Shown piece after piece: positions 1 to 44,932 of a DNA stretch of 44,932 bases (position 1 is the stretch's first letter; every line of letters begins with the position of its first letter). The translations under genes and the position numbers were made by a program. Source of the DNA: a virus. A model generated the notes under the pieces. That model made no database searches. It was not told the origin of the DNA and worked only from the letters and a program-made list of their open reading frames with translations. The DNA lies in IMG/VR virus record IMGVR_UViG_3300030329_004544, positions 1 through 44,932 of that record, one strand, 5' to 3'.

Positions 1-200
1 CCCCCTTTTCCCCACTTTATCTTCAACAAATTCACATCCAAAATATACCTAGACAGACAGTAGTAATAGAGAGAAAGAATAAAAGTATTACTTATTGTCA
101 TATATTACGGGTCTGCGCGATTTATATTTATTAAAATATATTTAATTATTTTATTCTATTTATATAAGCAGCAGCATTAATGAGTCTATAATATATTAGA

Positions 201-214
201 GTGTATTTATTTAT
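201..214 (+). promoter_or_regulatory. GTGTATT candidate phage promoter motif
   Basis: GTGTATTTATTTAT directly precedes the ATG at 215. It matches the motif found upstream of late genes on the right side of the window, and is the only left-side copy joined to a gene. Confidence 0.4.
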
Positions 215-466
215 ATGGCTAATCACCATAAAATTAAAGTAATAGATAAAAAATTAGGTCGTCAAAAGGCAGTAGGACAGGCATATACAGATGCTAGAGT
301 AATTGAGGTAGACCCAAGACAAAGAAGTAAAAATTATTTAGATACTTTAATACATGAGATGCTTCATGTTTATAATCCAGAGTGGTCTGAAACTAAAGTC
401 AGTAAAACTGCAAATGAAATGACAGACATAATTTGGTCAAAAAATTATAGAAGAATCAAAAGATAA
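215..466 (+). CDS. small HExxH putative metallopeptidase-like protein
   Basis: This 83-residue protein carries His47-Glu48-Met-Leu-His51 within LIHEMLHVYNPEW. That is a zinc-binding HExxH motif of the kind seen in SprT-like and ImmA-like minimal metallopeptidases, and acidic residues follow at 56 and 59 that could supply the third ligand. The N-terminal part is basic. It is much shorter than a full SprT domain, so it may be a minimal or degenerate enzyme. The start is the first ATG, 14 nt after a GTGTATT motif at 201 that recurs upstream of late genes. No neighbour suggests a substrate, so the function is inferred only from the motif. Confidence 0.7.
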   Translation: MANHHKIKVIDKKLGRQKAVGQAYTDARVIEVDPRQRSKNYLDTLIHEMLHVYNPEWSETKVSKTANEMTDIIWSKNYRRIKR

Positions 467-504
467 TAGCGGCCAATTTTAATTATTTTATTTATTAAAT
501 TAAC

Positions 505-624
505 TTCGAACAGTCTGACCGCGAAATATAGCAGTTAGGTTCGACTAGTGTGATGGCGAAATATAGCAAAAATGAAAATGACTTCGAACATTTTGACTTC
601 GAAATATAGGGCGGCGAAATATAG
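505..624 (+). repeat. three 27-bp repeats plus a partial copy (iteron-like)
   Basis: Three 27-bp copies (505-531, 540-566, 583-609) share TTCGA at the left, TGA in the middle and CGAAATATAG at the right. A fourth partial copy (CGAAATATAG) is at 615-624. Start-to-start spacing is 35 and 43 bp. In copy 3 the ends form an inverted pair TTCGAA...TTCGAA. The stretch 467-810 holds no gene; besides these repeats it has a weak GAGA...TCTC inverted repeat at 674-686 and very AT-rich sequence. The repeats could be protein-binding iterons or operators. Confidence 0.7.
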
Positions 625-798
625 CCCCATCTCCAGCCGGATGTCAAGCAAAAAGTGCCGCCGACCCGTCCTTGAGAATGAGTCTCATTTGCAATTTTAT
701 CCTAATTATTTTGATTTTTAGGCGCATTTTAATAATTTTAATAATTTTAATTAACATATAGCTTTTTTTAGCTTGATTTAATACTGGAAATAGAGGAA

Positions 799-804
799 TA
801 TATT
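799..804 (+). promoter_or_regulatory. -10 element for 811 gene
   Basis: TATATT ends exactly 6 nt before the ATG at 811, the leaderless spacing seen elsewhere. The -35 is poor: TTGATT lies at 773 with a 20-bp spacer. Confidence 0.4.
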
Positions 805-810
805 AATACT

Positions 811-1074
811 ATGACTACCCCCAAGAAAGAAAAGCCAAGAAAGAAGAAGAAAAAGGTAAATGAAGAGCAATTACACGCCGCCCGCCTCTATAAGAAGGCA
901 TGGGATAAGCTATTTGCGCAGCGACCGCCTTTTGCCCAACAAGAGATTATTGATGACCCGCAAGGTCGCCGCTCATCCGAACTCGCCCACGAAGTAAGTA
1001 AGTTAGTTGAGGCATGGATATATGAAGAAGAGCATGGGAGCTTTAATGATAGTGATAATGATTGGAAAGATTAA
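811..1074 (+). CDS. small basic-N-terminus hypothetical protein
   Basis: I do not recognise this 87-residue protein. Residues 4-16 are a lysine/arginine-rich tail (PKKEKPRKKKKK), followed by a helical-looking segment and an acidic C terminus (FNDSDNDWKD). The polarised charge suggests a nucleic-acid-associated or adaptor protein, but no motif proves it. The first ATG follows a -10-like TATATT by 6 nt and has no nearby Shine-Dalgarno sequence, so a leaderless start is likely. It is the first of a run of small same-strand genes leading to the RuvB-like ATPase. Confidence 0.7.
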   Translation: MTTPKKEKPRKKKKKVNEEQLHAARLYKKAWDKLFAQRPPFAQQEIIDDPQGRRSSELAHEVSKLVEAWIYEEEHGSFNDSDNDWKD

Positions 1075-1102
1075 TTAATTTAATTTTATTCATTTTATTT
1101 AC

Positions 1103-1131
1103 TTGACCTTACTCTGGAAACCCTTTATACT
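1103..1131 (+). promoter_or_regulatory. leaderless sigma-70 promoter for 1138 gene
   Basis: TTGACC (1103-1108), 17-bp spacer, TATACT (1126-1131), then 6 nt to the ATG. Transcription is predicted to begin on the start codon. Confidence 0.8.
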
Positions 1132-1137
1132 GGTCTT

Positions 1138-1431
1138 ATGAGTGAACGAAAGAAGAAGCGTAAGTCAGGTGCAGGGCGTAAGAAAGGAAGCGTTAGCTTC
1201 TGCATGGTTCCCCTCACGGAATTAACTGCCAAGTTGCCTAGTGGTGCTATTATCGTAGTGAGTAGGAAGTTCTGCGAATCTATGGGCATCGAAGGGCAAC
1301 CTGTTGTATCGACCCCAACGATGATGATGCCCCTTGCTACTGCTGCCAAGGCTAATGCCGTACAGGTTACTGACTTGAATGAAAGTAACAAAGAAGAACC
1401 CGCGCCAGACTTTAGCGTTGACAACTGGTAG
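1138..1431 (+). CDS. hypothetical protein with basic GRKKG N-terminus
   Basis: A 97-residue protein of unknown family. The first 20 residues are strongly basic (RKKKRKSGAGRKKGS, reminiscent of an AT-hook or DNA-contacting tail), the middle is hydrophobic and probably beta-rich (AIIVVSRKF), and the tail is acidic. The promoter ends 6 nt before the ATG. The promoter for the next gene (TTGACA at 1418) is embedded in this gene's last codons, so the two are adjacent but independently transcribed. Confidence 0.7.
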   Translation: MSERKKKRKSGAGRKKGSVSFCMVPLTELTAKLPSGAIIVVSRKFCESMGIEGQPVVSTPTMMMPLATAAKANAVQVTDLNESNKEEPAPDFSVDNW

Positions 1432-1446
1432 GATAACCCTTATACT
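1418..1446 (+). promoter_or_regulatory. consensus sigma-70 promoter for RuvB-like gene
   Basis: Perfect TTGACA (1418-1423), 17-bp spacer, TATACT (1441-1446), 8 nt to the ATG at 1455. The -35 lies inside the preceding coding sequence. Confidence 0.85.
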
Positions 1447-1454
1447 TGAGAACG

Positions 1455-2429
1455 ATGACTGATACCTACTTCCCAGACATAATCGGACAAAACCGTGTTA
1501 AGAAAGCGTTAGGCTTTTATATTGACGGTTTCCAAGAAACCAACTGCATCCCGCATTTGATGTTTACTGCTCCTCGCGGGTGCGGTAAAACGACGATGGC
1601 GACTGCGATGGCAAAGAACCTTATCGGGCCTGACGGTACGATTAAGCCTCTTATTACTATCAACTGTTCCACCATTAAGAGTCTCAAACAGTTCTTCAAC
1701 ATGATTGTGATTCCGCACATGGTCGAGCGTGACGCTACCGTGCTGTTCGATGAGTGTTCCGAATTGCCCAAGGATGTGACGATGGCACTGTTGACCATCA
1801 CCAATCCCAATCCAGAGAACATGAACGAGTTCTCCTATGAGGATTACAACGTAGTATTCGATTTTCGGCGTTTGAGCTTTATGTTCGCCACTACCGAAGG
1901 TCAGTCCATCTTCCATGCACTCATGGACAGAATGGAACGCATCGACTTGGAAGAATATAAGTTGGATGAGCTTGGCAAGATTGTCCTACTTGGCCTAGAT
2001 GGTTACACTGTCGATGAAAAGACGTTAGAGAGCATCTCAAGCGTTCTACGGGGCAACGCAAGAGCGGGTCAGAAGATGGCGATGAAGATGAAGTTGCATC
2101 TCGATGCCCAAGGTAAGACCCATTTTGATAACGAGGATTGGAAGTCTCTTATGGACAAGCTCGGCATCCTGCCGCTTGGCATCTCCGTCCAAGAACTTAA
2201 CCTCATGCGTTACATGGCTCGCAAGAAGGCTACACGCCTCACCGAGCTTGCCGCTATCACTGGACTCTCCAAGGGAGCAATCCAGAAGGACTACGAGTTG
2301 TACCTGTCCAAGATGGGTCTGATGGAGATTCAGCCAGAGGGACGCTCACTAACCACTAAAGGATTGGAGTATCTTAATGAGCTTGATGGAGTTAAAAAGC
2401 ACAAGTCTAACAAGACTAGTAAAAAATAA
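1455..2429 (+). CDS. RuvB-like AAA+ ATPase (Holliday-junction helicase-like)
   Basis: This 324-residue AAA+ protein has a Walker A loop (APRGCGKTT, residues 39-47), a Walker B (VLFDE, 96-100) and a sensor/arginine-finger-like stretch (FMFATTEG ... MDRMER). A C-terminal winged-helix-like region ends in GRSLTTKGLEYL, the arrangement of RuvB. RuvB drives Holliday-junction branch migration as a hexameric ring, usually with RuvA; no RuvA is visible here. A TTG at 1446 would extend the frame by three codons but overlaps the -10 box, so I prefer the ATG at 1455. A clamp-loader-like AAA+ role is the main alternative. Confidence 0.8.
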   Translation: MTDTYFPDIIGQNRVKKALGFYIDGFQETNCIPHLMFTAPRGCGKTTMATAMAKNLIGPDGTIKPLITINCSTIKSLKQFFNMIVIPHMVERDATVLFDECSELPKDVTMALLTITNPNPENMNEFSYEDYNVVFDFRRLSFMFATTEGQSIFHALMDRMERIDLEEYKLDELGKIVLLGLDGYTVDEKTLESISSVLRGNARAGQKMAMKMKLHLDAQGKTHFDNEDWKSLMDKLGILPLGISVQELNLMRYMARKKATRLTELAAITGLSKGAIQKDYELYLSKMGLMEIQPEGRSLTTKGLEYLNELDGVKKHKSNKTSKK

Positions 2430-2457
2430 ATATAAGATAGATGATGAGCCAATCCAG

Positions 2458-2679
2458 ATGTCCGATTACGAATGGCGCGGCACATTAAATGATAGTGAAT
2501 TATTCTTAATTATTAAATATAACCTTGGAGCTTGGAAAGTAAAATATGCTGAAACAGAATATGACCTAAATAATGTAGATTATATATATGTGGCTCAAGA
2601 AATAAGTCCGATGAAATACATAGTAAATAAAGATAAGATAGAAATAAATAACTTAATAACATTTTTAGGATGGAAATAA
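2458..2679 (+). CDS. small hypothetical protein
   Basis: A 73-residue ORF of unknown function containing MSDYEWRGTLND and a beta-like centre (LFLIIKYNLGAWKVKYAETEYDL). The start is uncertain: the ATG at 2458 has no good ribosome site, and the frame stays open back to an ATG at 2377 that overlaps the end of the RuvB-like gene. The composition becomes markedly AT-rich compared with the gene upstream. Confidence 0.5.
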   Translation: MSDYEWRGTLNDSELFLIIKYNLGAWKVKYAETEYDLNNVDYIYVAQEISPMKYIVNKDKIEINNLITFLGWK

Positions 2680-2691
2680 ATAAAAATAAAC

Positions 2692-2720
2692 TTGAATTTA
2701 GTCAGGAAGTAGGCTAATAT
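2692..2720 (+). promoter_or_regulatory. sigma-70 promoter of small RNA
   Basis: TTGAAT (2692-2697), 17-bp spacer, TAATAT (2715-2720). The predicted start is near 2727, immediately before a 7-bp hairpin; no ORF follows. Confidence 0.6.
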
Positions 2721-2726
2721 ATAAAT

Positions 2727-2800
2727 AGTGGGTGCAACGCCCACGGTTCGTTCATCATCATCGAATCCTCCTCGTGTAAAAGCGGGGGGGATTTTTTTTG
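2727..2800 (+). ncRNA. candidate phage small RNA with own promoter and terminator
   Basis: A transcript of about 75 nt is predicted between a sigma-70 promoter and an intrinsic terminator, with no reading frame inside. Its 5' hairpin pairs 2728-2734 with 2738-2744 (7 bp, three-base loop CAA). A second hairpin pairs 2745-2750 (GGTTCG) with 2762-2768. The terminator stem pairs 2765-2774 with 2783-2792 (10 bp including two G-U pairs), followed by eight T. The second hairpin and the terminator share bases 2765-2768 and so exclude one another, as in an attenuator. The nearest downstream gene is more than 360 bp away, so an independent sRNA is the simpler reading. Confidence 0.6.
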
Positions 2801-2816
2801 TATTTACTTTAAAACA

Positions 2817-3021
2817 GTGTAATAATAAATAAGACCTTGCTAAATATAAATAAGGCAAGCTCAAACAGGTTATGTTCAAATAAGCCTCAAAGAATAGGCT
2901 CGTTAAATATGAGTCCGAAATAAGGCGAAGAAGGATAGGCCTAATAAAGTAAGGTTTATGTTATTGAGACAGATTCTCAATAGGGCTACTATACCCAAAT
3001 GAGACAGGTTCTCAAAAGATG
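2817..3021 (+). other. structured intergenic region with serial short hairpins
   Basis: No gene lies between 2680 and 3161. After the small RNA, a GTGTAAT motif (2817-2823) is followed by a chain of short inverted repeats: CTTGC/GCAAG (2836-2840 with 2855-2859), AGCCT/AGGCT (2883-2887 with 2896-2900), ATTGAGA/TCTCAAT (2963-2969 with 2975-2981) and GAG...CTC around 3001-3013. AATAAG and AATAGG words recur. This could be a structured transcript or a replication/packaging site; the sequence alone does not decide. Confidence 0.4.
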
Positions 3022-3030
3022 AAATTAGCC

Positions 3031-3039
3031 TGTGAATAA
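3031..3039 (-). other. DnaA-box-like site
   Basis: TGTGAATAA, the complement of TTATTCACA, matching the DnaA consensus TTATNCACA. A T-run follows. Confidence 0.5.
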
Positions 3040-3054
3040 CTTTTTGAATTTTAT

Positions 3055-3091
3055 GCTTGACACCGCCGGGACCGGTCCCGCGACGTCAAGC
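3055..3091 (+). repeat. composite palindrome E1 (GGGACCGGTCCC core)
   Basis: GCTTGACA ... GGGACCGGTCCC (3068-3079) ... GTCAAGC, followed by seven T. It could form a long stem-loop and act as a terminator on the plus strand. Confidence 0.75.
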
Positions 3092-3108
3092 TTTTTTTGT
3101 TGCGGGGT

Positions 3109-3117
3109 TGTGTATAA
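3109..3117 (-). other. DnaA-box-like site
   Basis: TGTGTATAA, the complement of TTATACACA, between palindrome E1 and the promoter of the 3162 gene. Confidence 0.45.
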
Positions 3118-3125
3118 GTTTGTTG

Positions 3126-3154
3126 TTGACATAGAAACGGAAGTGTAGTAGACT
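3126..3154 (+). promoter_or_regulatory. sigma-70 promoter for 3162 gene pair
   Basis: TTGACA (3126-3131), 17-bp spacer, TAGACT (3149-3154), 7 nt to ATGATG at 3162. Confidence 0.8.
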
Positions 3155-3161
3155 GGTATAC

Positions 3162-3365
3162 ATGATGAACGAACTAGATCAACTCAAAGAAGAAGTGGCC
3201 ATGGATTCCTTTGGTCGTAGTCGTCAGCTGGCCTTGGCAGCCGGACAGTGTGTCAAGTGCGGCACTTACGATCTCAACTTCCGCGACGAACCATCTATGC
3301 GTGAGTACAAACTCACCGTATGGTGTCAGTCGTGCCAAGACGAATTCTTCGGAGTGGAGGAATAA
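3162..3365 (+). CDS. small zinc-ribbon-like protein
   Basis: A 67-residue protein with two Cys-x2-Cys knuckles (CVKC near residue 30 and CQSC near residue 55), the pattern of a four-cysteine zinc ribbon. The N terminus is helical and acidic. The gene begins ATGATG and is preceded by a promoter only 7 nt away, so the mRNA is predicted to be leaderless. Its stop codon overlaps the start of the next gene (TAATG) and its last codons supply that gene's ribosome-binding site, so the pair is translationally coupled. The function is unknown; DNA or protein binding is an inference from the zinc ribbon. Confidence 0.75.
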   Translation: MMNELDQLKEEVAMDSFGRSRQLALAAGQCVKCGTYDLNFRDEPSMREYKLTVWCQSCQDEFFGVEE

Positions 3366-3868
3366 TGAACGCTAGCATTTTTAAACGCGAGGTATACCGT
3401 AACTTGCATTTCAGGGACGAGACCGTCTATTCCGTACGTAAGGACGGCCTTGTGGAGGGGCATGCCCTGATGGTTATCCTTGATGGCAGTACTGCTAAGC
3501 CAGTCAAACTTGCGGTCGGCCCTAAGGGTAACGAGCGCGTACGTGAAGAGCAGCGCAAGAACGTGCACGCTGTAGTGCGCGGGCATATGGTCAACGCCGT
3601 GTGGTATTATAATGACATGGATGCATTCGAACTGGGCCACGCAAAGGACGCCTGCAGAGACTGGCAAGAACATTACATGGAAGAGCGCGAGGGATATCGA
3701 TGGCTTGAGCTTGTATACAATCCCTACAAGTACAAAACGTTCATGACTCGTGACACAGATCCTTTTAAAGGTCCTGAAGACGTGTACGAGCCAATCCTTA
3801 CTGCACGCCAAGTGATCATCGGCCCCAAGTGCTGGGCGCAGGTTCCAGTCAATCAGGAAGTCAATTAA
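3365..3868 (+). CDS. hypothetical protein, coupled to zinc-ribbon gene
   Basis: A 167-residue protein I do not recognise. It has a beta-rich N-terminal half and aromatic stretches (VWYYNDMDAF, YRWLELVYNPYKYKTF). The start is the ATG at 3365 because GGAGG lies 4 nt upstream and the ATG overlaps the previous stop. The longer reading frame from 3320 would begin inside the zinc-ribbon gene. This gene uses a clear Shine-Dalgarno site, unlike its promoter-proximal partner, which fits its position as second cistron. A strong terminator follows. Confidence 0.75.
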   Translation: MNASIFKREVYRNLHFRDETVYSVRKDGLVEGHALMVILDGSTAKPVKLAVGPKGNERVREEQRKNVHAVVRGHMVNAVWYYNDMDAFELGHAKDACRDWQEHYMEEREGYRWLELVYNPYKYKTFMTRDTDPFKGPEDVYEPILTARQVIIGPKCWAQVPVNQEVN

Positions 3869-3882
3869 TATTTACGTCCATC

Positions 3883-3934
3883 AGGCGGGCCCGGGGTTTT
3901 TATGTGTTTGACCCGGGTCCGCCTCCTTTTTTTT
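3883..3934 (+). terminator. intrinsic terminator
   Basis: A 13-bp stem (3883-3895 with 3912-3924, one G-U pair) is followed by a run of T at 3926-3934. It ends the 3162-3868 operon. The gap 3869-4245 holds this terminator, palindrome E2, a DnaA-box-like site and the next promoter, but no gene. Confidence 0.9.
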
Positions 3935-3972
3935 GCTTGACACGTCGGGACCGGTCCCGCGACCTGTCAAGC
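3935..3972 (+). repeat. composite palindrome E2
   Basis: GCTTGACA ... GGGACCGGTCCC (3947-3958) ... TGTCAAGC, then seven T. It lies directly behind the terminator. Confidence 0.8.
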
Positions 3973-3977
3973 TTTTT

Positions 3978-3986
3978 TTATTCACA
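3978..3986 (+). other. DnaA-box-like site
   Basis: TTATTCACA, followed after three bases by TGTGAA in the opposite orientation. Confidence 0.5.
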
Positions 3987-4171
3987 GCCTGTGAAGATTT
4001 CGTATTTTGGCCGAATTTCTCACCGGAGAAAACACCCCTTTTTACGAAACTTGCCGATCACTTTTTGCGTTTTTTGGTTGGCAAATGGATTTGTCGCTCA
4101 GAAATGAGCGGCTAATTAACGGCAACAATTAGGGGATAAAAAAAAGATGCTTGTGACGTGCATTTTATGCT

Positions 4172-4200
4172 TGCAAGTGATTTGGATGTATGAGATAATG
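4172..4200 (+). promoter_or_regulatory. sigma-70 promoter for DUF932-like gene
   Basis: TTGCAA (4172-4177), 17-bp spacer, GATAAT (4195-4200). The predicted start near 4207 gives a leader of about 40 nt, unlike the leaderless cassettes. Confidence 0.65.
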
Positions 4201-4245
4201 GTTTTAGTCGATTGAGACATAACATCTAACGAAAGAGAACGAACT

Positions 4246-5181
4246 ATGCCTATTACCGCAAAACAAAGCAAAAACAAAGACTGGGATTTCACCGTAGCGC
4301 AGGAGGAGCTTTTCCTGCCTGACGGCAAAAAGTCCGGTTTCTTCGCATCCCGCCGCCTCGACAACAACGAGGTGCTGGGCTGTCACACTAGCCGCTACGG
4401 CATCGTCCAGAACGGCGACCTCATCGAGAAAGCAGAAAGTGCTTTCGCTCGCAAGGGTCTTGGCGACTACGAGCGCAACATCTATGTGACTGACGGCGGA
4501 GCCAAGCTGCGCGTCAATTACGATTTCCAAGGCCACGATATTGAAGTGCCAGAAGTGGGTGACAAGATGGGCTTTCGCCTGACCTTGCAAAACTCGTTTG
4601 ACCGCTCCTTGCGCGTGTCCTTTGCGCTCGGTATGCTTCGCCTTGTTTGCACCAACGGTATGCAGACGCTTGAGAAAGAACTGGATATGCTCAAGAAGCA
4701 CTCCAAGAAGTTCGACCTCAACGCCTTGCTAACCGATGACGCCATCGACAAGGCACTCGCCTCGTTCACCAAAACGGGCAACACCTACGCCGCGCTGGCT
4801 CGCGTTGGCATTACTCAGGAGCAAGGCATCTTTGCCCTGCAAAACCAAGCCAACACTGGTTTGATTTCTGACAAGGTGCGCGAGGGTATCGCAAGCGTGT
4901 GGAACAACCCACGCGAGGATGGTGCTGACGGTTCGGTTGGTGATGACCGCAACCTTTACCAACTCTACAACGCTGCCACGCAGTACCTCACCAGTGACAA
5001 CTTGGTTGACAAGAAAACTGGCGATGCGGTCGGCACGTTTGAGTCCACTCGCTTCGAGTACGCGAACCGTGTTAGCTCGCAACTGCTCAAGCGGTTCAAC
5101 CTCGCCAGCGATAACCCCAAGCGGTTTGACAAGCTGGTTGCGGTTGCCAAGGCTGACGGCGTAAAGGTCGAGAACAACTAG
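4246..5181 (+). CDS. DUF932 phage/plasmid-like protein
   Basis: This 311-residue protein resembles the DUF932 family, a phage/plasmid-like group of unknown biochemical role. Features include an early RYGIVQN motif, a glycine-rich GGAKLRVNYDF strand, QNSFDRSLRVSF and the conserved RLVCTNGM segment. No enzymatic residues can be assigned. It is monocistronic, with its own promoter and a strong terminator. The coding sequence is clearly more GC-rich than the structural genes on the right. Wide distribution of the family on phages and plasmids suggests an early or accessory role, but this is inference. Confidence 0.75.
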   Translation: MPITAKQSKNKDWDFTVAQEELFLPDGKKSGFFASRRLDNNEVLGCHTSRYGIVQNGDLIEKAESAFARKGLGDYERNIYVTDGGAKLRVNYDFQGHDIEVPEVGDKMGFRLTLQNSFDRSLRVSFALGMLRLVCTNGMQTLEKELDMLKKHSKKFDLNALLTDDAIDKALASFTKTGNTYAALARVGITQEQGIFALQNQANTGLISDKVREGIASVWNNPREDGADGSVGDDRNLYQLYNAATQYLTSDNLVDKKTGDAVGTFESTRFEYANRVSSQLLKRFNLASDNPKRFDKLVAVAKADGVKVENN

Positions 5182-5199
5182 GCCAAACCTACAAACACC

Positions 5200-5226
5200 C
5201 CCCGCCTTCGGGCGGGGATTTTTTTT
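5200..5226 (+). terminator. intrinsic terminator with TTCG loop
   Basis: CCCCGCC-TTCG-GGCGGGG (5200-5217) followed by eight T. It ends the DUF932-like transcription unit. Confidence 0.95.
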
Positions 5227-5245
5227 GCTATTGGGGAAACTTTTT

Positions 5246-5283
5246 GCTTGACACCCGCGGGACCGGTCCCGCCCTTGTCAAGC
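5246..5283 (+). repeat. composite palindrome E3
   Basis: GCTTGACA ... GGGACCGGTCCC (5259-5270) ... TGTCAAGC. There is no T-run behind it, so it does not look like a simple terminator. Confidence 0.75.
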
Positions 5284-5315
5284 CTAAACTTAATTAAAAA
5301 AAAGTAAAAAAAGAC

Positions 5316-5344
5316 TTGCACTGAAATCGGATGTACGGTATACT
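5316..5344 (+). promoter_or_regulatory. sigma-70 promoter of candidate structured RNA
   Basis: TTGCAC (5316-5321), 17-bp spacer, TATACT (5339-5344) behind an A-rich tract. The predicted start is near 5351. Confidence 0.75.
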
Positions 5345-5350
5345 ATTAAA

Positions 5351-5720
5351 ACAGTGAGGGTAACACCTCCACGATCTTTGAGACAATTTTAGCATAGGTG
5401 AAGTAACAAACGACCGTTAAGAGGTAGCGGCCTATGCGACAATTTGAGGACGGCGACGGCTGACCTCAAGGGAATGGCTGAACAACCCTCCATCATAAGG
5501 GGTAAGGCACAGGGGCGCGCGTTAGAGTGCAATCGTATGAGGCGTGTGTTTCTGGTAGACTGGTAAACTTGAACTGTATTGTGTACTGGTCTTGATGGTA
5601 ATGCAGCAATCCATCTTCCCACTAACTTTGATTTTTGCTGGTACTTCCAGTATTGAAATCCTGCGGTTGCTAAACGCATTAAAGAGAGAGAAAGCAACAA
5701 CGCCTAATCCGCCGCTTGAT
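5351..5720 (+). ncRNA. candidate long structured non-coding RNA
   Basis: About 450 bp between a good promoter and the next gene have no convincing plus-strand reading frame but many complementary segments: GAGG/CCTC (5356 and 5366), GCATAGG/CCTATGC (5392-5398 with 5431-5437), TGAGG/CCTCA (5445-5449 with 5464-5468), AGGG/CCCT (5469 and 5486), CTGG/CCAG near 5638-5650, and GTTGCT/AGCAAC around 5666-5698. GACAATTT occurs on both sides of the 7-bp stem. I could not match it to tmRNA, RNase P RNA or a group I intron. The 3' end is not clear; a T-rich tract begins near 5719. Confidence 0.45.
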
Positions 5721-5736
5721 TTTATTAATTTTTATG

Positions 5737-5765
5737 TTGACTACGAATTGGATATCTAGTAACAT
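5737..5765 (+). promoter_or_regulatory. sigma-70-like promoter for 5804 gene
   Basis: TTGACT (5737-5742), 17-bp spacer, TAACAT (5760-5765). It implies a leader of about 32 nt before the ATG at 5804. Confidence 0.55.
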
Positions 5766-5803
5766 AGAAACAGTGCGAGACAAAAACCTAAACTAAAAAA
5801 CTG

Positions 5804-6271
5804 ATGAACAATAACCTATCTTATACTAACTACATCACTGGCACAGAACTTGAGAACGGAAAGATTCTCCTGTATGCTGGTAAAACCCGCAACGGAGTTG
5901 ATTACCGCAAAAAGGGTAAAATGGCTTGCGGATTCATCGCTGGCGTTGGCCTAGATGGTCGTCTGTTTGACACCGTCCATTCCAACCCCAACACCAAAAA
6001 CGATAAGCTCACCGAGCAGCGTCACATTAACACGATTCGTGCCGTGGCGAAATTGCTCCCTGACGTTATCGTTGCTGGTAACGTGTACGATGATGGCTTT
6101 TACGGGGGAACCGTTTCGTCCATCAGTCCTAGCGTCTACGACAAAGTCGTAAGCTGGGTGCAGGGTACGCGCACCATGACAGAAAAACGCATGGTGGCGA
6201 ACAAGCGGAAGCTGGCTCGAAAGCTCGCTCAAGTGAAGCGAGCTAGGGAAGCAAACAAGGCTAACGCTTAA
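5804..6271 (+). CDS. hypothetical protein with basic C-terminal helix
   Basis: A 155-residue protein of unknown family. The N-terminal two-thirds looks like a mixed alpha/beta domain (KILLYAGKTRNGVDYRKKG, VIVAGNVYDDGFYGG). The last 35 residues are a strongly basic, alanine-rich helix (KRMVANKRKLARKLAQVKRA) typical of a nucleic-acid-binding tail. It sits downstream of the long non-coding region, so that region could alternatively be its regulatory leader. A 9-bp hairpin follows the stop. Confidence 0.7.
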   Translation: MNNNLSYTNYITGTELENGKILLYAGKTRNGVDYRKKGKMACGFIAGVGLDGRLFDTVHSNPNTKNDKLTEQRHINTIRAVAKLLPDVIVAGNVYDDGFYGGTVSSISPSVYDKVVSWVQGTRTMTEKRMVANKRKLARKLAQVKRAREANKANA

Positions 6272-6278
6272 CCCTAAC

Positions 6279-6306
6279 GAGGGGAGGGAAACCTCCCCTC
6301 TTGACT
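6279..6306 (+). terminator. terminator hairpin overlapping next promoter
   Basis: GAGGGGAGG-GAAA-CCTCCCCTC (6279-6300). The bases directly after it are the TTGACT -35 of the next gene, so one junction both ends and begins transcription. The U-tract is short. Confidence 0.7.
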
Positions 6307-6329
6307 TTTAACCCGAAACCCCGTATAAT
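6301..6329 (+). promoter_or_regulatory. leaderless promoter for cell-wall hydrolase
   Basis: TTGACT (6301-6306), 17-bp spacer, perfect TATAAT (6324-6329), 7 nt to ATG at 6337. The TTTAACCC after the -35 recurs at 9563 and 11179. Confidence 0.85.
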
Positions 6330-6336
6330 TTTAGTC

Positions 6337-6837
6337 ATGGAACGAATACACTACATCATCGGCATCATTATCTTTTTAATTATTAGCGTTACCGCCGCAG
6401 CAGATGAAGCACTCACAAGGGACGAGCGAGTTGTTGCTCTTACGATTCTCGGAGAAGCGCGAGGTGAGGGCGAAAACGGTATGTACGCCGTTGCTTGCGT
6501 TATTGAAAAGCGTATGCAGGAAAGCACGGTGAACCATACTCCCGCAGAGGTGTGTTTGCAACCTTCACAGTTCAGCATTTGGAACGCTGGCAGAGGTAAG
6601 GTTAAGAAAGAAAGTCAGCTTTATTATTTGTGGGAATCCAAGAGCAAGGACTATGCAAGACAGTTAGCCCGTGTTGTATGTGATAAAGATAAAAACCTTC
6701 AGCACTCTGTTGTTGGTCATGCAAATCATTATCATACTCACTCCGCTAAACCAAGTTGGTCGAGAGGGGCAAAGCCCGTTGCAAAGGTGGGCAAGCATCG
6801 TTTCTTCAAGCTGCGCTGGGCTTCAAATAGAAAATAA
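6337..6837 (+). CDS. SleB-type cell-wall hydrolase (Hydrolase_2), secreted endolysin candidate
   Basis: This 166-residue protein has the hallmarks of the SleB/CwlJ hydrolase family: an LGEARGEGENGMYAVACVI helix with the likely catalytic Glu, and a C-terminal GHANHYHTHSAKPSWSRG segment. Family members cleave peptidoglycan glycan or cortex bonds. Residues 1-22 form a signal sequence or signal anchor (IIGIIIFLIISVTAAADEA), so export by the host Sec system, as in signal-endolysins, is likely. The start is the ATG at 6337: the TTG at 6301 is the -35 hexamer itself. No holin is adjacent. Confidence 0.85.
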   Translation: MERIHYIIGIIIFLIISVTAAADEALTRDERVVALTILGEARGEGENGMYAVACVIEKRMQESTVNHTPAEVCLQPSQFSIWNAGRGKVKKESQLYYLWESKSKDYARQLARVVCDKDKNLQHSVVGHANHYHTHSAKPSWSRGAKPVAKVGKHRFFKLRWASNRK

Positions 6838-6874
6838 CTTCAAATATTAAATAGACGCAAATAACTATTATTTT

Positions 6875-6884
6875 GACCGGTCCC
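6875..6884 (+). repeat. degenerate GACCGGTC palindrome (E4)
   Basis: TTGACCGGTCCCG retains the inner palindrome but has lost the flanking arms of the other copies. Confidence 0.5.
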
Positions 6885-6893
6885 GAATAAGGA

Positions 6894-6929
6894 CAAAAAA
6901 AAGAGGGGCCTTTCGGCCCCTTGATTTTT
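6894..6929. terminator. bidirectional terminator between convergent genes
   Basis: GGGGCC-TTTC-GGCCCC (6905-6920) has an A-run on the left and TTGATTTTT on the right, so it can stop transcription in both directions. Confidence 0.9.
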
Positions 6930-7374
6930 AGGCATATCGCTCAACGAACCATTCCTGAACGCCCTCGGCGCAAAACTCGTTAATGAGATCCAACTCACCA
7001 CGGTCTAGCGTTCTTTCGAGTCCGTTTTCGCATACGGTTGCGGATTCCATATATGGTGCTGATCCTGCTTGAGGATCACACTCCGCATCTTCCAACTCAC
7101 AAGCAACAACGCTTTCAAACAATTGTTCTGCGCGCGCTTGGCGTTTAAGAAATGCTACCCTTTGCGGGTATTCCTGAAACAACCAAAGCGCGTATTCGTT
7201 CAGTGTCTCGCTTCTTTCGTTATCGCTTTGATCGTACTCATACGCGATTGTACCTAGGTTCTGTTTGTACCAAGTGGAGAAATCTAACATCTCGCTTGCG
7301 CTCAACGCGTTAAAGTCTCCCTTGAGTGTTACCCCACTTGCCTGTGGGCCGCCCTGTTTGTTTGTTACTATCAT
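6928..7374 (-). CDS. hypothetical acidic protein (leftward)
   Basis: A 148-residue leftward protein that I do not recognise. It is acidic and mostly helical (ALSASEMLDFSTWYKQNLG, VAFLKRQARAEQLFESVVACELEDAECD). It looks genuine for two reasons: its stop sits exactly at a bidirectional terminator facing the hydrolase gene, and the composition is protein-like where the overlapping plus-strand frames are not. It is one of few leftward genes in the window. No good leftward promoter was found, and the ATG at 7374 has only a weak GGA upstream. Confidence 0.75.
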   Translation of the reverse strand: MIVTNKQGGPQASGVTLKGDFNALSASEMLDFSTWYKQNLGTIAYEYDQSDNERSETLNEYALWLFQEYPQRVAFLKRQARAEQLFESVVACELEDAECDPQAGSAPYMESATVCENGLERTLDRGELDLINEFCAEGVQEWFVERYA

Positions 7375-7454
7375 TTTTCGTCCAAGTGATAAGGATTCAT
7401 TCCTCGCTCACCTTTGTCATTATCGTTCATATCCAGCAATTACGCCAGTTTTTT

Positions 7455-7463
7455 TTATTCACA
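7455..7463 (+). other. DnaA-box-like site
   Basis: TTATTCACA within a T-rich tract. Confidence 0.5.
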
Positions 7464-7491
7464 ATTTTTTTCATAATGTGAACAGTTTTTT

Positions 7492-7527
7492 CTTGACATC
7501 GCCGGGACCGGTCCCGCCCGTGTCAAG
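7492..7527 (+). repeat. composite palindrome E5
   Basis: CTTGACA ... GGGACCGGTCCC (7504-7515) ... TGTCAAG. An A-rich tract follows, not T. Confidence 0.8.
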
Positions 7528-7552
7528 CCCAAAAGAAAAAAAAGTTTTTTAT

Positions 7553-7590
7553 AGGTGGGACTGCGGATGTCCCACCTCGTGTGCTATACT
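7553..7590 (+). promoter_or_regulatory. operator-promoter copy 1 (perfect palindrome)
   Basis: AGGTGGGAC (7553-7561), 7-bp spacer, GTCCCACCT (7569-7577): a perfect 9-bp inverted repeat. An extended -10, TGC-TATACT (7585-7590), lies 6 nt before the ATG. There is no TTGACA; the palindrome occupies the -35 zone. Confidence 0.85.
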
Positions 7591-7596
7591 ACTCGC

Positions 7597-7737
7597 ATGA
7601 AAACAATTAAGAACGATACGAAAAACAAAGACAAGAAACACTGGATTGGACGAACAGGCCCAAAGGTCAAGAATAACATAGCGCCAAAGCGTTTCCACCC
7701 ACGACGCAAGTATTGCGAGGCGAATCAAGAAAATTAA
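7597..7737 (+). CDS. small highly basic protein
   Basis: A 46-residue lysine/arginine-rich peptide (MKTIKNDTKNKDKKHWIGRT ... KRFHPRRKYCEANQEN), probably nucleic-acid or ribosome binding by charge alone. An ATG inside the operator at 7568 is in frame but lies upstream of the -10 box and would not be transcribed from this promoter, so I place the start at 7597. It is the first of five genes sharing the same operator. Confidence 0.65.
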   Translation: MKTIKNDTKNKDKKHWIGRTGPKVKNNIAPKRFHPRRKYCEANQEN

Positions 7738-7739
7738 TC

Positions 7740-7776
7740 GGTAGGACTACGGATGTCCCACCCTCTGTGCTATACT
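7740..7776 (+). promoter_or_regulatory. operator-promoter copy 2
   Basis: GGTAGGAC (7740-7747), 7-bp spacer, GTCCCACC (7755-7762), extended -10 TGC-TATACT (7771-7776), 6 nt to ATGATG. Confidence 0.85.
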
Positions 7777-7782
7777 AATCAC

Positions 7783-7956
7783 ATGATGAAAATGAAGAAC
7801 ACGAACACCACCGCCGAGAACGTTGCCCTTGCTTGCAAGGAGAAAACCAAGCATGAAGCGAATTTGCGTTTCCGTCAGCTTGAACACGCTGCCCAGCGTG
7901 GCACAACCAATCGAAGCTGGGCCAAGCTAGAAATTGCTTGGGAACTAAGTCACTAA
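7783..7956 (+). CDS. small hypothetical protein of operator regulon
   Basis: A 57-residue, mixed-charge helical peptide (MMKMKNTNTTAENVALACKE ... WAKLEIAWELSH). It has no recognisable family. It starts ATGATGAAAATGAA, the same 14 bases as the next operator-controlled gene, although the proteins diverge after MMKM. A more distal in-frame ATG falls in the operator and is rejected. Confidence 0.65.
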   Translation: MMKMKNTNTTAENVALACKEKTKHEANLRFRQLEHAAQRGTTNRSWAKLEIAWELSH

Positions 7957-8046
7957 GCGAGTAGCTCGCACACCCATCTACGGGGGACACCGTAGACCGT
8001 AGACTGGCAGGAAGCCGTAAGACCAGCACGGAGACAAAAAAAGTTA
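7957..8046 (+). other. hairpin-rich spacer
   Basis: Between two operator-controlled genes lie GCGAG/CTCGC, TCTACGG/CCGTAGA (7977-7983 with 7990-7996) and CTGG/CCAG stems, then seven A. It may be a structured 3' UTR; no T-tract supports termination. Confidence 0.35.
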
Positions 8047-8049
8047 ATC

Positions 8050-8086
8050 GGTAGGACTACAGATGTCCCACCCTCTATGGTATACT
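8050..8086 (+). promoter_or_regulatory. operator-promoter copy 3
   Basis: GGTAGGAC (8050-8057), 7-bp spacer TACAGAT, GTCCCACC (8065-8072), extended -10 TGG-TATACT (8081-8086), 6 nt to ATGATG. Confidence 0.85.
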
Positions 8087-8092
8087 AATCAC

Positions 8093-8311
8093 ATGATGAA
8101 AATGAACAAAGAGATCGAGAAGCTGATGCTTCACAACGTCAACACCCACACGTTTTGGGTAGCTGCTCAACGCAATTTCATCTTTGAATTGAACAACCAA
8201 TTCGAGATGCACACCACGCCAGAGCTTAACGAAAAGTTTTGCCTCTTGTGGGAAAAGCTTAAGGGTGAACCAACCACCATCGACGGAACATTCAGGAGCG
8301 AAAAAAAGTAA
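8093..8311 (+). CDS. small hypothetical protein of operator regulon
   Basis: A 72-residue protein, mainly helical (NKEIEKLMLHNVNTHTFWVA, FIFELNNQFEMHTTPELNEK). No family was recognised. It is predicted to be leaderless, beginning ATGATG. It shares its regulatory region with the genes at 7597, 7783, 11692 and 12926 but shows no obvious sequence similarity to their products, so the shared element, not the proteins, defines the group. Confidence 0.65.
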   Translation: MMKMNKEIEKLMLHNVNTHTFWVAAQRNFIFELNNQFEMHTTPELNEKFCLLWEKLKGEPTTIDGTFRSEKK

Positions 8312-8319
8312 AAAAAAGC

Positions 8320-8348
8320 TTGCACAGACACAGGTTCTGTGTTATATT
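8320..8348 (+). promoter_or_regulatory. leaderless promoter with palindromic spacer
   Basis: TTGCAC (8320-8325), 17-bp spacer, TATATT (8343-8348), 6 nt to ATGATG. The spacer contains ACACAG-GTT-CTGTGT, a likely operator distinct from the GGTRGGAC family. Confidence 0.75.
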
Positions 8349-8354
8349 CTTAAC

Positions 8355-8519
8355 ATGATGAACGACATGATGCCAACCATAGAAGAGACCATCACCCCCG
8401 ACATCCAAGCCCAGCTTGAGCATGAGGAGTGGGAGCGGGGCAACGAAGAGCGGGAACGCTGGGACGCCGTTGAGGCTACTCATGGGCCGCTGTTTGATAG
8501 CATGGTCTGGAAGGACTAA
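8355..8519 (+). CDS. small very acidic protein
   Basis: A 54-residue, strongly acidic and helical peptide (MPTIEETITPDIQAQLEHEE, GNEERERWDAVEATHGP). Small acidic phage proteins often act as inhibitors or DNA mimics, but nothing specific supports that here. The start at 8355 is fixed by the promoter; the frame extends upstream to 8265 through the A-rich promoter tract, which would be untranscribed. Confidence 0.65.
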   Translation: MMNDMMPTIEETITPDIQAQLEHEEWERGNEERERWDAVEATHGPLFDSMVWKD

Positions 8520-8531
8520 CATCATGGGCCA

Positions 8532-8555
8532 GCGCGATGGCCTTGGAAATCGCGC
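8532..8555 (+). other. 7-bp hairpin between small genes
   Basis: GCGCGAT (8532-8538) pairs with ATCGCGC (8549-8555), 15 nt before the ATG at 8571. There is no T-run, so this could be an mRNA processing or stability element, or an operator. Confidence 0.45.
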
Positions 8556-8570
8556 CCTTATTATATCATT

Positions 8571-8792
8571 ATGATTGAATTAGGTATGGAGGTTGAAAAC
8601 CTCAACGGCTACCTCGGAGTAGTCGCCGCCTCGCCGCGCAACGGCAAGTGGCTCGTCCTCACGGATGATGGTCGCACCGTGCGCGTACGCGAGGAGGACA
8701 TTCGCGAGTATGATGACGAGTACCAACAAGAGTGGTGCGGTTATCACTCCGACGCCTACCTCAAGTGGGTAGAGAAGCGCGAGCTTCTGTAA
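8571..8792 (+). CDS. small SH3/KOW-like hypothetical protein
   Basis: A 73-residue protein. Its pattern (MEVENLNGYLGVVAASPRNG, WLVLTDDGRTVRVREEDIRE) of short strands with conserved glycines resembles small SH3-like or KOW-like barrels, which often bind nucleic acid or protein. This is a fold impression only. No good -35 was found, and the hairpin just upstream may control it. An efficient terminator follows. Confidence 0.65.
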   Translation: MIELGMEVENLNGYLGVVAASPRNGKWLVLTDDGRTVRVREEDIREYDDEYQQEWCGYHSDAYLKWVEKRELL

Positions 8793-8798
8793 ACACAA

Positions 8799-8821
8799 CC
8801 CGCGAAAGCGGGCTTTTTTTT
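8799..8821 (+). terminator. intrinsic terminator with GAAA loop
   Basis: CCCGC-GAAA-GCGGG (8799-8812) followed by C and eight T. Confidence 0.95.
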
Positions 8822-8842
8822 GTACAATTTTTATATTTTTTT

Positions 8843-8878
8843 CTTGACAGCCGCGGGACCGGTCCCGGCCCTGTCAAG
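8843..8878 (+). repeat. composite palindrome E6
   Basis: CTTGACAG ... GGGACCGGTCCC (8855-8866) ... CTGTCAAG, then seven T. Confidence 0.8.
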
Positions 8879-8884
8879 CTTTTT

Positions 8885-8893
8885 TTATGCACA
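8885..8893 (+). other. DnaA-box-like site
   Basis: TTATGCACA; TGTGAATAT follows a few bases later on the other strand (8 of 9 matches). Confidence 0.45.
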
Positions 8894-8930
8894 GGGTGTG
8901 AATATTTTTTTCATTTTGGGCGTTTTTTTT

Positions 8931-8959
8931 GTTGCGTTTTTCTGCTCAACCTGTATAAT
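8931..8959 (+). promoter_or_regulatory. leaderless promoter for ArfA-like peptide
   Basis: Perfect TATAAT (8954-8959) 6 nt before the ATG at 8966. The -35 is weak (TTGCGT at 8932, 16-bp spacer). Confidence 0.7.
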
Positions 8960-8965
8960 GCTCGC

Positions 8966-9103
8966 ATGAAGATTAAGGCAAGAGTAAGCAAACAGGGTTT
9001 CATGGGTAGCGCATCCCGTGAACACAGAGTGAAAAAGGGCAAAGGCTCTTACACTCGCAAACAAAAACACAAAAGGGGTCATTATGCGCTTGACTCCAAT
9101 TAG
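8966..9103 (+). CDS. ArfA-like alternative ribosome-rescue peptide
   Basis: This 45-residue basic peptide contains KKGKGSYTRKQKHKRG at residues 23-38. It matches the conserved KKGKGSYxRKxKH signature of ArfA, which enters the mRNA channel of ribosomes stalled without a stop codon and recruits RF2. The N-terminal half is shorter than cellular ArfA, and the hydrophobic C-terminal tail of E. coli ArfA is absent, as in the active truncated form. It is monocistronic with its own leaderless promoter. The assignment rests on one short motif, so a generic basic peptide cannot be excluded. Confidence 0.65.
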   Translation: MKIKARVSKQGFMGSASREHRVKKGKGSYTRKQKHKRGHYALDSN

Positions 9104-9118
9104 GAAAAGGCTTATTAT
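9090..9118 (+). promoter_or_regulatory. sigma-70 promoter inside end of ArfA-like gene
   Basis: TTGACT (9090-9095), 17-bp spacer, TATTAT (9113-9118), 7 nt to ATGATG at 9126. It lies largely within the ArfA-like coding sequence. Confidence 0.7.
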
Positions 9119-9125
9119 TATGAAG

Positions 9126-9554
9126 ATGATGGACGATATAAAACTCACCTACATTCCAGACGCTCACGGCTGGATAAAAGTATATTTGCAAGCACCCAAC
9201 GCGGAACTTGCCGAAGCGTGGTTCAATTCATTTTGGAATCACAACGCCACCAGCCAAGACGAGCCAGAGTGGATATTTGAAAACGAGTTAGCGTTTTGCA
9301 GCACATGGGACAAGCTAACCAACGCCATGAATGATATTTTCCTTTTCATTCTTCTTAATGATGATGAAGATGCTTTCAAAAACGAGGAAGGCGGTGCGAT
9401 GCCGTTTGCCAAGGAACTAGCCAAGGCCAAGATTGCAGAGATGGAAAAGAAAGATTCATCCATGCGTTACGGTCGCCAAGGCCACGTTTACACGATGGGC
9501 GAAGTTTACACCAACGAAGAAAAGTCATTTTCTTCTGGAACGTGTGACGTTTAA
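9126..9554 (+). CDS. hypothetical acidic protein
   Basis: A 142-residue protein of unknown family, acidic and tryptophan-rich (GWIKVYLQAPNAELAEAWF, DEPEWIFENELAFCSTW). In-frame starts at 9084 and 9120 exist, but the promoter places transcription at about 9125, making the ATGATG at 9126 the natural leaderless start. That start gives the Met-Met N terminus seen in sister cassettes. Confidence 0.65.
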   Translation: MMDDIKLTYIPDAHGWIKVYLQAPNAELAEAWFNSFWNHNATSQDEPEWIFENELAFCSTWDKLTNAMNDIFLFILLNDDEDAFKNEEGGAMPFAKELAKAKIAEMEKKDSSMRYGRQGHVYTMGEVYTNEEKSFSSGTCDV

Positions 9555-9556
9555 GC

Positions 9557-9585
9557 TTGACCTTTAACCCCAGAAAGTATAGAAT
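9557..9585 (+). promoter_or_regulatory. leaderless promoter for GP88-like gene
   Basis: TTGACC (9557-9562), 17-bp spacer, TAGAAT (9580-9585), 6 nt to ATG. TTTAACCC follows the -35, as at 6307. Confidence 0.75.
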
Positions 9586-9591
9586 CTAGTC

Positions 9592-10305
9592 ATGTTGAAA
9601 TTCAAAGATGCAAACGGCAAACTCAAGAAGATGGCAAAGAAGCTTGGCGTTAAGCTTAAAACCTTCACTCTCCCTGCGGGCTATACTTGCGGCGGTGCGA
9701 AGGATTGCCTCGCGTATGCCGACAGGAAAACGGGCAAAGTGAGAGACGGCAAAGAAACACAATTCCGTTGCTTCATGGCATCGCTCGAAGCCACGTTTCC
9801 AAGTCTCCGCGCTATGGTGTGGGAGAATTACGAGCAGTTGCAAGCGGCACTAAAAAACGGTGTTGATGCTTGCGCGGATTTGATTCACAACAGCTTGCCA
9901 AAGAAGTTTGACGTAATGCGCGTTCACGTTGGCGGCGATTACTTCAGCAAGGAGTATTTGCAAGCGTGGATTGAAGTTGCCAAGCGTAATCCCGACAAGG
10001 TGTTTTACTCTTACAGCAAGAGCTTGCATTTGTTCAAGCAATTTGCCTTACCCGAAAACCTTGTGTTGACTGCCTCCCGTGGTGGCAAGTACGATGATTT
10101 GATTGACCTCCACGCATGGAAAGAGGCGATTGTTGTATTCAGTGAAGAGGAAGCGGAAGAGCTTGACTTGGAAATTGACCACGACGATTCACACGCAGCG
10201 TTTGGCGCGGAGAATTTCGCGTTGCTCATTCACGGCACACAGCCAGCAGGGAGTGCGGCAAGCGAAGCCTTAAAAGTGATAAAGAAAAAGGCGAGGACTG
10301 CGTGA
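9592..10305 (+). CDS. GP88-family phage protein (cysteine-containing)
   Basis: This 237-residue protein resembles the phage gene-product-88 family. It has an early TFTLPAGYTCGGAKDCLAYA segment, TQFRCFMASLEA, a central MRVHVGGDYFSKEYLQAW and an FYSYSKS motif. The paired cysteines (C-x5-C plus a third in FRCF) could bind metal or an iron-sulfur cluster. The family's biochemical role is not established to my knowledge. The stop overlaps the start of a 19-residue membrane peptide (TGATG). Confidence 0.6.
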   Translation: MLKFKDANGKLKKMAKKLGVKLKTFTLPAGYTCGGAKDCLAYADRKTGKVRDGKETQFRCFMASLEATFPSLRAMVWENYEQLQAALKNGVDACADLIHNSLPKKFDVMRVHVGGDYFSKEYLQAWIEVAKRNPDKVFYSYSKSLHLFKQFALPENLVLTASRGGKYDDLIDLHAWKEAIVVFSEEEAEELDLEIDHDDSHAAFGAENFALLIHGTQPAGSAASEALKVIKKKARTA

Positions 10306-10364
10306 TGGAGTTTCTCGTCCTTGTAGCTGTCGGGTTGTATTTCGGCGCGAAACTTAGTCGATAA
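10305..10364 (+). CDS. 19-residue membrane micro-peptide
   Basis: MEFLVLVAVGLYFGAKLSR is a single hydrophobic helix with a positive C terminus. The ATG overlaps the TGA of the preceding gene, the classic arrangement for translational coupling. A similar micro-ORF lies at 12436. It is too short for statistical support, so this is tentative. Confidence 0.35.
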   Translation: MEFLVLVAVGLYFGAKLSR

Positions 10365-10380
10365 AAAATGATATTTTTTG

Positions 10381-10422
10381 CTTGACAGCCGGCGGGACCG
10401 GTCCCGCTGAGACTGAGTCTCA
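10381..10422 (+). repeat. composite palindrome E7 with GAGACT palindrome
   Basis: CTTGACA (10381-10387), GGGACCGGTCCC (10394-10405), then TGAGACTGAGTCTCA (10408-10422) in place of the TGTCAAG arm. Confidence 0.75.
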
Positions 10423-10429
10423 TTAAGAT

Positions 10430-10438
10430 TGTGAATAA
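10430..10438 (-). other. DnaA-box-like site
   Basis: TGTGAATAA followed by CTTTTTT. Confidence 0.5.
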
Positions 10439-10456
10439 CTTTTTTCAGATTTCCCC

Positions 10457-10485
10457 TTGACAAATGGGCAAACCTGTGTTATAGT
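10457..10485 (+). promoter_or_regulatory. leaderless promoter for HAD gene
   Basis: Perfect TTGACA (10457-10462), 17-bp spacer, TATAGT (10480-10485), 6 nt to ATGATG. Confidence 0.85.
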
Positions 10486-10491
10486 ATTTAC

Positions 10492-10932
10492 ATGATGAAC
10501 GAGAAATTGAATCCACTTTTCGATTTAGACGGAACCCTTATCCGTGAGGAGCGCGGCTCTGACCGTCTATTTGACTTTCTGAAACCTCACGCCATTCTTA
10601 ACCTCACAGAGGATGACCTTACTCCTCTCGGTGTTTTGGTTAGAGACTCTGGCAAAGAATTTGACATTCTTACCGCTCGCGGCCCAGAGAATGCACAGTT
10701 CATCCGCATAGCCCTTGAAGCTCTCGGATTCAACGTTGGCCGAATCGTCACCGTAGGCGTAGACGTTAACGAGCCAAAGGATTGGGCCAAGGTTAGCAGC
10801 AAACGAGTTGCAGCCAAGAAAATCAGAATTGCCAAATTCGTCCAAAGGAAATTGGTTGACAACGACCCTAGGAATCTGGTAGGATTAGGCGAGTTAGGAG
10901 AGCTAGTAGCTCAAGACCAAACGGAGTTTTAA
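10492..10932 (+). CDS. HAD-superfamily phosphatase
   Basis: A 146-residue protein with HAD motif I at FDLDGTL (nucleophile Asp11, acid/base Asp13), motif II in DILTARGP, a candidate lysine in the KKIRIAKF region and a terminal acidic motif VDNDP. HAD enzymes hydrolyse phosphate esters. In phages they serve as polynucleotide 3'-phosphatases or nucleotidases, and the LTARG context fits a small nucleotide or polynucleotide phosphatase. No kinase domain is fused. It heads a two-gene unit with the 10934 gene, one base after its stop. Confidence 0.8.
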   Translation: MMNEKLNPLFDLDGTLIREERGSDRLFDFLKPHAILNLTEDDLTPLGVLVRDSGKEFDILTARGPENAQFIRIALEALGFNVGRIVTVGVDVNEPKDWAKVSSKRVAAKKIRIAKFVQRKLVDNDPRNLVGLGELGELVAQDQTEF

Positions 10933-10933
10933 G

Positions 10934-11176
10934 ATGAGAATAAGGATTGAACCAAACGAACAAGCAAGCCAGCGAACTAAAAACCGTATCAAAGAACGCG
11001 GCCCGTGGTTTGTTATAGAACGTAAGCACGACAGCCGAACCCTTGGCCTTATCGGTAAAGGCGACACGGAAAGCTGGCTAGTCGCAGAAGTAGATTTTCC
11101 AGATGGTGACAGATGGACAGGCTGGCTGCCCGCTAATGAATTTAATGTTGTTGAAACTGAAGGATTTTGGTCTTGA
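10934..11176 (+). CDS. small hypothetical protein downstream of HAD gene
   Basis: An 80-residue protein of unknown family, probably a small beta-rich domain (PWFVIERKHDSRTLGLIGKG, WLVAEVDFPDGDRWTGWLPA). The ATG lies two bases after the HAD stop codon (TAAG-ATG), so translation is probably coupled. The last codons contain the -35 of the next promoter. Confidence 0.7.
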   Translation: MRIRIEPNEQASQRTKNRIKERGPWFVIERKHDSRTLGLIGKGDTESWLVAEVDFPDGDRWTGWLPANEFNVVETEGFWS

Positions 11177-11201
11177 CATTTAACCAGAAAACCCATATAC
11201 T
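11173..11201 (+). promoter_or_regulatory. sigma-70 promoter for membrane-peptide pair
   Basis: Perfect TTGACA (11173-11178), 17-bp spacer, TATACT (11196-11201), 8 nt to ATGATG at 11210. TTTAACC follows the -35. Confidence 0.85.
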
Positions 11202-11209
11202 ATAAACAG

Positions 11210-11323
11210 ATGATGAGAACACTATTGAACCTATTGGATGAGTTGTGCTGGCCTTTGATTATGCTTGTCGGCATATTCTTGGGAGTATTTCACATAATCC
11301 TTCCTTTAATTATTTGGCTTTAA
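11210..11323 (+). CDS. 37-residue membrane peptide
   Basis: MMRTLLNLLDELCWPLIMLV begins a peptide with one long hydrophobic segment (residues 14-37) and almost no charged residues after position 11. A strong promoter ending 8 nt upstream supports its reality despite the small size. It could be a membrane-active regulator or a holin-like peptide; no family was recognised. Confidence 0.6.
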   Translation: MMRTLLNLLDELCWPLIMLVGIFLGVFHIILPLIIWL

Positions 11324-11337
11324 CAAAAAACAAACCT

Positions 11338-11454
11338 ATGCAAACTAAAACTAAAAAAGATTGGACGCAAACTCTGTTTGTGGGGAACATCGCAACCGTA
11401 ACATTTATTGTCGGCGTAATCGTCGGTCAATTTGTCAAAGTCATTATTATGTGA
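11338..11454 (+). CDS. 38-residue membrane peptide
   Basis: MQTKTKKDWTQTLFVGNIAT is followed by a transmembrane helix (VTFIVGVIVGQFVKVIIM). The basic N terminus predicts a cytoplasmic N terminus. It follows the other membrane peptide by 14 nt and probably shares its transcript. The frame is open upstream to 11245, but that part overlaps the previous gene in another frame and is rejected. Confidence 0.55.
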   Translation: MQTKTKKDWTQTLFVGNIATVTFIVGVIVGQFVKVIIM

Positions 11455-11462
11455 TTTTGATA

Positions 11463-11565
11463 GGGGGTCTGAAAACCTACGCTTGAGCCTTTGAGGTCTG
11501 ACCTGTAGCGAAACAGCGTGACGACTACGACCCCCACCCCCCTAGGGGTACCCCCCGGGGGGGTC
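11463..11565 (+). other. GC-rich palindromic spacer, possible structured RNA
   Basis: GGGGGTC (11463-11469) pairs with GACCCCC (11529-11535), closing a 73-nt segment with internal complementary stretches. It is followed by tandem GC palindromes (CCCCTAGGGG and ACCCCCCGGGGGGGT). A similar CCCCTAGGGGGTACCCC tract is at 12501-12517. The function is unknown. Confidence 0.4.
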
Positions 11566-11576
11566 TAAACTTTTTG

Positions 11577-11622
11577 CTTGACAGGCGGCGGGACCGGTCC
11601 CGCTTATTGCGACTCGGTCTCA
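11577..11622 (+). repeat. composite palindrome E8
   Basis: CTTGACA (11577-11583), GGGACCGGTCCC (11590-11601), then an imperfect GCGACTCGGTCTC palindrome and a T-run. Confidence 0.75.
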
Positions 11623-11648
11623 GTAAAACTTTTTTTAATTATCTTATG

Positions 11649-11685
11649 GGTAGGACTGCGGATGTCCCACCCTCTGTGCTATACT
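11649..11685 (+). promoter_or_regulatory. operator-promoter copy 4
   Basis: GGTAGGAC (11649-11656), TGCGGAT, GTCCCACC (11664-11671), extended -10 TGC-TATACT (11680-11685), 6 nt to ATGATG. It lies 3.5 kb from copies 1-3. Confidence 0.85.
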
Positions 11686-11691
11686 GTACGC

Positions 11692-11895
11692 ATGATGATT
11701 AAAGAACATAAGAAACCAACATACACCCTTTGGAACGGTGTGCAACTCATCGCCACCTACCCACACACACGTGAGGGCATGAACGCAGCCATGCTACGTG
11801 CATCAGAGCTAGGCATAGGGGCCAAGCTATACTCATCACGTGATGACCTAGTGTGGAGCGCACGCATGGCAGATGACATGATGGATTGTGAATAA
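11692..11895 (+). CDS. small hypothetical protein of operator regulon
   Basis: A 67-residue protein of unknown family (YTLWNGVQLIATYPHTREGM, MLRASELGIGAKLYSSRDDL), with a compact alpha/beta look. The start is set by the promoter; the frame continues upstream through the operator to 11578. Its last three codons (TGT GAA TAA) form a DnaA-box-like site, so that site is partly coding. Confidence 0.65.
   Translation: MMIKEHKKPTYTLWNGVQLIATYPHTREGMNAAMLRASELGIGAKLYSSRDDLVWSARMADDMMDCE
11887..11895 (-). other. DnaA-box-like site overlapping stop codon
   Basis: TGTGAATAA spans the last codons and stop of the 11692 gene. Confidence 0.45.
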
Positions 11896-11912
11896 CTTTC
11901 TTAAAAAACCGC

Positions 11913-11941
11913 TTGACTTTTTAGCATAATTGAGGTATAGT
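11913..11941 (+). promoter_or_regulatory. sigma-70 promoter for 11951 gene
   Basis: TTGACT (11913-11918), 17-bp spacer, TATAGT (11936-11941). Six nt later comes ATAATG, where sister promoters have ATGATG, so the leader would be three nucleotides. Confidence 0.8.
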
Positions 11942-11950
11942 ATTAACATA

Positions 11951-12223
11951 ATGAAGAACGAAATGACAGTAGAACAAGAAGCTCAAATCCTCCTCAACAA
12001 CGAGGTGCGTGTGACATTCGCCAAAAGCCAGTTATTCGGCCAAACAGGTATCGTCGAGGCCATCATGGCAGACGGTCGCACGTTAGACATTAAGATGTCT
12101 GACGGCAAGAACGCCTTTCTTGATGTCACCTTTGTTGGTGAAATCCAAGAGCGTACACAGTACGCCAAGACTTCTCAAAGTCTCGGCCCAATCGCTAACA
12201 GTGTTGTAAAGTCTACCCTTTAA
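11951..12223 (+). CDS. small hypothetical protein, possible SH3-like fold
   Basis: A 90-residue protein of unknown family. The central part (VRVTFAKSQLFGQTGIVEAI, RTLDIKMSDGKNAFLDVTFV) alternates strands and glycines in the way of small SH3-like domains, similar in style to the 8571 product. The first codon of the expected ATGATG is ATA, so only the second ATG is used. The stop is one base before the next start. Confidence 0.7.
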   Translation: MKNEMTVEQEAQILLNNEVRVTFAKSQLFGQTGIVEAIMADGRTLDIKMSDGKNAFLDVTFVGEIQERTQYAKTSQSLGPIANSVVKSTL

Positions 12224-12224
12224 G

Positions 12225-12434
12225 ATGATAACAAACAAACAACCCACCGTTGAGCTTCATGACGGTGAATTTATGACCATCGACGGAGTGCTGCACTCTA
12301 TTATCAGCCACCATTCATTTGATGATTTTGGTGCTACGTTGGACACTTTCAAAGTGATTAACTACGCAGGATTGATTCGGGAGATTTATTCTTTTGATGA
12401 GTGCGAAACATTCACCTTTGACAACGGAGAATAG
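12225..12434 (+). CDS. small acidic hypothetical protein
   Basis: A 69-residue, acidic, probably beta-rich protein (VELHDGEFMTIDGVLHSIIS, LIREIYSFDECETFTFDNGE). No family was recognised. It follows the 11951 gene by one base and precedes a membrane micro-ORF by one base, forming a tight three-gene unit. Confidence 0.65.
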   Translation: MITNKQPTVELHDGEFMTIDGVLHSIISHHSFDDFGATLDTFKVINYAGLIREIYSFDECETFTFDNGE

Positions 12435-12435
12435 A

Positions 12436-12507
12436 ATGGAAGTATTTATTATTTTTATTTTGATATGGTTTTTCGTGTGGTGTGCCATCGGCACCCTGAC
12501 CCCCTAG
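12436..12507 (+). CDS. 23-residue membrane micro-peptide
   Basis: MEVFIIFILIWFFVWCAIGT, then LTP: a single very hydrophobic helix. It starts one base after the stop of the 12225 gene, so translational coupling is plausible, and it parallels the 19-residue peptide at 10305. The coding end runs into a CCCCTAGGGG palindrome. Confidence 0.35.
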   Translation: MEVFIIFILIWFFVWCAIGTLTP

Positions 12508-12527
12508 GGGGTACCCCACCCCCCTTA

Positions 12528-12580
12528 TTGAGACCCAGTCTCATCGGGACCGGTCCCGCTTATTGAGACTAAGTCTCATT
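12528..12580 (+). repeat. composite palindrome E9 flanked by two GAGACT palindromes
   Basis: GAGACCCAGTCTC (12530-12542), GGGACCGGTCCC (12546-12557) and GAGACTAAGTCTC (12565-12577) in series. No CTTGACA arm is present. Confidence 0.75.
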
Positions 12581-12585
12581 CCAAT

Positions 12586-12594
12586 TGTGAATAA
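12586..12594 (-). other. DnaA-box-like site
   Basis: TGTGAATAA followed by CTTTTT. Confidence 0.5.
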
Positions 12595-12611
12595 CTTTTT
12601 CATTTTAGGGG

Positions 12612-12640
12612 TTGACTTTTTGTCATTTTTGTGGCATACT
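12612..12640 (+). promoter_or_regulatory. sigma-70 promoter for 12681 gene
   Basis: TTGACT (12612-12617), 17-bp spacer, CATACT (12635-12640). The predicted start near 12647 gives a purine-rich leader of about 34 nt. Confidence 0.7.
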
Positions 12641-12680
12641 ATATGTATTGAGAGTGAGAGACACAAAGAAAGAAACAAAG

Positions 12681-12881
12681 ATGAGAAACCTACCAACACT
12701 GCCTGAAGCCACTTGGGAAATTACTTTTGACAACGACAGCACGATGTTCATCGCTGGTCGTGATGAAGAACACGCTCGCCGTGTAGTGGAAAACAACAAA
12801 GGCTTCAGCCGCTGGCGTCGTACCGAGGATGAGCCTTGGCAGATTCGCACCATAAAAAAGATTGAAAGAGTTACTTGGTAG
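12681..12881 (+). CDS. small hypothetical protein
   Basis: A 66-residue protein rich in tryptophan and charged residues (EATWEITFDNDSTMFIAGRD, GFSRWRRTEDEPWQIRTIKK). The pattern recalls small phage proteins that turn up next to regulatory genes, but no family is recognised. The stop codon lies inside the fifth operator copy, so a repressor bound there would sit over this gene's 3' end. Confidence 0.65.
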   Translation: MRNLPTLPEATWEITFDNDSTMFIAGRDEEHARRVVENNKGFSRWRRTEDEPWQIRTIKKIERVTW

Positions 12882-12913
12882 GACTACAGATGTCCCACCC
12901 TATGTGATATACT
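12877..12913 (+). promoter_or_regulatory. operator-promoter copy 5
   Basis: GGTAGGAC (12877-12884), TACAGAT, GTCCCACC (12892-12899), extended -10 TGA-TATACT (12908-12913). The ATG is 12 nt away, leaving a six-base leader, the only copy not strictly leaderless. Confidence 0.85.
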
Positions 12914-12925
12914 AGACGCAGTTAA

Positions 12926-13297
12926 ATGATTATGAAAGAACAAAACACTATGAAAGCAAACAACCTAATCCTTGGAGCTATCTACATCAACGCAACCACA
13001 GGCGAGCCTTGCCGCTTGGTTAACATCGTATCGTGCCAAGGCGTTTGGCTTGAGTCTTACGATGGCCAAGGTTACGGTGAACTCGTTAGCTTTGACGATT
13101 GCCACTATGCAAGCGGTGATGAGGTGCAAGACTTCCTCGATGACCTCGCCGTGTACGAAGCAAACAAGAAAGCGGATTCCCATAAAGAACTACCCGCTCC
13201 TCCTGCTGTTATCCGCATTCCTAATTATGACAAGATGTGGAACGTCCAAGGTTATTACAACGACAACGAAGGCAACGACATTCGTTGCAGAGACTAA
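12926..13297 (+). CDS. hypothetical protein of operator regulon
   Basis: At 123 residues this is the largest of the five operator-controlled products. Its first half looks like a beta-barrel (NLILGAIYINATTGEPCRLV, GVWLESYDGQGYGELVSFDD), followed by an acidic helix and a proline-rich linker. No family was recognised. Alternative in-frame ATGs at 12932 and 12950 exist; 12926 is nearest the predicted transcription start. Confidence 0.65.
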   Translation: MIMKEQNTMKANNLILGAIYINATTGEPCRLVNIVSCQGVWLESYDGQGYGELVSFDDCHYASGDEVQDFLDDLAVYEANKKADSHKELPAPPAVIRIPNYDKMWNVQGYYNDNEGNDIRCRD

Positions 13298-13328
13298 CCC
13301 TCCAACATTAACACAACCTTTTTATATT

Positions 13329-13502
13329 ATGACAAAGAAAGATTTTGAATTCCTCGCCTCCATCGTTCGCATGATACGCAACGAGGTACCTGTCGATATG
13401 ATTGAAAGCAGTATTGAAAATTATTGCATTCAACAAAACTCGCGATTCGATGCGGACCGCTTTCGTGACGCTTGCAAGCCGCTGGTAGTGCGAGCGGTGT
13501 AG
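13329..13502 (+). CDS. small helical hypothetical protein
   Basis: A 57-residue helical protein (MTKKDFEFLASIVRMIRNEV, DADRFRDACKPLVVRAV) of a type commonly seen as tiny phage ORFs of unknown function. It lies 31 bp after the previous stop and probably shares its transcript. The longer frame open from 12972 runs through another gene and is rejected. Confidence 0.6.
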   Translation: MTKKDFEFLASIVRMIRNEVPVDMIESSIENYCIQQNSRFDADRFRDACKPLVVRAV

Positions 13503-13520
13503 TAAGCACCCCAGTACTCC

Positions 13521-13554
13521 CCCCCATTTATGAAAAAATGAATGGGGGCGTTTT
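13521..13554 (+). terminator. probable terminator closing the early region
   Basis: CCCCCATT (13521-13528) pairs with AATGGGGG (13541-13548), then CGTTTT. The U-tract is short. The interval to 13614 is otherwise GC-rich palindromic sequence with no gene. Confidence 0.5.
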
Positions 13555-13614
13555 CTGAAAAACTGGGGGGTGGGGTCGAAATGAGTCTCCCCGAGGGTCG
13601 AAAAATCCCCCGGG

Positions 13615-14502
13615 CTATACCGATTTTAGGGGATGCGGGGGCGACTGATTGTTTTTCTTAACTTGTTCGTATTTTTTTCTAAGAACGTATTTAGCTATGT
13701 ATTTTTGAAGTTCGGATTCACTAGGTGGATTTTTGATTACGTCTATGTTTTTCTCTATCATTTCTTTTAGGCCCCAATAGGCATTTCTTTGATATTCGAT
13801 TTTTTTTCTATTTTTCGAATTAGATACGCTTTCGGAATGGACGTAATATAGATGAACGGGTGAAGTATTGTTAGTATGAGCTATAGGGGTTATGTTTTTG
13901 AATTGTTTTAGGTGATTCCACGCGATTAGATCTTCGTATCCGCAGTTATTGATTTCGTCTTCGGGAAAGAATCTGCCGTCTTCAGGAAGCAGGCTGTAAT
14001 GAAACAGTGTCGCCCACGGTCCGAATTGCAAACTTTTAGCCGCCGATTTCGCCGTTCTGATTTTCTCCTTCTTCCACCCATAGCTCGAGTCTGCTGTTGG
14101 GCATAATAATCGCTGCCAGCCGCCAACTACATATTTAGAATTATATTTTTTTGCGGTTTCGAGCATCTTGGGCCGTTCCGGTAGCATTTGATCGTCGGCA
14201 TCCATCATTAAAATCGCCGGATATTCGTCTTTATGCCTGTGACATTCTTTAATTAATTTATTTTTCGCTTGACCAACAGTGTTGGCCTTATTAAAATTAA
14301 AAAAATGTACTTTCTGGGCGGTAGATTTAGGAATATATTCTATAATTTCTAAAAGGCTTCCGTCGGTACTATGATCATTACCAATAAGAAGGATCCATTT
14401 GTGTCCCTTTAATGAATTTTCGAGGCTGTCGAGACACATTTTGAGATGCTTCTCAGCATTATATACTGATAATAACACTTGTATGCCATCTGCCGTCCAC
14501 AT
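13615..14502 (-). CDS. GT2-family glycosyltransferase
   Basis: A 295-residue leftward protein with the GT-A fold signature of GT2 enzymes: VLLSVYNAEKHLKMCLDSL at the N terminus, the nucleotide-binding IGNDHSTDGS loop and the metal-binding MMDADD motif. A GYEDLIAWN segment probably contains the catalytic base. GT2 enzymes transfer sugars from nucleotide-sugar donors. It is transcribed away from the remaining sugar genes across a 48-bp divergent gap. Likely roles are decorating phage particles or DNA, or remodelling host surface glycans. Confidence 0.9.
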   Translation of the reverse strand: MWTADGIQVLLSVYNAEKHLKMCLDSLENSLKGHKWILLIGNDHSTDGSLLEIIEYIPKSTAQKVHFFNFNKANTVGQAKNKLIKECHRHKDEYPAILMMDADDQMLPERPKMLETAKKYNSKYVVGGWQRLLCPTADSSYGWKKEKIRTAKSAAKSLQFGPWATLFHYSLLPEDGRFFPEDEINNCGYEDLIAWNHLKQFKNITPIAHTNNTSPVHLYYVHSESVSNSKNRKKIEYQRNAYWGLKEMIEKNIDVIKNPPSESELQKYIAKYVLRKKYEQVKKNNQSPPHPLKSV

Positions 14503-14514
14503 TTTCGTTTTTAG

Positions 14515-14543
14515 TTGATTTCTTTAAAGAAAAAGTATATTAT
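14515..14543 (+). promoter_or_regulatory. promoter for sugar-gene operon
   Basis: TTGATT (14515-14520), 17-bp spacer, TATTAT (14538-14543), 7 nt to the ATG at 14551. It appears to serve the packed operon to about 20.9 kb. Confidence 0.7.
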
Positions 14544-14550
14544 ATAGTAC

Positions 14551-15267
14551 ATGAAATCCTTTATATTTGCAACATCTTACATAGATTCGAGCGAAGCATA
14601 TGAAAAAAGATATTTAAAATGGATTAACTACTATAAGGGATTGCCTTTTACCGAAGATAAACCGCTTTTTTTGATGGACGATGGATCACCCGAAGAATTT
14701 ATCTCCGATTTCCCCGGAAAGTTAATCAAAGAAGATGAAATTGATGATAACTATAAAGTTCCTCAAGGTAAAGACTGGCTAGAAGACGTTAACATGTTTC
14801 ATTTTAATGAGCGAATCGGTATAGAACCAAGAGAAAATAATCCTCATCTTGGAGGGAGCACTTTAGGTTGGTATAGAAGCTTTTTTAATTCTGTTAAAAT
14901 CGCTCTAAAGTTCAAATTTGACAAAATTATCCATATCGAATCCGACGCTTATTTGATTTCTAAAAAAGTTTGTGATTTTATTGACCATTTAGACTCAGGA
15001 TGGACTACATTATACTGCCCTAAATATACTTTTCCTGAAACTTCGATACAAATCATATGTAAAGACAATTTTGATAAACTAGAAATCTTAAGGAAGGCCG
15101 ATATAAATGAATTTAAAGAGATGCAAGCTGAATGGGCGCTACCAATTACGCAATTTACAAAATCTTTCGTGGGAGATAGGTATGGAGAATCTACAGAATT
15201 ACAATTACCTTCAATAGATTATTATTGTCAGTGCAATTTAAATACAAATTTAAAATATAAAGGCTAA
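14551..15267 (+). CDS. putative glycosyltransferase-like protein
   Basis: A 238-residue protein with a nucleotide-sugar-transferase flavour: an N-terminal strand (MKSFIFATSYI), a PLFLMDDGSPEEF loop and KIIHIESDAYLI, a strand ending in a DxD-like acidic motif. I cannot place it in a numbered GT family. It opens the rightward sugar operon and its last base is the first base of the RmlA start codon, so it is very probably co-translated with that gene. Confidence 0.6.
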   Translation: MKSFIFATSYIDSSEAYEKRYLKWINYYKGLPFTEDKPLFLMDDGSPEEFISDFPGKLIKEDEIDDNYKVPQGKDWLEDVNMFHFNERIGIEPRENNPHLGGSTLGWYRSFFNSVKIALKFKFDKIIHIESDAYLISKKVCDFIDHLDSGWTTLYCPKYTFPETSIQIICKDNFDKLEILRKADINEFKEMQAEWALPITQFTKSFVGDRYGESTELQLPSIDYYCQCNLNTNLKYKG

Positions 15268-16133
15268 TGAAAGGGATTATTTTAACTGGAGGGCACGGTT
15301 CAAGACTATACCCCTCTACTTTGGCTATTAACAAACAGCTTTTGCCTGTTTATGATAAGCCGATGATCTATTACCCTCTAACAACGCTAATAGAAAACGG
15401 GGTAATTGACATTTGTATTATTACTAATCCCGATTCTACATCAAATTTTAAAAAATTATTGGGAGATGGATCTCAGTGGGGTATTAAAATCACATATAAA
15501 GTACAAAAAAAACCAAATGGTATACCTGAAGCCTTTGTTATCGCTAAAAGTTTCTTGAATAGAGATGATGGAGTAGCGTTAATACTAGGTGATAACATTT
15601 ATTATGGTGCTAATGACATTTTAACTGACGCTTTTCTTAATTTTGGGTCAGGAGCAACCGTTTTTGGTTATAAGGTGGAAGATCCCGAAAGGTATGGCGT
15701 TGTAGAAATGAGCGGTAATAAGGTTTTGTCCATCGAAGAGAAGCCTAAGAAGCCCAAAAGTAACTACGCAATTCCGGGGCTCTATCTTTTTGACTATGAC
15801 GTAATCGAAATAGCAGAAAAACTAAAGCCCTCTAAACGTGGCGAGCTTGAGATTACAGACGTTATTAAAGCTTATCTTCGTAATGACACCTTAAGCGTAT
15901 TTAAACTGCCCAGAGGAACGGCATGGCTCGATGCGGGTACTTCTAGTAGCTTGTATGATAGCTCTGCGTACGTTCAAGCGATAGAAAAACGTCAAGGAGT
16001 AAAAGTGGGTTGCCCGGAAGAAGCAACATTCAATCAAGGCAACATCAACAAAACAGAATTAAGAAAACTAATTAAAAATATTCCTAGTTGTGAATATAAG
16101 AATTACTTATTAAATATATTAAAAAATGAATAA
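15267..16133 (+). CDS. rmlA: glucose-1-phosphate thymidylyltransferase (RmlA)
   Basis: A 288-residue enzyme that makes dTDP-glucose from dTTP and glucose-1-phosphate, the first step to dTDP-6-deoxysugars. It matches family length and motifs: LTGGHGSRLYPSTLAINKQL (nucleotide-binding loop), PVYDKPMIYYPL, LILGDNIYYG, VVEMSGNKVLSIEEKPKKP and GTAWLDAGTS. In the loop the usual GGxGTRL reads GGHGSRL. It is overlapped at both ends by neighbours. Its partners here are RmlB (19911) and the epimerase/reductase (16334). Confidence 0.95.
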   Translation: MKGIILTGGHGSRLYPSTLAINKQLLPVYDKPMIYYPLTTLIENGVIDICIITNPDSTSNFKKLLGDGSQWGIKITYKVQKKPNGIPEAFVIAKSFLNRDDGVALILGDNIYYGANDILTDAFLNFGSGATVFGYKVEDPERYGVVEMSGNKVLSIEEKPKKPKSNYAIPGLYLFDYDVIEIAEKLKPSKRGELEITDVIKAYLRNDTLSVFKLPRGTAWLDAGTSSSLYDSSAYVQAIEKRQGVKVGCPEEATFNQGNINKTELRKLIKNIPSCEYKNYLLNILKNE

Positions 16134-16332
16134 AAAGCATGATCAGTGGTTCTATCACAAGCCGCCTAGGAGCCTAACGGACGAAGAAAGGGAAAAGTGG
16201 ATAGAAGAAGCAGAGTGGGAGCGTCAAGAATACGAGCGGCGCATGGAAGAAGGAATGTATCCATACCAAGAACTACCTCGAAAAAAGGTTTCTGGCTGGA
16301 AACTTATACAAAAACTATTTAAAGGAAAATAA
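16126..16332 (+). CDS. small charged hypothetical protein
   Basis: A 68-residue, highly charged, tryptophan-rich helical peptide (SLTDEEREKWIEEAEWERQE). The start overlaps the end of the RmlA gene by 8 bp, and the stop is one base before the next start. No family was recognised; the position suggests coupling to sugar synthesis but says nothing about activity. Confidence 0.65.
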   Translation: MNKKHDQWFYHKPPRSLTDEEREKWIEEAEWERQEYERRMEEGMYPYQELPRKKVSGWKLIQKLFKGK

Positions 16333-16333
16333 A

Positions 16334-17251
16334 ATGATATTCTTAATTGGAGGAACGGGTTATATCGGCAGCCAATTCGCTGCGGATTTGGAAAATAGAG
16401 GGATAGAATACATGAATCTATCTAGAGCAGAGTATGACTACTATAGTTATGATCTTTTATATAAACTATTGGAGGAATATAAGCCAGATTTTGTTATAAA
16501 TTGTGCTGGATATACAGGAAAGCCAAATGTAGACGCATGTGAACTCTTTCAGGAAGAAACTTATCGAGGAAATGTGGTTTTACCAGCGATAATTGGTAAA
16601 GCTTGTGACATGAGAGGTATTCCTTGGGGGCACGTGTCCTCTGGATGCATTTATAATGGATACGAAAAGGACTATACTGAAGAAGATGAGCCTAATTTCT
16701 GCTTTGAAAAGCCTCCTTGTAGTCATTATAGTGGAACTAAGACACTTGGAGAGCAAAGAGTAAAGGAAATCGGCGGTAAATACTATATTTGGCGTTTAAG
16801 AATAGCTTTTGATGAAAATGATAACCCTAGAAATTATCTTACTAAGTTATTAAATTACGATAGACTACTAGACGCAAAGAATTCGATATCACATCGTGCT
16901 GATTTTGCTAAATATTGTAATGATTTGTGGATAAACGAATGCGACTACGGCATTTACAACGTAGTTAACACTAATGCTGTATCTACTAAACAAGTTACAG
17001 ATAGAATGAATAAATATCTTAAACTTAATAAAGAGTTTCAATTCTTTGAAGATGAGGAACAAATGTACAGACTAGCAGCATCAACGCCTAGATCTAACTG
17101 CGTGTTGGATAACACCAAATTAAGAAAACAACTAGGTAAACACAACATTAAAGTAAGAACTACTCTTAAAGCGATTGAACACGCATTAAAAAACTGGACA
17201 GGAGAAACGGGTGAAGAAGATAGCGGTATTGACCAGTCATTTTGGAAGTAA
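16334..17251 (+). CDS. NRS/ER-like bifunctional 3,5-epimerase/4-reductase (rhamnose synthesis)
   Basis: A 305-residue short-chain dehydrogenase with the Rossmann motif GGTGYIG (6-12) and catalytic Y132-x3-K136. Several stretches follow the pattern of plant nucleotide-rhamnose synthase/epimerase-reductase and its giant-virus counterpart: CAGYTGKPNVDACE, SSGCIYNG with EEDEPNF, and ENDNPRNYLTKLLNYDRLL. Those enzymes convert NDP-4-keto-6-deoxyglucose to NDP-rhamnose in one protein. That would explain why no RmlC is seen. Plain RmlD is the alternative. Confidence 0.8.
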   Translation: MIFLIGGTGYIGSQFAADLENRGIEYMNLSRAEYDYYSYDLLYKLLEEYKPDFVINCAGYTGKPNVDACELFQEETYRGNVVLPAIIGKACDMRGIPWGHVSSGCIYNGYEKDYTEEDEPNFCFEKPPCSHYSGTKTLGEQRVKEIGGKYYIWRLRIAFDENDNPRNYLTKLLNYDRLLDAKNSISHRADFAKYCNDLWINECDYGIYNVVNTNAVSTKQVTDRMNKYLKLNKEFQFFEDEEQMYRLAASTPRSNCVLDNTKLRKQLGKHNIKVRTTLKAIEHALKNWTGETGEEDSGIDQSFWK

Positions 17252-17951
17252 TGCGGATTCTTTCCCCTCAGTCGTTAATCAATACGATGACGTGGATTAT
17301 TACGCATTCGTTGACCGAGACTATGAGGGCGCAGATGGATGGCGGCTAATTAATTCTACTTCATTCTCTTTGGATGAAGAATTTGCTAATAGAAGAAATG
17401 CTAAAATATATAAAGTAGCCCCCAGCCTCTTTTTGCCAGAGTATGATTATTATGTATGGCATGATGCTATTAATTGCCTTAACGTTCATCCCAAAGAAAT
17501 TATTGAAGAATATATGGGAGAATCAGATATGGCCATATTCGCTCACCCCCACAGGAATTGTATATACCAAGAAGCTCAAGTATTAGCTTATTATAATTTA
17601 GATCATATAGACCTTTTAAAGAATCAGATAAATGCCTATTCTGCCGCAGGCTACCCAAAGAATTATGGTTTATATGAATTACCTTGTTTTGTTTTAAAGA
17701 ACAACGCAACCACTCGCAAGATGAGTCTTATGTGGTGGGAGCAGATCTGCCAGTTCAGTTCCAGAGACCAGATTAGTTTTCCTTTTGTCTTAGGACAAAT
17801 GAAAGAGGAATTAAATATTTCCATTTTGCCCGGTTACGTTCACCACTCAGATGGAAATAAACTTTTCCTTTTCTTGGATAAACACGGGAAACCAACTGAT
17901 TTTGATAATAGAGATATAAATCTCTTCAAAAGGCAAATACAAAATGTGTAG
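17211..17951 (+). CDS. DUF616/TOD1-MUCI70-like glycosyltransferase
   Basis: A 246-residue protein with features of the DUF616 group: YYVWHDA (metal-site-like), HPHRNCIYQEAQ, a G-Y-P-x-N-Y-G-L-Y-E segment and MWWEQICQFSSRDQISFPFV. Members are putative glycosyltransferases of glycan synthesis. The start is GTG at 17211, supported by AGGAG 5-10 nt upstream; it overlaps the preceding gene by 41 bp. The acceptor is unknown; context suggests transfer onto the deoxysugar-containing glycan made here. Confidence 0.75.
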   Translation: MKKIAVLTSHFGSNADSFPSVVNQYDDVDYYAFVDRDYEGADGWRLINSTSFSLDEEFANRRNAKIYKVAPSLFLPEYDYYVWHDAINCLNVHPKEIIEEYMGESDMAIFAHPHRNCIYQEAQVLAYYNLDHIDLLKNQINAYSAAGYPKNYGLYELPCFVLKNNATTRKMSLMWWEQICQFSSRDQISFPFVLGQMKEELNISILPGYVHHSDGNKLFLFLDKHGKPTDFDNRDINLFKRQIQNV

Positions 17952-18804
17952 TATATACTCGTCAAACATTCCTCAAGAAGAATATGAGGCGGTTAATAAG
18001 ACTCTAAAACCTAGAGGTCCGGATCACACCGCTATAATTGAATCGAATGGATATACTTTTATTCATAACTTATTGAGCATAACCGGAGAGTATACTACCC
18101 AACCCTTTATTGAAGATGATATTGTGTGTCTATATAATGGAGAAATTTACAATTTTAAAGAATTTGGAGATTATAAAAGTGATGGCTTGTGTCTTATAGA
18201 TTTATACAAGGAATATGGTGAACAATTCGTACGTAAATTAGACGGTGAATTCGCAATTCAAATATTTGACTTTAAAAATAACAAAATCCTAATATCCTCC
18301 GACATTTTTAGAACTAAACCCCTATTCTACTCCATAGACGAAGATAAGTTCGGGTGCAGTACGTTTAAAGAACCTTTAGAGATATCTGGACACAAAAATA
18401 TCAAAAAGTTTCCCGCCAATACTACAAAGATATTCGATCTAAAAAATTTGCAATTAATATCCACGTATCCCGTTTACGTTTTTAACCTAGATCAGTACAA
18501 AAATGATTTTGATGATTGGAATATTGCATTTGAAAACTCTATAAGCAAAAGGGTATCAAATACTAACTGTGAGGTATTCATGGGGCTCAGTAGCGGGTAT
18601 GACAGTGGTGCGATATGTAACGAGCTCATACGGCAATCTGTACCCTTTAAAGCCTATTCTGTGATGGGCTCTGAAGACGATAAAGTTATGGCCGAAAGAT
18701 TCAACGCTATTGACTCTGTAAGTTTCGGTTCATATCAAACTCTCGAAAAGACTACTGACAATTTAGTAAGAAATTATGAGCATAACCTCGAGATGAACAT
18801 ATAG
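17944..18804 (+). CDS. asnB: asparagine synthetase B-like, N-terminal part (interrupted gene)
   Basis: The 286-residue product carries the glutaminase domain of AsnB: Cys2 nucleophile exposed after Met1 removal, RGPD at 24-27 and CLYNGEIYN. It also has the synthetase PP-loop SSGYDSG at 216-222. Such enzymes transfer ammonia from glutamine to an acyl-adenylate; in sugar islands they amidate sugar acids or other carboxylates. The frame then stops at TAG inside a 73-bp palindrome, and the remainder of the synthetase domain continues in another frame from about 18849. Confidence 0.85.
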   Translation: MCSIYSSNIPQEEYEAVNKTLKPRGPDHTAIIESNGYTFIHNLLSITGEYTTQPFIEDDIVCLYNGEIYNFKEFGDYKSDGLCLIDLYKEYGEQFVRKLDGEFAIQIFDFKNNKILISSDIFRTKPLFYSIDEDKFGCSTFKEPLEISGHKNIKKFPANTTKIFDLKNLQLISTYPVYVFNLDQYKNDFDDWNIAFENSISKRVSNTNCEVFMGLSSGYDSGAICNELIRQSVPFKAYSVMGSEDDKVMAERFNAIDSVSFGSYQTLEKTTDNLVRNYEHNLEMNI

Positions 18805-18854
18805 TATATACAAAATAGTCAGTATACTTTTTAATATGCTCATCTCGAGGTTAT
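18782..18854. repeat. 73-bp near-perfect inverted repeat interrupting asnB
   Basis: Arms of 21 bp (18782-18802 and 18834-18854) match at 20 positions and contain CTCGAG. Inside is a second pair, AGTATA (18803-18808) and TATACT (18823-18828). The first stop codon (18802-18804) lies at the left arm's end. Removing it as a DNA insertion, or bypassing it in translation, could restore the asnB frame. Confidence 0.9.
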
Positions 18855-19289
18855 ACTGATTATATAAAGTTAATAGATGACGCTGGTTCTTCTTGGCTAT
18901 CCTTAGTATGTGAAGAAGCTAAAAAAGAAAATAGGAAGATATACCTTTCTGGCATGGGAGCAGATGAAATCTTCTCGGATTATGGACATAAGGGGAAAAT
19001 TAAATTTAGACATAGTAATTTTGGAGGATTATTCCCCAAAGACTTGACTACTATATTTCCATGGAATAGCTTTTATGGTAGCACTATGGAATCTTATTTA
19101 GCTAAAGAGGAATACGTCGCTGGATCACATGGCCTAGAGGGTCGTTATCCATATTTAGACAAGTATGTCGTGCAGGAGTTTCTCAACTTATCCGAAGATA
19201 TTAAAAACTATGCTTACAAAAACGTTTTAGATAATTATTTATCAAAGCATAATTTTTCTTACGAAATCGGTAAAAAAAGGGGTTTTTAG
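18849..19289 (+). CDS. asnB: asparagine synthetase B-like, C-terminal part (interrupted gene)
   Basis: This frame continues AsnB: GYTDYIKLIDDAGSSWLSLV, then LSGMGADEIFSDYG (the SGxGxDE pyrophosphate-site motif) and HGLEGRYPYLDKYVV. The first in-frame ATG is 18954, inside the conserved motif, so it is not a normal start. The end KKRGF matches the KxGF of AsnB but stops there; family members usually run tens of residues further, so the C terminus is also shortened. Unless recoded, both halves are inactive. Confidence 0.8.
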   Translation, partial: GYTDYIKLIDDAGSSWLSLVCEEAKKENRKIYLSGMGADEIFSDYGHKGKIKFRHSNFGGLFPKDLTTIFPWNSFYGSTMESYLAKEEYVAGSHGLEGRYPYLDKYVVQEFLNLSEDIKNYAYKNVLDNYLSKHNFSYEIGKKRGF

Positions 19290-19291
19290 GA

Positions 19292-19305
19292 GTGTAATAA
19301 ATATT
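19292..19305 (+). promoter_or_regulatory. GTGTAAT motif before methyltransferase
   Basis: GTGTAATAAATATT ends directly at the ATG at 19306. Confidence 0.5.
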
Positions 19306-19914
19306 ATGGTCGAATTAGATACTCGAACAGACTTTTTAAAGTATATGTCTTCGGTTATACCGAGAGACAGCGTATGCGTTGAAGTGGGAGTGCTTGACGG
19401 AGAATTTTCAGCAGAAATTTTAGAGCACATTAAACCTAAAAAGCTTTATTTAATTGACCCTTGGAAAACTGGTTCTGATAAAAATGGCAAACAAAGAAGA
19501 TATTATGGCCCAAACGCCAACATAAAGACTGCTTACAGTAATCAGCGGAGACTCGATCTTGTTAAAAACAGATTCTCGGAAGAAATATCCAAAGGTCAAG
19601 TGGAGTTAAAGAGGGGCTTTTCTTATGAAGTAATAGATGAATTTCCAGATAATTATTTTGATTTTGTTTATATTGACGCTTGTCATTTATATGATTGTGT
19701 GAAAGCTGATCTTAATATGTTTTATCCAAAATTAATCAGTAGCGGGTCTTTTATGTGTGGTCATGATTATGCTGATCAAGAAAAAAATAGAACATACGTA
19801 AGGTCTAACTTTGGCGTTGTTCAAGCAGTAGACGAGTTCGTTTCTCAACATAGTTTAAAATGGGAAGCAAAAATGACTGGAGAACCTTTTCAAGATTGGG
19901 CTTTAAGAAGATGA
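19306..19914 (+). CDS. class I SAM-dependent methyltransferase
   Basis: A 202-residue protein with the SAM-binding motif VCVEVGVLDGEFSAEIL, an acidic strand-2 end YLIDPW, and DFVYIDACHLYDCVKADL followed by GHDYAD, typical of the Methyltransf_24/CmcI-like group. It methylates a small molecule or sugar. Within this island, O-methylation of the deoxysugar or glycan is the simplest role. Its stop overlaps the RmlB start (ATGA), indicating co-translation. The motif upstream suggests an internal promoter. Confidence 0.85.
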   Translation: MVELDTRTDFLKYMSSVIPRDSVCVEVGVLDGEFSAEILEHIKPKKLYLIDPWKTGSDKNGKQRRYYGPNANIKTAYSNQRRLDLVKNRFSEEISKGQVELKRGFSYEVIDEFPDNYFDFVYIDACHLYDCVKADLNMFYPKLISSGSFMCGHDYADQEKNRTYVRSNFGVVQAVDEFVSQHSLKWEAKMTGEPFQDWALRR

Positions 19915-20885
19915 ATTTATTAATTACAGGTGGAGCAGGTTTTATAGGAAGCAACTTTCTTAAATATATAAAAAAGAGAAGGTGCGGTTCTAAATTGATG
20001 GTAGTTATGGATAGCTTAACTTACGCTGGTAATTATAATAATATTGCTGACGAAGTATATGACCACCCAAGAATAAAATTTGCCAACGTGGATATAAGAG
20101 ACTCTAGGTATGTTAACTCCACTTTTGAAAAATATGGAATTACTCATGTTATTCATTTTGCTGCAGAGTCGCACGTAGATAATTCTATAGTTGGTCCCGC
20201 CACTTTTGTCGAAACTAATGTGCTCGGTACGCTCAACCTTTTAGAAGCAGCAAAAAAATATGAAATAGAAAGGTTTCATCATATTTCTACGGACGAAGTA
20301 TTTGGCCATCTAGGAGATAAGGGTCAGTTTTCAGAAGACACTCCATATGCCCCTAGGAACCCATATTCCGCTTCTAAGGCCGGTTCTGATCATTTGGTTC
20401 GTGCATATTACCATACTTATGGTTTACCCATTACTATATCAAATTGTTCTAATAACTATGGTCCATATCAAAATGACGAAAAATTTGTTCCAAAGATCAT
20501 TAATTCCATTTTGAAAAGAAAAAAGATTCCTGTATATGGCAAAGGTAAGAATGTGCGTGACTGGATTCATGTTGATGATCACTGTAATGCATTACTTACT
20601 ATACTTAAGAAAGGTAAAATCGGAGAAACATATAATATTGGCGCTAATTGCGAAAAGAAGAATCTGGAAGTTGTATATGCCATTACCGATCTATTAAAAG
20701 TAGAGCCCGATGACTGCGTGGAGTTCGTATGCGATAGATTAGGGCATGATTTTAGATACGCTATCGATTCAAGCAAAATTAGGAAAGAGTTAAAGTGGAA
20801 ACCCAAAATTTCATTCGAAAAGGGTATAGCCAAGACAGTTTCGCACTATAAAAGTAAATATGATTCCGAATTTCGTGATTTATAG
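19911..20885 (+). CDS. rmlB: dTDP-glucose 4,6-dehydratase (RmlB)
   Basis: A 324-residue enzyme that converts dTDP-glucose to dTDP-4-keto-6-deoxyglucose. It has the NAD-binding GGAGFIGS (7-14), the HFAAESHVDNSI signature, catalytic T127-D128-E129 and Y152-x3-K156, plus SNCSNNYGPYQ and NVRDWIHVDDH. Full length for the family. The start is the ATG at 19911, which overlaps the methyltransferase stop; the frame is open further upstream but without RmlB homology. It links RmlA (15267) to the epimerase/reductase (16334). Confidence 0.95.
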   Translation: MNLLITGGAGFIGSNFLKYIKKRRCGSKLMVVMDSLTYAGNYNNIADEVYDHPRIKFANVDIRDSRYVNSTFEKYGITHVIHFAAESHVDNSIVGPATFVETNVLGTLNLLEAAKKYEIERFHHISTDEVFGHLGDKGQFSEDTPYAPRNPYSASKAGSDHLVRAYYHTYGLPITISNCSNNYGPYQNDEKFVPKIINSILKRKKIPVYGKGKNVRDWIHVDDHCNALLTILKKGKIGETYNIGANCEKKNLEVVYAITDLLKVEPDDCVEFVCDRLGHDFRYAIDSSKIRKELKWKPKISFEKGIAKTVSHYKSKYDSEFRDL

Positions 20886-20886
20886 T

Positions 20887-20900
20887 GTGTAATTAATATT
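20887..20900 (+). promoter_or_regulatory. GTGTAAT motif before PhoH-like gene
   Basis: GTGTAATTAATATT, 16 nt from motif start to ATG at 20903. Confidence 0.5.
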
Positions 20901-20902
20901 AC

Positions 20903-21688
20903 ATGCCTGCTAAGAAAACTAATTCTGACGGTAAGGTTAAGATACGCGGCGATCGAAAGTTAGCTGAGGATCTAAACGAAAAAGAAAACAAATTTGTTCC
21001 TGATAACCCCATCAAGAGACAAATTAAAATCAATCAGCTGCCTTGGACTGATAGACAAAAAGAATTTTTTAGGGTTGCATTAGATTACAACACTAAAATA
21101 ATGTTTGTTAATGGGCCGGCAGGCACATCCAAGACCTTATTATCGGTCTATTGTGGATTACAGCTTTTAAACATGAAAGCTATTTCAGATATTATGTATT
21201 TGAGGTCTGCAGTAGAAAGCTCTGAATCTAAACTGGGTTTTCTCCCGGGATCAGCGGACGATAAATTAAAATTTTACAACTTACCTTTTTTAGATAAGTT
21301 AGACGAGTTACTAATAACTACTAAGCCCGAAAAGCTTATAGAGGAAAATAGAGTTTCTATGTTTCCAGTGAATTTCGCAAGAGGAATGAACTGGAAAGGT
21401 AAATGCATCATCTTAGATGAAGCACAAAACTCTACTTTAAAGGAGATTACAACTGTTCTTACTAGAATGGGTGAGGGTAGCCGATGTTTTGTGTTGGCCG
21501 ACCCTATGCAAACTGACTTAAGGGCCGATTATCAACAAGGAGCCTTTGAAAAATTGGGAAAAATATTTTCCGATGAAGAAAGTATGAATATGGGTATTTA
21601 TAATTTTAACTTTACTGAAGAAGACATTATGCGATCGGAATTAGTTAAGTTTATCGTTCAAAAGATCAATAAGGAGGAAGAGTCATGA
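20903..21688 (+). CDS. PhoH-like ATPase
   Basis: A 261-residue P-loop ATPase of the PhoH family: Walker A GPAGTSKT (71-78), Walker B CIILDEAQN, an EITTVLTRMGEGSR sensor region and VLADPMQTDL. PhoH proteins resemble the helicase-1 ATPase core and are common in marine and other phages; their exact function is unclear, with RNA-helicase-like roles proposed. The N-terminal 40 residues are basic and unstructured. The stop overlaps the next start by 4 bp (ATGA). Confidence 0.9.
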   Translation: MPAKKTNSDGKVKIRGDRKLAEDLNEKENKFVPDNPIKRQIKINQLPWTDRQKEFFRVALDYNTKIMFVNGPAGTSKTLLSVYCGLQLLNMKAISDIMYLRSAVESSESKLGFLPGSADDKLKFYNLPFLDKLDELLITTKPEKLIEENRVSMFPVNFARGMNWKGKCIILDEAQNSTLKEITTVLTRMGEGSRCFVLADPMQTDLRADYQQGAFEKLGKIFSDEESMNMGIYNFNFTEEDIMRSELVKFIVQKINKEEES

Positions 21689-22476
21689 GCGCAAGATCAA
21701 AAAAAGAAATAGAATTAGATTTAAAAATAAAACAAGCAGAGCTAGATCAAAAGCTAGCTGAAATCGAAAAGACTAAAGCTGAAACTGAAAAAGTACAAAG
21801 CGAATCGGGAAAAGCGTATCTTGAATACGAAAAAGCTTTAGGATCTAGAAACAAGGACGGCTATACAGACGAAGAAAATTGTTTATATAGATTTTCTAAA
21901 GATGTATCACATCATTCAGTGCAAGCATGTATGAGTAAGCTCACTGAATGGCATAGGGCCGATCCAAAATGCGAAATAGAAATTGTATTTTCTTCTCCCG
22001 GAGGAAGTATTATTGATGGATTTGAATTATTTGATTTCATACAAGAACTTAGACAGAAAGGTCATAAAGTGACAACTGGGTCACTGGGTATGGCGGCCTC
22101 TATGGCGGGCATTTTACTACAAGCCGGGGACGTTAGGTGGATAGGCCACCAAGCATGGCTAATGATTCACCGAGCAGCGTTTGGAGCTATTGGTAAAACA
22201 TATGAAGTAGAAGACGAAGTTAGATTGGTCAAAAGAATTGAAGAAAGAATCCTCGATATCTTTACTTCTCGTTCGGAATTGAGTAAAATTAAAATACAGA
22301 GAAACTGGGATCGTAAGGACTGGTGGATCGACGCGGATGAAGCGGTTAAGCTCGGTTTAGTAGACGAAGTGAGAGCTATGATGCCCGAGCATCAAAATAA
22401 TAAAAAACCTGCGGCGGAAAAAGCTGCGCCCAAAAAGAAAGTGAAAAAAAATGTACGGAAGACTAAAAGATCCTGA
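21685..22476 (+). CDS. ClpP-like serine protease (S14)
   Basis: A 263-residue protein with an N-terminal charged coiled coil (about residues 1-50) followed by a ClpP fold. It shows FSSPGGSIIDGFELFDFIQ, the nucleophile region GMAASMAGILLQAG, the histidine motif MIHRAAFGAIG and the closing DADEAVKLGLVDEV. The C terminus is a lysine-rich tail. ClpP-like phage proteases can mature capsids or degrade host proteins. Because a separate protease-scaffold exists at 35982, the capsid role is not obvious here. AAGGAGG precedes the ATG. Confidence 0.9.
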   Translation: MSARSKKEIELDLKIKQAELDQKLAEIEKTKAETEKVQSESGKAYLEYEKALGSRNKDGYTDEENCLYRFSKDVSHHSVQACMSKLTEWHRADPKCEIEIVFSSPGGSIIDGFELFDFIQELRQKGHKVTTGSLGMAASMAGILLQAGDVRWIGHQAWLMIHRAAFGAIGKTYEVEDEVRLVKRIEERILDIFTSRSELSKIKIQRNWDRKDWWIDADEAVKLGLVDEVRAMMPEHQNNKKPAAEKAAPKKKVKKNVRKTKRS

Positions 22477-22609
22477 AAAATATGGAGTATGGACTAGAGC
22501 TATTAAAGCTTGGCTAAAAAAAACTTGGAATAAGATTAGACACTGGTGCTGTAAAGTGGGACTTTGTAACTTAGACAAATGCTCGTGCAAATGTCACAAA
22601 CCTGAATAA
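22451..22609 (+). CDS. cysteine-rich 52-residue peptide
   Basis: MYGRLKDPEKYGVWTRAIKA is followed by a basic tryptophan-rich helix and a C-terminal cluster HWCCKVGLCNLDKCSCKC with seven cysteines, which suggests metal binding. The start overlaps the ClpP-like gene's last 26 bases in another frame, and its stop overlaps the sulfotransferase start (TAATG). This overlap chain is the main evidence that it is real. Confidence 0.6.
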   Translation: MYGRLKDPEKYGVWTRAIKAWLKKTWNKIRHWCCKVGLCNLDKCSCKCHKPE

Positions 22610-23316
22610 TGAGAGTAAGTAGTCAACATAAGTTTATTTTTTTAAGTAATCCCAAATGCGGATCATCAAGTATAGATCTTGCTTTAGAGGATTATTCTAC
22701 ATTCGGGCACGAACACTGTCGCCCGGATGATGATTATGCGCCACCCGAAAACGGGTTTGACGATAGAGCGATAAGGCATATTAACGCCCACCAATTAAAG
22801 ATCTATTTTGATCAGATGAAAGATACGGATGATAGTGATTTTGATTGGGAGTGGGATAACTATTATAAATTCACCACAATAAGAAATCCTTGGGAAAAGA
22901 TGGTATCTTATTACTTTTTTTCTAGGCCGGATAAGGATAATAATTTCTTTTTACAAAAAGGTAAGTGGGATGGAGACTCCATGTTTCATAACGGTTTTAA
23001 TTCATGGCTAAAATGGGTCGTTTCTAAACACGGTCTCCCTTCTTACGAATACTTTTGTCTGAATCACGATACACAAGAAGAAATGGTCGACGATGTGTTT
23101 GATATCTCTGAAATAAATGGAGAAATGCTAAATAAATTAAAAGAGCTAGGGCTAGATATAGAAGATATACCCAAACGTCAACCCGCAAATCTACAAGACA
23201 GCGCTTCGAGTGTAACGGATAATTATTTTTCTTTATATAATAGTGAGACAAGGGGAATCATAGAAACGATCTATGCTTCAGATATAGAAAAGTTTAATTA
23301 TCAGTTCGATCAGTAA
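22609..23316 (+). CDS. carbohydrate sulfotransferase-like protein
   Basis: A 235-residue protein with both PAPS-binding motifs of sulfotransferases: FLSNPKCGSSSI (5'-phosphosulfate loop, Lys16 and Ser19-21) and TTIRNPWEKMVSYY (3'-phosphate-binding). The length and tail match the Sulfotransfer_2 type, which sulfates carbohydrates. Together with the glycosyltransferases and methyltransferase nearby, it points to a heavily tailored glycan. No PAPS synthesis genes are in the window, so the donor must come from the host. Confidence 0.85.
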   Translation: MRVSSQHKFIFLSNPKCGSSSIDLALEDYSTFGHEHCRPDDDYAPPENGFDDRAIRHINAHQLKIYFDQMKDTDDSDFDWEWDNYYKFTTIRNPWEKMVSYYFFSRPDKDNNFFLQKGKWDGDSMFHNGFNSWLKWVVSKHGLPSYEYFCLNHDTQEEMVDDVFDISEINGEMLNKLKELGLDIEDIPKRQPANLQDSASSVTDNYFSLYNSETRGIIETIYASDIEKFNYQFDQ

Positions 23317-23473
23317 GATATCTCTCTATTAATTTCTTTAATTTATGCGCTTCAGAATTAACTCTTATTGAATAAGCGGCTATTTCATCGTCCTCATCCT
23401 TACAGTAATACAGTGACAATTTCATAATTTGTTCGGTCATCTCTAGAGCTTCTTTTTTGGCTGACTTGTCCAT
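23294..23473 (-). CDS. small leftward hypothetical protein
   Basis: The 223-bp gap between plus-strand genes contains a leftward 59-residue ORF (MDKSAKKEALEMTEQIMKLS, then LYYCKDEDDEIAAYSIRVNS). It has a convincing amphipathic-helix composition. Its end overlaps the sulfotransferase 3' end by 23 bp. Upstream lies an AT-rich divergent region. It is short, so confidence is moderate. Confidence 0.55.
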   Translation of the reverse strand: MDKSAKKEALEMTEQIMKLSLYYCKDEDDEIAAYSIRVNSEAHKLKKLIERYLTDRTDN

Positions 23474-23525
23474 ATCTATTTTAGATACGTGGATTAAAAA
23501 AGTATAAAATATTTCAAATATGTGG

Positions 23526-23531
23526 TATAAT
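23526..23531 (+). promoter_or_regulatory. -10 element before zinc-ribbon gene
   Basis: Perfect TATAAT, 8 nt before the ATG at 23540. No convincing -35 was found. Confidence 0.45.
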
Positions 23532-23539
23532 AAATAGAT

Positions 23540-23899
23540 ATGCTAAAAATATATTGTCAAAAATGCGGTGGCCTAAATGCTTACGTTTCGGAAAAGCCTA
23601 AGTTTTGCCAGAAATGCGGTAATAACTTTGCGTCTATAGGCGCGCCTAAAAAGCTAGAAAGTCAAGCTAGAGCTCTGGTTGAAGAAAGTGACGATATGGA
23701 AATTTTTAACATCCCCGATATTGACGGTTTGTTAGTGGACATCGAAATTGCTGGTCCCAGTAGTAGCAAAGTCGGCGACATAGCGGGTACGAATGAAGAG
23801 GGATTAAAGTTAGACAGGGGACAATTAACCCCAGAGCAAAAAGCTCTAGACCCAATTGAAGAATTAAAAAGAGAAGGTAGTTCTCTACGACAAAAATGA
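23540..23899 (+). CDS. zinc-ribbon domain protein
   Basis: A 119-residue protein whose first 30 residues form a zinc ribbon (YCQKCGG ... KFCQKCGNNF, two CxxCG knuckles), followed by an acidic, low-complexity tail. Such ribbons mediate protein or nucleic-acid contacts. Its stop overlaps the next gene's ATG (ATGA), and that gene encodes a sigma-like protein, so a partnership in transcription is possible but unproven. Confidence 0.75.
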   Translation: MLKIYCQKCGGLNAYVSEKPKFCQKCGNNFASIGAPKKLESQARALVEESDDMEIFNIPDIDGLLVDIEIAGPSSSKVGDIAGTNEEGLKLDRGQLTPEQKALDPIEELKREGSSLRQK

Positions 23900-24621
23900 A
23901 CAAAAAGAAGCCTAGTAAAAAAACTAGCGCGAGCACCAGAAAAAAGGAATTAAGGTTTGAGGATTGTTACGACATAATTAACGAGGAAATAGCAAAAAGG
24001 AGAGGAAAATGGAATTTATCAGTCATATCATGGATGGATTTTGAAGATGTATCACAAATATTAAGAATACATATATATAAAAAGTGGCATCTTTACGATC
24101 AGTCTAAAAATTTAAAACCATGGATCAGGACGATAATAGGGAATCAAATTAAGAATTTAATTAGAAATAATTATACTAATTTTGTTAAGCCCTGCGTTAA
24201 GTGTGCCGCCGCCGTTGAAGAAACTGGATGCAACCTTTATGGTAAGCAATCCAGCGATTGTCCATTATACAAAAACTGGGAAAAAAATAAAAAAAGCGGT
24301 TATCAAGCTAAAATGCCTCTATCTCTTGAAAATCACCCACAAGAAGTTTATTGTTTACCTAGTAGTAATGAATTTAATTTAGAAATATCGATAAAAAATT
24401 TAAGCAAAAAAATGAAAGAGGTTTTAAAGCCTCATGAATGGAAAATTTATTGTTATTTATATGTAGATAATTTATCTGATCTAGAAGTTGCCAAAAAGAT
24501 GGGTTACAAAACTTCAGAAAAAAATAGATCGCCGGGGTATAAACAAATTAAAAATGTTAAAAAGAAGATTATCTCAAAAGCGAAAGAATGCATAGAGAAT
24601 GATGAGATAGATATATTTTAA
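23896..24621 (+). CDS. putative phage sigma factor (ECF-like)
   Basis: A 241-residue basic protein with a sigma region-2-like segment: MDFEDVSQILRIHIYKKWHL followed by KNLKPWIRTIIGNQIKNLIR, the aromatic/basic helix of ECF sigma factors. Region-4-like helices lie near the C terminus (LSDLEVAKKMGYK). Between them is a cysteine-containing insert with four to five Cys (residues about 97-122) that could bind zinc. Phage late genes are often read by such factors. The recurrent GTGTAAT motif is its candidate promoter. Sequence divergence is high. Confidence 0.7.
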   Translation: MNKKKPSKKTSASTRKKELRFEDCYDIINEEIAKRRGKWNLSVISWMDFEDVSQILRIHIYKKWHLYDQSKNLKPWIRTIIGNQIKNLIRNNYTNFVKPCVKCAAAVEETGCNLYGKQSSDCPLYKNWEKNKKSGYQAKMPLSLENHPQEVYCLPSSNEFNLEISIKNLSKKMKEVLKPHEWKIYCYLYVDNLSDLEVAKKMGYKTSEKNRSPGYKQIKNVKKKIISKAKECIENDEIDIF

Positions 24622-24623
24622 TT

Positions 24624-25709
24624 ATGGCTAAAATAAATCTTACAGAAGAACAAGAGCAAGCAGTTCTAAATGAATGGAATAGTAGGCCCGAAAACCCGCC
24701 TTCGCTTTTAGAGCTAATACAAGCGGCATATCCGGGCACAGAACTAGACGGAAGAAGTAAAGAAGGCAAAGCGGTAAAAACTTTTCTCGCTGGTCATAAC
24801 ATTCAAGCTTTAGCCGCACATCAATATCAACCAAAGAAAATAGAACTATCAGAAGAACACAAAGAGTTCGTAAGAAACAATTTTTCCACCATGTCCGCCG
24901 TTGAAATTGCTAGAGTATTATTTGCGGATAGAAACCTCACTAATCTTAATCAAGAATCAAGAGCGGTCGATGAATATATTAAAACTTTAAATCCAGCCAT
25001 AGCTTACGATGCGCCCACTCAAATACCCGAGTCAACGTATAAACCTCCTAAAACTCAACCTGTAATCATTAATAAGGTAAATAAATTTGTACATGAAGGA
25101 ATAGATAAAAATAAAATTTTGCCCTCACAGAAAAAAGGTTTACAGTCTTTAATAGGGTATCTACATACCTATAGATTTCTTCATCAGATAAATAATTACG
25201 AAGGCCAAACTGACCGTGAGCTTTTTGAAAGTAGTTTTATTCGCTATACTTACGATAAACATGATCTAACGCAAGAAGAAGTGGACCAATATATCGTATT
25301 ATCTACAGAAGTGGTAATTGCATCTAACATTCAGAGAAGAGTCGAACGTTTACAGCAGCATCTTGATAACTCGACGGAGGATACAGAAGGTAGACGAATT
25401 GCTATGGCATTAGTTGAAGCAATTAATACTGCTCAAACTGAATACAATCAGTGTGTTAATCGCCAACAAAAGTTATTAGAAAGCTTGAAGGAGAAAAGAA
25501 GCGATCGCCTTAAAAAACAAATAGGAGAAACCGCAAGTATTTTAAACTTAGTAGAGATGTGGAAAGAAGAAAAAACGAGAGAAAAAATGATTAAGATGGC
25601 GGAGTTAAGAAAGCAGACTGTTAAAGATGAGATAGAAAACATTTCTACCATGGACGAAATGAAAGCTAAAATAATGGGTATATCAGAGGAGGAAATCTTA
25701 GATGGCTAA
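24624..25709 (+). CDS. hypothetical protein, possible terminase small subunit
   Basis: A 361-residue helical protein. Two N-terminal segments (TEEQEQAVLNEWNSRPENPP, LSEEHKEFVRNNFSTMSAVE) look like repeated HTH-type helices. The C-terminal third is a long charged coiled coil (VERLQQHLDN ... KMAELRKQTVKDEIENIST). DNA-binding helices plus an oligomerisation coil, two genes before TerL, fit a small terminase, but length exceeds the usual and no family match is claimed. It overlaps the next gene by 8 bp. Confidence 0.5.
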   Translation: MAKINLTEEQEQAVLNEWNSRPENPPSLLELIQAAYPGTELDGRSKEGKAVKTFLAGHNIQALAAHQYQPKKIELSEEHKEFVRNNFSTMSAVEIARVLFADRNLTNLNQESRAVDEYIKTLNPAIAYDAPTQIPESTYKPPKTQPVIINKVNKFVHEGIDKNKILPSQKKGLQSLIGYLHTYRFLHQINNYEGQTDRELFESSFIRYTYDKHDLTQEEVDQYIVLSTEVVIASNIQRRVERLQQHLDNSTEDTEGRRIAMALVEAINTAQTEYNQCVNRQQKLLESLKEKRSDRLKKQIGETASILNLVEMWKEEKTREKMIKMAELRKQTVKDEIENISTMDEMKAKIMGISEEEILDG

Positions 25710-26658
25710 ATGTCAAATATGCAAAGAAGAATTCGATGACGATAAAAGTTTACACAGGCATTTGAGGACTCATAAAATGCTACTGGTAGATTACTATCAT
25801 AAATACTACCCGCGGTATGATTTATATACTGGTAACTTGTTAAAATTTAAAAATAAAGAATCTTATTTTGAAAATGATTTCGATAATAAAATACATTTAA
25901 AAAGGTGGTTGAAAGATCAATCGGATGACGTCGCAAGAAAATACTGCGTAAGACTCTTGTCTAAAAGAAAGAAAAAATTAGATTTAAAATATACACCTAG
26001 CGAAATCGAATTAAGAAGCTCTATGATGCCTCCCACGGCGTACCTTAATAAGATTTTCGATGAAGGGTATTATTCCTTTTGTAAAAGTCAGTTAGATCTA
26101 ATAAGTAAATTTAAATCTATGCCCGAAACGCTTGACGTTCCTTATGATTTATCTGAAAGTAGTTTTAATGTAGCAGAATTTACCATTTATGTAGATACGC
26201 GAGAACAGAGGCCGCTAAGATTCAGTTCTCCAATTGAAGTTAAAACTTTAAGCTTCGGAGACTATGCCTGTAGTGACTCTAAGCTTAGTTCAAATATATA
26301 TATAGAAAGAAAATCTTTAACAGATTTTATAGGAACCATGAGCGGCGGATTAGAAAGGTTTAAAAAAGAAATAGAAAGGTCTAGAGAGGAAGGGTGTAAG
26401 TTAGTTATATTGATTGAAGAGGGAATAAACAACGCTTTATCTTTTAAGCACTTACCGTACGTATCTAAAAAAATAAAAGCTACTCCAGAATTTATCTTTC
26501 ATAACGTTAGAGGATTATGCCAAGATTATGATAATATACAATTTTTATTCGTGAAGGGAAGGAAGGAAGCTACTAGAGTCATAGAAAAACTTTTCACTTA
26601 TGGTTCAAAATATTCACAATATGATTTACAGCTAGCTTATGATAGTAAGGAATTATAA
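25702..26658 (+). CDS. C2H2 zinc finger plus ERCC4-type nuclease
   Basis: A 318-residue protein. Residues 4-24 form a C2H2 finger (C4, C7, H20, H24). From about residue 160 there is an ERCC4/XPF-type nuclease: VDTREQ (164-169), GDY (186-188) and IERKSLTDF (201-209), then GGLERFKKEIERS. ERCC4 enzymes cut branched or flap DNA. The gene lies directly between the possible small terminase and TerL, so cleaving branched replicative DNA before packaging is an attractive role. GGAGG precedes the start. Confidence 0.85.
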   Translation: MAKCQICKEEFDDDKSLHRHLRTHKMLLVDYYHKYYPRYDLYTGNLLKFKNKESYFENDFDNKIHLKRWLKDQSDDVARKYCVRLLSKRKKKLDLKYTPSEIELRSSMMPPTAYLNKIFDEGYYSFCKSQLDLISKFKSMPETLDVPYDLSESSFNVAEFTIYVDTREQRPLRFSSPIEVKTLSFGDYACSDSKLSSNIYIERKSLTDFIGTMSGGLERFKKEIERSREEGCKLVILIEEGINNALSFKHLPYVSKKIKATPEFIFHNVRGLCQDYDNIQFLFVKGRKEATRVIEKLFTYGSKYSQYDLQLAYDSKEL

Positions 26659-28485
26659 ATGTGGTATTGTCCGGATAAATATAATAAAGATATCCCCAAC
26701 GTTAATCAAGAGTTATTAAAACTTGAGGGCGATCTCGATACTAAGGAGGCAAAAGTTTCTTTAGCTAAATTTTTGCGCGCTAATTTAGGTTTCACAACAG
26801 AGTTAATTTCAGGAATTAAACTTGCGCCTTTTCAGGAGATTACGCTTAAGGGAATGATGAATCGTAATTTCTCTATGTGCGTGTGGGGGCGTGGTTGCGG
26901 TAAGACTTTCATAGCGTCCGTTTTTTGCTTCTTGCAGTGTATTTTTGAGCCCGGAACTAAGATATTAATCGCGGGCCCCACCTTCCGTACTGCTCGTTTT
27001 ATTTTTGAAAATTTAGAAAAAATAGTTGATTCAAAAGGGGCGGATCTTTTAATGCAGTGCTTCGGGGCAAAGTCCAAGCGTAACGATCAATTCAAATGGG
27101 ATATTAATGGAGGCACCATTACAGCCATTCCTCTTTCTGGAGAAAAAATTCGTGGTTTCCGTGCGAACGTATTGGTGCTTGATGAATATTTATTACTTCC
27201 AGAAGATCTTATTAAAACTGTTCTCATGCCTTTCTTGGTTGCCCCTCAAGATATGAAAGAGAGGATAGAGATAAGGGAAATAGAAGACAAGCTTATAAGA
27301 GAGGGAGCGATGAAGGAGTCGGATAGAATGGTTTTTGAAAACGATTCAAAAATGATAGCTTTATCTTCTGCTTCTTATACTTTTGAAAATTTATACAAAC
27401 AGTACAAAGAGTGGACAGATAATATCTATAGCCCGAACAGTGGAGACGCAGACTATTTTATTTCACAAATGGGCTATGAAGCTTTGCCGGAGCACATGAT
27501 TGATACTACCATTATTGAGGAAGCTCAAAATGGGGGACAAAGTCATTCCAGCTTTCTGCGAGAATATTGTGCGCAATTCACAGATGGAAGTGACAGTTAT
27601 TTTAGTGCTAAAAAAATGTACGAATGTACTATCCCTGATGGTGAATCACCTACAACAAAGATAGTAGGCGATAGAGGCGCAAAGTATATTTTAGCTATTG
27701 ACCCTAGCTTTTCTAACAGTCCCACTTCTGACTTTTTCGCTATGTCTATATTGGAATTAAATGACGAAACCAAACAAGGAACGCTTGTCCACAACTATGC
27801 GGTAGCAGGCGGAGATTTGAAAGATCATATAGAATATATGTATCACGTTGTTAAAAACTTTGATTTAGAAATGATCGTAATTGATAACGCGGGATATCAA
27901 TTTATAGATAGCTGTAATGAGCATGCCCTTTTTAAAAGGGACAAAATTGAATTAAAGTTTTTTGATTTTAAGAGTGATGCAGATGGAATGGATTACGAAA
28001 AAGAACTGGGAAGGGTAAGAAGAAAATATAACAAAGAAAATCAAGTTATTTGCTTTAAGCAGGTATTTACCTCTGAATTTATAAGAAAAGCCAACGAACA
28101 CTTACAGGCTTGTATAGATCATAAAAAGATATGGTTTGCCTCCAAGACCGTAGCTAATCCCGCGTCTTTCAATACCTATTCTTGCAAGAAAGTAACCCTA
28201 AAACACGTCAAAGAAAAAAGCATGGTAGAATTTATAGAAACGCAAGACTCGTTGATATATCAGACCAAAAAACAGTGCACGCTAGTTGAGGTCAAAACGA
28301 CCGCAAGAGGAACACAGACGTTTGACCTTCCCTTACATTTAAAACGCTCCACAAGCGCAAATAGAGCCCGTAAAGACAATTACACGACCCTTATGTTATC
28401 TAACTGGGGAGTTAAATGTTATTATGATCTTATGTCTAAACCTTTAGATGATAACACTGGCACTTTTGTTCCAAGGATGATATAA
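26659..28485 (+). CDS. terL: terminase large subunit
   Basis: A 608-residue packaging motor. The ATPase domain has Walker A GRGCGKT (77-83) and Walker B VLVLDEYLLL; the coupling motif may lie in ALSSASYTF. The nuclease domain starts at ILAIDPSFSNSPTSDFF (first acidic metal ligand) with a second Asp in MIVIDNAGYQ. TerL translocates DNA into proheads through the portal and cuts the concatemer. The start abuts the ERCC4 gene. Length and layout match large-phage terminases. Confidence 0.95.
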   Translation: MWYCPDKYNKDIPNVNQELLKLEGDLDTKEAKVSLAKFLRANLGFTTELISGIKLAPFQEITLKGMMNRNFSMCVWGRGCGKTFIASVFCFLQCIFEPGTKILIAGPTFRTARFIFENLEKIVDSKGADLLMQCFGAKSKRNDQFKWDINGGTITAIPLSGEKIRGFRANVLVLDEYLLLPEDLIKTVLMPFLVAPQDMKERIEIREIEDKLIREGAMKESDRMVFENDSKMIALSSASYTFENLYKQYKEWTDNIYSPNSGDADYFISQMGYEALPEHMIDTTIIEEAQNGGQSHSSFLREYCAQFTDGSDSYFSAKKMYECTIPDGESPTTKIVGDRGAKYILAIDPSFSNSPTSDFFAMSILELNDETKQGTLVHNYAVAGGDLKDHIEYMYHVVKNFDLEMIVIDNAGYQFIDSCNEHALFKRDKIELKFFDFKSDADGMDYEKELGRVRRKYNKENQVICFKQVFTSEFIRKANEHLQACIDHKKIWFASKTVANPASFNTYSCKKVTLKHVKEKSMVEFIETQDSLIYQTKKQCTLVEVKTTARGTQTFDLPLHLKRSTSANRARKDNYTTLMLSNWGVKCYYDLMSKPLDDNTGTFVPRMI

Positions 28486-28488
28486 TTA

Positions 28489-28502
28489 GTGTAATAAACT
28501 AG
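28489..28502 (+). promoter_or_regulatory. GTGTAAT motif before portal gene
   Basis: GTGTAATAAACTAG, 18 nt from motif start to ATG at 28507. Confidence 0.5.
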
Positions 28503-28506
28503 AAAG

Positions 28507-30552
28507 ATGAAAAAAGCGCAAACAAGGTCAAAACAGGTCAATCGAGCAAAAGAAGAAATCGAAGCTTCTGCAAAGCCGTTAATGACAGAAACTAGTACGG
28601 CTTCCGCCGTAGCTAGACCTACCAGAAGTAGAAGGAATAAAGCGGGACATATAGAACGGACAGATAGATTTAGCAATATTGAAAGCGGTTTGGTCCCGTT
28701 TAATTATAGCACTACAGGATATGGTGGAAAAACTTCTAATATAGACATTAGAGATACGGTTATGCTGTGTCAAAAAGCTTATTATAATTTCGCTGTATTT
28801 AGAAATGCTATTGATTTAATGACCGAGTTCTCAATTAGTAAGTTATTTATGCGAGGAGGCAGTAAAAAGTCCCAAGTATTTTTTCAAGCTTTTTTCGATA
28901 AAATTGACGTTTTATCTCTTATGGATAGATTCTTTAGGGAATACTATCGCAGTGGAAACGTCTTTATTTATAGATACGATGGAACTATAAATAAAAAAGA
29001 TGTAAATAAAATGAGTCAAACCTTTGGTATATCTAAGGCTAATACTAAATACTCTATCCCCCTTAGATATTCGATTTTAAATCCTGCTGATATACAAGTG
29101 GGAGGAAATATTTCTTTTGCCAACAGTCAATACTATAAATTAGTAAATGGATACGAACTGGAAAGACTTAGGAACCCGAGAACTCCAGAAGATAAAGACG
29201 TCCACGATAGCTTACCACAAGAAATTCAAGATCAAATTAAAAACAAAAGTGCTAATATAACATTACCCCTTGAACAAGAGAAAATTAATGCGGTTTTCTA
29301 TAAGAAGCAGGATTATGAACCATTTGCTGTACCCATGGGATATCCAGTTTTAGATGATATCAATTGGAAAGCGGAAATGAAGAAAATGGACATGGCTGTA
29401 GCTAGAACTATGCAGCAAACTATTCTGCTGGTAACTATGGGTACTGAACCTGAGAAGGGCGGAGTAAATCAAAAAAATCTGGCCGCCATGCAGGATCTAT
29501 TTACTAATCAATCTGTGGGGAGAGTATTAATCGCGGACTATACAACGAAAGCTCAATTTGTTATTCCTGAAGTAGCAAGCATTTTGGACGCGAAAAAGTA
29601 TGAGGTAGTTAATAAAGATATTGAACTAGGCTTGGGCTCAATCATTACTGGCGGTGGCGAAAAATTCGCAAATCAATCCGTGAAAGTAGAAATGTTTATG
29701 GCTAAACTAAAACAGGCTAGAGAAGCGTTTCTTAGTCAATTTTTACTACCCGAAATTAAAAGGGTGGCAAAGTCTTTGGGCTTTAAAAATTATCCAACCC
29801 CTTATTTTCATAAGCTATCTTTAAGAAACGATGACGTTATGTCTCGTATATACGCTAGACTAATTGAAATGGGAATCTTAACACCCGAAGAGGGAATGCA
29901 GGCTTTAGACACAGGTAGGCTACCCACTAACGAGGAATCGGTTGAATCTCAAGAGGAGCTATTAAAATTAAAAGAAAAGGGTTTTTACGAACCTATGGTC
30001 GGCGGACCGCAAACTCAAATGGAGTTGGCAGATAAGCAGGCAGACGTTCAAATTGAAATGCAAGATAAAAGCCTTAAGACTCAGGAAAAAATTAATACAG
30101 AGAAAGTAAAGCAGGCTGAGAAATCCGCGAAACAAGGCGGAGCCGTTCCACCGAAAAAGCCCAGCGAACAAGCGGGTAGACCTTCGGGCACTAGCTCTCC
30201 CCAAACAACCAAGAAGGTGTCTCCAATAGGAGCGAATGAAGAAGCGTTCTCCATGCTTAAGGTTAAAGATAACTTTATTATGGCAGATAAACTATATAAG
30301 CGGGTTGTGAGTTCGATTAAGCGTAAACATAAAATTAAAGAGCTAAATAATGACCAAGAAGGTATCGCTTTTGAAATAGCAAAACAAATCGTAGCTAATG
30401 AAGACCCCGCTGATTGGAATAAAAAAGTAAAAAATTATTTAAAAAATCCTATCGATACTAATCCAGAAAGAATAGCTAAAATACAAAAGATATCTTACGA
30501 ACATCAAGTCGATGATTATTTAGCCAGTATATTATATATTAGTAAAGTATGA
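28507..30552 (+). CDS. portal protein
   Basis: A 681-residue protein at the expected place after TerL. It has the portal-type core: FRNAIDLMTEFSISKLFMRG, FFREYYRSGNVFIYRYDG, PLRYSILNPADIQVGG and the long helical stem region near MGTEPEKGGVNQKNLAAMQD. The C-terminal part has a lysine/proline-rich linker and an additional helical domain (about 580-681). Twelve subunits would form the DNA entry vertex. A family assignment below portal level is not possible by eye. Confidence 0.85.
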   Translation: MKKAQTRSKQVNRAKEEIEASAKPLMTETSTASAVARPTRSRRNKAGHIERTDRFSNIESGLVPFNYSTTGYGGKTSNIDIRDTVMLCQKAYYNFAVFRNAIDLMTEFSISKLFMRGGSKKSQVFFQAFFDKIDVLSLMDRFFREYYRSGNVFIYRYDGTINKKDVNKMSQTFGISKANTKYSIPLRYSILNPADIQVGGNISFANSQYYKLVNGYELERLRNPRTPEDKDVHDSLPQEIQDQIKNKSANITLPLEQEKINAVFYKKQDYEPFAVPMGYPVLDDINWKAEMKKMDMAVARTMQQTILLVTMGTEPEKGGVNQKNLAAMQDLFTNQSVGRVLIADYTTKAQFVIPEVASILDAKKYEVVNKDIELGLGSIITGGGEKFANQSVKVEMFMAKLKQAREAFLSQFLLPEIKRVAKSLGFKNYPTPYFHKLSLRNDDVMSRIYARLIEMGILTPEEGMQALDTGRLPTNEESVESQEELLKLKEKGFYEPMVGGPQTQMELADKQADVQIEMQDKSLKTQEKINTEKVKQAEKSAKQGGAVPPKKPSEQAGRPSGTSSPQTTKKVSPIGANEEAFSMLKVKDNFIMADKLYKRVVSSIKRKHKIKELNNDQEGIAFEIAKQIVANEDPADWNKKVKNYLKNPIDTNPERIAKIQKISYEHQVDDYLASILYISKV

Positions 30553-30556
30553 TATT

Positions 30557-32335
30557 ATGCCAAGAAATAGAATCATACATAATGTCCAAGAAATTTTCGC
30601 GGGCTCCGCGGAGAATGAAGTCGATGATATAGTAACGGGTATTGCTGGCTATCAAATTTTAAAAAGGGTAAACCACGTCCAGTCTTTTAATTACAAGATG
30701 GAGCTTAAACACGAAAAAGCTTCTGTTCTTGGAAAGTCTGCTCCAATTGCTGACGACATCTCTAATCCACCGTCTATTTCTTTAGATTTTAGTTATTATT
30801 TAAATGGAGTTAATAACGAAAAAAGATTAGGTCTCACTTCGGCGAACAGTTCTGCTAATACAGATCTTTGGTCTAAAAGTATGGCGTATGAGATGGTCGA
30901 CAGCTTAAGGGATAAAGATAAAAGAAATATATATTTAGTCATAAACAATAATAACCAAGACCTTAGAGAACCAGCAGAAAGTTATTATCCAAGAGTTGAT
31001 ATGATGGGTGATGAATGGCAATATACATCAGCTAAGGATTTCATAGACCCAAACAGTACTGGCTATGGCGTTGTTGTCTTTCAAAATTGTTATTTAGATT
31101 CTTATAGATTTGTTCTCGAACAGGGTAGTATGCCCCTTGTTAATGTTTCCTACGCTGCTGATAACGTAATCGCTTACGCTTCTGGCAGCGGAATTAATAT
31201 TCCTTATTTAGATTCAAAAAAGGGAGAGGTAACGGATACTGTTGCTACTGTTTATACTTCAGATTTTAATGCTGGGCTAGACGGTTGGACGGCTGCCAGT
31301 ACCAGTCATTTTGAATATCATGAAGGCGGTGGACCCGGCTCACCCGCAGGATCGGGATCAATTCATTTTCGGGCTGACACGGGGACTAGTTCGCACTACA
31401 TGCAACGAAATATATTTACCGTTGGTAAAAAATATAGAGTAACCGGAGATATTTATATAAACAGCACTAATCCTATTCTAAAATCTGTGCGTATTCACGA
31501 TGGATATGGCGTCACGCTTGATAATATAACTGATCACGATGAATGGGTTCCGTTCGAAGTAGAGTTTACTGCCGTTTCTGAACTTCTAGTTTTTTATGGA
31601 ATGAACTCGACATCGGATTATAACTGGGCGAGTGCAGGAACCTCTCCTTATGATGACTTCTACATCGCAGATATTGTAGTAACAGAAATCAAAGAGTTCA
31701 TTATCCCGAAACAATTTAAAGAAGCTGGAGGGTATGGTTATCCGGATGTAGGAGAGGGGTGTGGGCTAGAACTTTTATCGTCTAAAAATGTTGAGTTTAC
31801 TTTGTCTCCGCATAACGAAGAGGGCATGTCTTTTCATAAAGATTTGGTGCAGTCTTGTGAAATTAGTTTTCAAATTGATAGAAAGGACGTTTCTACTTTT
31901 GGTAATAAATTATATTCTGATAGGGTACCTAATACACCTATAGAAGTAGCGATGTCAGTAGACTTAATTGTAAAGGAAAATGTGACCGGATCCTTTTTAA
32001 GTAATCGTGATAAGGATGCTCTTTATGATGCGACTCTAGACATTAAAAATTTATCGGGTGTTATAGGAGCGAGATATAAAATAACGAATGCCAAACTGGA
32101 CGCGGTTAGTAATGAGTCTAGTGTGAATAGTAACAAGGTATCGTCACTCAATTTTCATACTTATATGAATTTAGATGATGATAATAGCAGTGGATTATTT
32201 TTAAGCGGAAAAGTAGTAGACCTAGTTGTTGACGTATTACATCATCATCAGGACGATCCTCCTGCTGGACCAGAATATATTTTGAATGACGATCACCAGA
32301 TACTAAGGGCAACAATTGGTCACCCACAATTTTAA
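30557..32335 (+). CDS. virion structural protein with inserted jelly-roll-like domain
   Basis: A 592-residue beta-rich protein. The N- and C-terminal parts look like a phage head-tail or tube-type structural protein (VNVSYAADNVIAY, CEISFQIDRKDVSTFGN). Between about residues 230 and 385 lies a separate-looking segment (FNAGLDGWTAAS ... MQRNIFTVGKKYRVTGDIYI ... DDFYIADIVVTEI). It has the cadence of carbohydrate-binding jelly-roll modules. An inserted glycan-binding module on the particle surface is inferred. The start is 4 nt after the portal stop. Confidence 0.65.
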   Translation: MPRNRIIHNVQEIFAGSAENEVDDIVTGIAGYQILKRVNHVQSFNYKMELKHEKASVLGKSAPIADDISNPPSISLDFSYYLNGVNNEKRLGLTSANSSANTDLWSKSMAYEMVDSLRDKDKRNIYLVINNNNQDLREPAESYYPRVDMMGDEWQYTSAKDFIDPNSTGYGVVVFQNCYLDSYRFVLEQGSMPLVNVSYAADNVIAYASGSGINIPYLDSKKGEVTDTVATVYTSDFNAGLDGWTAASTSHFEYHEGGGPGSPAGSGSIHFRADTGTSSHYMQRNIFTVGKKYRVTGDIYINSTNPILKSVRIHDGYGVTLDNITDHDEWVPFEVEFTAVSELLVFYGMNSTSDYNWASAGTSPYDDFYIADIVVTEIKEFIIPKQFKEAGGYGYPDVGEGCGLELLSSKNVEFTLSPHNEEGMSFHKDLVQSCEISFQIDRKDVSTFGNKLYSDRVPNTPIEVAMSVDLIVKENVTGSFLSNRDKDALYDATLDIKNLSGVIGARYKITNAKLDAVSNESSVNSNKVSSLNFHTYMNLDDDNSSGLFLSGKVVDLVVDVLHHHQDDPPAGPEYILNDDHQILRATIGHPQF

Positions 32336-32338
32336 AAA

Positions 32339-32352
32339 GTGTAATATAGGAT
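32339..32352 (+). promoter_or_regulatory. GTGTAAT motif before 32359 gene
   Basis: GTGTAATATAGGAT, 20 nt from motif start to ATG. Confidence 0.5.
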
Positions 32353-32358
32353 AATAAA

Positions 32359-32784
32359 ATGGCATCTAATGAACAATTAAAAAATTTAACAAAAGTTATC
32401 ATGAATGGAAAAGTCGGTATAGGCGATTCCAACCCGGCAGACAGATTAGTTTTAAAACCGGATTCTGGCGGCAACTCCACACTTCGAATAGATCATAGTA
32501 ACGACGATAACGGATTGAGATTTACCTCGCTTGATACAGCGGGATTCAAAGCTGGAATTTATTGGAATAATTCCGGCGGACAACAAAAATGGTCAATAAT
32601 TGCTGATGCTGATGGTGATAATTCGGGAAATTTAAGAATTTATTCTCATGACCAAAACAAGACCGTTATGGAATTAAGGTTTGATGGCAAGATACTTATG
32701 CCCAATTTACCTACTACAAATCCTAATGTTGCCGGCGCTATTTGGAATGACGGGGGCACGCTGAAAGTTTCTTCTGGCTCTTAA
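32359..32784 (+). CDS. tail-fibre-like structural protein
   Basis: A 141-residue beta-rich protein containing NGKVGIGDSNPADRLVLKPD, the G-x-G-x-x-x-P-x-x-x-L repeat typical of trimeric tail fibres and spikes, and a final GTLKVSSGS. The same repeat type occurs in the 43560 product. Its short length suggests a fibre segment or head fibre. It has its own GTGTAAT motif. Confidence 0.65.
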   Translation: MASNEQLKNLTKVIMNGKVGIGDSNPADRLVLKPDSGGNSTLRIDHSNDDNGLRFTSLDTAGFKAGIYWNNSGGQQKWSIIADADGDNSGNLRIYSHDQNKTVMELRFDGKILMPNLPTTNPNVAGAIWNDGGTLKVSSGS

Positions 32785-32808
32785 TTTCTGATAAAAACGC
32801 CTATTGGG

Positions 32809-32822
32809 GTGTAATTAATTAT
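32809..32822 (+). promoter_or_regulatory. GTGTAAT motif before 32823 gene
   Basis: GTGTAATTAATTAT ends directly at the GTG start. Confidence 0.5.
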
Positions 32823-33017
32823 GTGCTAACCTACCCGGAAATTCGCGGGGTTCTAGCGGAAATGGAACAGGAATTCATGGATGCCGCTAAAAATACCCCC
32901 GCGCAGAAAAGCTTTTCTAATAAGGCTAGATATGTATTGGCTATGGTCGATAGAAGGCTAGCTAATAAAATCAAGAATAAGCATGACAAGGGTAAGGACA
33001 GCAAATTCTTCTTTTAA
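32823..33017 (+). CDS. small helical hypothetical protein (GTG start)
   Basis: A 64-residue helical, basic protein (TYPEIRGVLAEMEQEFMDAA, FSNKARYVLAMVDRRLANKI). The start is inferred to be GTG at 32823: the ATG at 32821 is out of frame and meets a stop at its third codon. The motif just upstream would make the transcript nearly leaderless. Function unknown; it begins the small membrane-protein cassette. Confidence 0.6.
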   Translation: MLTYPEIRGVLAEMEQEFMDAAKNTPAQKSFSNKARYVLAMVDRRLANKIKNKHDKGKDSKFFF

Positions 33018-33019
33018 TT

Positions 33020-33469
33020 ATGAAAAACCTACTACTTAAATTTAAAGGCTGGCTAGGCGCCGGGTGGAACCATTTACTAAATCATTTTGTATGTACCTGT
33101 ATCGTTTTAGTGACCATGATTTCTATGTTCGGTTATAGCTTAAGCCTTAGCGCAAAATATGAAAAACTATTAAACGAACTTGAGAAGGATAGTATTGAAG
33201 CATATGGTCTTGTAGAAGATCAGTCAGAAACTATTTTACTCCAGAACGATACTATAGAAAAACAAAACAGCGCTCTTATCGAGCAGGGGCAAATTATTAA
33301 TCGATTGGTAGTAATTCTTAATCAACAGAAAGCTCAAATAGATTATCAAAATAGAATTATACAAGAATTGGTTAACCGCTTAAAAGCAAATGGCCTTTTG
33401 CCGGATGAGTTACCCAACGACGGAAAAGGTCGCAGCGAAGCAAATTGGATTTCCGATGAAACTCTTTAA
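33020..33469 (+). CDS. membrane-anchored coiled-coil protein (spanin-like)
   Basis: A 149-residue protein with one transmembrane helix (about 22-45, FVCTCIVLVTMISMFGYSLS) and a long periplasmic coiled coil (about 50-125, rich in Gln, Leu, Ile). This is the architecture of an inner-membrane spanin (Rz type), which with an outer-membrane lipoprotein disrupts the outer membrane at lysis. Lipoprotein genes follow three genes later. The role is inferred from topology only. Confidence 0.6.
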   Translation: MKNLLLKFKGWLGAGWNHLLNHFVCTCIVLVTMISMFGYSLSLSAKYEKLLNELEKDSIEAYGLVEDQSETILLQNDTIEKQNSALIEQGQIINRLVVILNQQKAQIDYQNRIIQELVNRLKANGLLPDELPNDGKGRSEANWISDETL

Positions 33470-33740
33470 GCTAAATAAAGATAGTTGGAAGCACGCCCAC
33501 TGGTGGGAAAAGAAAAAGAAAGACTGGGCCATTCAAGATAAGGATGGAACTTGGTGGATAATCCCCGGCTCTGAAATGGCCGAAACCAGACTCACTAAGG
33601 ATAAAAAAATGAAGATTCCCGCAAGTAAAAGAAAGCAGTCTTCTATGCTTATTACTCCAGAGAGGATGGTCCTTATTATTTTATCTTGCGCTCTTGGTAT
33701 TAGTCTAGCATTAAATGTAATTTATTATCTATTAAAATGA
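33456..33740 (+). CDS. small C-terminal-anchored membrane protein
   Basis: A 94-residue protein: a basic, tryptophan-rich N-terminal domain (WKHAHWWEKKKKDWAIQDKD) and a C-terminal transmembrane helix (MVLIILSCALGISLALNVIY). The ATG at 33456 lies inside the 3' end of the coiled-coil gene; the longer frame from 33390 would overlap too much. The stop overlaps the following start (ATGA). Function unknown; possibly part of a lysis or exclusion cassette. Confidence 0.65.
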   Translation: MKLFKLNKDSWKHAHWWEKKKKDWAIQDKDGTWWIIPGSEMAETRLTKDKKMKIPASKRKQSSMLITPERMVLIILSCALGISLALNVIYYLLK

Positions 33741-34258
33741 ATTTAATTAAAAAGCTATCTTGGGTTTTCGCTTTAATTTTGGCAATAGGGCCGATAGCAG
33801 GATGCGCTTTATTCGATAGGCACGAAAAAAATTCAGAAGGATACTACCCAAGGCACTTTTATGCTTGTGGTCCAGTAGCTCTAGAAAAATCAATTTTAGA
33901 ATCTTACAAGAGGCGGGGTATAGCTTACTGTACGAGAGCAGAAGAACTAAGCAAGCAAATACAAAGCTACGGAATGCTTAGAAAGGAGCTACTTTCTTAT
34001 TTTAATAAAGAAGCGATAGGGATCACTTGGCCGTCAGAAATTGAGAAGGTTGCAAACAATCACGGATTTGACCTTATTAAAGTGGACGATATAAATTCAC
34101 TTAATCCGCAGGAAGATATAGCGATTGTCTTAATCCATGGTAAATTTTTTAGTCATCAATATCACTGGGTAGTATATCCAATAGATGATGTAAAGAATTA
34201 TTATGGAAAAAAAACAGTAATTGATATTATATATTTACTAAAATGGAAAGGAGAATAA
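33737..34258 (+). CDS. lipoprotein with C39-like cysteine-peptidase signature
   Basis: A 173-residue protein with a lipoprotein signal (lipobox IAGC, acylated Cys23). The mature part has ACGPVALE, where Cys44-Gly-Pro resembles the nucleophile motif of C39-type and papain-like peptidases, and YHWVVYPIDD, with His143 and an Asp nearby. A catalytic triad is plausible. It could be an envelope peptidase or an exclusion factor. Being a lipoprotein next to a spanin-like gene, an outer spanin is the alternative, though it is unusually large. Confidence 0.65.
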   Translation: MNLIKKLSWVFALILAIGPIAGCALFDRHEKNSEGYYPRHFYACGPVALEKSILESYKRRGIAYCTRAEELSKQIQSYGMLRKELLSYFNKEAIGITWPSEIEKVANNHGFDLIKVDDINSLNPQEDIAIVLIHGKFFSHQYHWVVYPIDDVKNYYGKKTVIDIIYLLKWKGE

Positions 34259-34262
34259 AATT

Positions 34263-34406
34263 ATGAAGAAATTATTAGCATTATTTGTTGGGTTATTGGC
34301 TATCGGTTGTAATTGGGGCTCTAGCTGCAGCGACTGCGCTTGCGAAGCAGGCTGTTGTGAGTCTGGTGACTGTAATGCCACTGATTGCGTATGCGTCTGC
34401 AAGTGA
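34263..34406 (+). CDS. cysteine-rich small lipoprotein
   Basis: A 47-residue ORF: signal peptide MKKLLALFVGLLAIG, then the lipobox cysteine Cys16 and a mature part with ten cysteines in 32 residues (SSCSDCACEAGCCESGDC). AGGAG lies upstream of the ATG at suitable distance. The cysteines suggest disulfides in the periplasm or metal binding. No family was recognised. Confidence 0.7.
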   Translation: MKKLLALFVGLLAIGCNWGSSCSDCACEAGCCESGDCNATDCVCVCK

Positions 34407-34445
34407 ACTCTTAAGTAAATTTTCGGCGTGACCGAAAAAAAAGAC

Positions 34446-34474
34446 TTGCATTAATATTGGTTTTCGAGTATTAT
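34446..34474 (+). promoter_or_regulatory. sigma-70 promoter for lipoprotein gene
   Basis: TTGCAT (34446-34451), 17-bp spacer, TATTAT (34469-34474). Transcription would start near 34481, at the base of the hairpin that follows. Confidence 0.65.
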
Positions 34475-34479
34475 TAGGG

Positions 34480-34502
34480 AGTCCTCAATAGGAGGACTTT
34501 TT
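34480..34502 (+). terminator. 7-bp hairpin plus T5: terminator or 5' stem
   Basis: AGTCCTC (34480-34486) pairs with GAGGACT (34492-34498), then five T. It can end the upstream operon; read from the promoter at 34446 it would be the extreme 5' end of the mRNA and hide an AGGAGG. Confidence 0.75.
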
Positions 34503-34512
34503 AATATATAAG

Positions 34513-34743
34513 ATGAAAACTATTAAAATTATCTGTATTGGGGCACTTCTCATGGCTAGTTCCGTGGGATGTGCCGTAACCCAAAATCTACCATCTCTCA
34601 CCGTTGGCCCTAAAGCTAATACCGGCGATAAGCTGCTCGGCGCAAGCGTCAATAAAGAAGGTGTATCGGTAGTCGTTCCTCTCGTAGAGGTGTCTGTCCC
34701 CACCCCATCTTTAAAGGTGAAAGACGGAGAAAAGAAGAAGTAA
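34513..34743 (+). CDS. small lipoprotein
   Basis: A 76-residue protein with a signal peptide (MKTIKIICIGALLMASSVGC; acylated Cys20) and a valine/proline-rich mature part ending in KDGEKKK. It could be an outer-membrane spanin partner for the 33020 product, which would suit the two-gene spanin scheme, but the genes are not nested. A strong terminator follows. Confidence 0.7.
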   Translation: MKTIKIICIGALLMASSVGCAVTQNLPSLTVGPKANTGDKLLGASVNKEGVSVVVPLVEVSVPTPSLKVKDGEKKK

Positions 34744-34765
34744 AATTCTTAATAGAGAACTAGCA

Positions 34766-34800
34766 AACCTCCCATTTTAAATGGGGGGTTATTTTTTTTT
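34766..34800 (+). terminator. intrinsic terminator
   Basis: AACCTCCCATTT (34766-34777) pairs with AAATGGGGGGTT (34779-34790), then nine T. It closes the membrane cassette. Confidence 0.9.
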
Positions 34801-34829
34801 AGTTTTAAGTCCAAAACTAGGTAAAATAA

Positions 34830-34843
34830 GTGTATTTTATTAT
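34830..34843 (+). promoter_or_regulatory. GTGTATT motif before 34864 gene
   Basis: GTGTATTTTATTAT, 34 nt from motif start to ATG. A TATAGT at 34850 offers a competing -10. Confidence 0.4.
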
Positions 34844-34863
34844 AGCGCTTATAGTATACCTGT

Positions 34864-35358
34864 ATGAAAAATCTAGAATTCGAAAATTTTGATATGAACG
34901 AAGCTATTTCTCCCGTAGAGGAAGACCAGCAAGCTATAGATTTTTCAAGTAGTGTCGTAGGCGCGCTGCAAGATAAAATCGAAGAAAACAATTCTATAAA
35001 ACTTAATATTACTCAATTGAAAAAGGTATATACTCACGGAGCCAGAACAGAAGATCAAGACAAGGGCTTGTACGCCATGGCTCGAGTGAATATGTATATT
35101 AGGATGAAGAACGAAAAAAACATCATATCCGGTAAGAAAACAAGCGCTAAAAAAGAAAAGCTTACCAAACTATTACTAGAAAACGCATCTATCGCTCGCG
35201 TAGATAGATATATTGACGCAACAAAAGATTGGGTTCCGACCGATCAAGATTTTGCTCAAGCTAAAGAGGATATTGAGAAATACGGATTAACATATAAGTT
35301 TAAAACTGTGGATGATCTATATCTAAGTGAATATACAAAAATAGATATTGAATATTAA
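34864..35358 (+). CDS. hypothetical virion-region protein
   Basis: A 164-residue helical protein, acidic at the N terminus and basic in the middle (ISGKKTSAKKEKLTKLLLEN). No family was recognised. It opens the capsid-module transcript after the membrane cassette and precedes the small basic 35360 gene by one base, so it may be a packaging or head-assembly accessory. Confidence 0.65.
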   Translation: MKNLEFENFDMNEAISPVEEDQQAIDFSSSVVGALQDKIEENNSIKLNITQLKKVYTHGARTEDQDKGLYAMARVNMYIRMKNEKNIISGKKTSAKKEKLTKLLLENASIARVDRYIDATKDWVPTDQDFAQAKEDIEKYGLTYKFKTVDDLYLSEYTKIDIEY

Positions 35359-35359
35359 A

Positions 35360-35677
35360 ATGGAAATAGATTTCACAGATCAAATTAAGCAATTGAAAGC
35401 AGATAAAAAAGCTGGTTACCCGCCTAACTGTAATGAGGGGTACGAAGAGAAAGACGGCAAGTGCGTTCTAATTGAAGGCTATTGGGATAAAAAGAAAGCT
35501 AAAGCAAAAGATTATCCGGGTAAAAATGTCAAACGTCGCAAAGACGGCGTGCCCATGAAGAAAAAAAAGAAGCGGGCCTGTAAGCCCGGTGAGCACAGAG
35601 ATAAAAGTGGTAAGTTGGTTAAAAATAGTAAATCAGCTTACTATAAGGAATTATATAAAAAAATAAAAGGACTTTAA
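35360..35677 (+). CDS. small lysine-rich protein
   Basis: A 105-residue, highly basic protein with a short Gly/Cys-containing loop (GYPPNCNEGYEEKDGKCV) and a C-terminal lysine-rich part (MKKKKKRACKPGEHRDKSGK). It could bind DNA inside the head. The start is the ATG at 35360; an upstream TTG at 35348 is less likely. Confidence 0.6.
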   Translation: MEIDFTDQIKQLKADKKAGYPPNCNEGYEEKDGKCVLIEGYWDKKKAKAKDYPGKNVKRRKDGVPMKKKKKRACKPGEHRDKSGKLVKNSKSAYYKELYKKIKGL

Positions 35678-35678
35678 A

Positions 35679-35972
35679 ATGAAGGGAGTAAGAGAATATC
35701 ATCCAGAGACATATCAAGTAGCGAATACTAGTGGTACAGCTAACACCGAAGTGATAGATCAGCCGGGAACAGACAAACAAATCGTTATTCACACTTTGAT
35801 AAGCGATACGGCTGGTTGGCTTACTTACGGTGAAGCTACTATGGAAGCTGGCGGAAAAGTATGCCGCATGGATAATCAGGGTGGACAACTCCTTAATATT
35901 ACTTTACCCCCGAATAAGTCTCTTTGGAAAGACTGCGCCGGAAATCAAACAATAACTTACTATATTAAATAA
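35679..35972 (+). CDS. putative small head-associated protein
   Basis: A 97-residue, beta-rich protein (EVIDQPGTDKQIVIHTLISD, GWLTYGEATMEAGGKVCRMD) with a compact beta-sandwich look. It sits just before the protease-scaffold gene and one base after the previous stop. A decoration, cement or head-completion role is a guess from position and composition. Confidence 0.55.
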   Translation: MKGVREYHPETYQVANTSGTANTEVIDQPGTDKQIVIHTLISDTAGWLTYGEATMEAGGKVCRMDNQGGQLLNITLPPNKSLWKDCAGNQTITYYIK

Positions 35973-35981
35973 GGAGGTATC

Positions 35982-37475
35982 ATGGATCATAAATTTACAA
36001 GCATTTTTAGTTCGACAATTAAGCCATTAGTATCTGAGGAAAAAGATAAGTACCTTTCTCTTGCTAGCTTAGTTAATATTTCTGAGTTTATCCCAGACGT
36101 GGATACAGAAAAAAATGTAGACTTACTACCTATTGCCTTTAACGCCTGTGTAGCTAATAGAGTTAATAAGAACGGGGACGTAATTGATACCTCTGTTGCT
36201 TCTAAAATATATGAGAATTTTATTAATAAACCTATCAATATTGAACATAATAGAGATAGAGTAGTTGGTGTTATCTTAACCGCTGGGTTTAGTGAGTTTG
36301 GAACCGACAACGTAATTAAAGCCGAAGACCTTTCTGAGAAGAAGGGTCCGTTTAATATTACCCTAGGCGGTGTTATTTGGCGAGTGGTTAATAGCGACCT
36401 AACGGATTTAATTGAGGATTCGGGTGATCCTACTAGCGAGAATTATAGAAAAATCTCTGCTAGCTGGGAGTTAGGATTCTCAGACTATAATTTAGTTTTA
36501 CTACCAGAAGGGCAGAAAAACATAGAAAATGGAAAATTTATTACAGATGCATCCGAAATCGAAGAAATGGAAAAGCATCTTAGAAGTTTTGGCGGAGACG
36601 GAATGCTGGAAGACGGCAGATGCGTTTATCGTCAAGTAGTAGCTGAGGTTGTTCCCCTTGGGATTGGTCTCACCGAATCACCGGCTGCGGATGTCAAAGG
36701 GCTGGTAACAAAAGGGGAGGAAGAAAGGCCTCAGAACGAAGAACTTGAAAGTTCTCAAAATAACAAAAATAATGTAAAAATAGATAAAGTTATGAATACA
36801 AAGATCGACAACATGAAAGACATCAACGACGAGTCGTTGAAGGAATTATCTGCTTCGTCCATCACAGACTTTATCCAAAGCGAACTCGAGAAAGCTTCCG
36901 AGCAATATAAGAAGGAAATGACCGAAGCCGAGGAGGCCCTGAGCGCCGCCAACGAAAAGGCTGAGACACTCCAGACTGAGCACGAGAAGATCGAAACAGA
37001 GCTAGCGGAGGTAAAGTCTAATTTGGCTGAGCTTGAAAAAGCTAATGCCGAAAAAGCGGCCGAAGAAAGATTTAATCAACGCATGTCTTCTATGGACGAT
37101 ACATACGAATTGACCGATGAAGATCGTGAAGTTCTTGCATCTGACATTAAAGACATGGATGAAGAAACATTTTCTAACTATCAAGAGAAACTAAAAGTTC
37201 TTTTGAAAGAGAAAAATAAAGAAGTTCTTCAGGAAAAAGCTGAGGCTGAAGCCAAAGCCGAGGAAGAAGCTGCTGCTGAAGTAGCCGAAACCGAGGTCAA
37301 AGCAGAATCCACCGCTTCTACTGAAGAGGCAACCGAAGTATTGGAAGAAGCTGCAAATAACGCTGAAAGCGAGACTCTGGAAGTTCCGGAAGCTGCTGAA
37401 GCTGAAGAGCCCACGCTGTATGATAAGTACGCTAAAGCATTTGCTGCTGACCAATTCGAAATTAAAACAAAGTAA
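35982..37475 (+). CDS. prohead protease-scaffold fusion protein
   Basis: A 497-residue two-part protein. Residues 1-245 resemble the herpesvirus-assemblin-like prohead protease fold: catalytic His in INIEHNRDRVVG, Ser in YRKISASWELG, and PLGIGLTESPA after it. From about 280 the protein becomes a long, acidic Glu/Ala/Lys coiled coil typical of scaffolding proteins, ending in LYDKYAKAFAADQFEIKTK. The protease would digest the scaffold after prohead assembly. AAGGAGG precedes the ATG. The protein precedes the capsid genes, as expected. Confidence 0.85.
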   Translation: MDHKFTSIFSSTIKPLVSEEKDKYLSLASLVNISEFIPDVDTEKNVDLLPIAFNACVANRVNKNGDVIDTSVASKIYENFINKPINIEHNRDRVVGVILTAGFSEFGTDNVIKAEDLSEKKGPFNITLGGVIWRVVNSDLTDLIEDSGDPTSENYRKISASWELGFSDYNLVLLPEGQKNIENGKFITDASEIEEMEKHLRSFGGDGMLEDGRCVYRQVVAEVVPLGIGLTESPAADVKGLVTKGEEERPQNEELESSQNNKNNVKIDKVMNTKIDNMKDINDESLKELSASSITDFIQSELEKASEQYKKEMTEAEEALSAANEKAETLQTEHEKIETELAEVKSNLAELEKANAEKAAEERFNQRMSSMDDTYELTDEDREVLASDIKDMDEETFSNYQEKLKVLLKEKNKEVLQEKAEAEAKAEEEAAAEVAETEVKAESTASTEEATEVLEEAANNAESETLEVPEAAEAEEPTLYDKYAKAFAADQFEIKTK

Positions 37476-37504
37476 TTTATTAACAATTAAGGAGAAATAA
37501 TATT

Positions 37505-38083
37505 ATGGCAACATTAAGACCATTTAGACAAATTAGTGAAAACGACGTTGTCAACCTCTATGCGTTTGACTACTCCGGTACGGCAATCACAAAGGGGCAC
37601 ATCGTTAAGTTGCGTAGTGATCGCGGTTGGGATGCTGGCGATGAATTCTTAACGGAATCCATCAACAACAGCTATTCTAATACCGTTTCGGATCGTTACG
37701 CTTTAAACAGCCGAGTACAGACTTGTACCTCGGGAGATACGCCGTTCGGCATGCTTATGTATGACGTCGCGGAAGTGGATGAGAATGGAGAGAAGCTTAT
37801 TTGGCATCCTCGTAAGGCTCATGAAATGCAAACTGCACTTAGCGGACAAGCTGTTCCCGTGTTAACTCGTGGTATCGTTCTCGTAAACGGTGTTACCGTT
37901 TACGGTGGAGAGACTGTTGCTGCTGGAACCGCGCTTTATGCTGGTGACGACGGAGCAATCATCACTCAGACTGCTGCTAGTGTACAAAACTTGGTTAAAC
38001 TCGGTACGGCTCTTGGGCCAGCTACGGCTGCGGCTAGTGAGATCGGTAACCCGGGTGACGTATTAATCAAACTGGAACTGTAA
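37505..38083 (+). CDS. putative capsid decoration/accessory protein
   Basis: A 192-residue, beta-rich protein between scaffold and major capsid protein. It has paired hydrophobic strands (TRGIVLVNGVTVYGGETVAA) and a glycine/alanine-rich C-terminal part, as in small capsid-stabilising proteins. AAGGAG precedes the start. High coding GC compared with neighbours suggests strong expression bias. Family membership not proven. Confidence 0.6.
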   Translation: MATLRPFRQISENDVVNLYAFDYSGTAITKGHIVKLRSDRGWDAGDEFLTESINNSYSNTVSDRYALNSRVQTCTSGDTPFGMLMYDVAEVDENGEKLIWHPRKAHEMQTALSGQAVPVLTRGIVLVNGVTVYGGETVAAGTALYAGDDGAIITQTAASVQNLVKLGTALGPATAAASEIGNPGDVLIKLEL

Positions 38084-38107
38084 ACAAATTAAGGAGAAAG
38101 AATTATA

Positions 38108-39259
38108 ATGAAATTAAAATTAAAAAATACTCCAGAACAAGTTGAGCTCATCAAGGCACTTGGGTCTAAGGACGCCAACGTCGCTGCTGAAGCTTCTACT
38201 GCATTTGCAGCCTTTATCGGACCGGTTATTCAAAAGGTGATTAATCAAGCTAGCACTGCTGGTTTGATTTTCTCTGATAACTTGTACGATGAGGACGATA
38301 GCCCATCTTATCCTCTGGATTTATACTACGATGAAGGTGTTGGTTACATCAATACTTGGTCGCAGACTATCGCTGGTGGTATGCCCACCTCGCAAGTCGA
38401 AGGCGTGAAAGAGATGAAAATCTCTACCTATCGCCTCGATAGCGCAGTCAGCTTCCTTAAGAAATACGCTCGTAAGAGTCGTTTGGATGTAATCAGCAAA
38501 GCTCTTGAGCGGATGGCTCAGGAAGTACTCATTAAGCAAGAAAGAAATGCTTGGTCTGTAATCATGAAGGCTTTGGCTGACGCCAGATCTACCGTGTCTA
38601 CCGCCGCAAGCACTGGACACGTTTTCGCTTCTATGGCTCCCAATCAGTTCAAGGTCCATGACCTTAGCAGATTGATGACCCTGATGCGCAGACTCAGTGG
38701 CTCTTTCGCTTCTGGTACTCCTGCCGGCGCTGACTCTTATGGTCTAACCGACTTGTTCGTTAGCCCTGAGGTTAAGCAAGAGGTACGTGGTTTCGCCTAC
38801 CAGCCGATGAACACTTACACCACTGGTGGTGGCGGTGTGGCTTTGCCGGATAATGTCCGTGAGGATATGTTCCGCGCTGCTGGTACTAACGAGATCTACG
38901 GTGTGAGAATCACCGATTTGATCGAGTTGGGTGACGGTCAGAAATACACCAAATTATTCAGGACGTTCAACCAAGCGTCTTCGGGTACACCTACCGTGGC
39001 TCATTCGAGCAGCAGCACGGATGACGGTACTCAAGGCGGCACCATGAGCAACACTGTTGACGATTTAATCGTTGGCATCGACGCTTCTCGCGAAGCATTC
39101 GTCCGTCCTGTTGCTACGCAACATGATAGCGGTGGTTCGTTTGTGGCGCTTCCTGATGATCAATTCGCGTCTCGCGCGGACAAGACTGGCTTCTATGGTT
39201 TCTTAGAAGAGGGTCGTGTTTGCATCGATTCACGAGCGATCGTCGGTATGGTTGTCTAA
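38108..39259 (+). CDS. major capsid protein (HK97-like)
   Basis: A 383-residue protein with the expected order: a helical N-terminal arm (residues 1-60), an extended loop region (SPSYPLDLYYDEGVGYINTW), a long spine-like helix (RLDVISKALERMAQEVLIKQ) and beta-rich P/A-domain segments. A strong AAGGAG site and a terminator right behind it fit very high expression. The nearby scaffold and portal support the assignment; sequence motifs of HK97 capsids are weak by nature. Confidence 0.8.
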   Translation: MKLKLKNTPEQVELIKALGSKDANVAAEASTAFAAFIGPVIQKVINQASTAGLIFSDNLYDEDDSPSYPLDLYYDEGVGYINTWSQTIAGGMPTSQVEGVKEMKISTYRLDSAVSFLKKYARKSRLDVISKALERMAQEVLIKQERNAWSVIMKALADARSTVSTAASTGHVFASMAPNQFKVHDLSRLMTLMRRLSGSFASGTPAGADSYGLTDLFVSPEVKQEVRGFAYQPMNTYTTGGGGVALPDNVREDMFRAAGTNEIYGVRITDLIELGDGQKYTKLFRTFNQASSGTPTVAHSSSSTDDGTQGGTMSNTVDDLIVGIDASREAFVRPVATQHDSGGSFVALPDDQFASRADKTGFYGFLEEGRVCIDSRAIVGMVV

Positions 39260-39278
39260 CCTACGGTTTTATTACCGG

Positions 39279-39308
39279 ACTCGGGAGGAAACTCCCGAGT
39301 TTTTTTTT
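39279..39308 (+). terminator. intrinsic terminator after major capsid gene
   Basis: ACTCGGGAG-GAAA-CTCCCGAGT (39279-39300) followed by nine T. Confidence 0.95.
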
Positions 39309-39339
39309 GCTTTTTATATAGGAAAAATGCTATAATATT

Positions 39340-39353
39340 GTGTAACTTACCAT
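39340..39353 (+). promoter_or_regulatory. GTGTAAC motif before 39365 gene
   Basis: GTGTAACTTACCAT, 25 nt from motif start to ATG. A TATAAT (39331-39336) overlaps it upstream. Confidence 0.4.
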
Positions 39354-39364
39354 TAGTATTAAAA

Positions 39365-40906
39365 ATGCCAAATAATACATATAGTCCTCAATCTAAGCCG
39401 GTACTAAAAACAAATTATAAGAGTTTTGGTCCTGCCTCTATGGAAGATGAGCTAAAGCTGAAGGTATACACAGACGGAGAGGTAGAGGTAGAAAATATAA
39501 AGGAGCGCAGGGCGGATGGACTAACTTACGAATTAGATAATAAAAATAATTACGTATATTTTCAAAACACTTTGGACGCAAATACCAAGGTACAATATAT
39601 CCCAAAAAATGTAGATAAGATATACAGTACAACGGTCTCAAGGTCTTTTTCGATTAAGGGCGCACTAGCTGTTTATAAAAATGATGTTAGAAAATTCATT
39701 ATAAAAAATTTAACCAGATATAAAACTGAAAAAAAATCTTTAAAAAAAGAAATAGACAAAATTTTAAAAAAGAAAAACCAATATATATGGACCGAAGCAA
39801 GATTAAACAGTCTTTGGAATCAAGTATATATAGATAGCGTAACTTTAGGGCCTTATAATTGTGATACGACTCTAACTGCCTCTAAAGATATAGAGTTCAT
39901 GAACGACTTACTCGTTATTAGAACTGGTAATTATAGAGATATACAAGAGAGAAAAACTCAAAAAATAAATACTGTCTCGAACACTTCTAAAATTGTTTGG
40001 GTCTCACCTCATGAAATTTTAAATTATTCCGGGGAGACTAATTATATTTCAAGTGGCTTAGTGCATAAAAGTAACGTAGTCCAATCTGGATTTTATTCCG
40101 GTACCTCTTTTAATACGGTAAGTTACGGTATCGGTAATAACATGGAGTCTTACGCGTTATCGTCAAAATATGTAAAAGTTTTGAAAGATGAACAATTCAA
40201 AACAGATTTGCAATACACGCAAGTTCCTATTGACCCAGAAGGAGTAAACTTGAGTTACAAAGGCGTTCCCATCGAGCAACAATACTTTAATAGTATATAC
40301 TCGGAATTTGACCATGCGGGCAAAGTCATGACGGGAGCGTGGGACGGAGTGGTTCCTTCTGGAGCGTTTATACAAATACAAACTTGGTCTACAAACCCAA
40401 GATATATTGGTTTTGACGGAGAAATTACCGTTAAACCTGTTGATACTGCCTTAGCTGCTGATATCGATTTGTCTCATACTATAACTTGTACGGCTGCAGA
40501 CGAGGATTATCAAACATCCGTAAGGAAAGCGGTACAAAAAGCCAAAAATAAATTCTATAAAAAGTTAAATGCGCATCTAGTTTCCAAGGGATTAAAAAAT
40601 AAAAATAGTAATACCGTAAGATATGAAACTCTATTAGAAAGAGTTGCTCAAAACGTATATGATGGTTTAAGTTATATCAGAAACGAGAGCATAGCCAAAA
40701 TACAAGGCTTGGAAAGTAACCCCCTAGAAGGACCCGTGTACTATGACGGTACTTCCAAAATGTATGGAGGATCTCAAGACGAAGCTGAGTATGATTATTC
40801 GAGAACAAAAACTCAAAGAACTTATACAGCAGTGTTCCCCGAAGGGACACGTCAAAACAACACTACCGCAAGCAAAAATCAAGAGACGATAGGGGGAGGT
40901 TATTAA
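39365..40906 (+). CDS. large virion structural protein, unknown
   Basis: A 513-residue protein of unknown family. It has a lysine-rich helical segment (about residues 115-155, NLTRYKTEKKSLKKEIDKIL), a central beta-rich part with tyrosine/serine loops (SGFYSGTSFNTVSYGIGNNM) and a helical C-terminal third. The ATG at 39365 is preferred over the upstream frame at 39338. Its final base is the first base of the next start codon. Position after the capsid suggests a head-tail connector or tail protein. Confidence 0.7.
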   Translation: MPNNTYSPQSKPVLKTNYKSFGPASMEDELKLKVYTDGEVEVENIKERRADGLTYELDNKNNYVYFQNTLDANTKVQYIPKNVDKIYSTTVSRSFSIKGALAVYKNDVRKFIIKNLTRYKTEKKSLKKEIDKILKKKNQYIWTEARLNSLWNQVYIDSVTLGPYNCDTTLTASKDIEFMNDLLVIRTGNYRDIQERKTQKINTVSNTSKIVWVSPHEILNYSGETNYISSGLVHKSNVVQSGFYSGTSFNTVSYGIGNNMESYALSSKYVKVLKDEQFKTDLQYTQVPIDPEGVNLSYKGVPIEQQYFNSIYSEFDHAGKVMTGAWDGVVPSGAFIQIQTWSTNPRYIGFDGEITVKPVDTALAADIDLSHTITCTAADEDYQTSVRKAVQKAKNKFYKKLNAHLVSKGLKNKNSNTVRYETLLERVAQNVYDGLSYIRNESIAKIQGLESNPLEGPVYYDGTSKMYGGSQDEAEYDYSRTKTQRTYTAVFPEGTRQNNTTASKNQETIGGGY

Positions 40907-42402
40907 TGAGTTTTAAGACTAACAAAGTTAATAGAAACTTCACCGTAAAGAATCATATATATTTTAATAAGGATTCTTATAACCGATCGGGCGATGTCAC
41001 TCCTAGATATTTTGTAAAATCAGTAGAGCTTTTAAATGTAGAAAAAGTGGGATTTTCTTATAAATCTATCTTGACAGAAAAAGGTTATCAAAAACGAGGT
41101 CATAGATTTTATGGGTATGTAAAAGACGACACACTTACAGATGAAGAAATTTTATCAAATTACGAAACACTAAAAAACTCTTATCCTTATGGTTTTATTT
41201 CGGGTGACACTGCTAGTGAAACTAAATACAGAATAGATGTTAAAGAAAACCCCGCGTTTCAATCTTTTTATAAAAGTTATTGGGACGCGCATTCTGATCA
41301 AGTTAAAATTCCTCAAAAAACAACTAAGGGAGATTTGGATTATCCATATCCTTATATAGAATACACGGGGCACGAAATTGTTAAGATTAAACATAATTCA
41401 GGAACTGTTCCAGTATTACAGATGGGGGACGATGGCTACAACGCTCCTTACGCCGAATTCCCAACCGGCATAAATCACTTTGTAGCGCCGTATGCTTATT
41501 CGTGTTACAAAGAGGATATATACGTAAATGCTCATGACTATTACTCAGAAAATAGACAAGTATTTTTAATGGACGGCGGCGCTCAAATGCCCTTGGTTTT
41601 ACATAATAATAGCGGCACTACTTACACCTTCCATCTAGTAAGCGGAAGGCAATTCGGCTATGGAACTAATTTATGGCCTACTGGTTCAGATGGACTACAT
41701 AGCGGCATAGCCTTAGAGTTTAGCACTGGACTTGATGGAACATGGGGAGGATATAGTAAGTATGATAATGTATCCGCTTACGATGCGGCGGAATTACATA
41801 ATTATTATGTTTCTTCTGAGCTTAAAGATGGTGATCCGGAGACCGGGCATCCTTACTATAATAGCGGTAGTGTATCTGGGTATGTTATAAGCGGTCAATC
41901 TCGTCAATCTGGACCGATTACTGCATACAGGGGACATACGTATGTATTTCACGTTACGGGCTCTTCTAACGTCTTTAATGGTGGTAGAACTGGAGATCCA
42001 AGTGGTTTATATGATGTCCAAGACTTAATAGTAACATCAGAAGAGGTATGGGGCGAATACGGTGTGCATAGTCAAGTTGATAATCCAGAACTATTAAATC
42101 CGCATGGGACAGCTTATGGTGTAGCCGTTTCTGGAGAGGGAGCGGGAACATATACTATAACTATTCCTTGGGAAGCTCCGGATACTTTATATTATCAGAG
42201 TAGAAACTCTGCATATTATGGCGGAGTAATAGACGTATCTAATCCTCCGACTGCCACGGGAAACAAACCGGGGCAATTTATAAGAGTGTCATTTACTGGC
42301 GAAAAGGATGAGCGCATGTATTATTACTCTCCTTCTCAATCTGGCATGGGTGGATTATTAATATTAAAATCCGATTGCGATGGTAAAGCGCTTAGCGTCT
42401 AA
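40906..42402 (+). CDS. large virion structural protein, unknown
   Basis: A 498-residue protein rich in Tyr, Gly and Ser (TTYTFHLVSGRQFGYGTNLW, GPITAYRGHTYVFHVTGSSN), with a beta-sandwich cadence typical of tail or baseplate proteins. The repeated TYTFHL/TYVFHV strands suggest duplicated domains. The stop at 42400-42402 lies just before a group I intron core, so the annotated C terminus could be an artefact of an unspliced reading. Function not assignable. Confidence 0.7.
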   Translation: MSFKTNKVNRNFTVKNHIYFNKDSYNRSGDVTPRYFVKSVELLNVEKVGFSYKSILTEKGYQKRGHRFYGYVKDDTLTDEEILSNYETLKNSYPYGFISGDTASETKYRIDVKENPAFQSFYKSYWDAHSDQVKIPQKTTKGDLDYPYPYIEYTGHEIVKIKHNSGTVPVLQMGDDGYNAPYAEFPTGINHFVAPYAYSCYKEDIYVNAHDYYSENRQVFLMDGGAQMPLVLHNNSGTTYTFHLVSGRQFGYGTNLWPTGSDGLHSGIALEFSTGLDGTWGGYSKYDNVSAYDAAELHNYYVSSELKDGDPETGHPYYNSGSVSGYVISGQSRQSGPITAYRGHTYVFHVTGSSNVFNGGRTGDPSGLYDVQDLIVTSEEVWGEYGVHSQVDNPELLNPHGTAYGVAVSGEGAGTYTITIPWEAPDTLYYQSRNSAYYGGVIDVSNPPTATGNKPGQFIRVSFTGEKDERMYYYSPSQSGMGGLLILKSDCDGKALSV

Positions 42403-42410
42403 ATTAAAAT

Positions 42411-42439
42411 TTGCATATCATTTTAATATATGCTATAAT
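42411..42439 (+). promoter_or_regulatory. possible sigma-70 promoter or intron P2 stem
   Basis: TTGCAT (42411-42416), 17-bp spacer, TATAAT (42434-42439). The same bases form GCATAT/ATATGC (42413-42418 with 42428-42433), so this may be RNA structure at the start of the intron. Confidence 0.5.
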
Positions 42440-42449
42440 AAATAAATTG

Positions 42450-42738
42450 GCCTTATTGGGTGAATTCGGTAGAACTCTCTCGTAGACAATACCGAGCCAA
42501 GTCGGAAGTGGGCTTAGTGCTTCCGAAAGGTGTAGAGACTAGAGGGTGAGTCCCAACAATAACCTCTCCACGAGCGCCCAACACCGAAAGGTGAAGATAT
42601 AGTCCGAACTGCATGGCGACATGTAGAAGTCGTAATTAAAAAAGCGGCGATAACAGCTTGGATTACGGGATGAGTGCAGCGTACTAACTAGTGTCTATGC
42701 AGACATTAGCCAAGTATACTTAATTCCGTGTCGGCTAA
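42450..42738 (+). ncRNA. group I intron catalytic core
   Basis: The sequence carries the conserved core in order. P3 pairs TTGGGTG (42455-42461) with CGCCCAA (42575-42581). P4 is TTCGGTA against TACCGAG. CCGAGCCAAG follows as in tRNA-type group I introns. P6 pairs TCGGAAG with CTTCCGA. The R element GGTGTAGAGACTAGA is at about 42529-42543 and the S element GAAGATATAGTCC at 42593-42605; their ACTA/TAGT pair is P7. P9 is CATG-GCGA-CATG. Further stems (CGTAAT/ATTACG, CTAGTGTC/GACATTAG) follow. P1 and both splice sites could not be fixed, and no homing endonuclease is encoded. Confidence 0.85.
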
Positions 42739-43137
42739 ATGAGCGCTAAAAAGAAGACAGCTGAAAAGAAGACGACTAAAGCTTCCGATAAGAAGCCCAA
42801 CTTAAAAGACATGAACCAAACTCACGGCATGGTTGAAGGCCAAAAGTATGAGCCCACAACATTAGATCAAGTTTGGGGTGATGATGGACTAAGTAAATAT
42901 CAGACTATGGACTCCAAAGTGTACGAGGCTAAAGTCAGTAAAATGCTCTTAGCTGATTTGAAAAATGAGGCGATTAGAGTGGGTCTATTGCCCGTGGATA
43001 ATTCAGAAATGTTAAAAGATAGACTCATGAGGGAGTTTACTATTCATACAAATTCCTATAGAAGACCTACTGAAGGCGGCTCACAACCTCCTCAAATTAG
43101 CGAGGATATTGAAGATATCCTAAAAGAAGGTAGATAG
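42739..43137 (+). CDS. virion-region protein downstream of intron core
   Basis: A 132-residue protein with a lysine/threonine-rich N terminus (SAKKKTAEKKTTKASDKKPN) and a helical C-terminal half. The ATG directly follows the intron core and lacks a ribosome site, so it may be exon 2 of a spliced message, not an independent start. The central LDQVWGDDGLSKYQTMD segment is not recognised. Its neighbours are structural. Confidence 0.65.
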   Translation: MSAKKKTAEKKTTKASDKKPNLKDMNQTHGMVEGQKYEPTTLDQVWGDDGLSKYQTMDSKVYEAKVSKMLLADLKNEAIRVGLLPVDNSEMLKDRLMREFTIHTNSYRRPTEGGSQPPQISEDIEDILKEGR

Positions 43138-43160
43138 TATTCCATAATCTACAATTACAG

Positions 43161-43174
43161 GTGTAATATTACGT
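43161..43174 (+). promoter_or_regulatory. GTGTAAT motif before 43182 gene
   Basis: GTGTAATATTACGT, 21 nt from motif start to ATG. Confidence 0.5.
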
Positions 43175-43181
43175 ATATATT

Positions 43182-43550
43182 ATGCCTGTAAACTATAATT
43201 TAGATATAACTCAGGGGTCCAGCTTTTCAGCCCAACTGTTCGCGAAAAATGCTAATGGAACTGCCGTTGATTTAAATGGTTATTCTCTTAGTGGCGTAAT
43301 GAAATACAATTACGGCACAGGGACAAGCCTAGTCGATCTTTCTCCGACGGTAAATCTTGGAACAAATTCTTTAGGTCAAACTAATACCGCTGCTAGCGGT
43401 GTGGTAGATATATCATTAACCCACACGCAGACTGCGGCTCTTCCCGTTACTATGGCAGTCTATGATGTTGAAATGTATAACGGAGATTACAGTGAAGTTA
43501 GAAAATTACTAGATGGAAGAGTTACCATATACCCTGAAGTTACTCGATAA
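43182..43550 (+). CDS. tail-associated beta-sandwich protein
   Basis: A 122-residue protein with the pattern NLDITQGSSFSAQLFAKNAN, DLNGYSLSGVMKYNYGTG and an ending YSEVRKLLDGRVTIYPEVTR. This layout (D-I-x-x-G-x-x-F then D-L-x-G-Y) is common in small Ig-like or BppU-like proteins near tail fibre genes. It is probably a baseplate or fibre-connector element. Confidence in the fold is moderate; in the precise role low. Confidence 0.65.
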   Translation: MPVNYNLDITQGSSFSAQLFAKNANGTAVDLNGYSLSGVMKYNYGTGTSLVDLSPTVNLGTNSLGQTNTAASGVVDISLTHTQTAALPVTMAVYDVEMYNGDYSEVRKLLDGRVTIYPEVTR

Positions 43551-43559
43551 AAAAAGTGA

Positions 43560-44636
43560 ATGTCGGATCAAAATTACCAAGTTAACGTAGTACTTTCTGG
43601 TGCGCAAGAAACCAGCGTAGTCGTTGGTGGGCAACCGTCAGTAAACGTTTCGGTAGGGGGAGATTCAAGTACTTCTGTTACTCAGGGAGAGGGTAGTACT
43701 TCTGTTTTATCTACTGATCCAGTCGCGCATCCTACCGTGGGATTTGTGGGAGTTCAGGGCCCTCCTTCTTCTTTGGTATTTGCTAAGGGTGAAGATGGAC
43801 AAATACAGTATAACAGATTGGGCTATATTTCTGGAGCGAATAATTTTTTCTTTTATCCCGAAACAGACAACTTACATTTAAGCGGTGGTTTATTATCTTT
43901 AGCTGGGGGCAAATTTCAAATTACAGGTTTAGCGGTAGACACAGGCGCCTTTTTAATAAGAGAGCCCGGAAATGATAAAAATTTATTCAAAATAGATACG
44001 GTTAATAAAAAAATATCCATGTCTAACAGTTCATCTAGCGAATACTACGTAGGTATAGGAACTGGAAATGCTGAAGAAAAACTGCATATAGCTGGGGGTA
44101 ATTTAAGAGTGGATGGAAATATAGTTTTAGGTGGAAATATAATACCAACCCAAAGTGGAGTTTATAATTTAGGTTCACCTACTGCTCCGTTTAAAGAGCT
44201 ATATATACAAGGCGATTCTATTCATTTTGTTAATACTCAGTCAAAAATTTCCGCCAACCAAGAGGGATTTTCGTTTACGACTCAAGAATCGGATGGTACT
44301 CAAAAGGTCGTTTTTGAGGTGTCCAACGAAGGTATACACGGTGACGGCTCACTGCTTACCGGCGTTCCGTATACTGGAATGAAGGACGCCGGCGCATATC
44401 TATCGTTTAGCGTGCCGGATAAAAGCGAGTCTATGATAGTGGATTATGGAAAAGAATTAAATTATGACCCTCAGGTTTTATGCGATTTAGTCCCGCCCGC
44501 GGGCAAAAATGAAATTTACTTTACGTCAGTACATAATATTGAAAGAACTGGCTGTAATGTCTTTTTTAGTCACAAAATAAGCGGAAATGGTTACATTTTG
44601 AATTGTCATGTGGGACCAAGGAATCCGCTTTTTTAG
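43560..44636 (+). CDS. tail fibre/spike-like protein
   Basis: A 358-residue protein. The N terminus is low-complexity (SVVVGGQPSVNVSVGGDSST), probably an attachment segment. The middle has fibre repeats (YVGIGTGNAEEKLHIAGGNL, VYNLGSPTAPFKELYIQGDS) as in proteins ahead of intramolecular chaperone domains. The C-terminal 90 residues look like a globular beta domain that could bind receptor. No chaperone peptidase is visible. Confidence 0.75.
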   Translation: MSDQNYQVNVVLSGAQETSVVVGGQPSVNVSVGGDSSTSVTQGEGSTSVLSTDPVAHPTVGFVGVQGPPSSLVFAKGEDGQIQYNRLGYISGANNFFFYPETDNLHLSGGLLSLAGGKFQITGLAVDTGAFLIREPGNDKNLFKIDTVNKKISMSNSSSSEYYVGIGTGNAEEKLHIAGGNLRVDGNIVLGGNIIPTQSGVYNLGSPTAPFKELYIQGDSIHFVNTQSKISANQEGFSFTTQESDGTQKVVFEVSNEGIHGDGSLLTGVPYTGMKDAGAYLSFSVPDKSESMIVDYGKELNYDPQVLCDLVPPAGKNEIYFTSVHNIERTGCNVFFSHKISGNGYILNCHVGPRNPLF

Positions 44637-44655
44637 TCTATTTTATTTTTATCTA

Positions 44656-44669
44656 GTGTATTTAATATG
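44656..44669 (+). promoter_or_regulatory. GTGTATT motif before last gene
   Basis: GTGTATTTAATATG, 37 nt upstream of the ATG at 44693. Confidence 0.4.
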
Positions 44670-44692
44670 TAGGAGCTTTATAGGATCATATT

Positions 44693-44932
44693 ATGGCAAA
44701 AGTATTTTCAGTAGAACAATTAAGACTTAACGATAGGTTACTTACGGGTAGTGCTGAGGGCCTATTTATCGACGGCCAACAATTAGCGGTAGGAAGTTCC
44801 GCGGTACCATTAGCTAGAAAGGTTTACGCTGGCGACGGTCTTAAAATTTCTAATGGTAGCGAGGGTCCCGGTTGGGCCTCCATGTCTGCCGATTTAACTC
44901 TTGATGTCGATCTGCCTTCAGCTGGCTCTTCC
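44693..44932 (+). CDS. partial tail fibre-like protein (runs off window)
   Basis: The first 80 codons of an ORF with no stop before the right edge: MAKVFSVEQLRLNDRLLTGS, then FIDGQQLAVGSSAVPLARKV and LKISNGSEGPGWASMSADLT. The wording (ID-G-x-x-L-A-V-G) is typical of the N-terminal segment of phage fibre proteins. It follows another fibre-like gene by 56 bp. The C terminus and its function cannot be judged. Confidence 0.7.
   Translation, partial: MAKVFSVEQLRLNDRLLTGSAEGLFIDGQQLAVGSSAVPLARKVYAGDGLKISNGSEGPGWASMSADLTLDVDLPSAGSS

Follow-up and report, generated by a model that had tools for sequence, protein, structure and literature searches.

The window analysed here, 44,932 nt of viral DNA, comes from a phage that belongs to an uncultured family of large phages. 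Within its first 14.6 kb, which we take to be the early region, a -10-like hexamer ends 6-8 nt 5′ of the ATG at all 16 starts that an earlier note had listed, in agreement with the distances given there. As read from the sequence, the interval is 6 nt at starts 811, 1138, 7597, 7783, 8093, 8355, 8966, 9592, 10492 and 11692, 7 nt at 3162, 6337, 9126 and 14551, and 8 nt at 1455 and 11210. The doubled start codon ATGATG is present at eight of these, as had been counted before (3162, 7783, 8093, 8355, 9126, 10492, 11210 and 11692). At one more start, 11951, the ATG lies 9 nt past the hexamer and an ATA lies at 6 nt. The same note described the genes as monocistronic, which is true only in part, as closely linked genes follow 3162, 10492, 11210 and 11951, and as mostly carrying TTGACN with a 17-bp spacer, which proved too generous: this combination was found at only 8 of the 16 starts.

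All of the promoters described here are on the plus strand. Those with a canonical -35 begin with TTGACC-17-TATACT-6-ATG (1103-1140; gene 1138-1431), where the -10 of the G002 and G008 orthologues sits 8-9 nt from the ATG, and TTGACA-17-TATACT-8-ATG (1418-1457), which precedes an AAA/RuvB-like, clamp-loader-like gene (1455-2429) and keeps its 8-nt distance in G002 and G008 with different spacer letters. They continue with TTGACA-17-TAGACT-7-ATGATG (3126-3167; gene 3162-3365), TTGACT-17-TATAAT-7-ATG (6301-6339; gene 6337-6837, a cell wall hydrolase, PF07486) and TTGACT-17-TATTAT (9090-9131). The start of this last gene is ambiguous, with an ATG at 9120, ATGATG at 9126 (7 nt) and a further in-frame ATG at 9084. 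The promoter of the GP88 gene (PF17338, 9592-10305), TTGACC-17-TAGAAT-6-ATG (9557-9594), retains its 6-nt spacing in G002 with other letters; TTGACA-17-TATAGT-6-ATGATG (10457-10497; gene 10492-10932) has the same arrangement in G008; and TTGACA-17-TATACT-8-ATGATG (11173-11215; gene 11210-11323) retains both its 8-nt distance and its ATGATG in G002 and G008. The last two are TTGACT-17-TATAGT-6-ATAATG (11913-11953; gene 11951-12223) and TTGATT-17-TATTAT-7-ATG (14515-14553; gene 14551-15267). In several TTGAC-17-TATAAT promoters a DnaA-type box lies at about -48 or -57, as at 3109-3117, 10430-10438 and 11887-11895, upstream of genes 3162, 10492 and 11951, respectively. At 8319-8360, TTGCAC is followed by TATATT (8343-8348) and, after 6 nt, the ATGATG at 8355, and gene 8966-9103 has TATAAT-6-ATG (8954-8968) with a weak -35, TTGCGT; the homologous G002 promoter likewise has a 6-nt distance. 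TATATT-6-ATG at start 811 (799-813) is a weak candidate with no good -35 and with AGAGGA upstream.

At 7597, 7783, 8093 and 11692 there is no -35, and an inverted repeat occupies its place. With a further site at 12877 these make a second class of five window promoters, in which a 23-bp inverted repeat ends exactly 8 nt 5′ of an extended -10. The repeats at 7554-7576, 7740-7762, 8050-8072 and 11649-11671 are followed by TATACT at 7585-7590, 7771-7776, 8081-8086 and 11680-11685, and then by ATG at 7597 or ATGATG at 7783, 8093 and 11692, 6 nt past the -10 in each case (promoters 7554-7599, 7740-7788, 8050-8098 and 11649-11697). The fifth promoter (12877-12928; repeat 12877-12899, TATACT 12908-12913) has its ATG at 12926 after 12 nt, a short leader. 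The earlier idea of uniform sigma-70 cassettes is only partly borne out, as it overlooked this class, which accounts for four of the 16 starts plus 12877.

To count strict sigma-70 promoters, we required an ATG 5-9 nt on that opens at least 30 codons. Eight such sites lie in the early 14.6 kb, and 1000 shuffles of that region gave a mean of 0.038 and a maximum of 1. There were none in the late 30.3 kb of the window. A Shine-Dalgarno core was found at 1 of the 16 listed early starts, about the background of 9%, and at 13 of the 35 late genes (same background). Since the promoters lie so very close to the start codons, the mRNAs should begin at the start codon, and we strongly infer that the early transcripts of the listed promoters are leaderless or nearly so.

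This layout does not cover all early genes. Genes 4246, 5804 and 12681 appear to be leadered: at 4246 and 12681 the apparent leaders are a few tens of nt, and gene 5804 has a long predicted leader on the plus strand (5313-5803), with a promoter at about 5313-5345 and a manA RNA at 5445-5625. Eight GGGACCGGTCCC palindromes (3055-12557; at 3068, 3947, 5259, 7504, 8855, 10394, 11590 and 12546) bound the early gene blocks. We considered them as uniform terminators and did not accept this, because a T-run is present in only some. Pfam and PHROGs gave nothing useful for most of the small early proteins.

We searched viral contigs with the inverted repeat alone, leaving the -10 and the ATG out of the query. 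Among the 37 viral sites, 33 have a -10 exactly 8 nt past the repeat and 26 have an ATG another 6 nt beyond it, and the -10 is of the extended TGn type in nearly all. Of 28 inverted-repeat genes, 8 have ATG as their second codon, compared with 2% of long ORFs, and a pyrimidine directly precedes the ATG in all 24 of 24 inverted-repeat promoters. LexA was considered as a reader of the repeat.

The same composite of repeat, -10 and ATG is present in bacterial chromosomes. Among 293 Verrucomicrobiales genomes, 8 carry it, with 22 matches in total; it occurs in 1 of 388 genomes drawn phylum-wide and in none of 298 planctomycete genomes, and the reversed composite had no match in the 293 Verrucomicrobiales genomes. 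The repeat by itself was rejected as host evidence: it had five exact matches in all GTDB contigs, with about 7 expected by chance on our estimate, and therefore only the composite was used. A terminase profile search of the GTDB genomes found no relative, which leaves the common promoter element as the basis of the host link; the host is probably a verrucomicrobium having this control element in common with the phage. No general -10/ATG peak was seen in 325 kb of host-group contigs, a small, GC-rich sample that is probably not from the true host genus, and P8625, a cultured phage of Verrucomicrobia, has few promoters and none of the leaderless type. The chromosomal copies are not all independent, because several are paralogous repeats or precede short ORFs or a transposase-like gene. 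This pattern, the presence of several copies in some MAGs and the proximity of one copy to a Y1-transposase-like ORF would fit a REP-like repetitive or mobile palindrome of Verrucomicrobia that is inserted beside genes and is no regulator site. Insertion would not preserve spacing, however. Most viral sites have the -10 at exactly 8 nt from the repeat and the ATG 6 nt after it, and nearly all have a -10 of the extended TGn type, which makes this explanation unlikely.

The earlier note had asked for the -10-to-ATG distance to be counted across related phages. In ten related contigs the count gave a sharp peak at 6 nt, with 58 promoters versus 9 at 5 nt and 19 at 7 nt, and in 56 of the 58 the ATG begins an ORF of 30 aa or longer. 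The exact pattern TTGACN-17-TANNNT-6-ATG is matched 54 times across nine family records, and its reversed control not once. A pyrimidine is preferred just before a sigma-70 transcription start, and one precedes the ATG at 41 of 56 promoters with the 6-nt distance. The spacing could nevertheless be unselected, if an ancestral promoter-plus-start cassette was copied many times and the geometry was kept by descent. The promoters of G007 are clearly copies related to one another, as are those with the inverted repeat, and the D1 and D4 repeat families are present in the window. Against this, with promoters at least 72% identical removed, 6 nt still leads by 34 to 6 (5 nt) and 12 (7 nt), and orthologous spacers, such as those of 9592 and 1455, change their letters and keep their length. 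Copying accounts for part of the promoter number, not for the kept geometry, and we regard it as an improbable explanation of the spacing. A/T-rich upstream sequence aids translation where hosts have few Shine-Dalgarno sites. Some Verrucomicrobia are reported to be Shine-Dalgarno-scarce (PMC10783764), but that the hexamers are such enhancers or chance look-alikes, with the real promoters upstream and leaders devoid of Shine-Dalgarno sites, is very improbable, given that half the sites have TTGAC 17 bp upstream and others have the inverted repeat at a constant 8 nt, that the distance is sharply 6 nt with no spread, and that the reversed pattern yields nothing in the family. The selection for near-leaderless transcripts proposed earlier is supported by the 6-nt spacing conserved across a divergent family, the pyrimidine before the ATG and the dearth of Shine-Dalgarno cores in this class, when many late genes have one.

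We therefore favor, with good though not full confidence, a model of two classes of leaderless early promoters under the host sigma-70 polymerase, with the inverted repeat as a probable host regulator site. The early region would consist of small transcription units read by host sigma-70 RNA polymerase, with the start codon of the first gene set 6 (up to about 9) nt past the -10. Transcription would begin at the A of the AUG or 1-3 nt earlier, giving a leaderless or near-leaderless mRNA, and the ribosome would recognize the 5′-terminal AUG in place of a Shine-Dalgarno sequence. The same geometry would serve TTGAC-17-TATAAT promoters and extended -10 promoters in which the 23-bp inverted repeat replaces the -35, the repeat probably being bound by a regulator that also works on the chromosome of the verrucomicrobial host. 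More tentatively, we speculate that these phages wired one block of their early genes to an undescribed verrucomicrobial regulator, with operator, extended -10 and 5′-terminal start as one rigid module. If repeat, 8 nt, -10, 6 nt and ATG form such a module, transcription control and leaderless translation would be coupled in host and phage alike.

Leaderless mRNAs have been described for phages. The lambda cI mRNA is leaderless and read from its 5′-terminal AUG, although this is a single gene and not a whole early region. PMC3160421 mentions leaderless initiation in lambda. T4 and T4-like cyanophages also have early promoters of the host sigma-70 type, but in T4 and the sampled cultured cyanophages the leaders are ordinary, of about 20-30 nt, and the window geometry is essentially absent, with 1 match to TTGACN-17-TANNNT-6-ATG in T4 and 0 in three cyanophages. 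In the leaderless "-10 adjacent to ORF" genes of Deinococcus-Thermus and in bacterial TA-led genes, the -10 lies a few bp before the start, and adding a -35 increases expression (PMC12340547, PMC3160421). Two marks of such genes, a hexamer ending about 6-9 nt 5′ of the start and no Shine-Dalgarno sequence, were found here; those genes are cellular, however, and from other phyla, and the name "Verrucomicrobi-" is absent from the main texts of both papers. A further viral likeness is the Thermus phage phiYS40, which has many leaderless transcripts, most middle and late mRNAs being reported as such (review, PMC3594737), and whose 152 kb contain 8 matches to the pattern. Its host phylum is rich in leaderless genes, and it is the middle and late genes that are leaderless there, a trait that we did not find in the window (0 strict late sites, 13/35 with Shine-Dalgarno cores). 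Unlike phiYS40, the window phage has the inverted-repeat class and Shine-Dalgarno sites at many late genes. No phiYS40 or Thermus record was among the listed matches of the window terminase, and nothing matched the capsid-region protein. Because of the phiYS40 precedent and the same inverted-repeat layout in Verrucomicrobiales chromosomes, the description of this arrangement as unusual for a phage needs qualifying; what would be new relative to phiYS40, judged from promoter positions, is that the early genes are leaderless instead of the middle and late ones.

If this is true, these phages would be a lineage with leaderless early rather than late genes, in which the timing of and the reasons for viral avoidance of Shine-Dalgarno initiation could be tested directly. 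Gene callers that depend on Shine-Dalgarno signals would misplace starts in these genomes. For these phages, which lack cultured relatives, the group of the host and a regulator in that host would both be predicted.

At all 16 starts between 811 and 14551 that the earlier note had proposed to be leaderless, a -10-like hexamer ends 6-8 nt 5′ of the ATG. The accompanying claim that most of them carry TTGACN with a 17-bp spacer holds for 8 of the 16 and fails for the rest. We defined strict promoters as those with no more than two mismatches to the 12 consensus letters, and counted them if the first ATG, 5-9 nt downstream, opened at least 30 codons. There were 8 in the early region and none in the late region, and the count in 1000 dinucleotide shuffles averaged 0.038 and never exceeded 1. 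The start at 811 is a weak candidate and that at 9126 is ambiguous, while the start at 9592 is supported by its GP88 homologues, whose alignments begin at residue 1 or 2. The early genes at 4246, 5804 and 12681 appear to be leadered, with a manA RNA (RF01745; 5445-5625) inside the long leader of the gene at 5804.

Counting distances from -10 to ATG in related phages, a check the earlier note had suggested, bore out this spacing. Among 352 strict promoters from the window and nine relatives, ten contigs in all, the first ATG lay at 6 nt in 58 promoters, at 5 nt in 9, and at 7, 8 and 9 nt in 19, 18 and 19, with at most 8 promoters at any distance outside 5-9 nt. A reading frame of at least 30 codons is opened by 56 of the 58, and removal of similar promoters left 34 at 6 nt, 6 at 5 nt and 12 at 7 nt. 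Nine family records together contain 54 matches to the exact pattern TTGACN-17-TANNNT-6-ATG and none to its reversed control; T4 has one match, phiYS40 eight and three cultured cyanophages none. In orthologous promoters, such as those at 1455 and 9592, the letters between -10 and ATG differ but the leader stays at about 0-3 nt. GP88-bearing contigs outside the family have 58 promoters at 6 nt versus 4 at 5 nt, and many ordinary leaders as well. Four of the GP88-bearing sequences (L056, L066, L038 and L067) have 6-nt promoters beside ordinary leaders, and two of these carry T4-type rIIA genes; T4-type rII genes occur in some of the contigs outside the family. In some contigs of the GP88-bearing set the 6-nt site runs directly into tRNA-like sequence.

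The listed promoters at 7597, 7783, 8093 and 11692, and a fifth before 12926, have the inverted repeat GGTRGGACTRCRGATGTCCCACC and no -35. Searching viral contigs with the repeat core alone, so that neither distance was part of the query, returned 37 distinct sites. The -10, nearly always of the extended TGn type, begins exactly 8 nt after the repeat in 33 of them, and an ATG lies 6 nt past the -10 in 26.

A pyrimidine precedes the ATG in 41 of 56 promoters with the 6-nt distance (p = 0.0007 against one half); for inverted-repeat promoters the count is 24 of 24. This fits a transcription start at the A. Against a background of 9%, a Shine-Dalgarno core is found at 1 of the 16 listed starts, compared with 13 of the 35 late ones. 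The second codon is ATG in 8 of 28 inverted-repeat genes versus 2% of long ORFs; the doubled ATG could safeguard the reading frame should transcription begin 3 nt late, or could make 5′-end recognition stronger. The geometry and its conservation are read directly from the DNA, and we infer the transcription start sites, leaderless translation, the host and a regulator.

The host is probably verrucomicrobial, and the repeat, -10 and ATG would form a host element common to the phage. In GTDB contigs the bare repeat occurs at about chance level, and one match with the full geometry lies upstream of a gene on the chromosome of a Verrucomicrobiales MAG. The composite pattern has 22 matches in 8 of 293 Verrucomicrobiales genomes, some of them paralogous repeats, and none when reversed in the same 293; it is absent from 298 genomes of a planctomycete class and has one match in 388 genomes drawn phylum-wide. 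No general leaderless signal was seen in sampled host-group contigs or in P8625, a cultured phage of Verrucomicrobia. A conserved 37-aa membrane-type peptide (MKxKxxxLLTSQEGEPxWVT..CGAGFIL; loci L235, L242 and L251) lies behind an inverted-repeat promoter in two Verrucomicrobiales genomes.

The early region also holds eight DnaA-type boxes TTATNCACA (3031-12594; 0.6 expected), which are candidate origin or activator sites and for the most part lie around -57 or -48 relative to TTGAC promoters. Eight GGGACCGGTCCC palindromes (3068-12557), most with CTTGACA/TGTCAAG arms, lie at boundaries of early gene blocks, and these blocks are reordered or inverted among the window and its relatives G002 and G008. 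Block ends fall within 60 bp of a palindrome in 7 of 14 cases against G002 (1.3 expected, p = 5e-5) and 3 of 6 against G008 (0.55 expected, p = 0.014), an association that could partly reflect alignments running into the repeated palindrome. Exact palindrome matches elsewhere are confined to the closest relatives and one contig, IMGVR_UViG_3300025118_000005.

The names early and late, for regions of this 44,932-base virus contig, are assigned from gene content. Besides many small uncharacterized proteins, the early part encodes an AAA/RuvB-like ATPase that resembles clamp loaders, a DUF932 protein, a cell wall hydrolase and a GP88 protein; the late part, from about 14.5 kb, carries sugar-nucleotide-type genes and a T4-type large terminase (26659-28485) along with other late genes. 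This terminase shares 56-91% identity with those of ten other contigs (up to 178 kb) and about 25% with its cultured-phage matches, the protein at 38108-39259 has no match among cultured phages, and no isolate is close to this phage. GTGTAAT recurs at 19292, 20887, 28489, 32339, 32809 and 43161, just 5′ of late genes, as a possible late-gene signal. A gene that reads in translation as amidotransferase/asparagine-synthase-like (17944-19289) is apparently broken into two ORFs by a short segment that holds the inverted repeat CCTCGAGATGA/TCATCTCGAGG, and a Group I intron (RF00028; 42409-42626) lies upstream of the gene at 42739. Among the other sequences, the 178-kb G002 has a tmRNA gene (L098:10910-11327; RF00023, 125.7 bits) with the tag EADEILAKFGYVEEEELQLAA, and L099 has tRNAs for Arg, Ile and Leu.

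The layout had been called unusual for a phage. Leaderless phage genes are already known, however, and the nearest system is phiYS40, in which most middle and late mRNAs are reported to be leaderless (PMC3594737). In the window the order is reversed: the leaderless layout is found at early genes instead of middle and late ones, and Shine-Dalgarno sites are frequent at the late genes.

Follow-up and report, generated by a model that had tools for sequence, protein, structure and literature searches.

DriD of Caulobacter crescentus is a homodimeric WYL activator that is switched on by ssDNA, and its binding consensus is ATACGAC(X)7GTCGTAT (PMC12340889). DriD sites overlap a poor -35 element and lie at a single distance from a -10 element with a conserved G-14; the driD gene itself has a divergent promoter, the other side of which is activated by DriD (PMC12340889). 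PafBC of mycobacteria works by sigma adaptation and, as a heterodimer, recognises a single -26 element (PMC11804915). In the middle promoters of T4 (MotA/AsiA), the activator is encoded by the phage, and a factor site stands where the -35 element would be, with a normal -10 element downstream (PMC2988021).

The window, i.e., the entire stretch of 44,932 nt analysed here, is a phage fragment with a terminase gene and belongs to a clade in which the larger contigs are up to 178 kb long. It carries five copies of GGTRGGAC-N7-GTCCYACC, and it is likely in our estimation that these five sites form composite promoters for a host-encoded homodimeric DriD-like WYL activator; binding, activation, the ssDNA trigger, the host and the timing are all inferred. 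The features are as follows.

7554..7576, + strand: predicted activator site, copy 1 (no binding data), GGTGGGAC-TGCGGAT-GTCCCACC
7585..7590, + strand: -10 element of copy 1, TATACT, extended (TGC), with the ATG at 7597
7597..7737, + strand: copy 1 gene, 46 aa, probably leaderless
7740..7762, + strand: predicted activator site, copy 2 (no binding data), GGTAGGAC-TACGGAT-GTCCCACC
7771..7776, + strand: -10 element of copy 2, TATACT (TGC), with the ATG at 7783
7783..7956, + strand: copy 2 gene, 57 aa
8050..8072, + strand: predicted activator site, copy 3 (no binding data), GGTAGGAC-TACAGAT-GTCCCACC
8081..8086, + strand: -10 element of copy 3, TATACT (TGG), with the ATG at 8093
8093..8311, + strand: copy 3 gene, 72 aa
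11649..11671, + strand: predicted activator site, copy 4 (no binding data), GGTAGGAC-TGCGGAT-GTCCCACC
11680..11685, + strand: -10 element of copy 4, TATACT (TGC), with the ATG at 11692
11692..11895, + strand: copy 4 gene, small, family c57
12877..12899, + strand: predicted activator site, copy 5 (no binding data), GGTAGGAC-TACAGAT-GTCCCACC
12879-12881, + strand: TAG within copy 5, with which the upstream ORF 12612-12881 stops
12908..12913, + strand: -10 element of copy 5, TATACT (TGA)
12926..13297, + strand: copy 5 gene, 123 aa, family c20, with a short leader

The palindromes were found where the preliminary description had placed them (7554, 7740, 8050, 11649 and 12877), except that its start of 7553 for copy 1 takes in a ninth A-T pair, the 8-bp arm itself beginning at 7554. 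The five sites give 10 strand-matches compared with 0.11 ± 0.40 in shuffles (≤3 mismatches), which is far above chance. Copy 1 had been called a perfect palindrome, and its arms are indeed fully complementary; each of copies 2-5 has one A/C arm mismatch (GGTA/CACC). The constant distance to TATACT also holds, the hexamer lying exactly 8 nt 3' of the palindrome in 5/5 copies, and both the proposed extended -10 (TGN before TATACT, 5/5 copies) and the absence of TTGACA from all five promoters were borne out. In copies 1-4, the ATG lies exactly 6 nt past the -10, and copy 5 has a short leader.

The whole promoter reads GGTRGGAC-N7-GTCCYACC, a gap of exactly 8 nt, TATACT with TGN before it, a further 6 nt and ATG. 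In a set of 116 non-redundant sites used for promoter anatomy, the arms, the 8-nt spacer and TGNTATACT follow one another in this order, and the first ATG is located exactly 6 nt past the -10 in 81 (about 70%), which implies that the mRNAs are probably leaderless. The arms are near-invariant, with R as the fourth base of each half-site; both half-sites are equally conserved, the GAC-N7-GTC core is invariant or nearly so, and conservation is higher in the arms than in the -10. The N7 is also constrained, with a purine as its second base and [AT]T at its end in 116/116 sites, and mostly reads N-R-C-N-R-A-T. When 77 palindromes were collected without any -10 requirement, an extended -10 (≤1 mismatch) was found at exactly +5 nt in 73; in one of the other four (G035), the -10 is nearer by 1 nt, and the last three are unrelated sequence. 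The best -35 match at 16-18 bp spacing reaches no more than 3/6 positions. In their conservation and rigid spacing, these comparative data agree with the earlier proposal that a single regulator governs the regulon and that the palindrome takes over the -35 position, and the 'operator' of that proposal is probably better termed the activator site within a composite promoter.

Among 78 sites with GGTAG, the TAG terminates an upstream ORF (≥40 codons) in 42, compared with 2.4% of all TAGs, and this overlap (GG-TAG) partly accounts for the left-arm A and the left-right asymmetry. An RNA hairpin is disfavoured by the A/C mismatch in most left arms together with the stop-codon overlap, which points to DNA recognition instead. 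Downstream of the promoters, unrelated genes begin with the same 6 to 8 codons (MKIKND, MIKTDMK, MMKMKN and others), and the start codon therefore belongs to a shared cassette. PeSL are mobile regulatory cassettes of T4-type phages, and they are similar in that a single promoter cassette is shuffled among unrelated small genes; on the other hand, no stem-loop terminator role was seen at the phage sites, and the phage cassette covers the start codon, the first codons after it and, in many cases, the stop codon that ends the preceding gene. A cassette that includes the first codons of unrelated genes, and a geometry like that of a tyrosine-recombinase core, could also belong to a core for site-specific recombination, with 8-bp inverted arms around a 7-bp overlap, by which gene cassettes are shuffled. 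This explanation is barely credible: the tyrosine integrase/recombinase family PF00589 is absent from 16 phage records and present in 14/14 control genomes, the overlap varies among copies of one phage, the join to the -10 is constant, the site also occurs beside a host wyl gene, and shared cassettes can be produced by homologous recombination as well. A group of large marine phages appears to run some of its small early-region genes from promoters of this kind.

Absence of the motif from relatives would have counted against the preliminary description; the search was run, and at least 45 related virus contigs carry the motif. An exact motif scan of IMG/VR returned 81 stretches, with the same promoter in most. 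Whole-record scans of 45 virus records, which had been picked by motif presence, gave 1-7 promoters each, and a reversed-pattern control gave 0 in the same 45 records. Among 34 portal-relative records, 3 match the motif (≤3 mismatches). This was an unfair test, since the early region is mostly missing from the five of these records that were inspected, and a second sample was consequently picked by a gene of that region, DUF932, independently of the motif. In this sample, the motif is present at 17 loci, one of which (L290) was previously unseen. The motif is absent from L283, L286, L287, L288, L289 and L340, relatives that possess the region. Many CTTGACA promoters with the same leaderless spacing are found in L286 and L287, so that the palindrome promoter is one of two promoter classes. 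Some near relatives have TTGACA promoters only. The gene families c34 and c47 are found in phages with and without the motif, and the c34 gene of the window (11930-12223) sits behind a TTGACT promoter, with homologs in relatives behind the palindrome class. The exact phage promoter was not found in GTDB species genomes.

The number of sites also bears on whether they are decoys that titrate the host WYL regulator to blunt the host response, the promoter role being secondary. High affinity is likely from the near-invariant arms, and WYL regulators govern some defence systems (judging from paper titles). However, the copy number is just 1-7 per contig, and each site in the window faces a gene, shows the exact spacing of a promoter and comes with an extended -10 as well as a start codon; we regard decoys as very improbable.

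The preliminary description had left the regulator as either phage- or host-encoded, and this is now narrowed toward the host, in view of the lack of a phage WYL protein and the position of the site next to a host WYL gene. The WYL family (PF13280) gave no match above cut-off in 18 phage records and gave matches in 8/14 control genomes. The conserved phage families that were scanned contain no specific activator tracking the motif (some records are incomplete), and no conserved small DNA-binding family co-occurs with it. Individual candidates were also examined. For a ribbon-helix-helix regulator, only weak Omega_Repress matches were obtained, below cut-off, in 5/16 records; phrog_385, a 'transcriptional regulator', is not universal and by eye is unlikely to be a site-specific regulator; and the small conserved basic protein c17 (window 1138-1431) is present in motif-less relatives too and has no PDB relative. 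Sigma factors do occur among the conserved families: the window encodes a region-2 protein, and relatives encode a full protein of the sigma-70 type. The clade thus governs its own transcription stages, and the function of many conserved phage proteins is unknown, both of which would suit a phage-encoded MotA-like activator of middle promoters, the likeness to the host site then being due to shared ancestry or convergence. We consider this quite unlikely, given the negative searches (some of the records being incomplete) and given that the host site described below agrees with the phage site in its two arms, in the N7 trend and in the distance to the -10. Compared to T4 MotA/AsiA promoters, the window likewise has a factor site in place of the -35 element, but no phage activator was found in the available, partly incomplete records, and the site matches that of a host regulator.

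The exact palindrome has 5 matches in the chromosomes of 387 Verrucomicrobiota genomes, compared with 3 for the control, and none in 395 Bacteroidota or 245 Marinisomatota genomes. The count of 5 versus 3 is not significant alone, and the argument depends on context. Two of the exact matches, in different genomes, are flanked on one side by the gene of a WYL-domain regulator and on the other by a divergent ~210-aa gene, and one of the two matches has the exact phage layout of palindrome, 8 nt, TATTCT, 6 nt and ATG. The three remaining matches (L354, L355 and L358) stand in no clear gene context and could be due to chance. When WYL orthologs were chosen by protein alone, the site was found in the divergent gap of 11/11 closest orthologs, directed away from wyl, with 7-8 nt to TANNNT and then 6-9 nt to ATG. 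In addition, a matrix built from phage sites only, with the window left out, had its top match upstream of the WYL gene, at a distance of ≤300 bp, in 17/30 loci, all divergent, versus 2.5 expected (P about 2e-11; shuffles were run too). No site was found upstream of 13/30 orthologs, mostly distant ones, and the 30 loci are not fully independent because the orthologs are related. The N7 asymmetry, with [AT]T at the end toward the -10, has the same orientation in 13/13 host sites compared. It is well supported, from sequence comparison, that the phage site is the same as the site beside the host WYL gene. Other host sites (≤2 mismatches) lie upstream of the genes for RmuC and for a PD-(D/E)XK AddB-like protein, and another (≤2 mismatches) adjoins a Y-family polymerase gene; these repair genes fit a damage response, in few cases and in different genomes. 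The phage host, which would encode the activator, is inferred and is probably a verrucomicrobial bacterium. The phylum of the WYL locus depends on a seed MAG labelled 'uncultured Verrucomicrobiales', and the MAG contigs with distant relatives of the portal-like protein are spread over several phyla and leave the host undecided.

The regulator has HTH_11, WYL and WCX domains, and its top PDB sequence matches are DriD and PafBC. In a fold search with its AlphaFold model (pLDDT 75, pTM 0.46), full-length DriD was ranked first, followed by PafBC, CapW and BrxR; owing to the low pTM, the relative positions of the domains in the model are uncertain. The likeness to DriD extends over several levels: both systems have a GAC-N7-GTC core palindrome, a site that overlies a poor -35 and keeps a single distance to a -10 bearing G-14, a site in a divergent promoter beside the regulator gene (here in host chromosomes), an HTH-3HB-WYL-WCX protein of about 327 aa, and possibly DNA-damage targets (on the host side, the few cases in different genomes mentioned above). 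In contrast, the outer half-site is ATAC in DriD and GGTRG in the phage motif, the phage site is 2 bp farther from the -10 (13 vs 11 nt from GTC to -12, counted from sequences), target promoters here occur in phages as well, starts here are probably leaderless, and the phylum is different. PafBC promoters are similar in having a WYL activator, promoters without a -35, an ssDNA signal and a DNA-damage response (activator, signal and response being inferred here); they differ in that both palindromic half-sites are kept here, as for a homodimer, which does not fit a single -26 element read by a heterodimer.

Some WYL proteins, such as those of the CapW/BrxR type, repress and are relieved on sensing DNA ligands. 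The same host WYL protein might accordingly be a repressor that silences the phage genes early and is released on sensing such ligands, a reading favoured by the coverage of the -35 position by the site and by CapW and BrxR being structural relatives of the regulator. This is unlikely, however, since the promoters have no usable -35, as in promoters that require help, the spacing is rigid, DriD and PafBC, to which the regulator is closest in both sequence and fold, are activators, and the identical geometry activates in DriD.

With the regulator read as an activator, the following mechanism may be envisaged. ssDNA from phage replication or from host DNA breakdown would switch the host WYL activator on, and the activated dimer would bind GGTRGGAC-N7-GTCCYACC over the -35 position. 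The bound activator could then anchor the host RNA polymerase on extended -10 promoters that have no -35, and transcription would begin at or beside the start codon, giving leaderless mRNAs of small phage genes. The host alarm would thereby serve as a replication-linked switch for phage genes. For the wider proposal, that a large and apparently virulent phage clade has wired early-region genes to a host ssDNA-sensing WYL activator via portable start-codon-bearing cassettes, we would give about even chances.

That LexA controls prophages is well established; no report of phage genes under a WYL activator was found in the open-access literature. If the proposal is true, phages without an integrase use a non-SOS damage sensor as a timing switch, and DriD-type WYL regulation extends to Verrucomicrobiota, with a readable regulon. 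The motif would then also be a handle by which unassigned marine phage contigs may be linked to their hosts.

A second promoter class, CTTGACN-N17-TANNNT, is present in the window and its relatives, and the distance from its -10 element to the ATG is often about 6 nt. Leaderless starts, in which the mRNA begins at or next to the start codon, therefore seem to be general across this phage region.

Window 1102, 6300, 8319, 9556, 10456, 11172, 11912: CTTGACN-N17-TANNNT promoters
Window 23896-24621; L091:14426-15283 and G001 126228-126836 (related viruses): sigma-factor-like proteins

One phage clade encodes several of these sigma-factor-like proteins: one is of the region-2 type and carries a cysteine-rich insert, another is a full sigma-70-type protein with regions 1.2, 2, 3 and 4, and the third is a relative of weaker resemblance. 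In L092, two neighbouring conserved proteins (760 and 269 aa) gave no Pfam match; judged by eye only, the 269-aa protein may resemble T4 rIIB.

L092:13241-15523, L092:16094-16903: the 760- and 269-aa proteins
Window 3041-3080, 3929-4000, 5232-5288, 7477-7533, 8828-8884, 10367-10406, 11563-11602, 12545-12559: CGGGACCGGTCCCG copies
Window 10408-10421, 11608-11621, 12529-12579: GAGACTNAGTCTC-like palindromes and ATTGTGAATAACTTTTT repeat
Window 494-624, near the left end: 38-nt direct repeat with CGAAATATAG at its end, four imperfect copies

The eight CGGGACCGGTCCCG copies are intergenic, and most are enclosed by a larger inverted repeat, CTTGACA...TGTCAAG. Outside the window, the sequence was found only in G040, G010, G026 and G029, which are relatives. 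GAGACTNAGTCTC-like sequences, noted together with the ATTGTGAATAACTTTTT repeat, form a second palindrome family that frequently adjoins CGGGACCGGTCCCG.

L361:3035-3673, with orthologs in L393, L400, L401 and L405: gene of about 210-230 aa

In Verrucomicrobiota, this gene is divergent from the WYL gene and is preceded by the same kind of site as the phage palindrome promoters. The family has neither a Pfam nor an NCBIfam match, and its product is a candidate damage-response effector.
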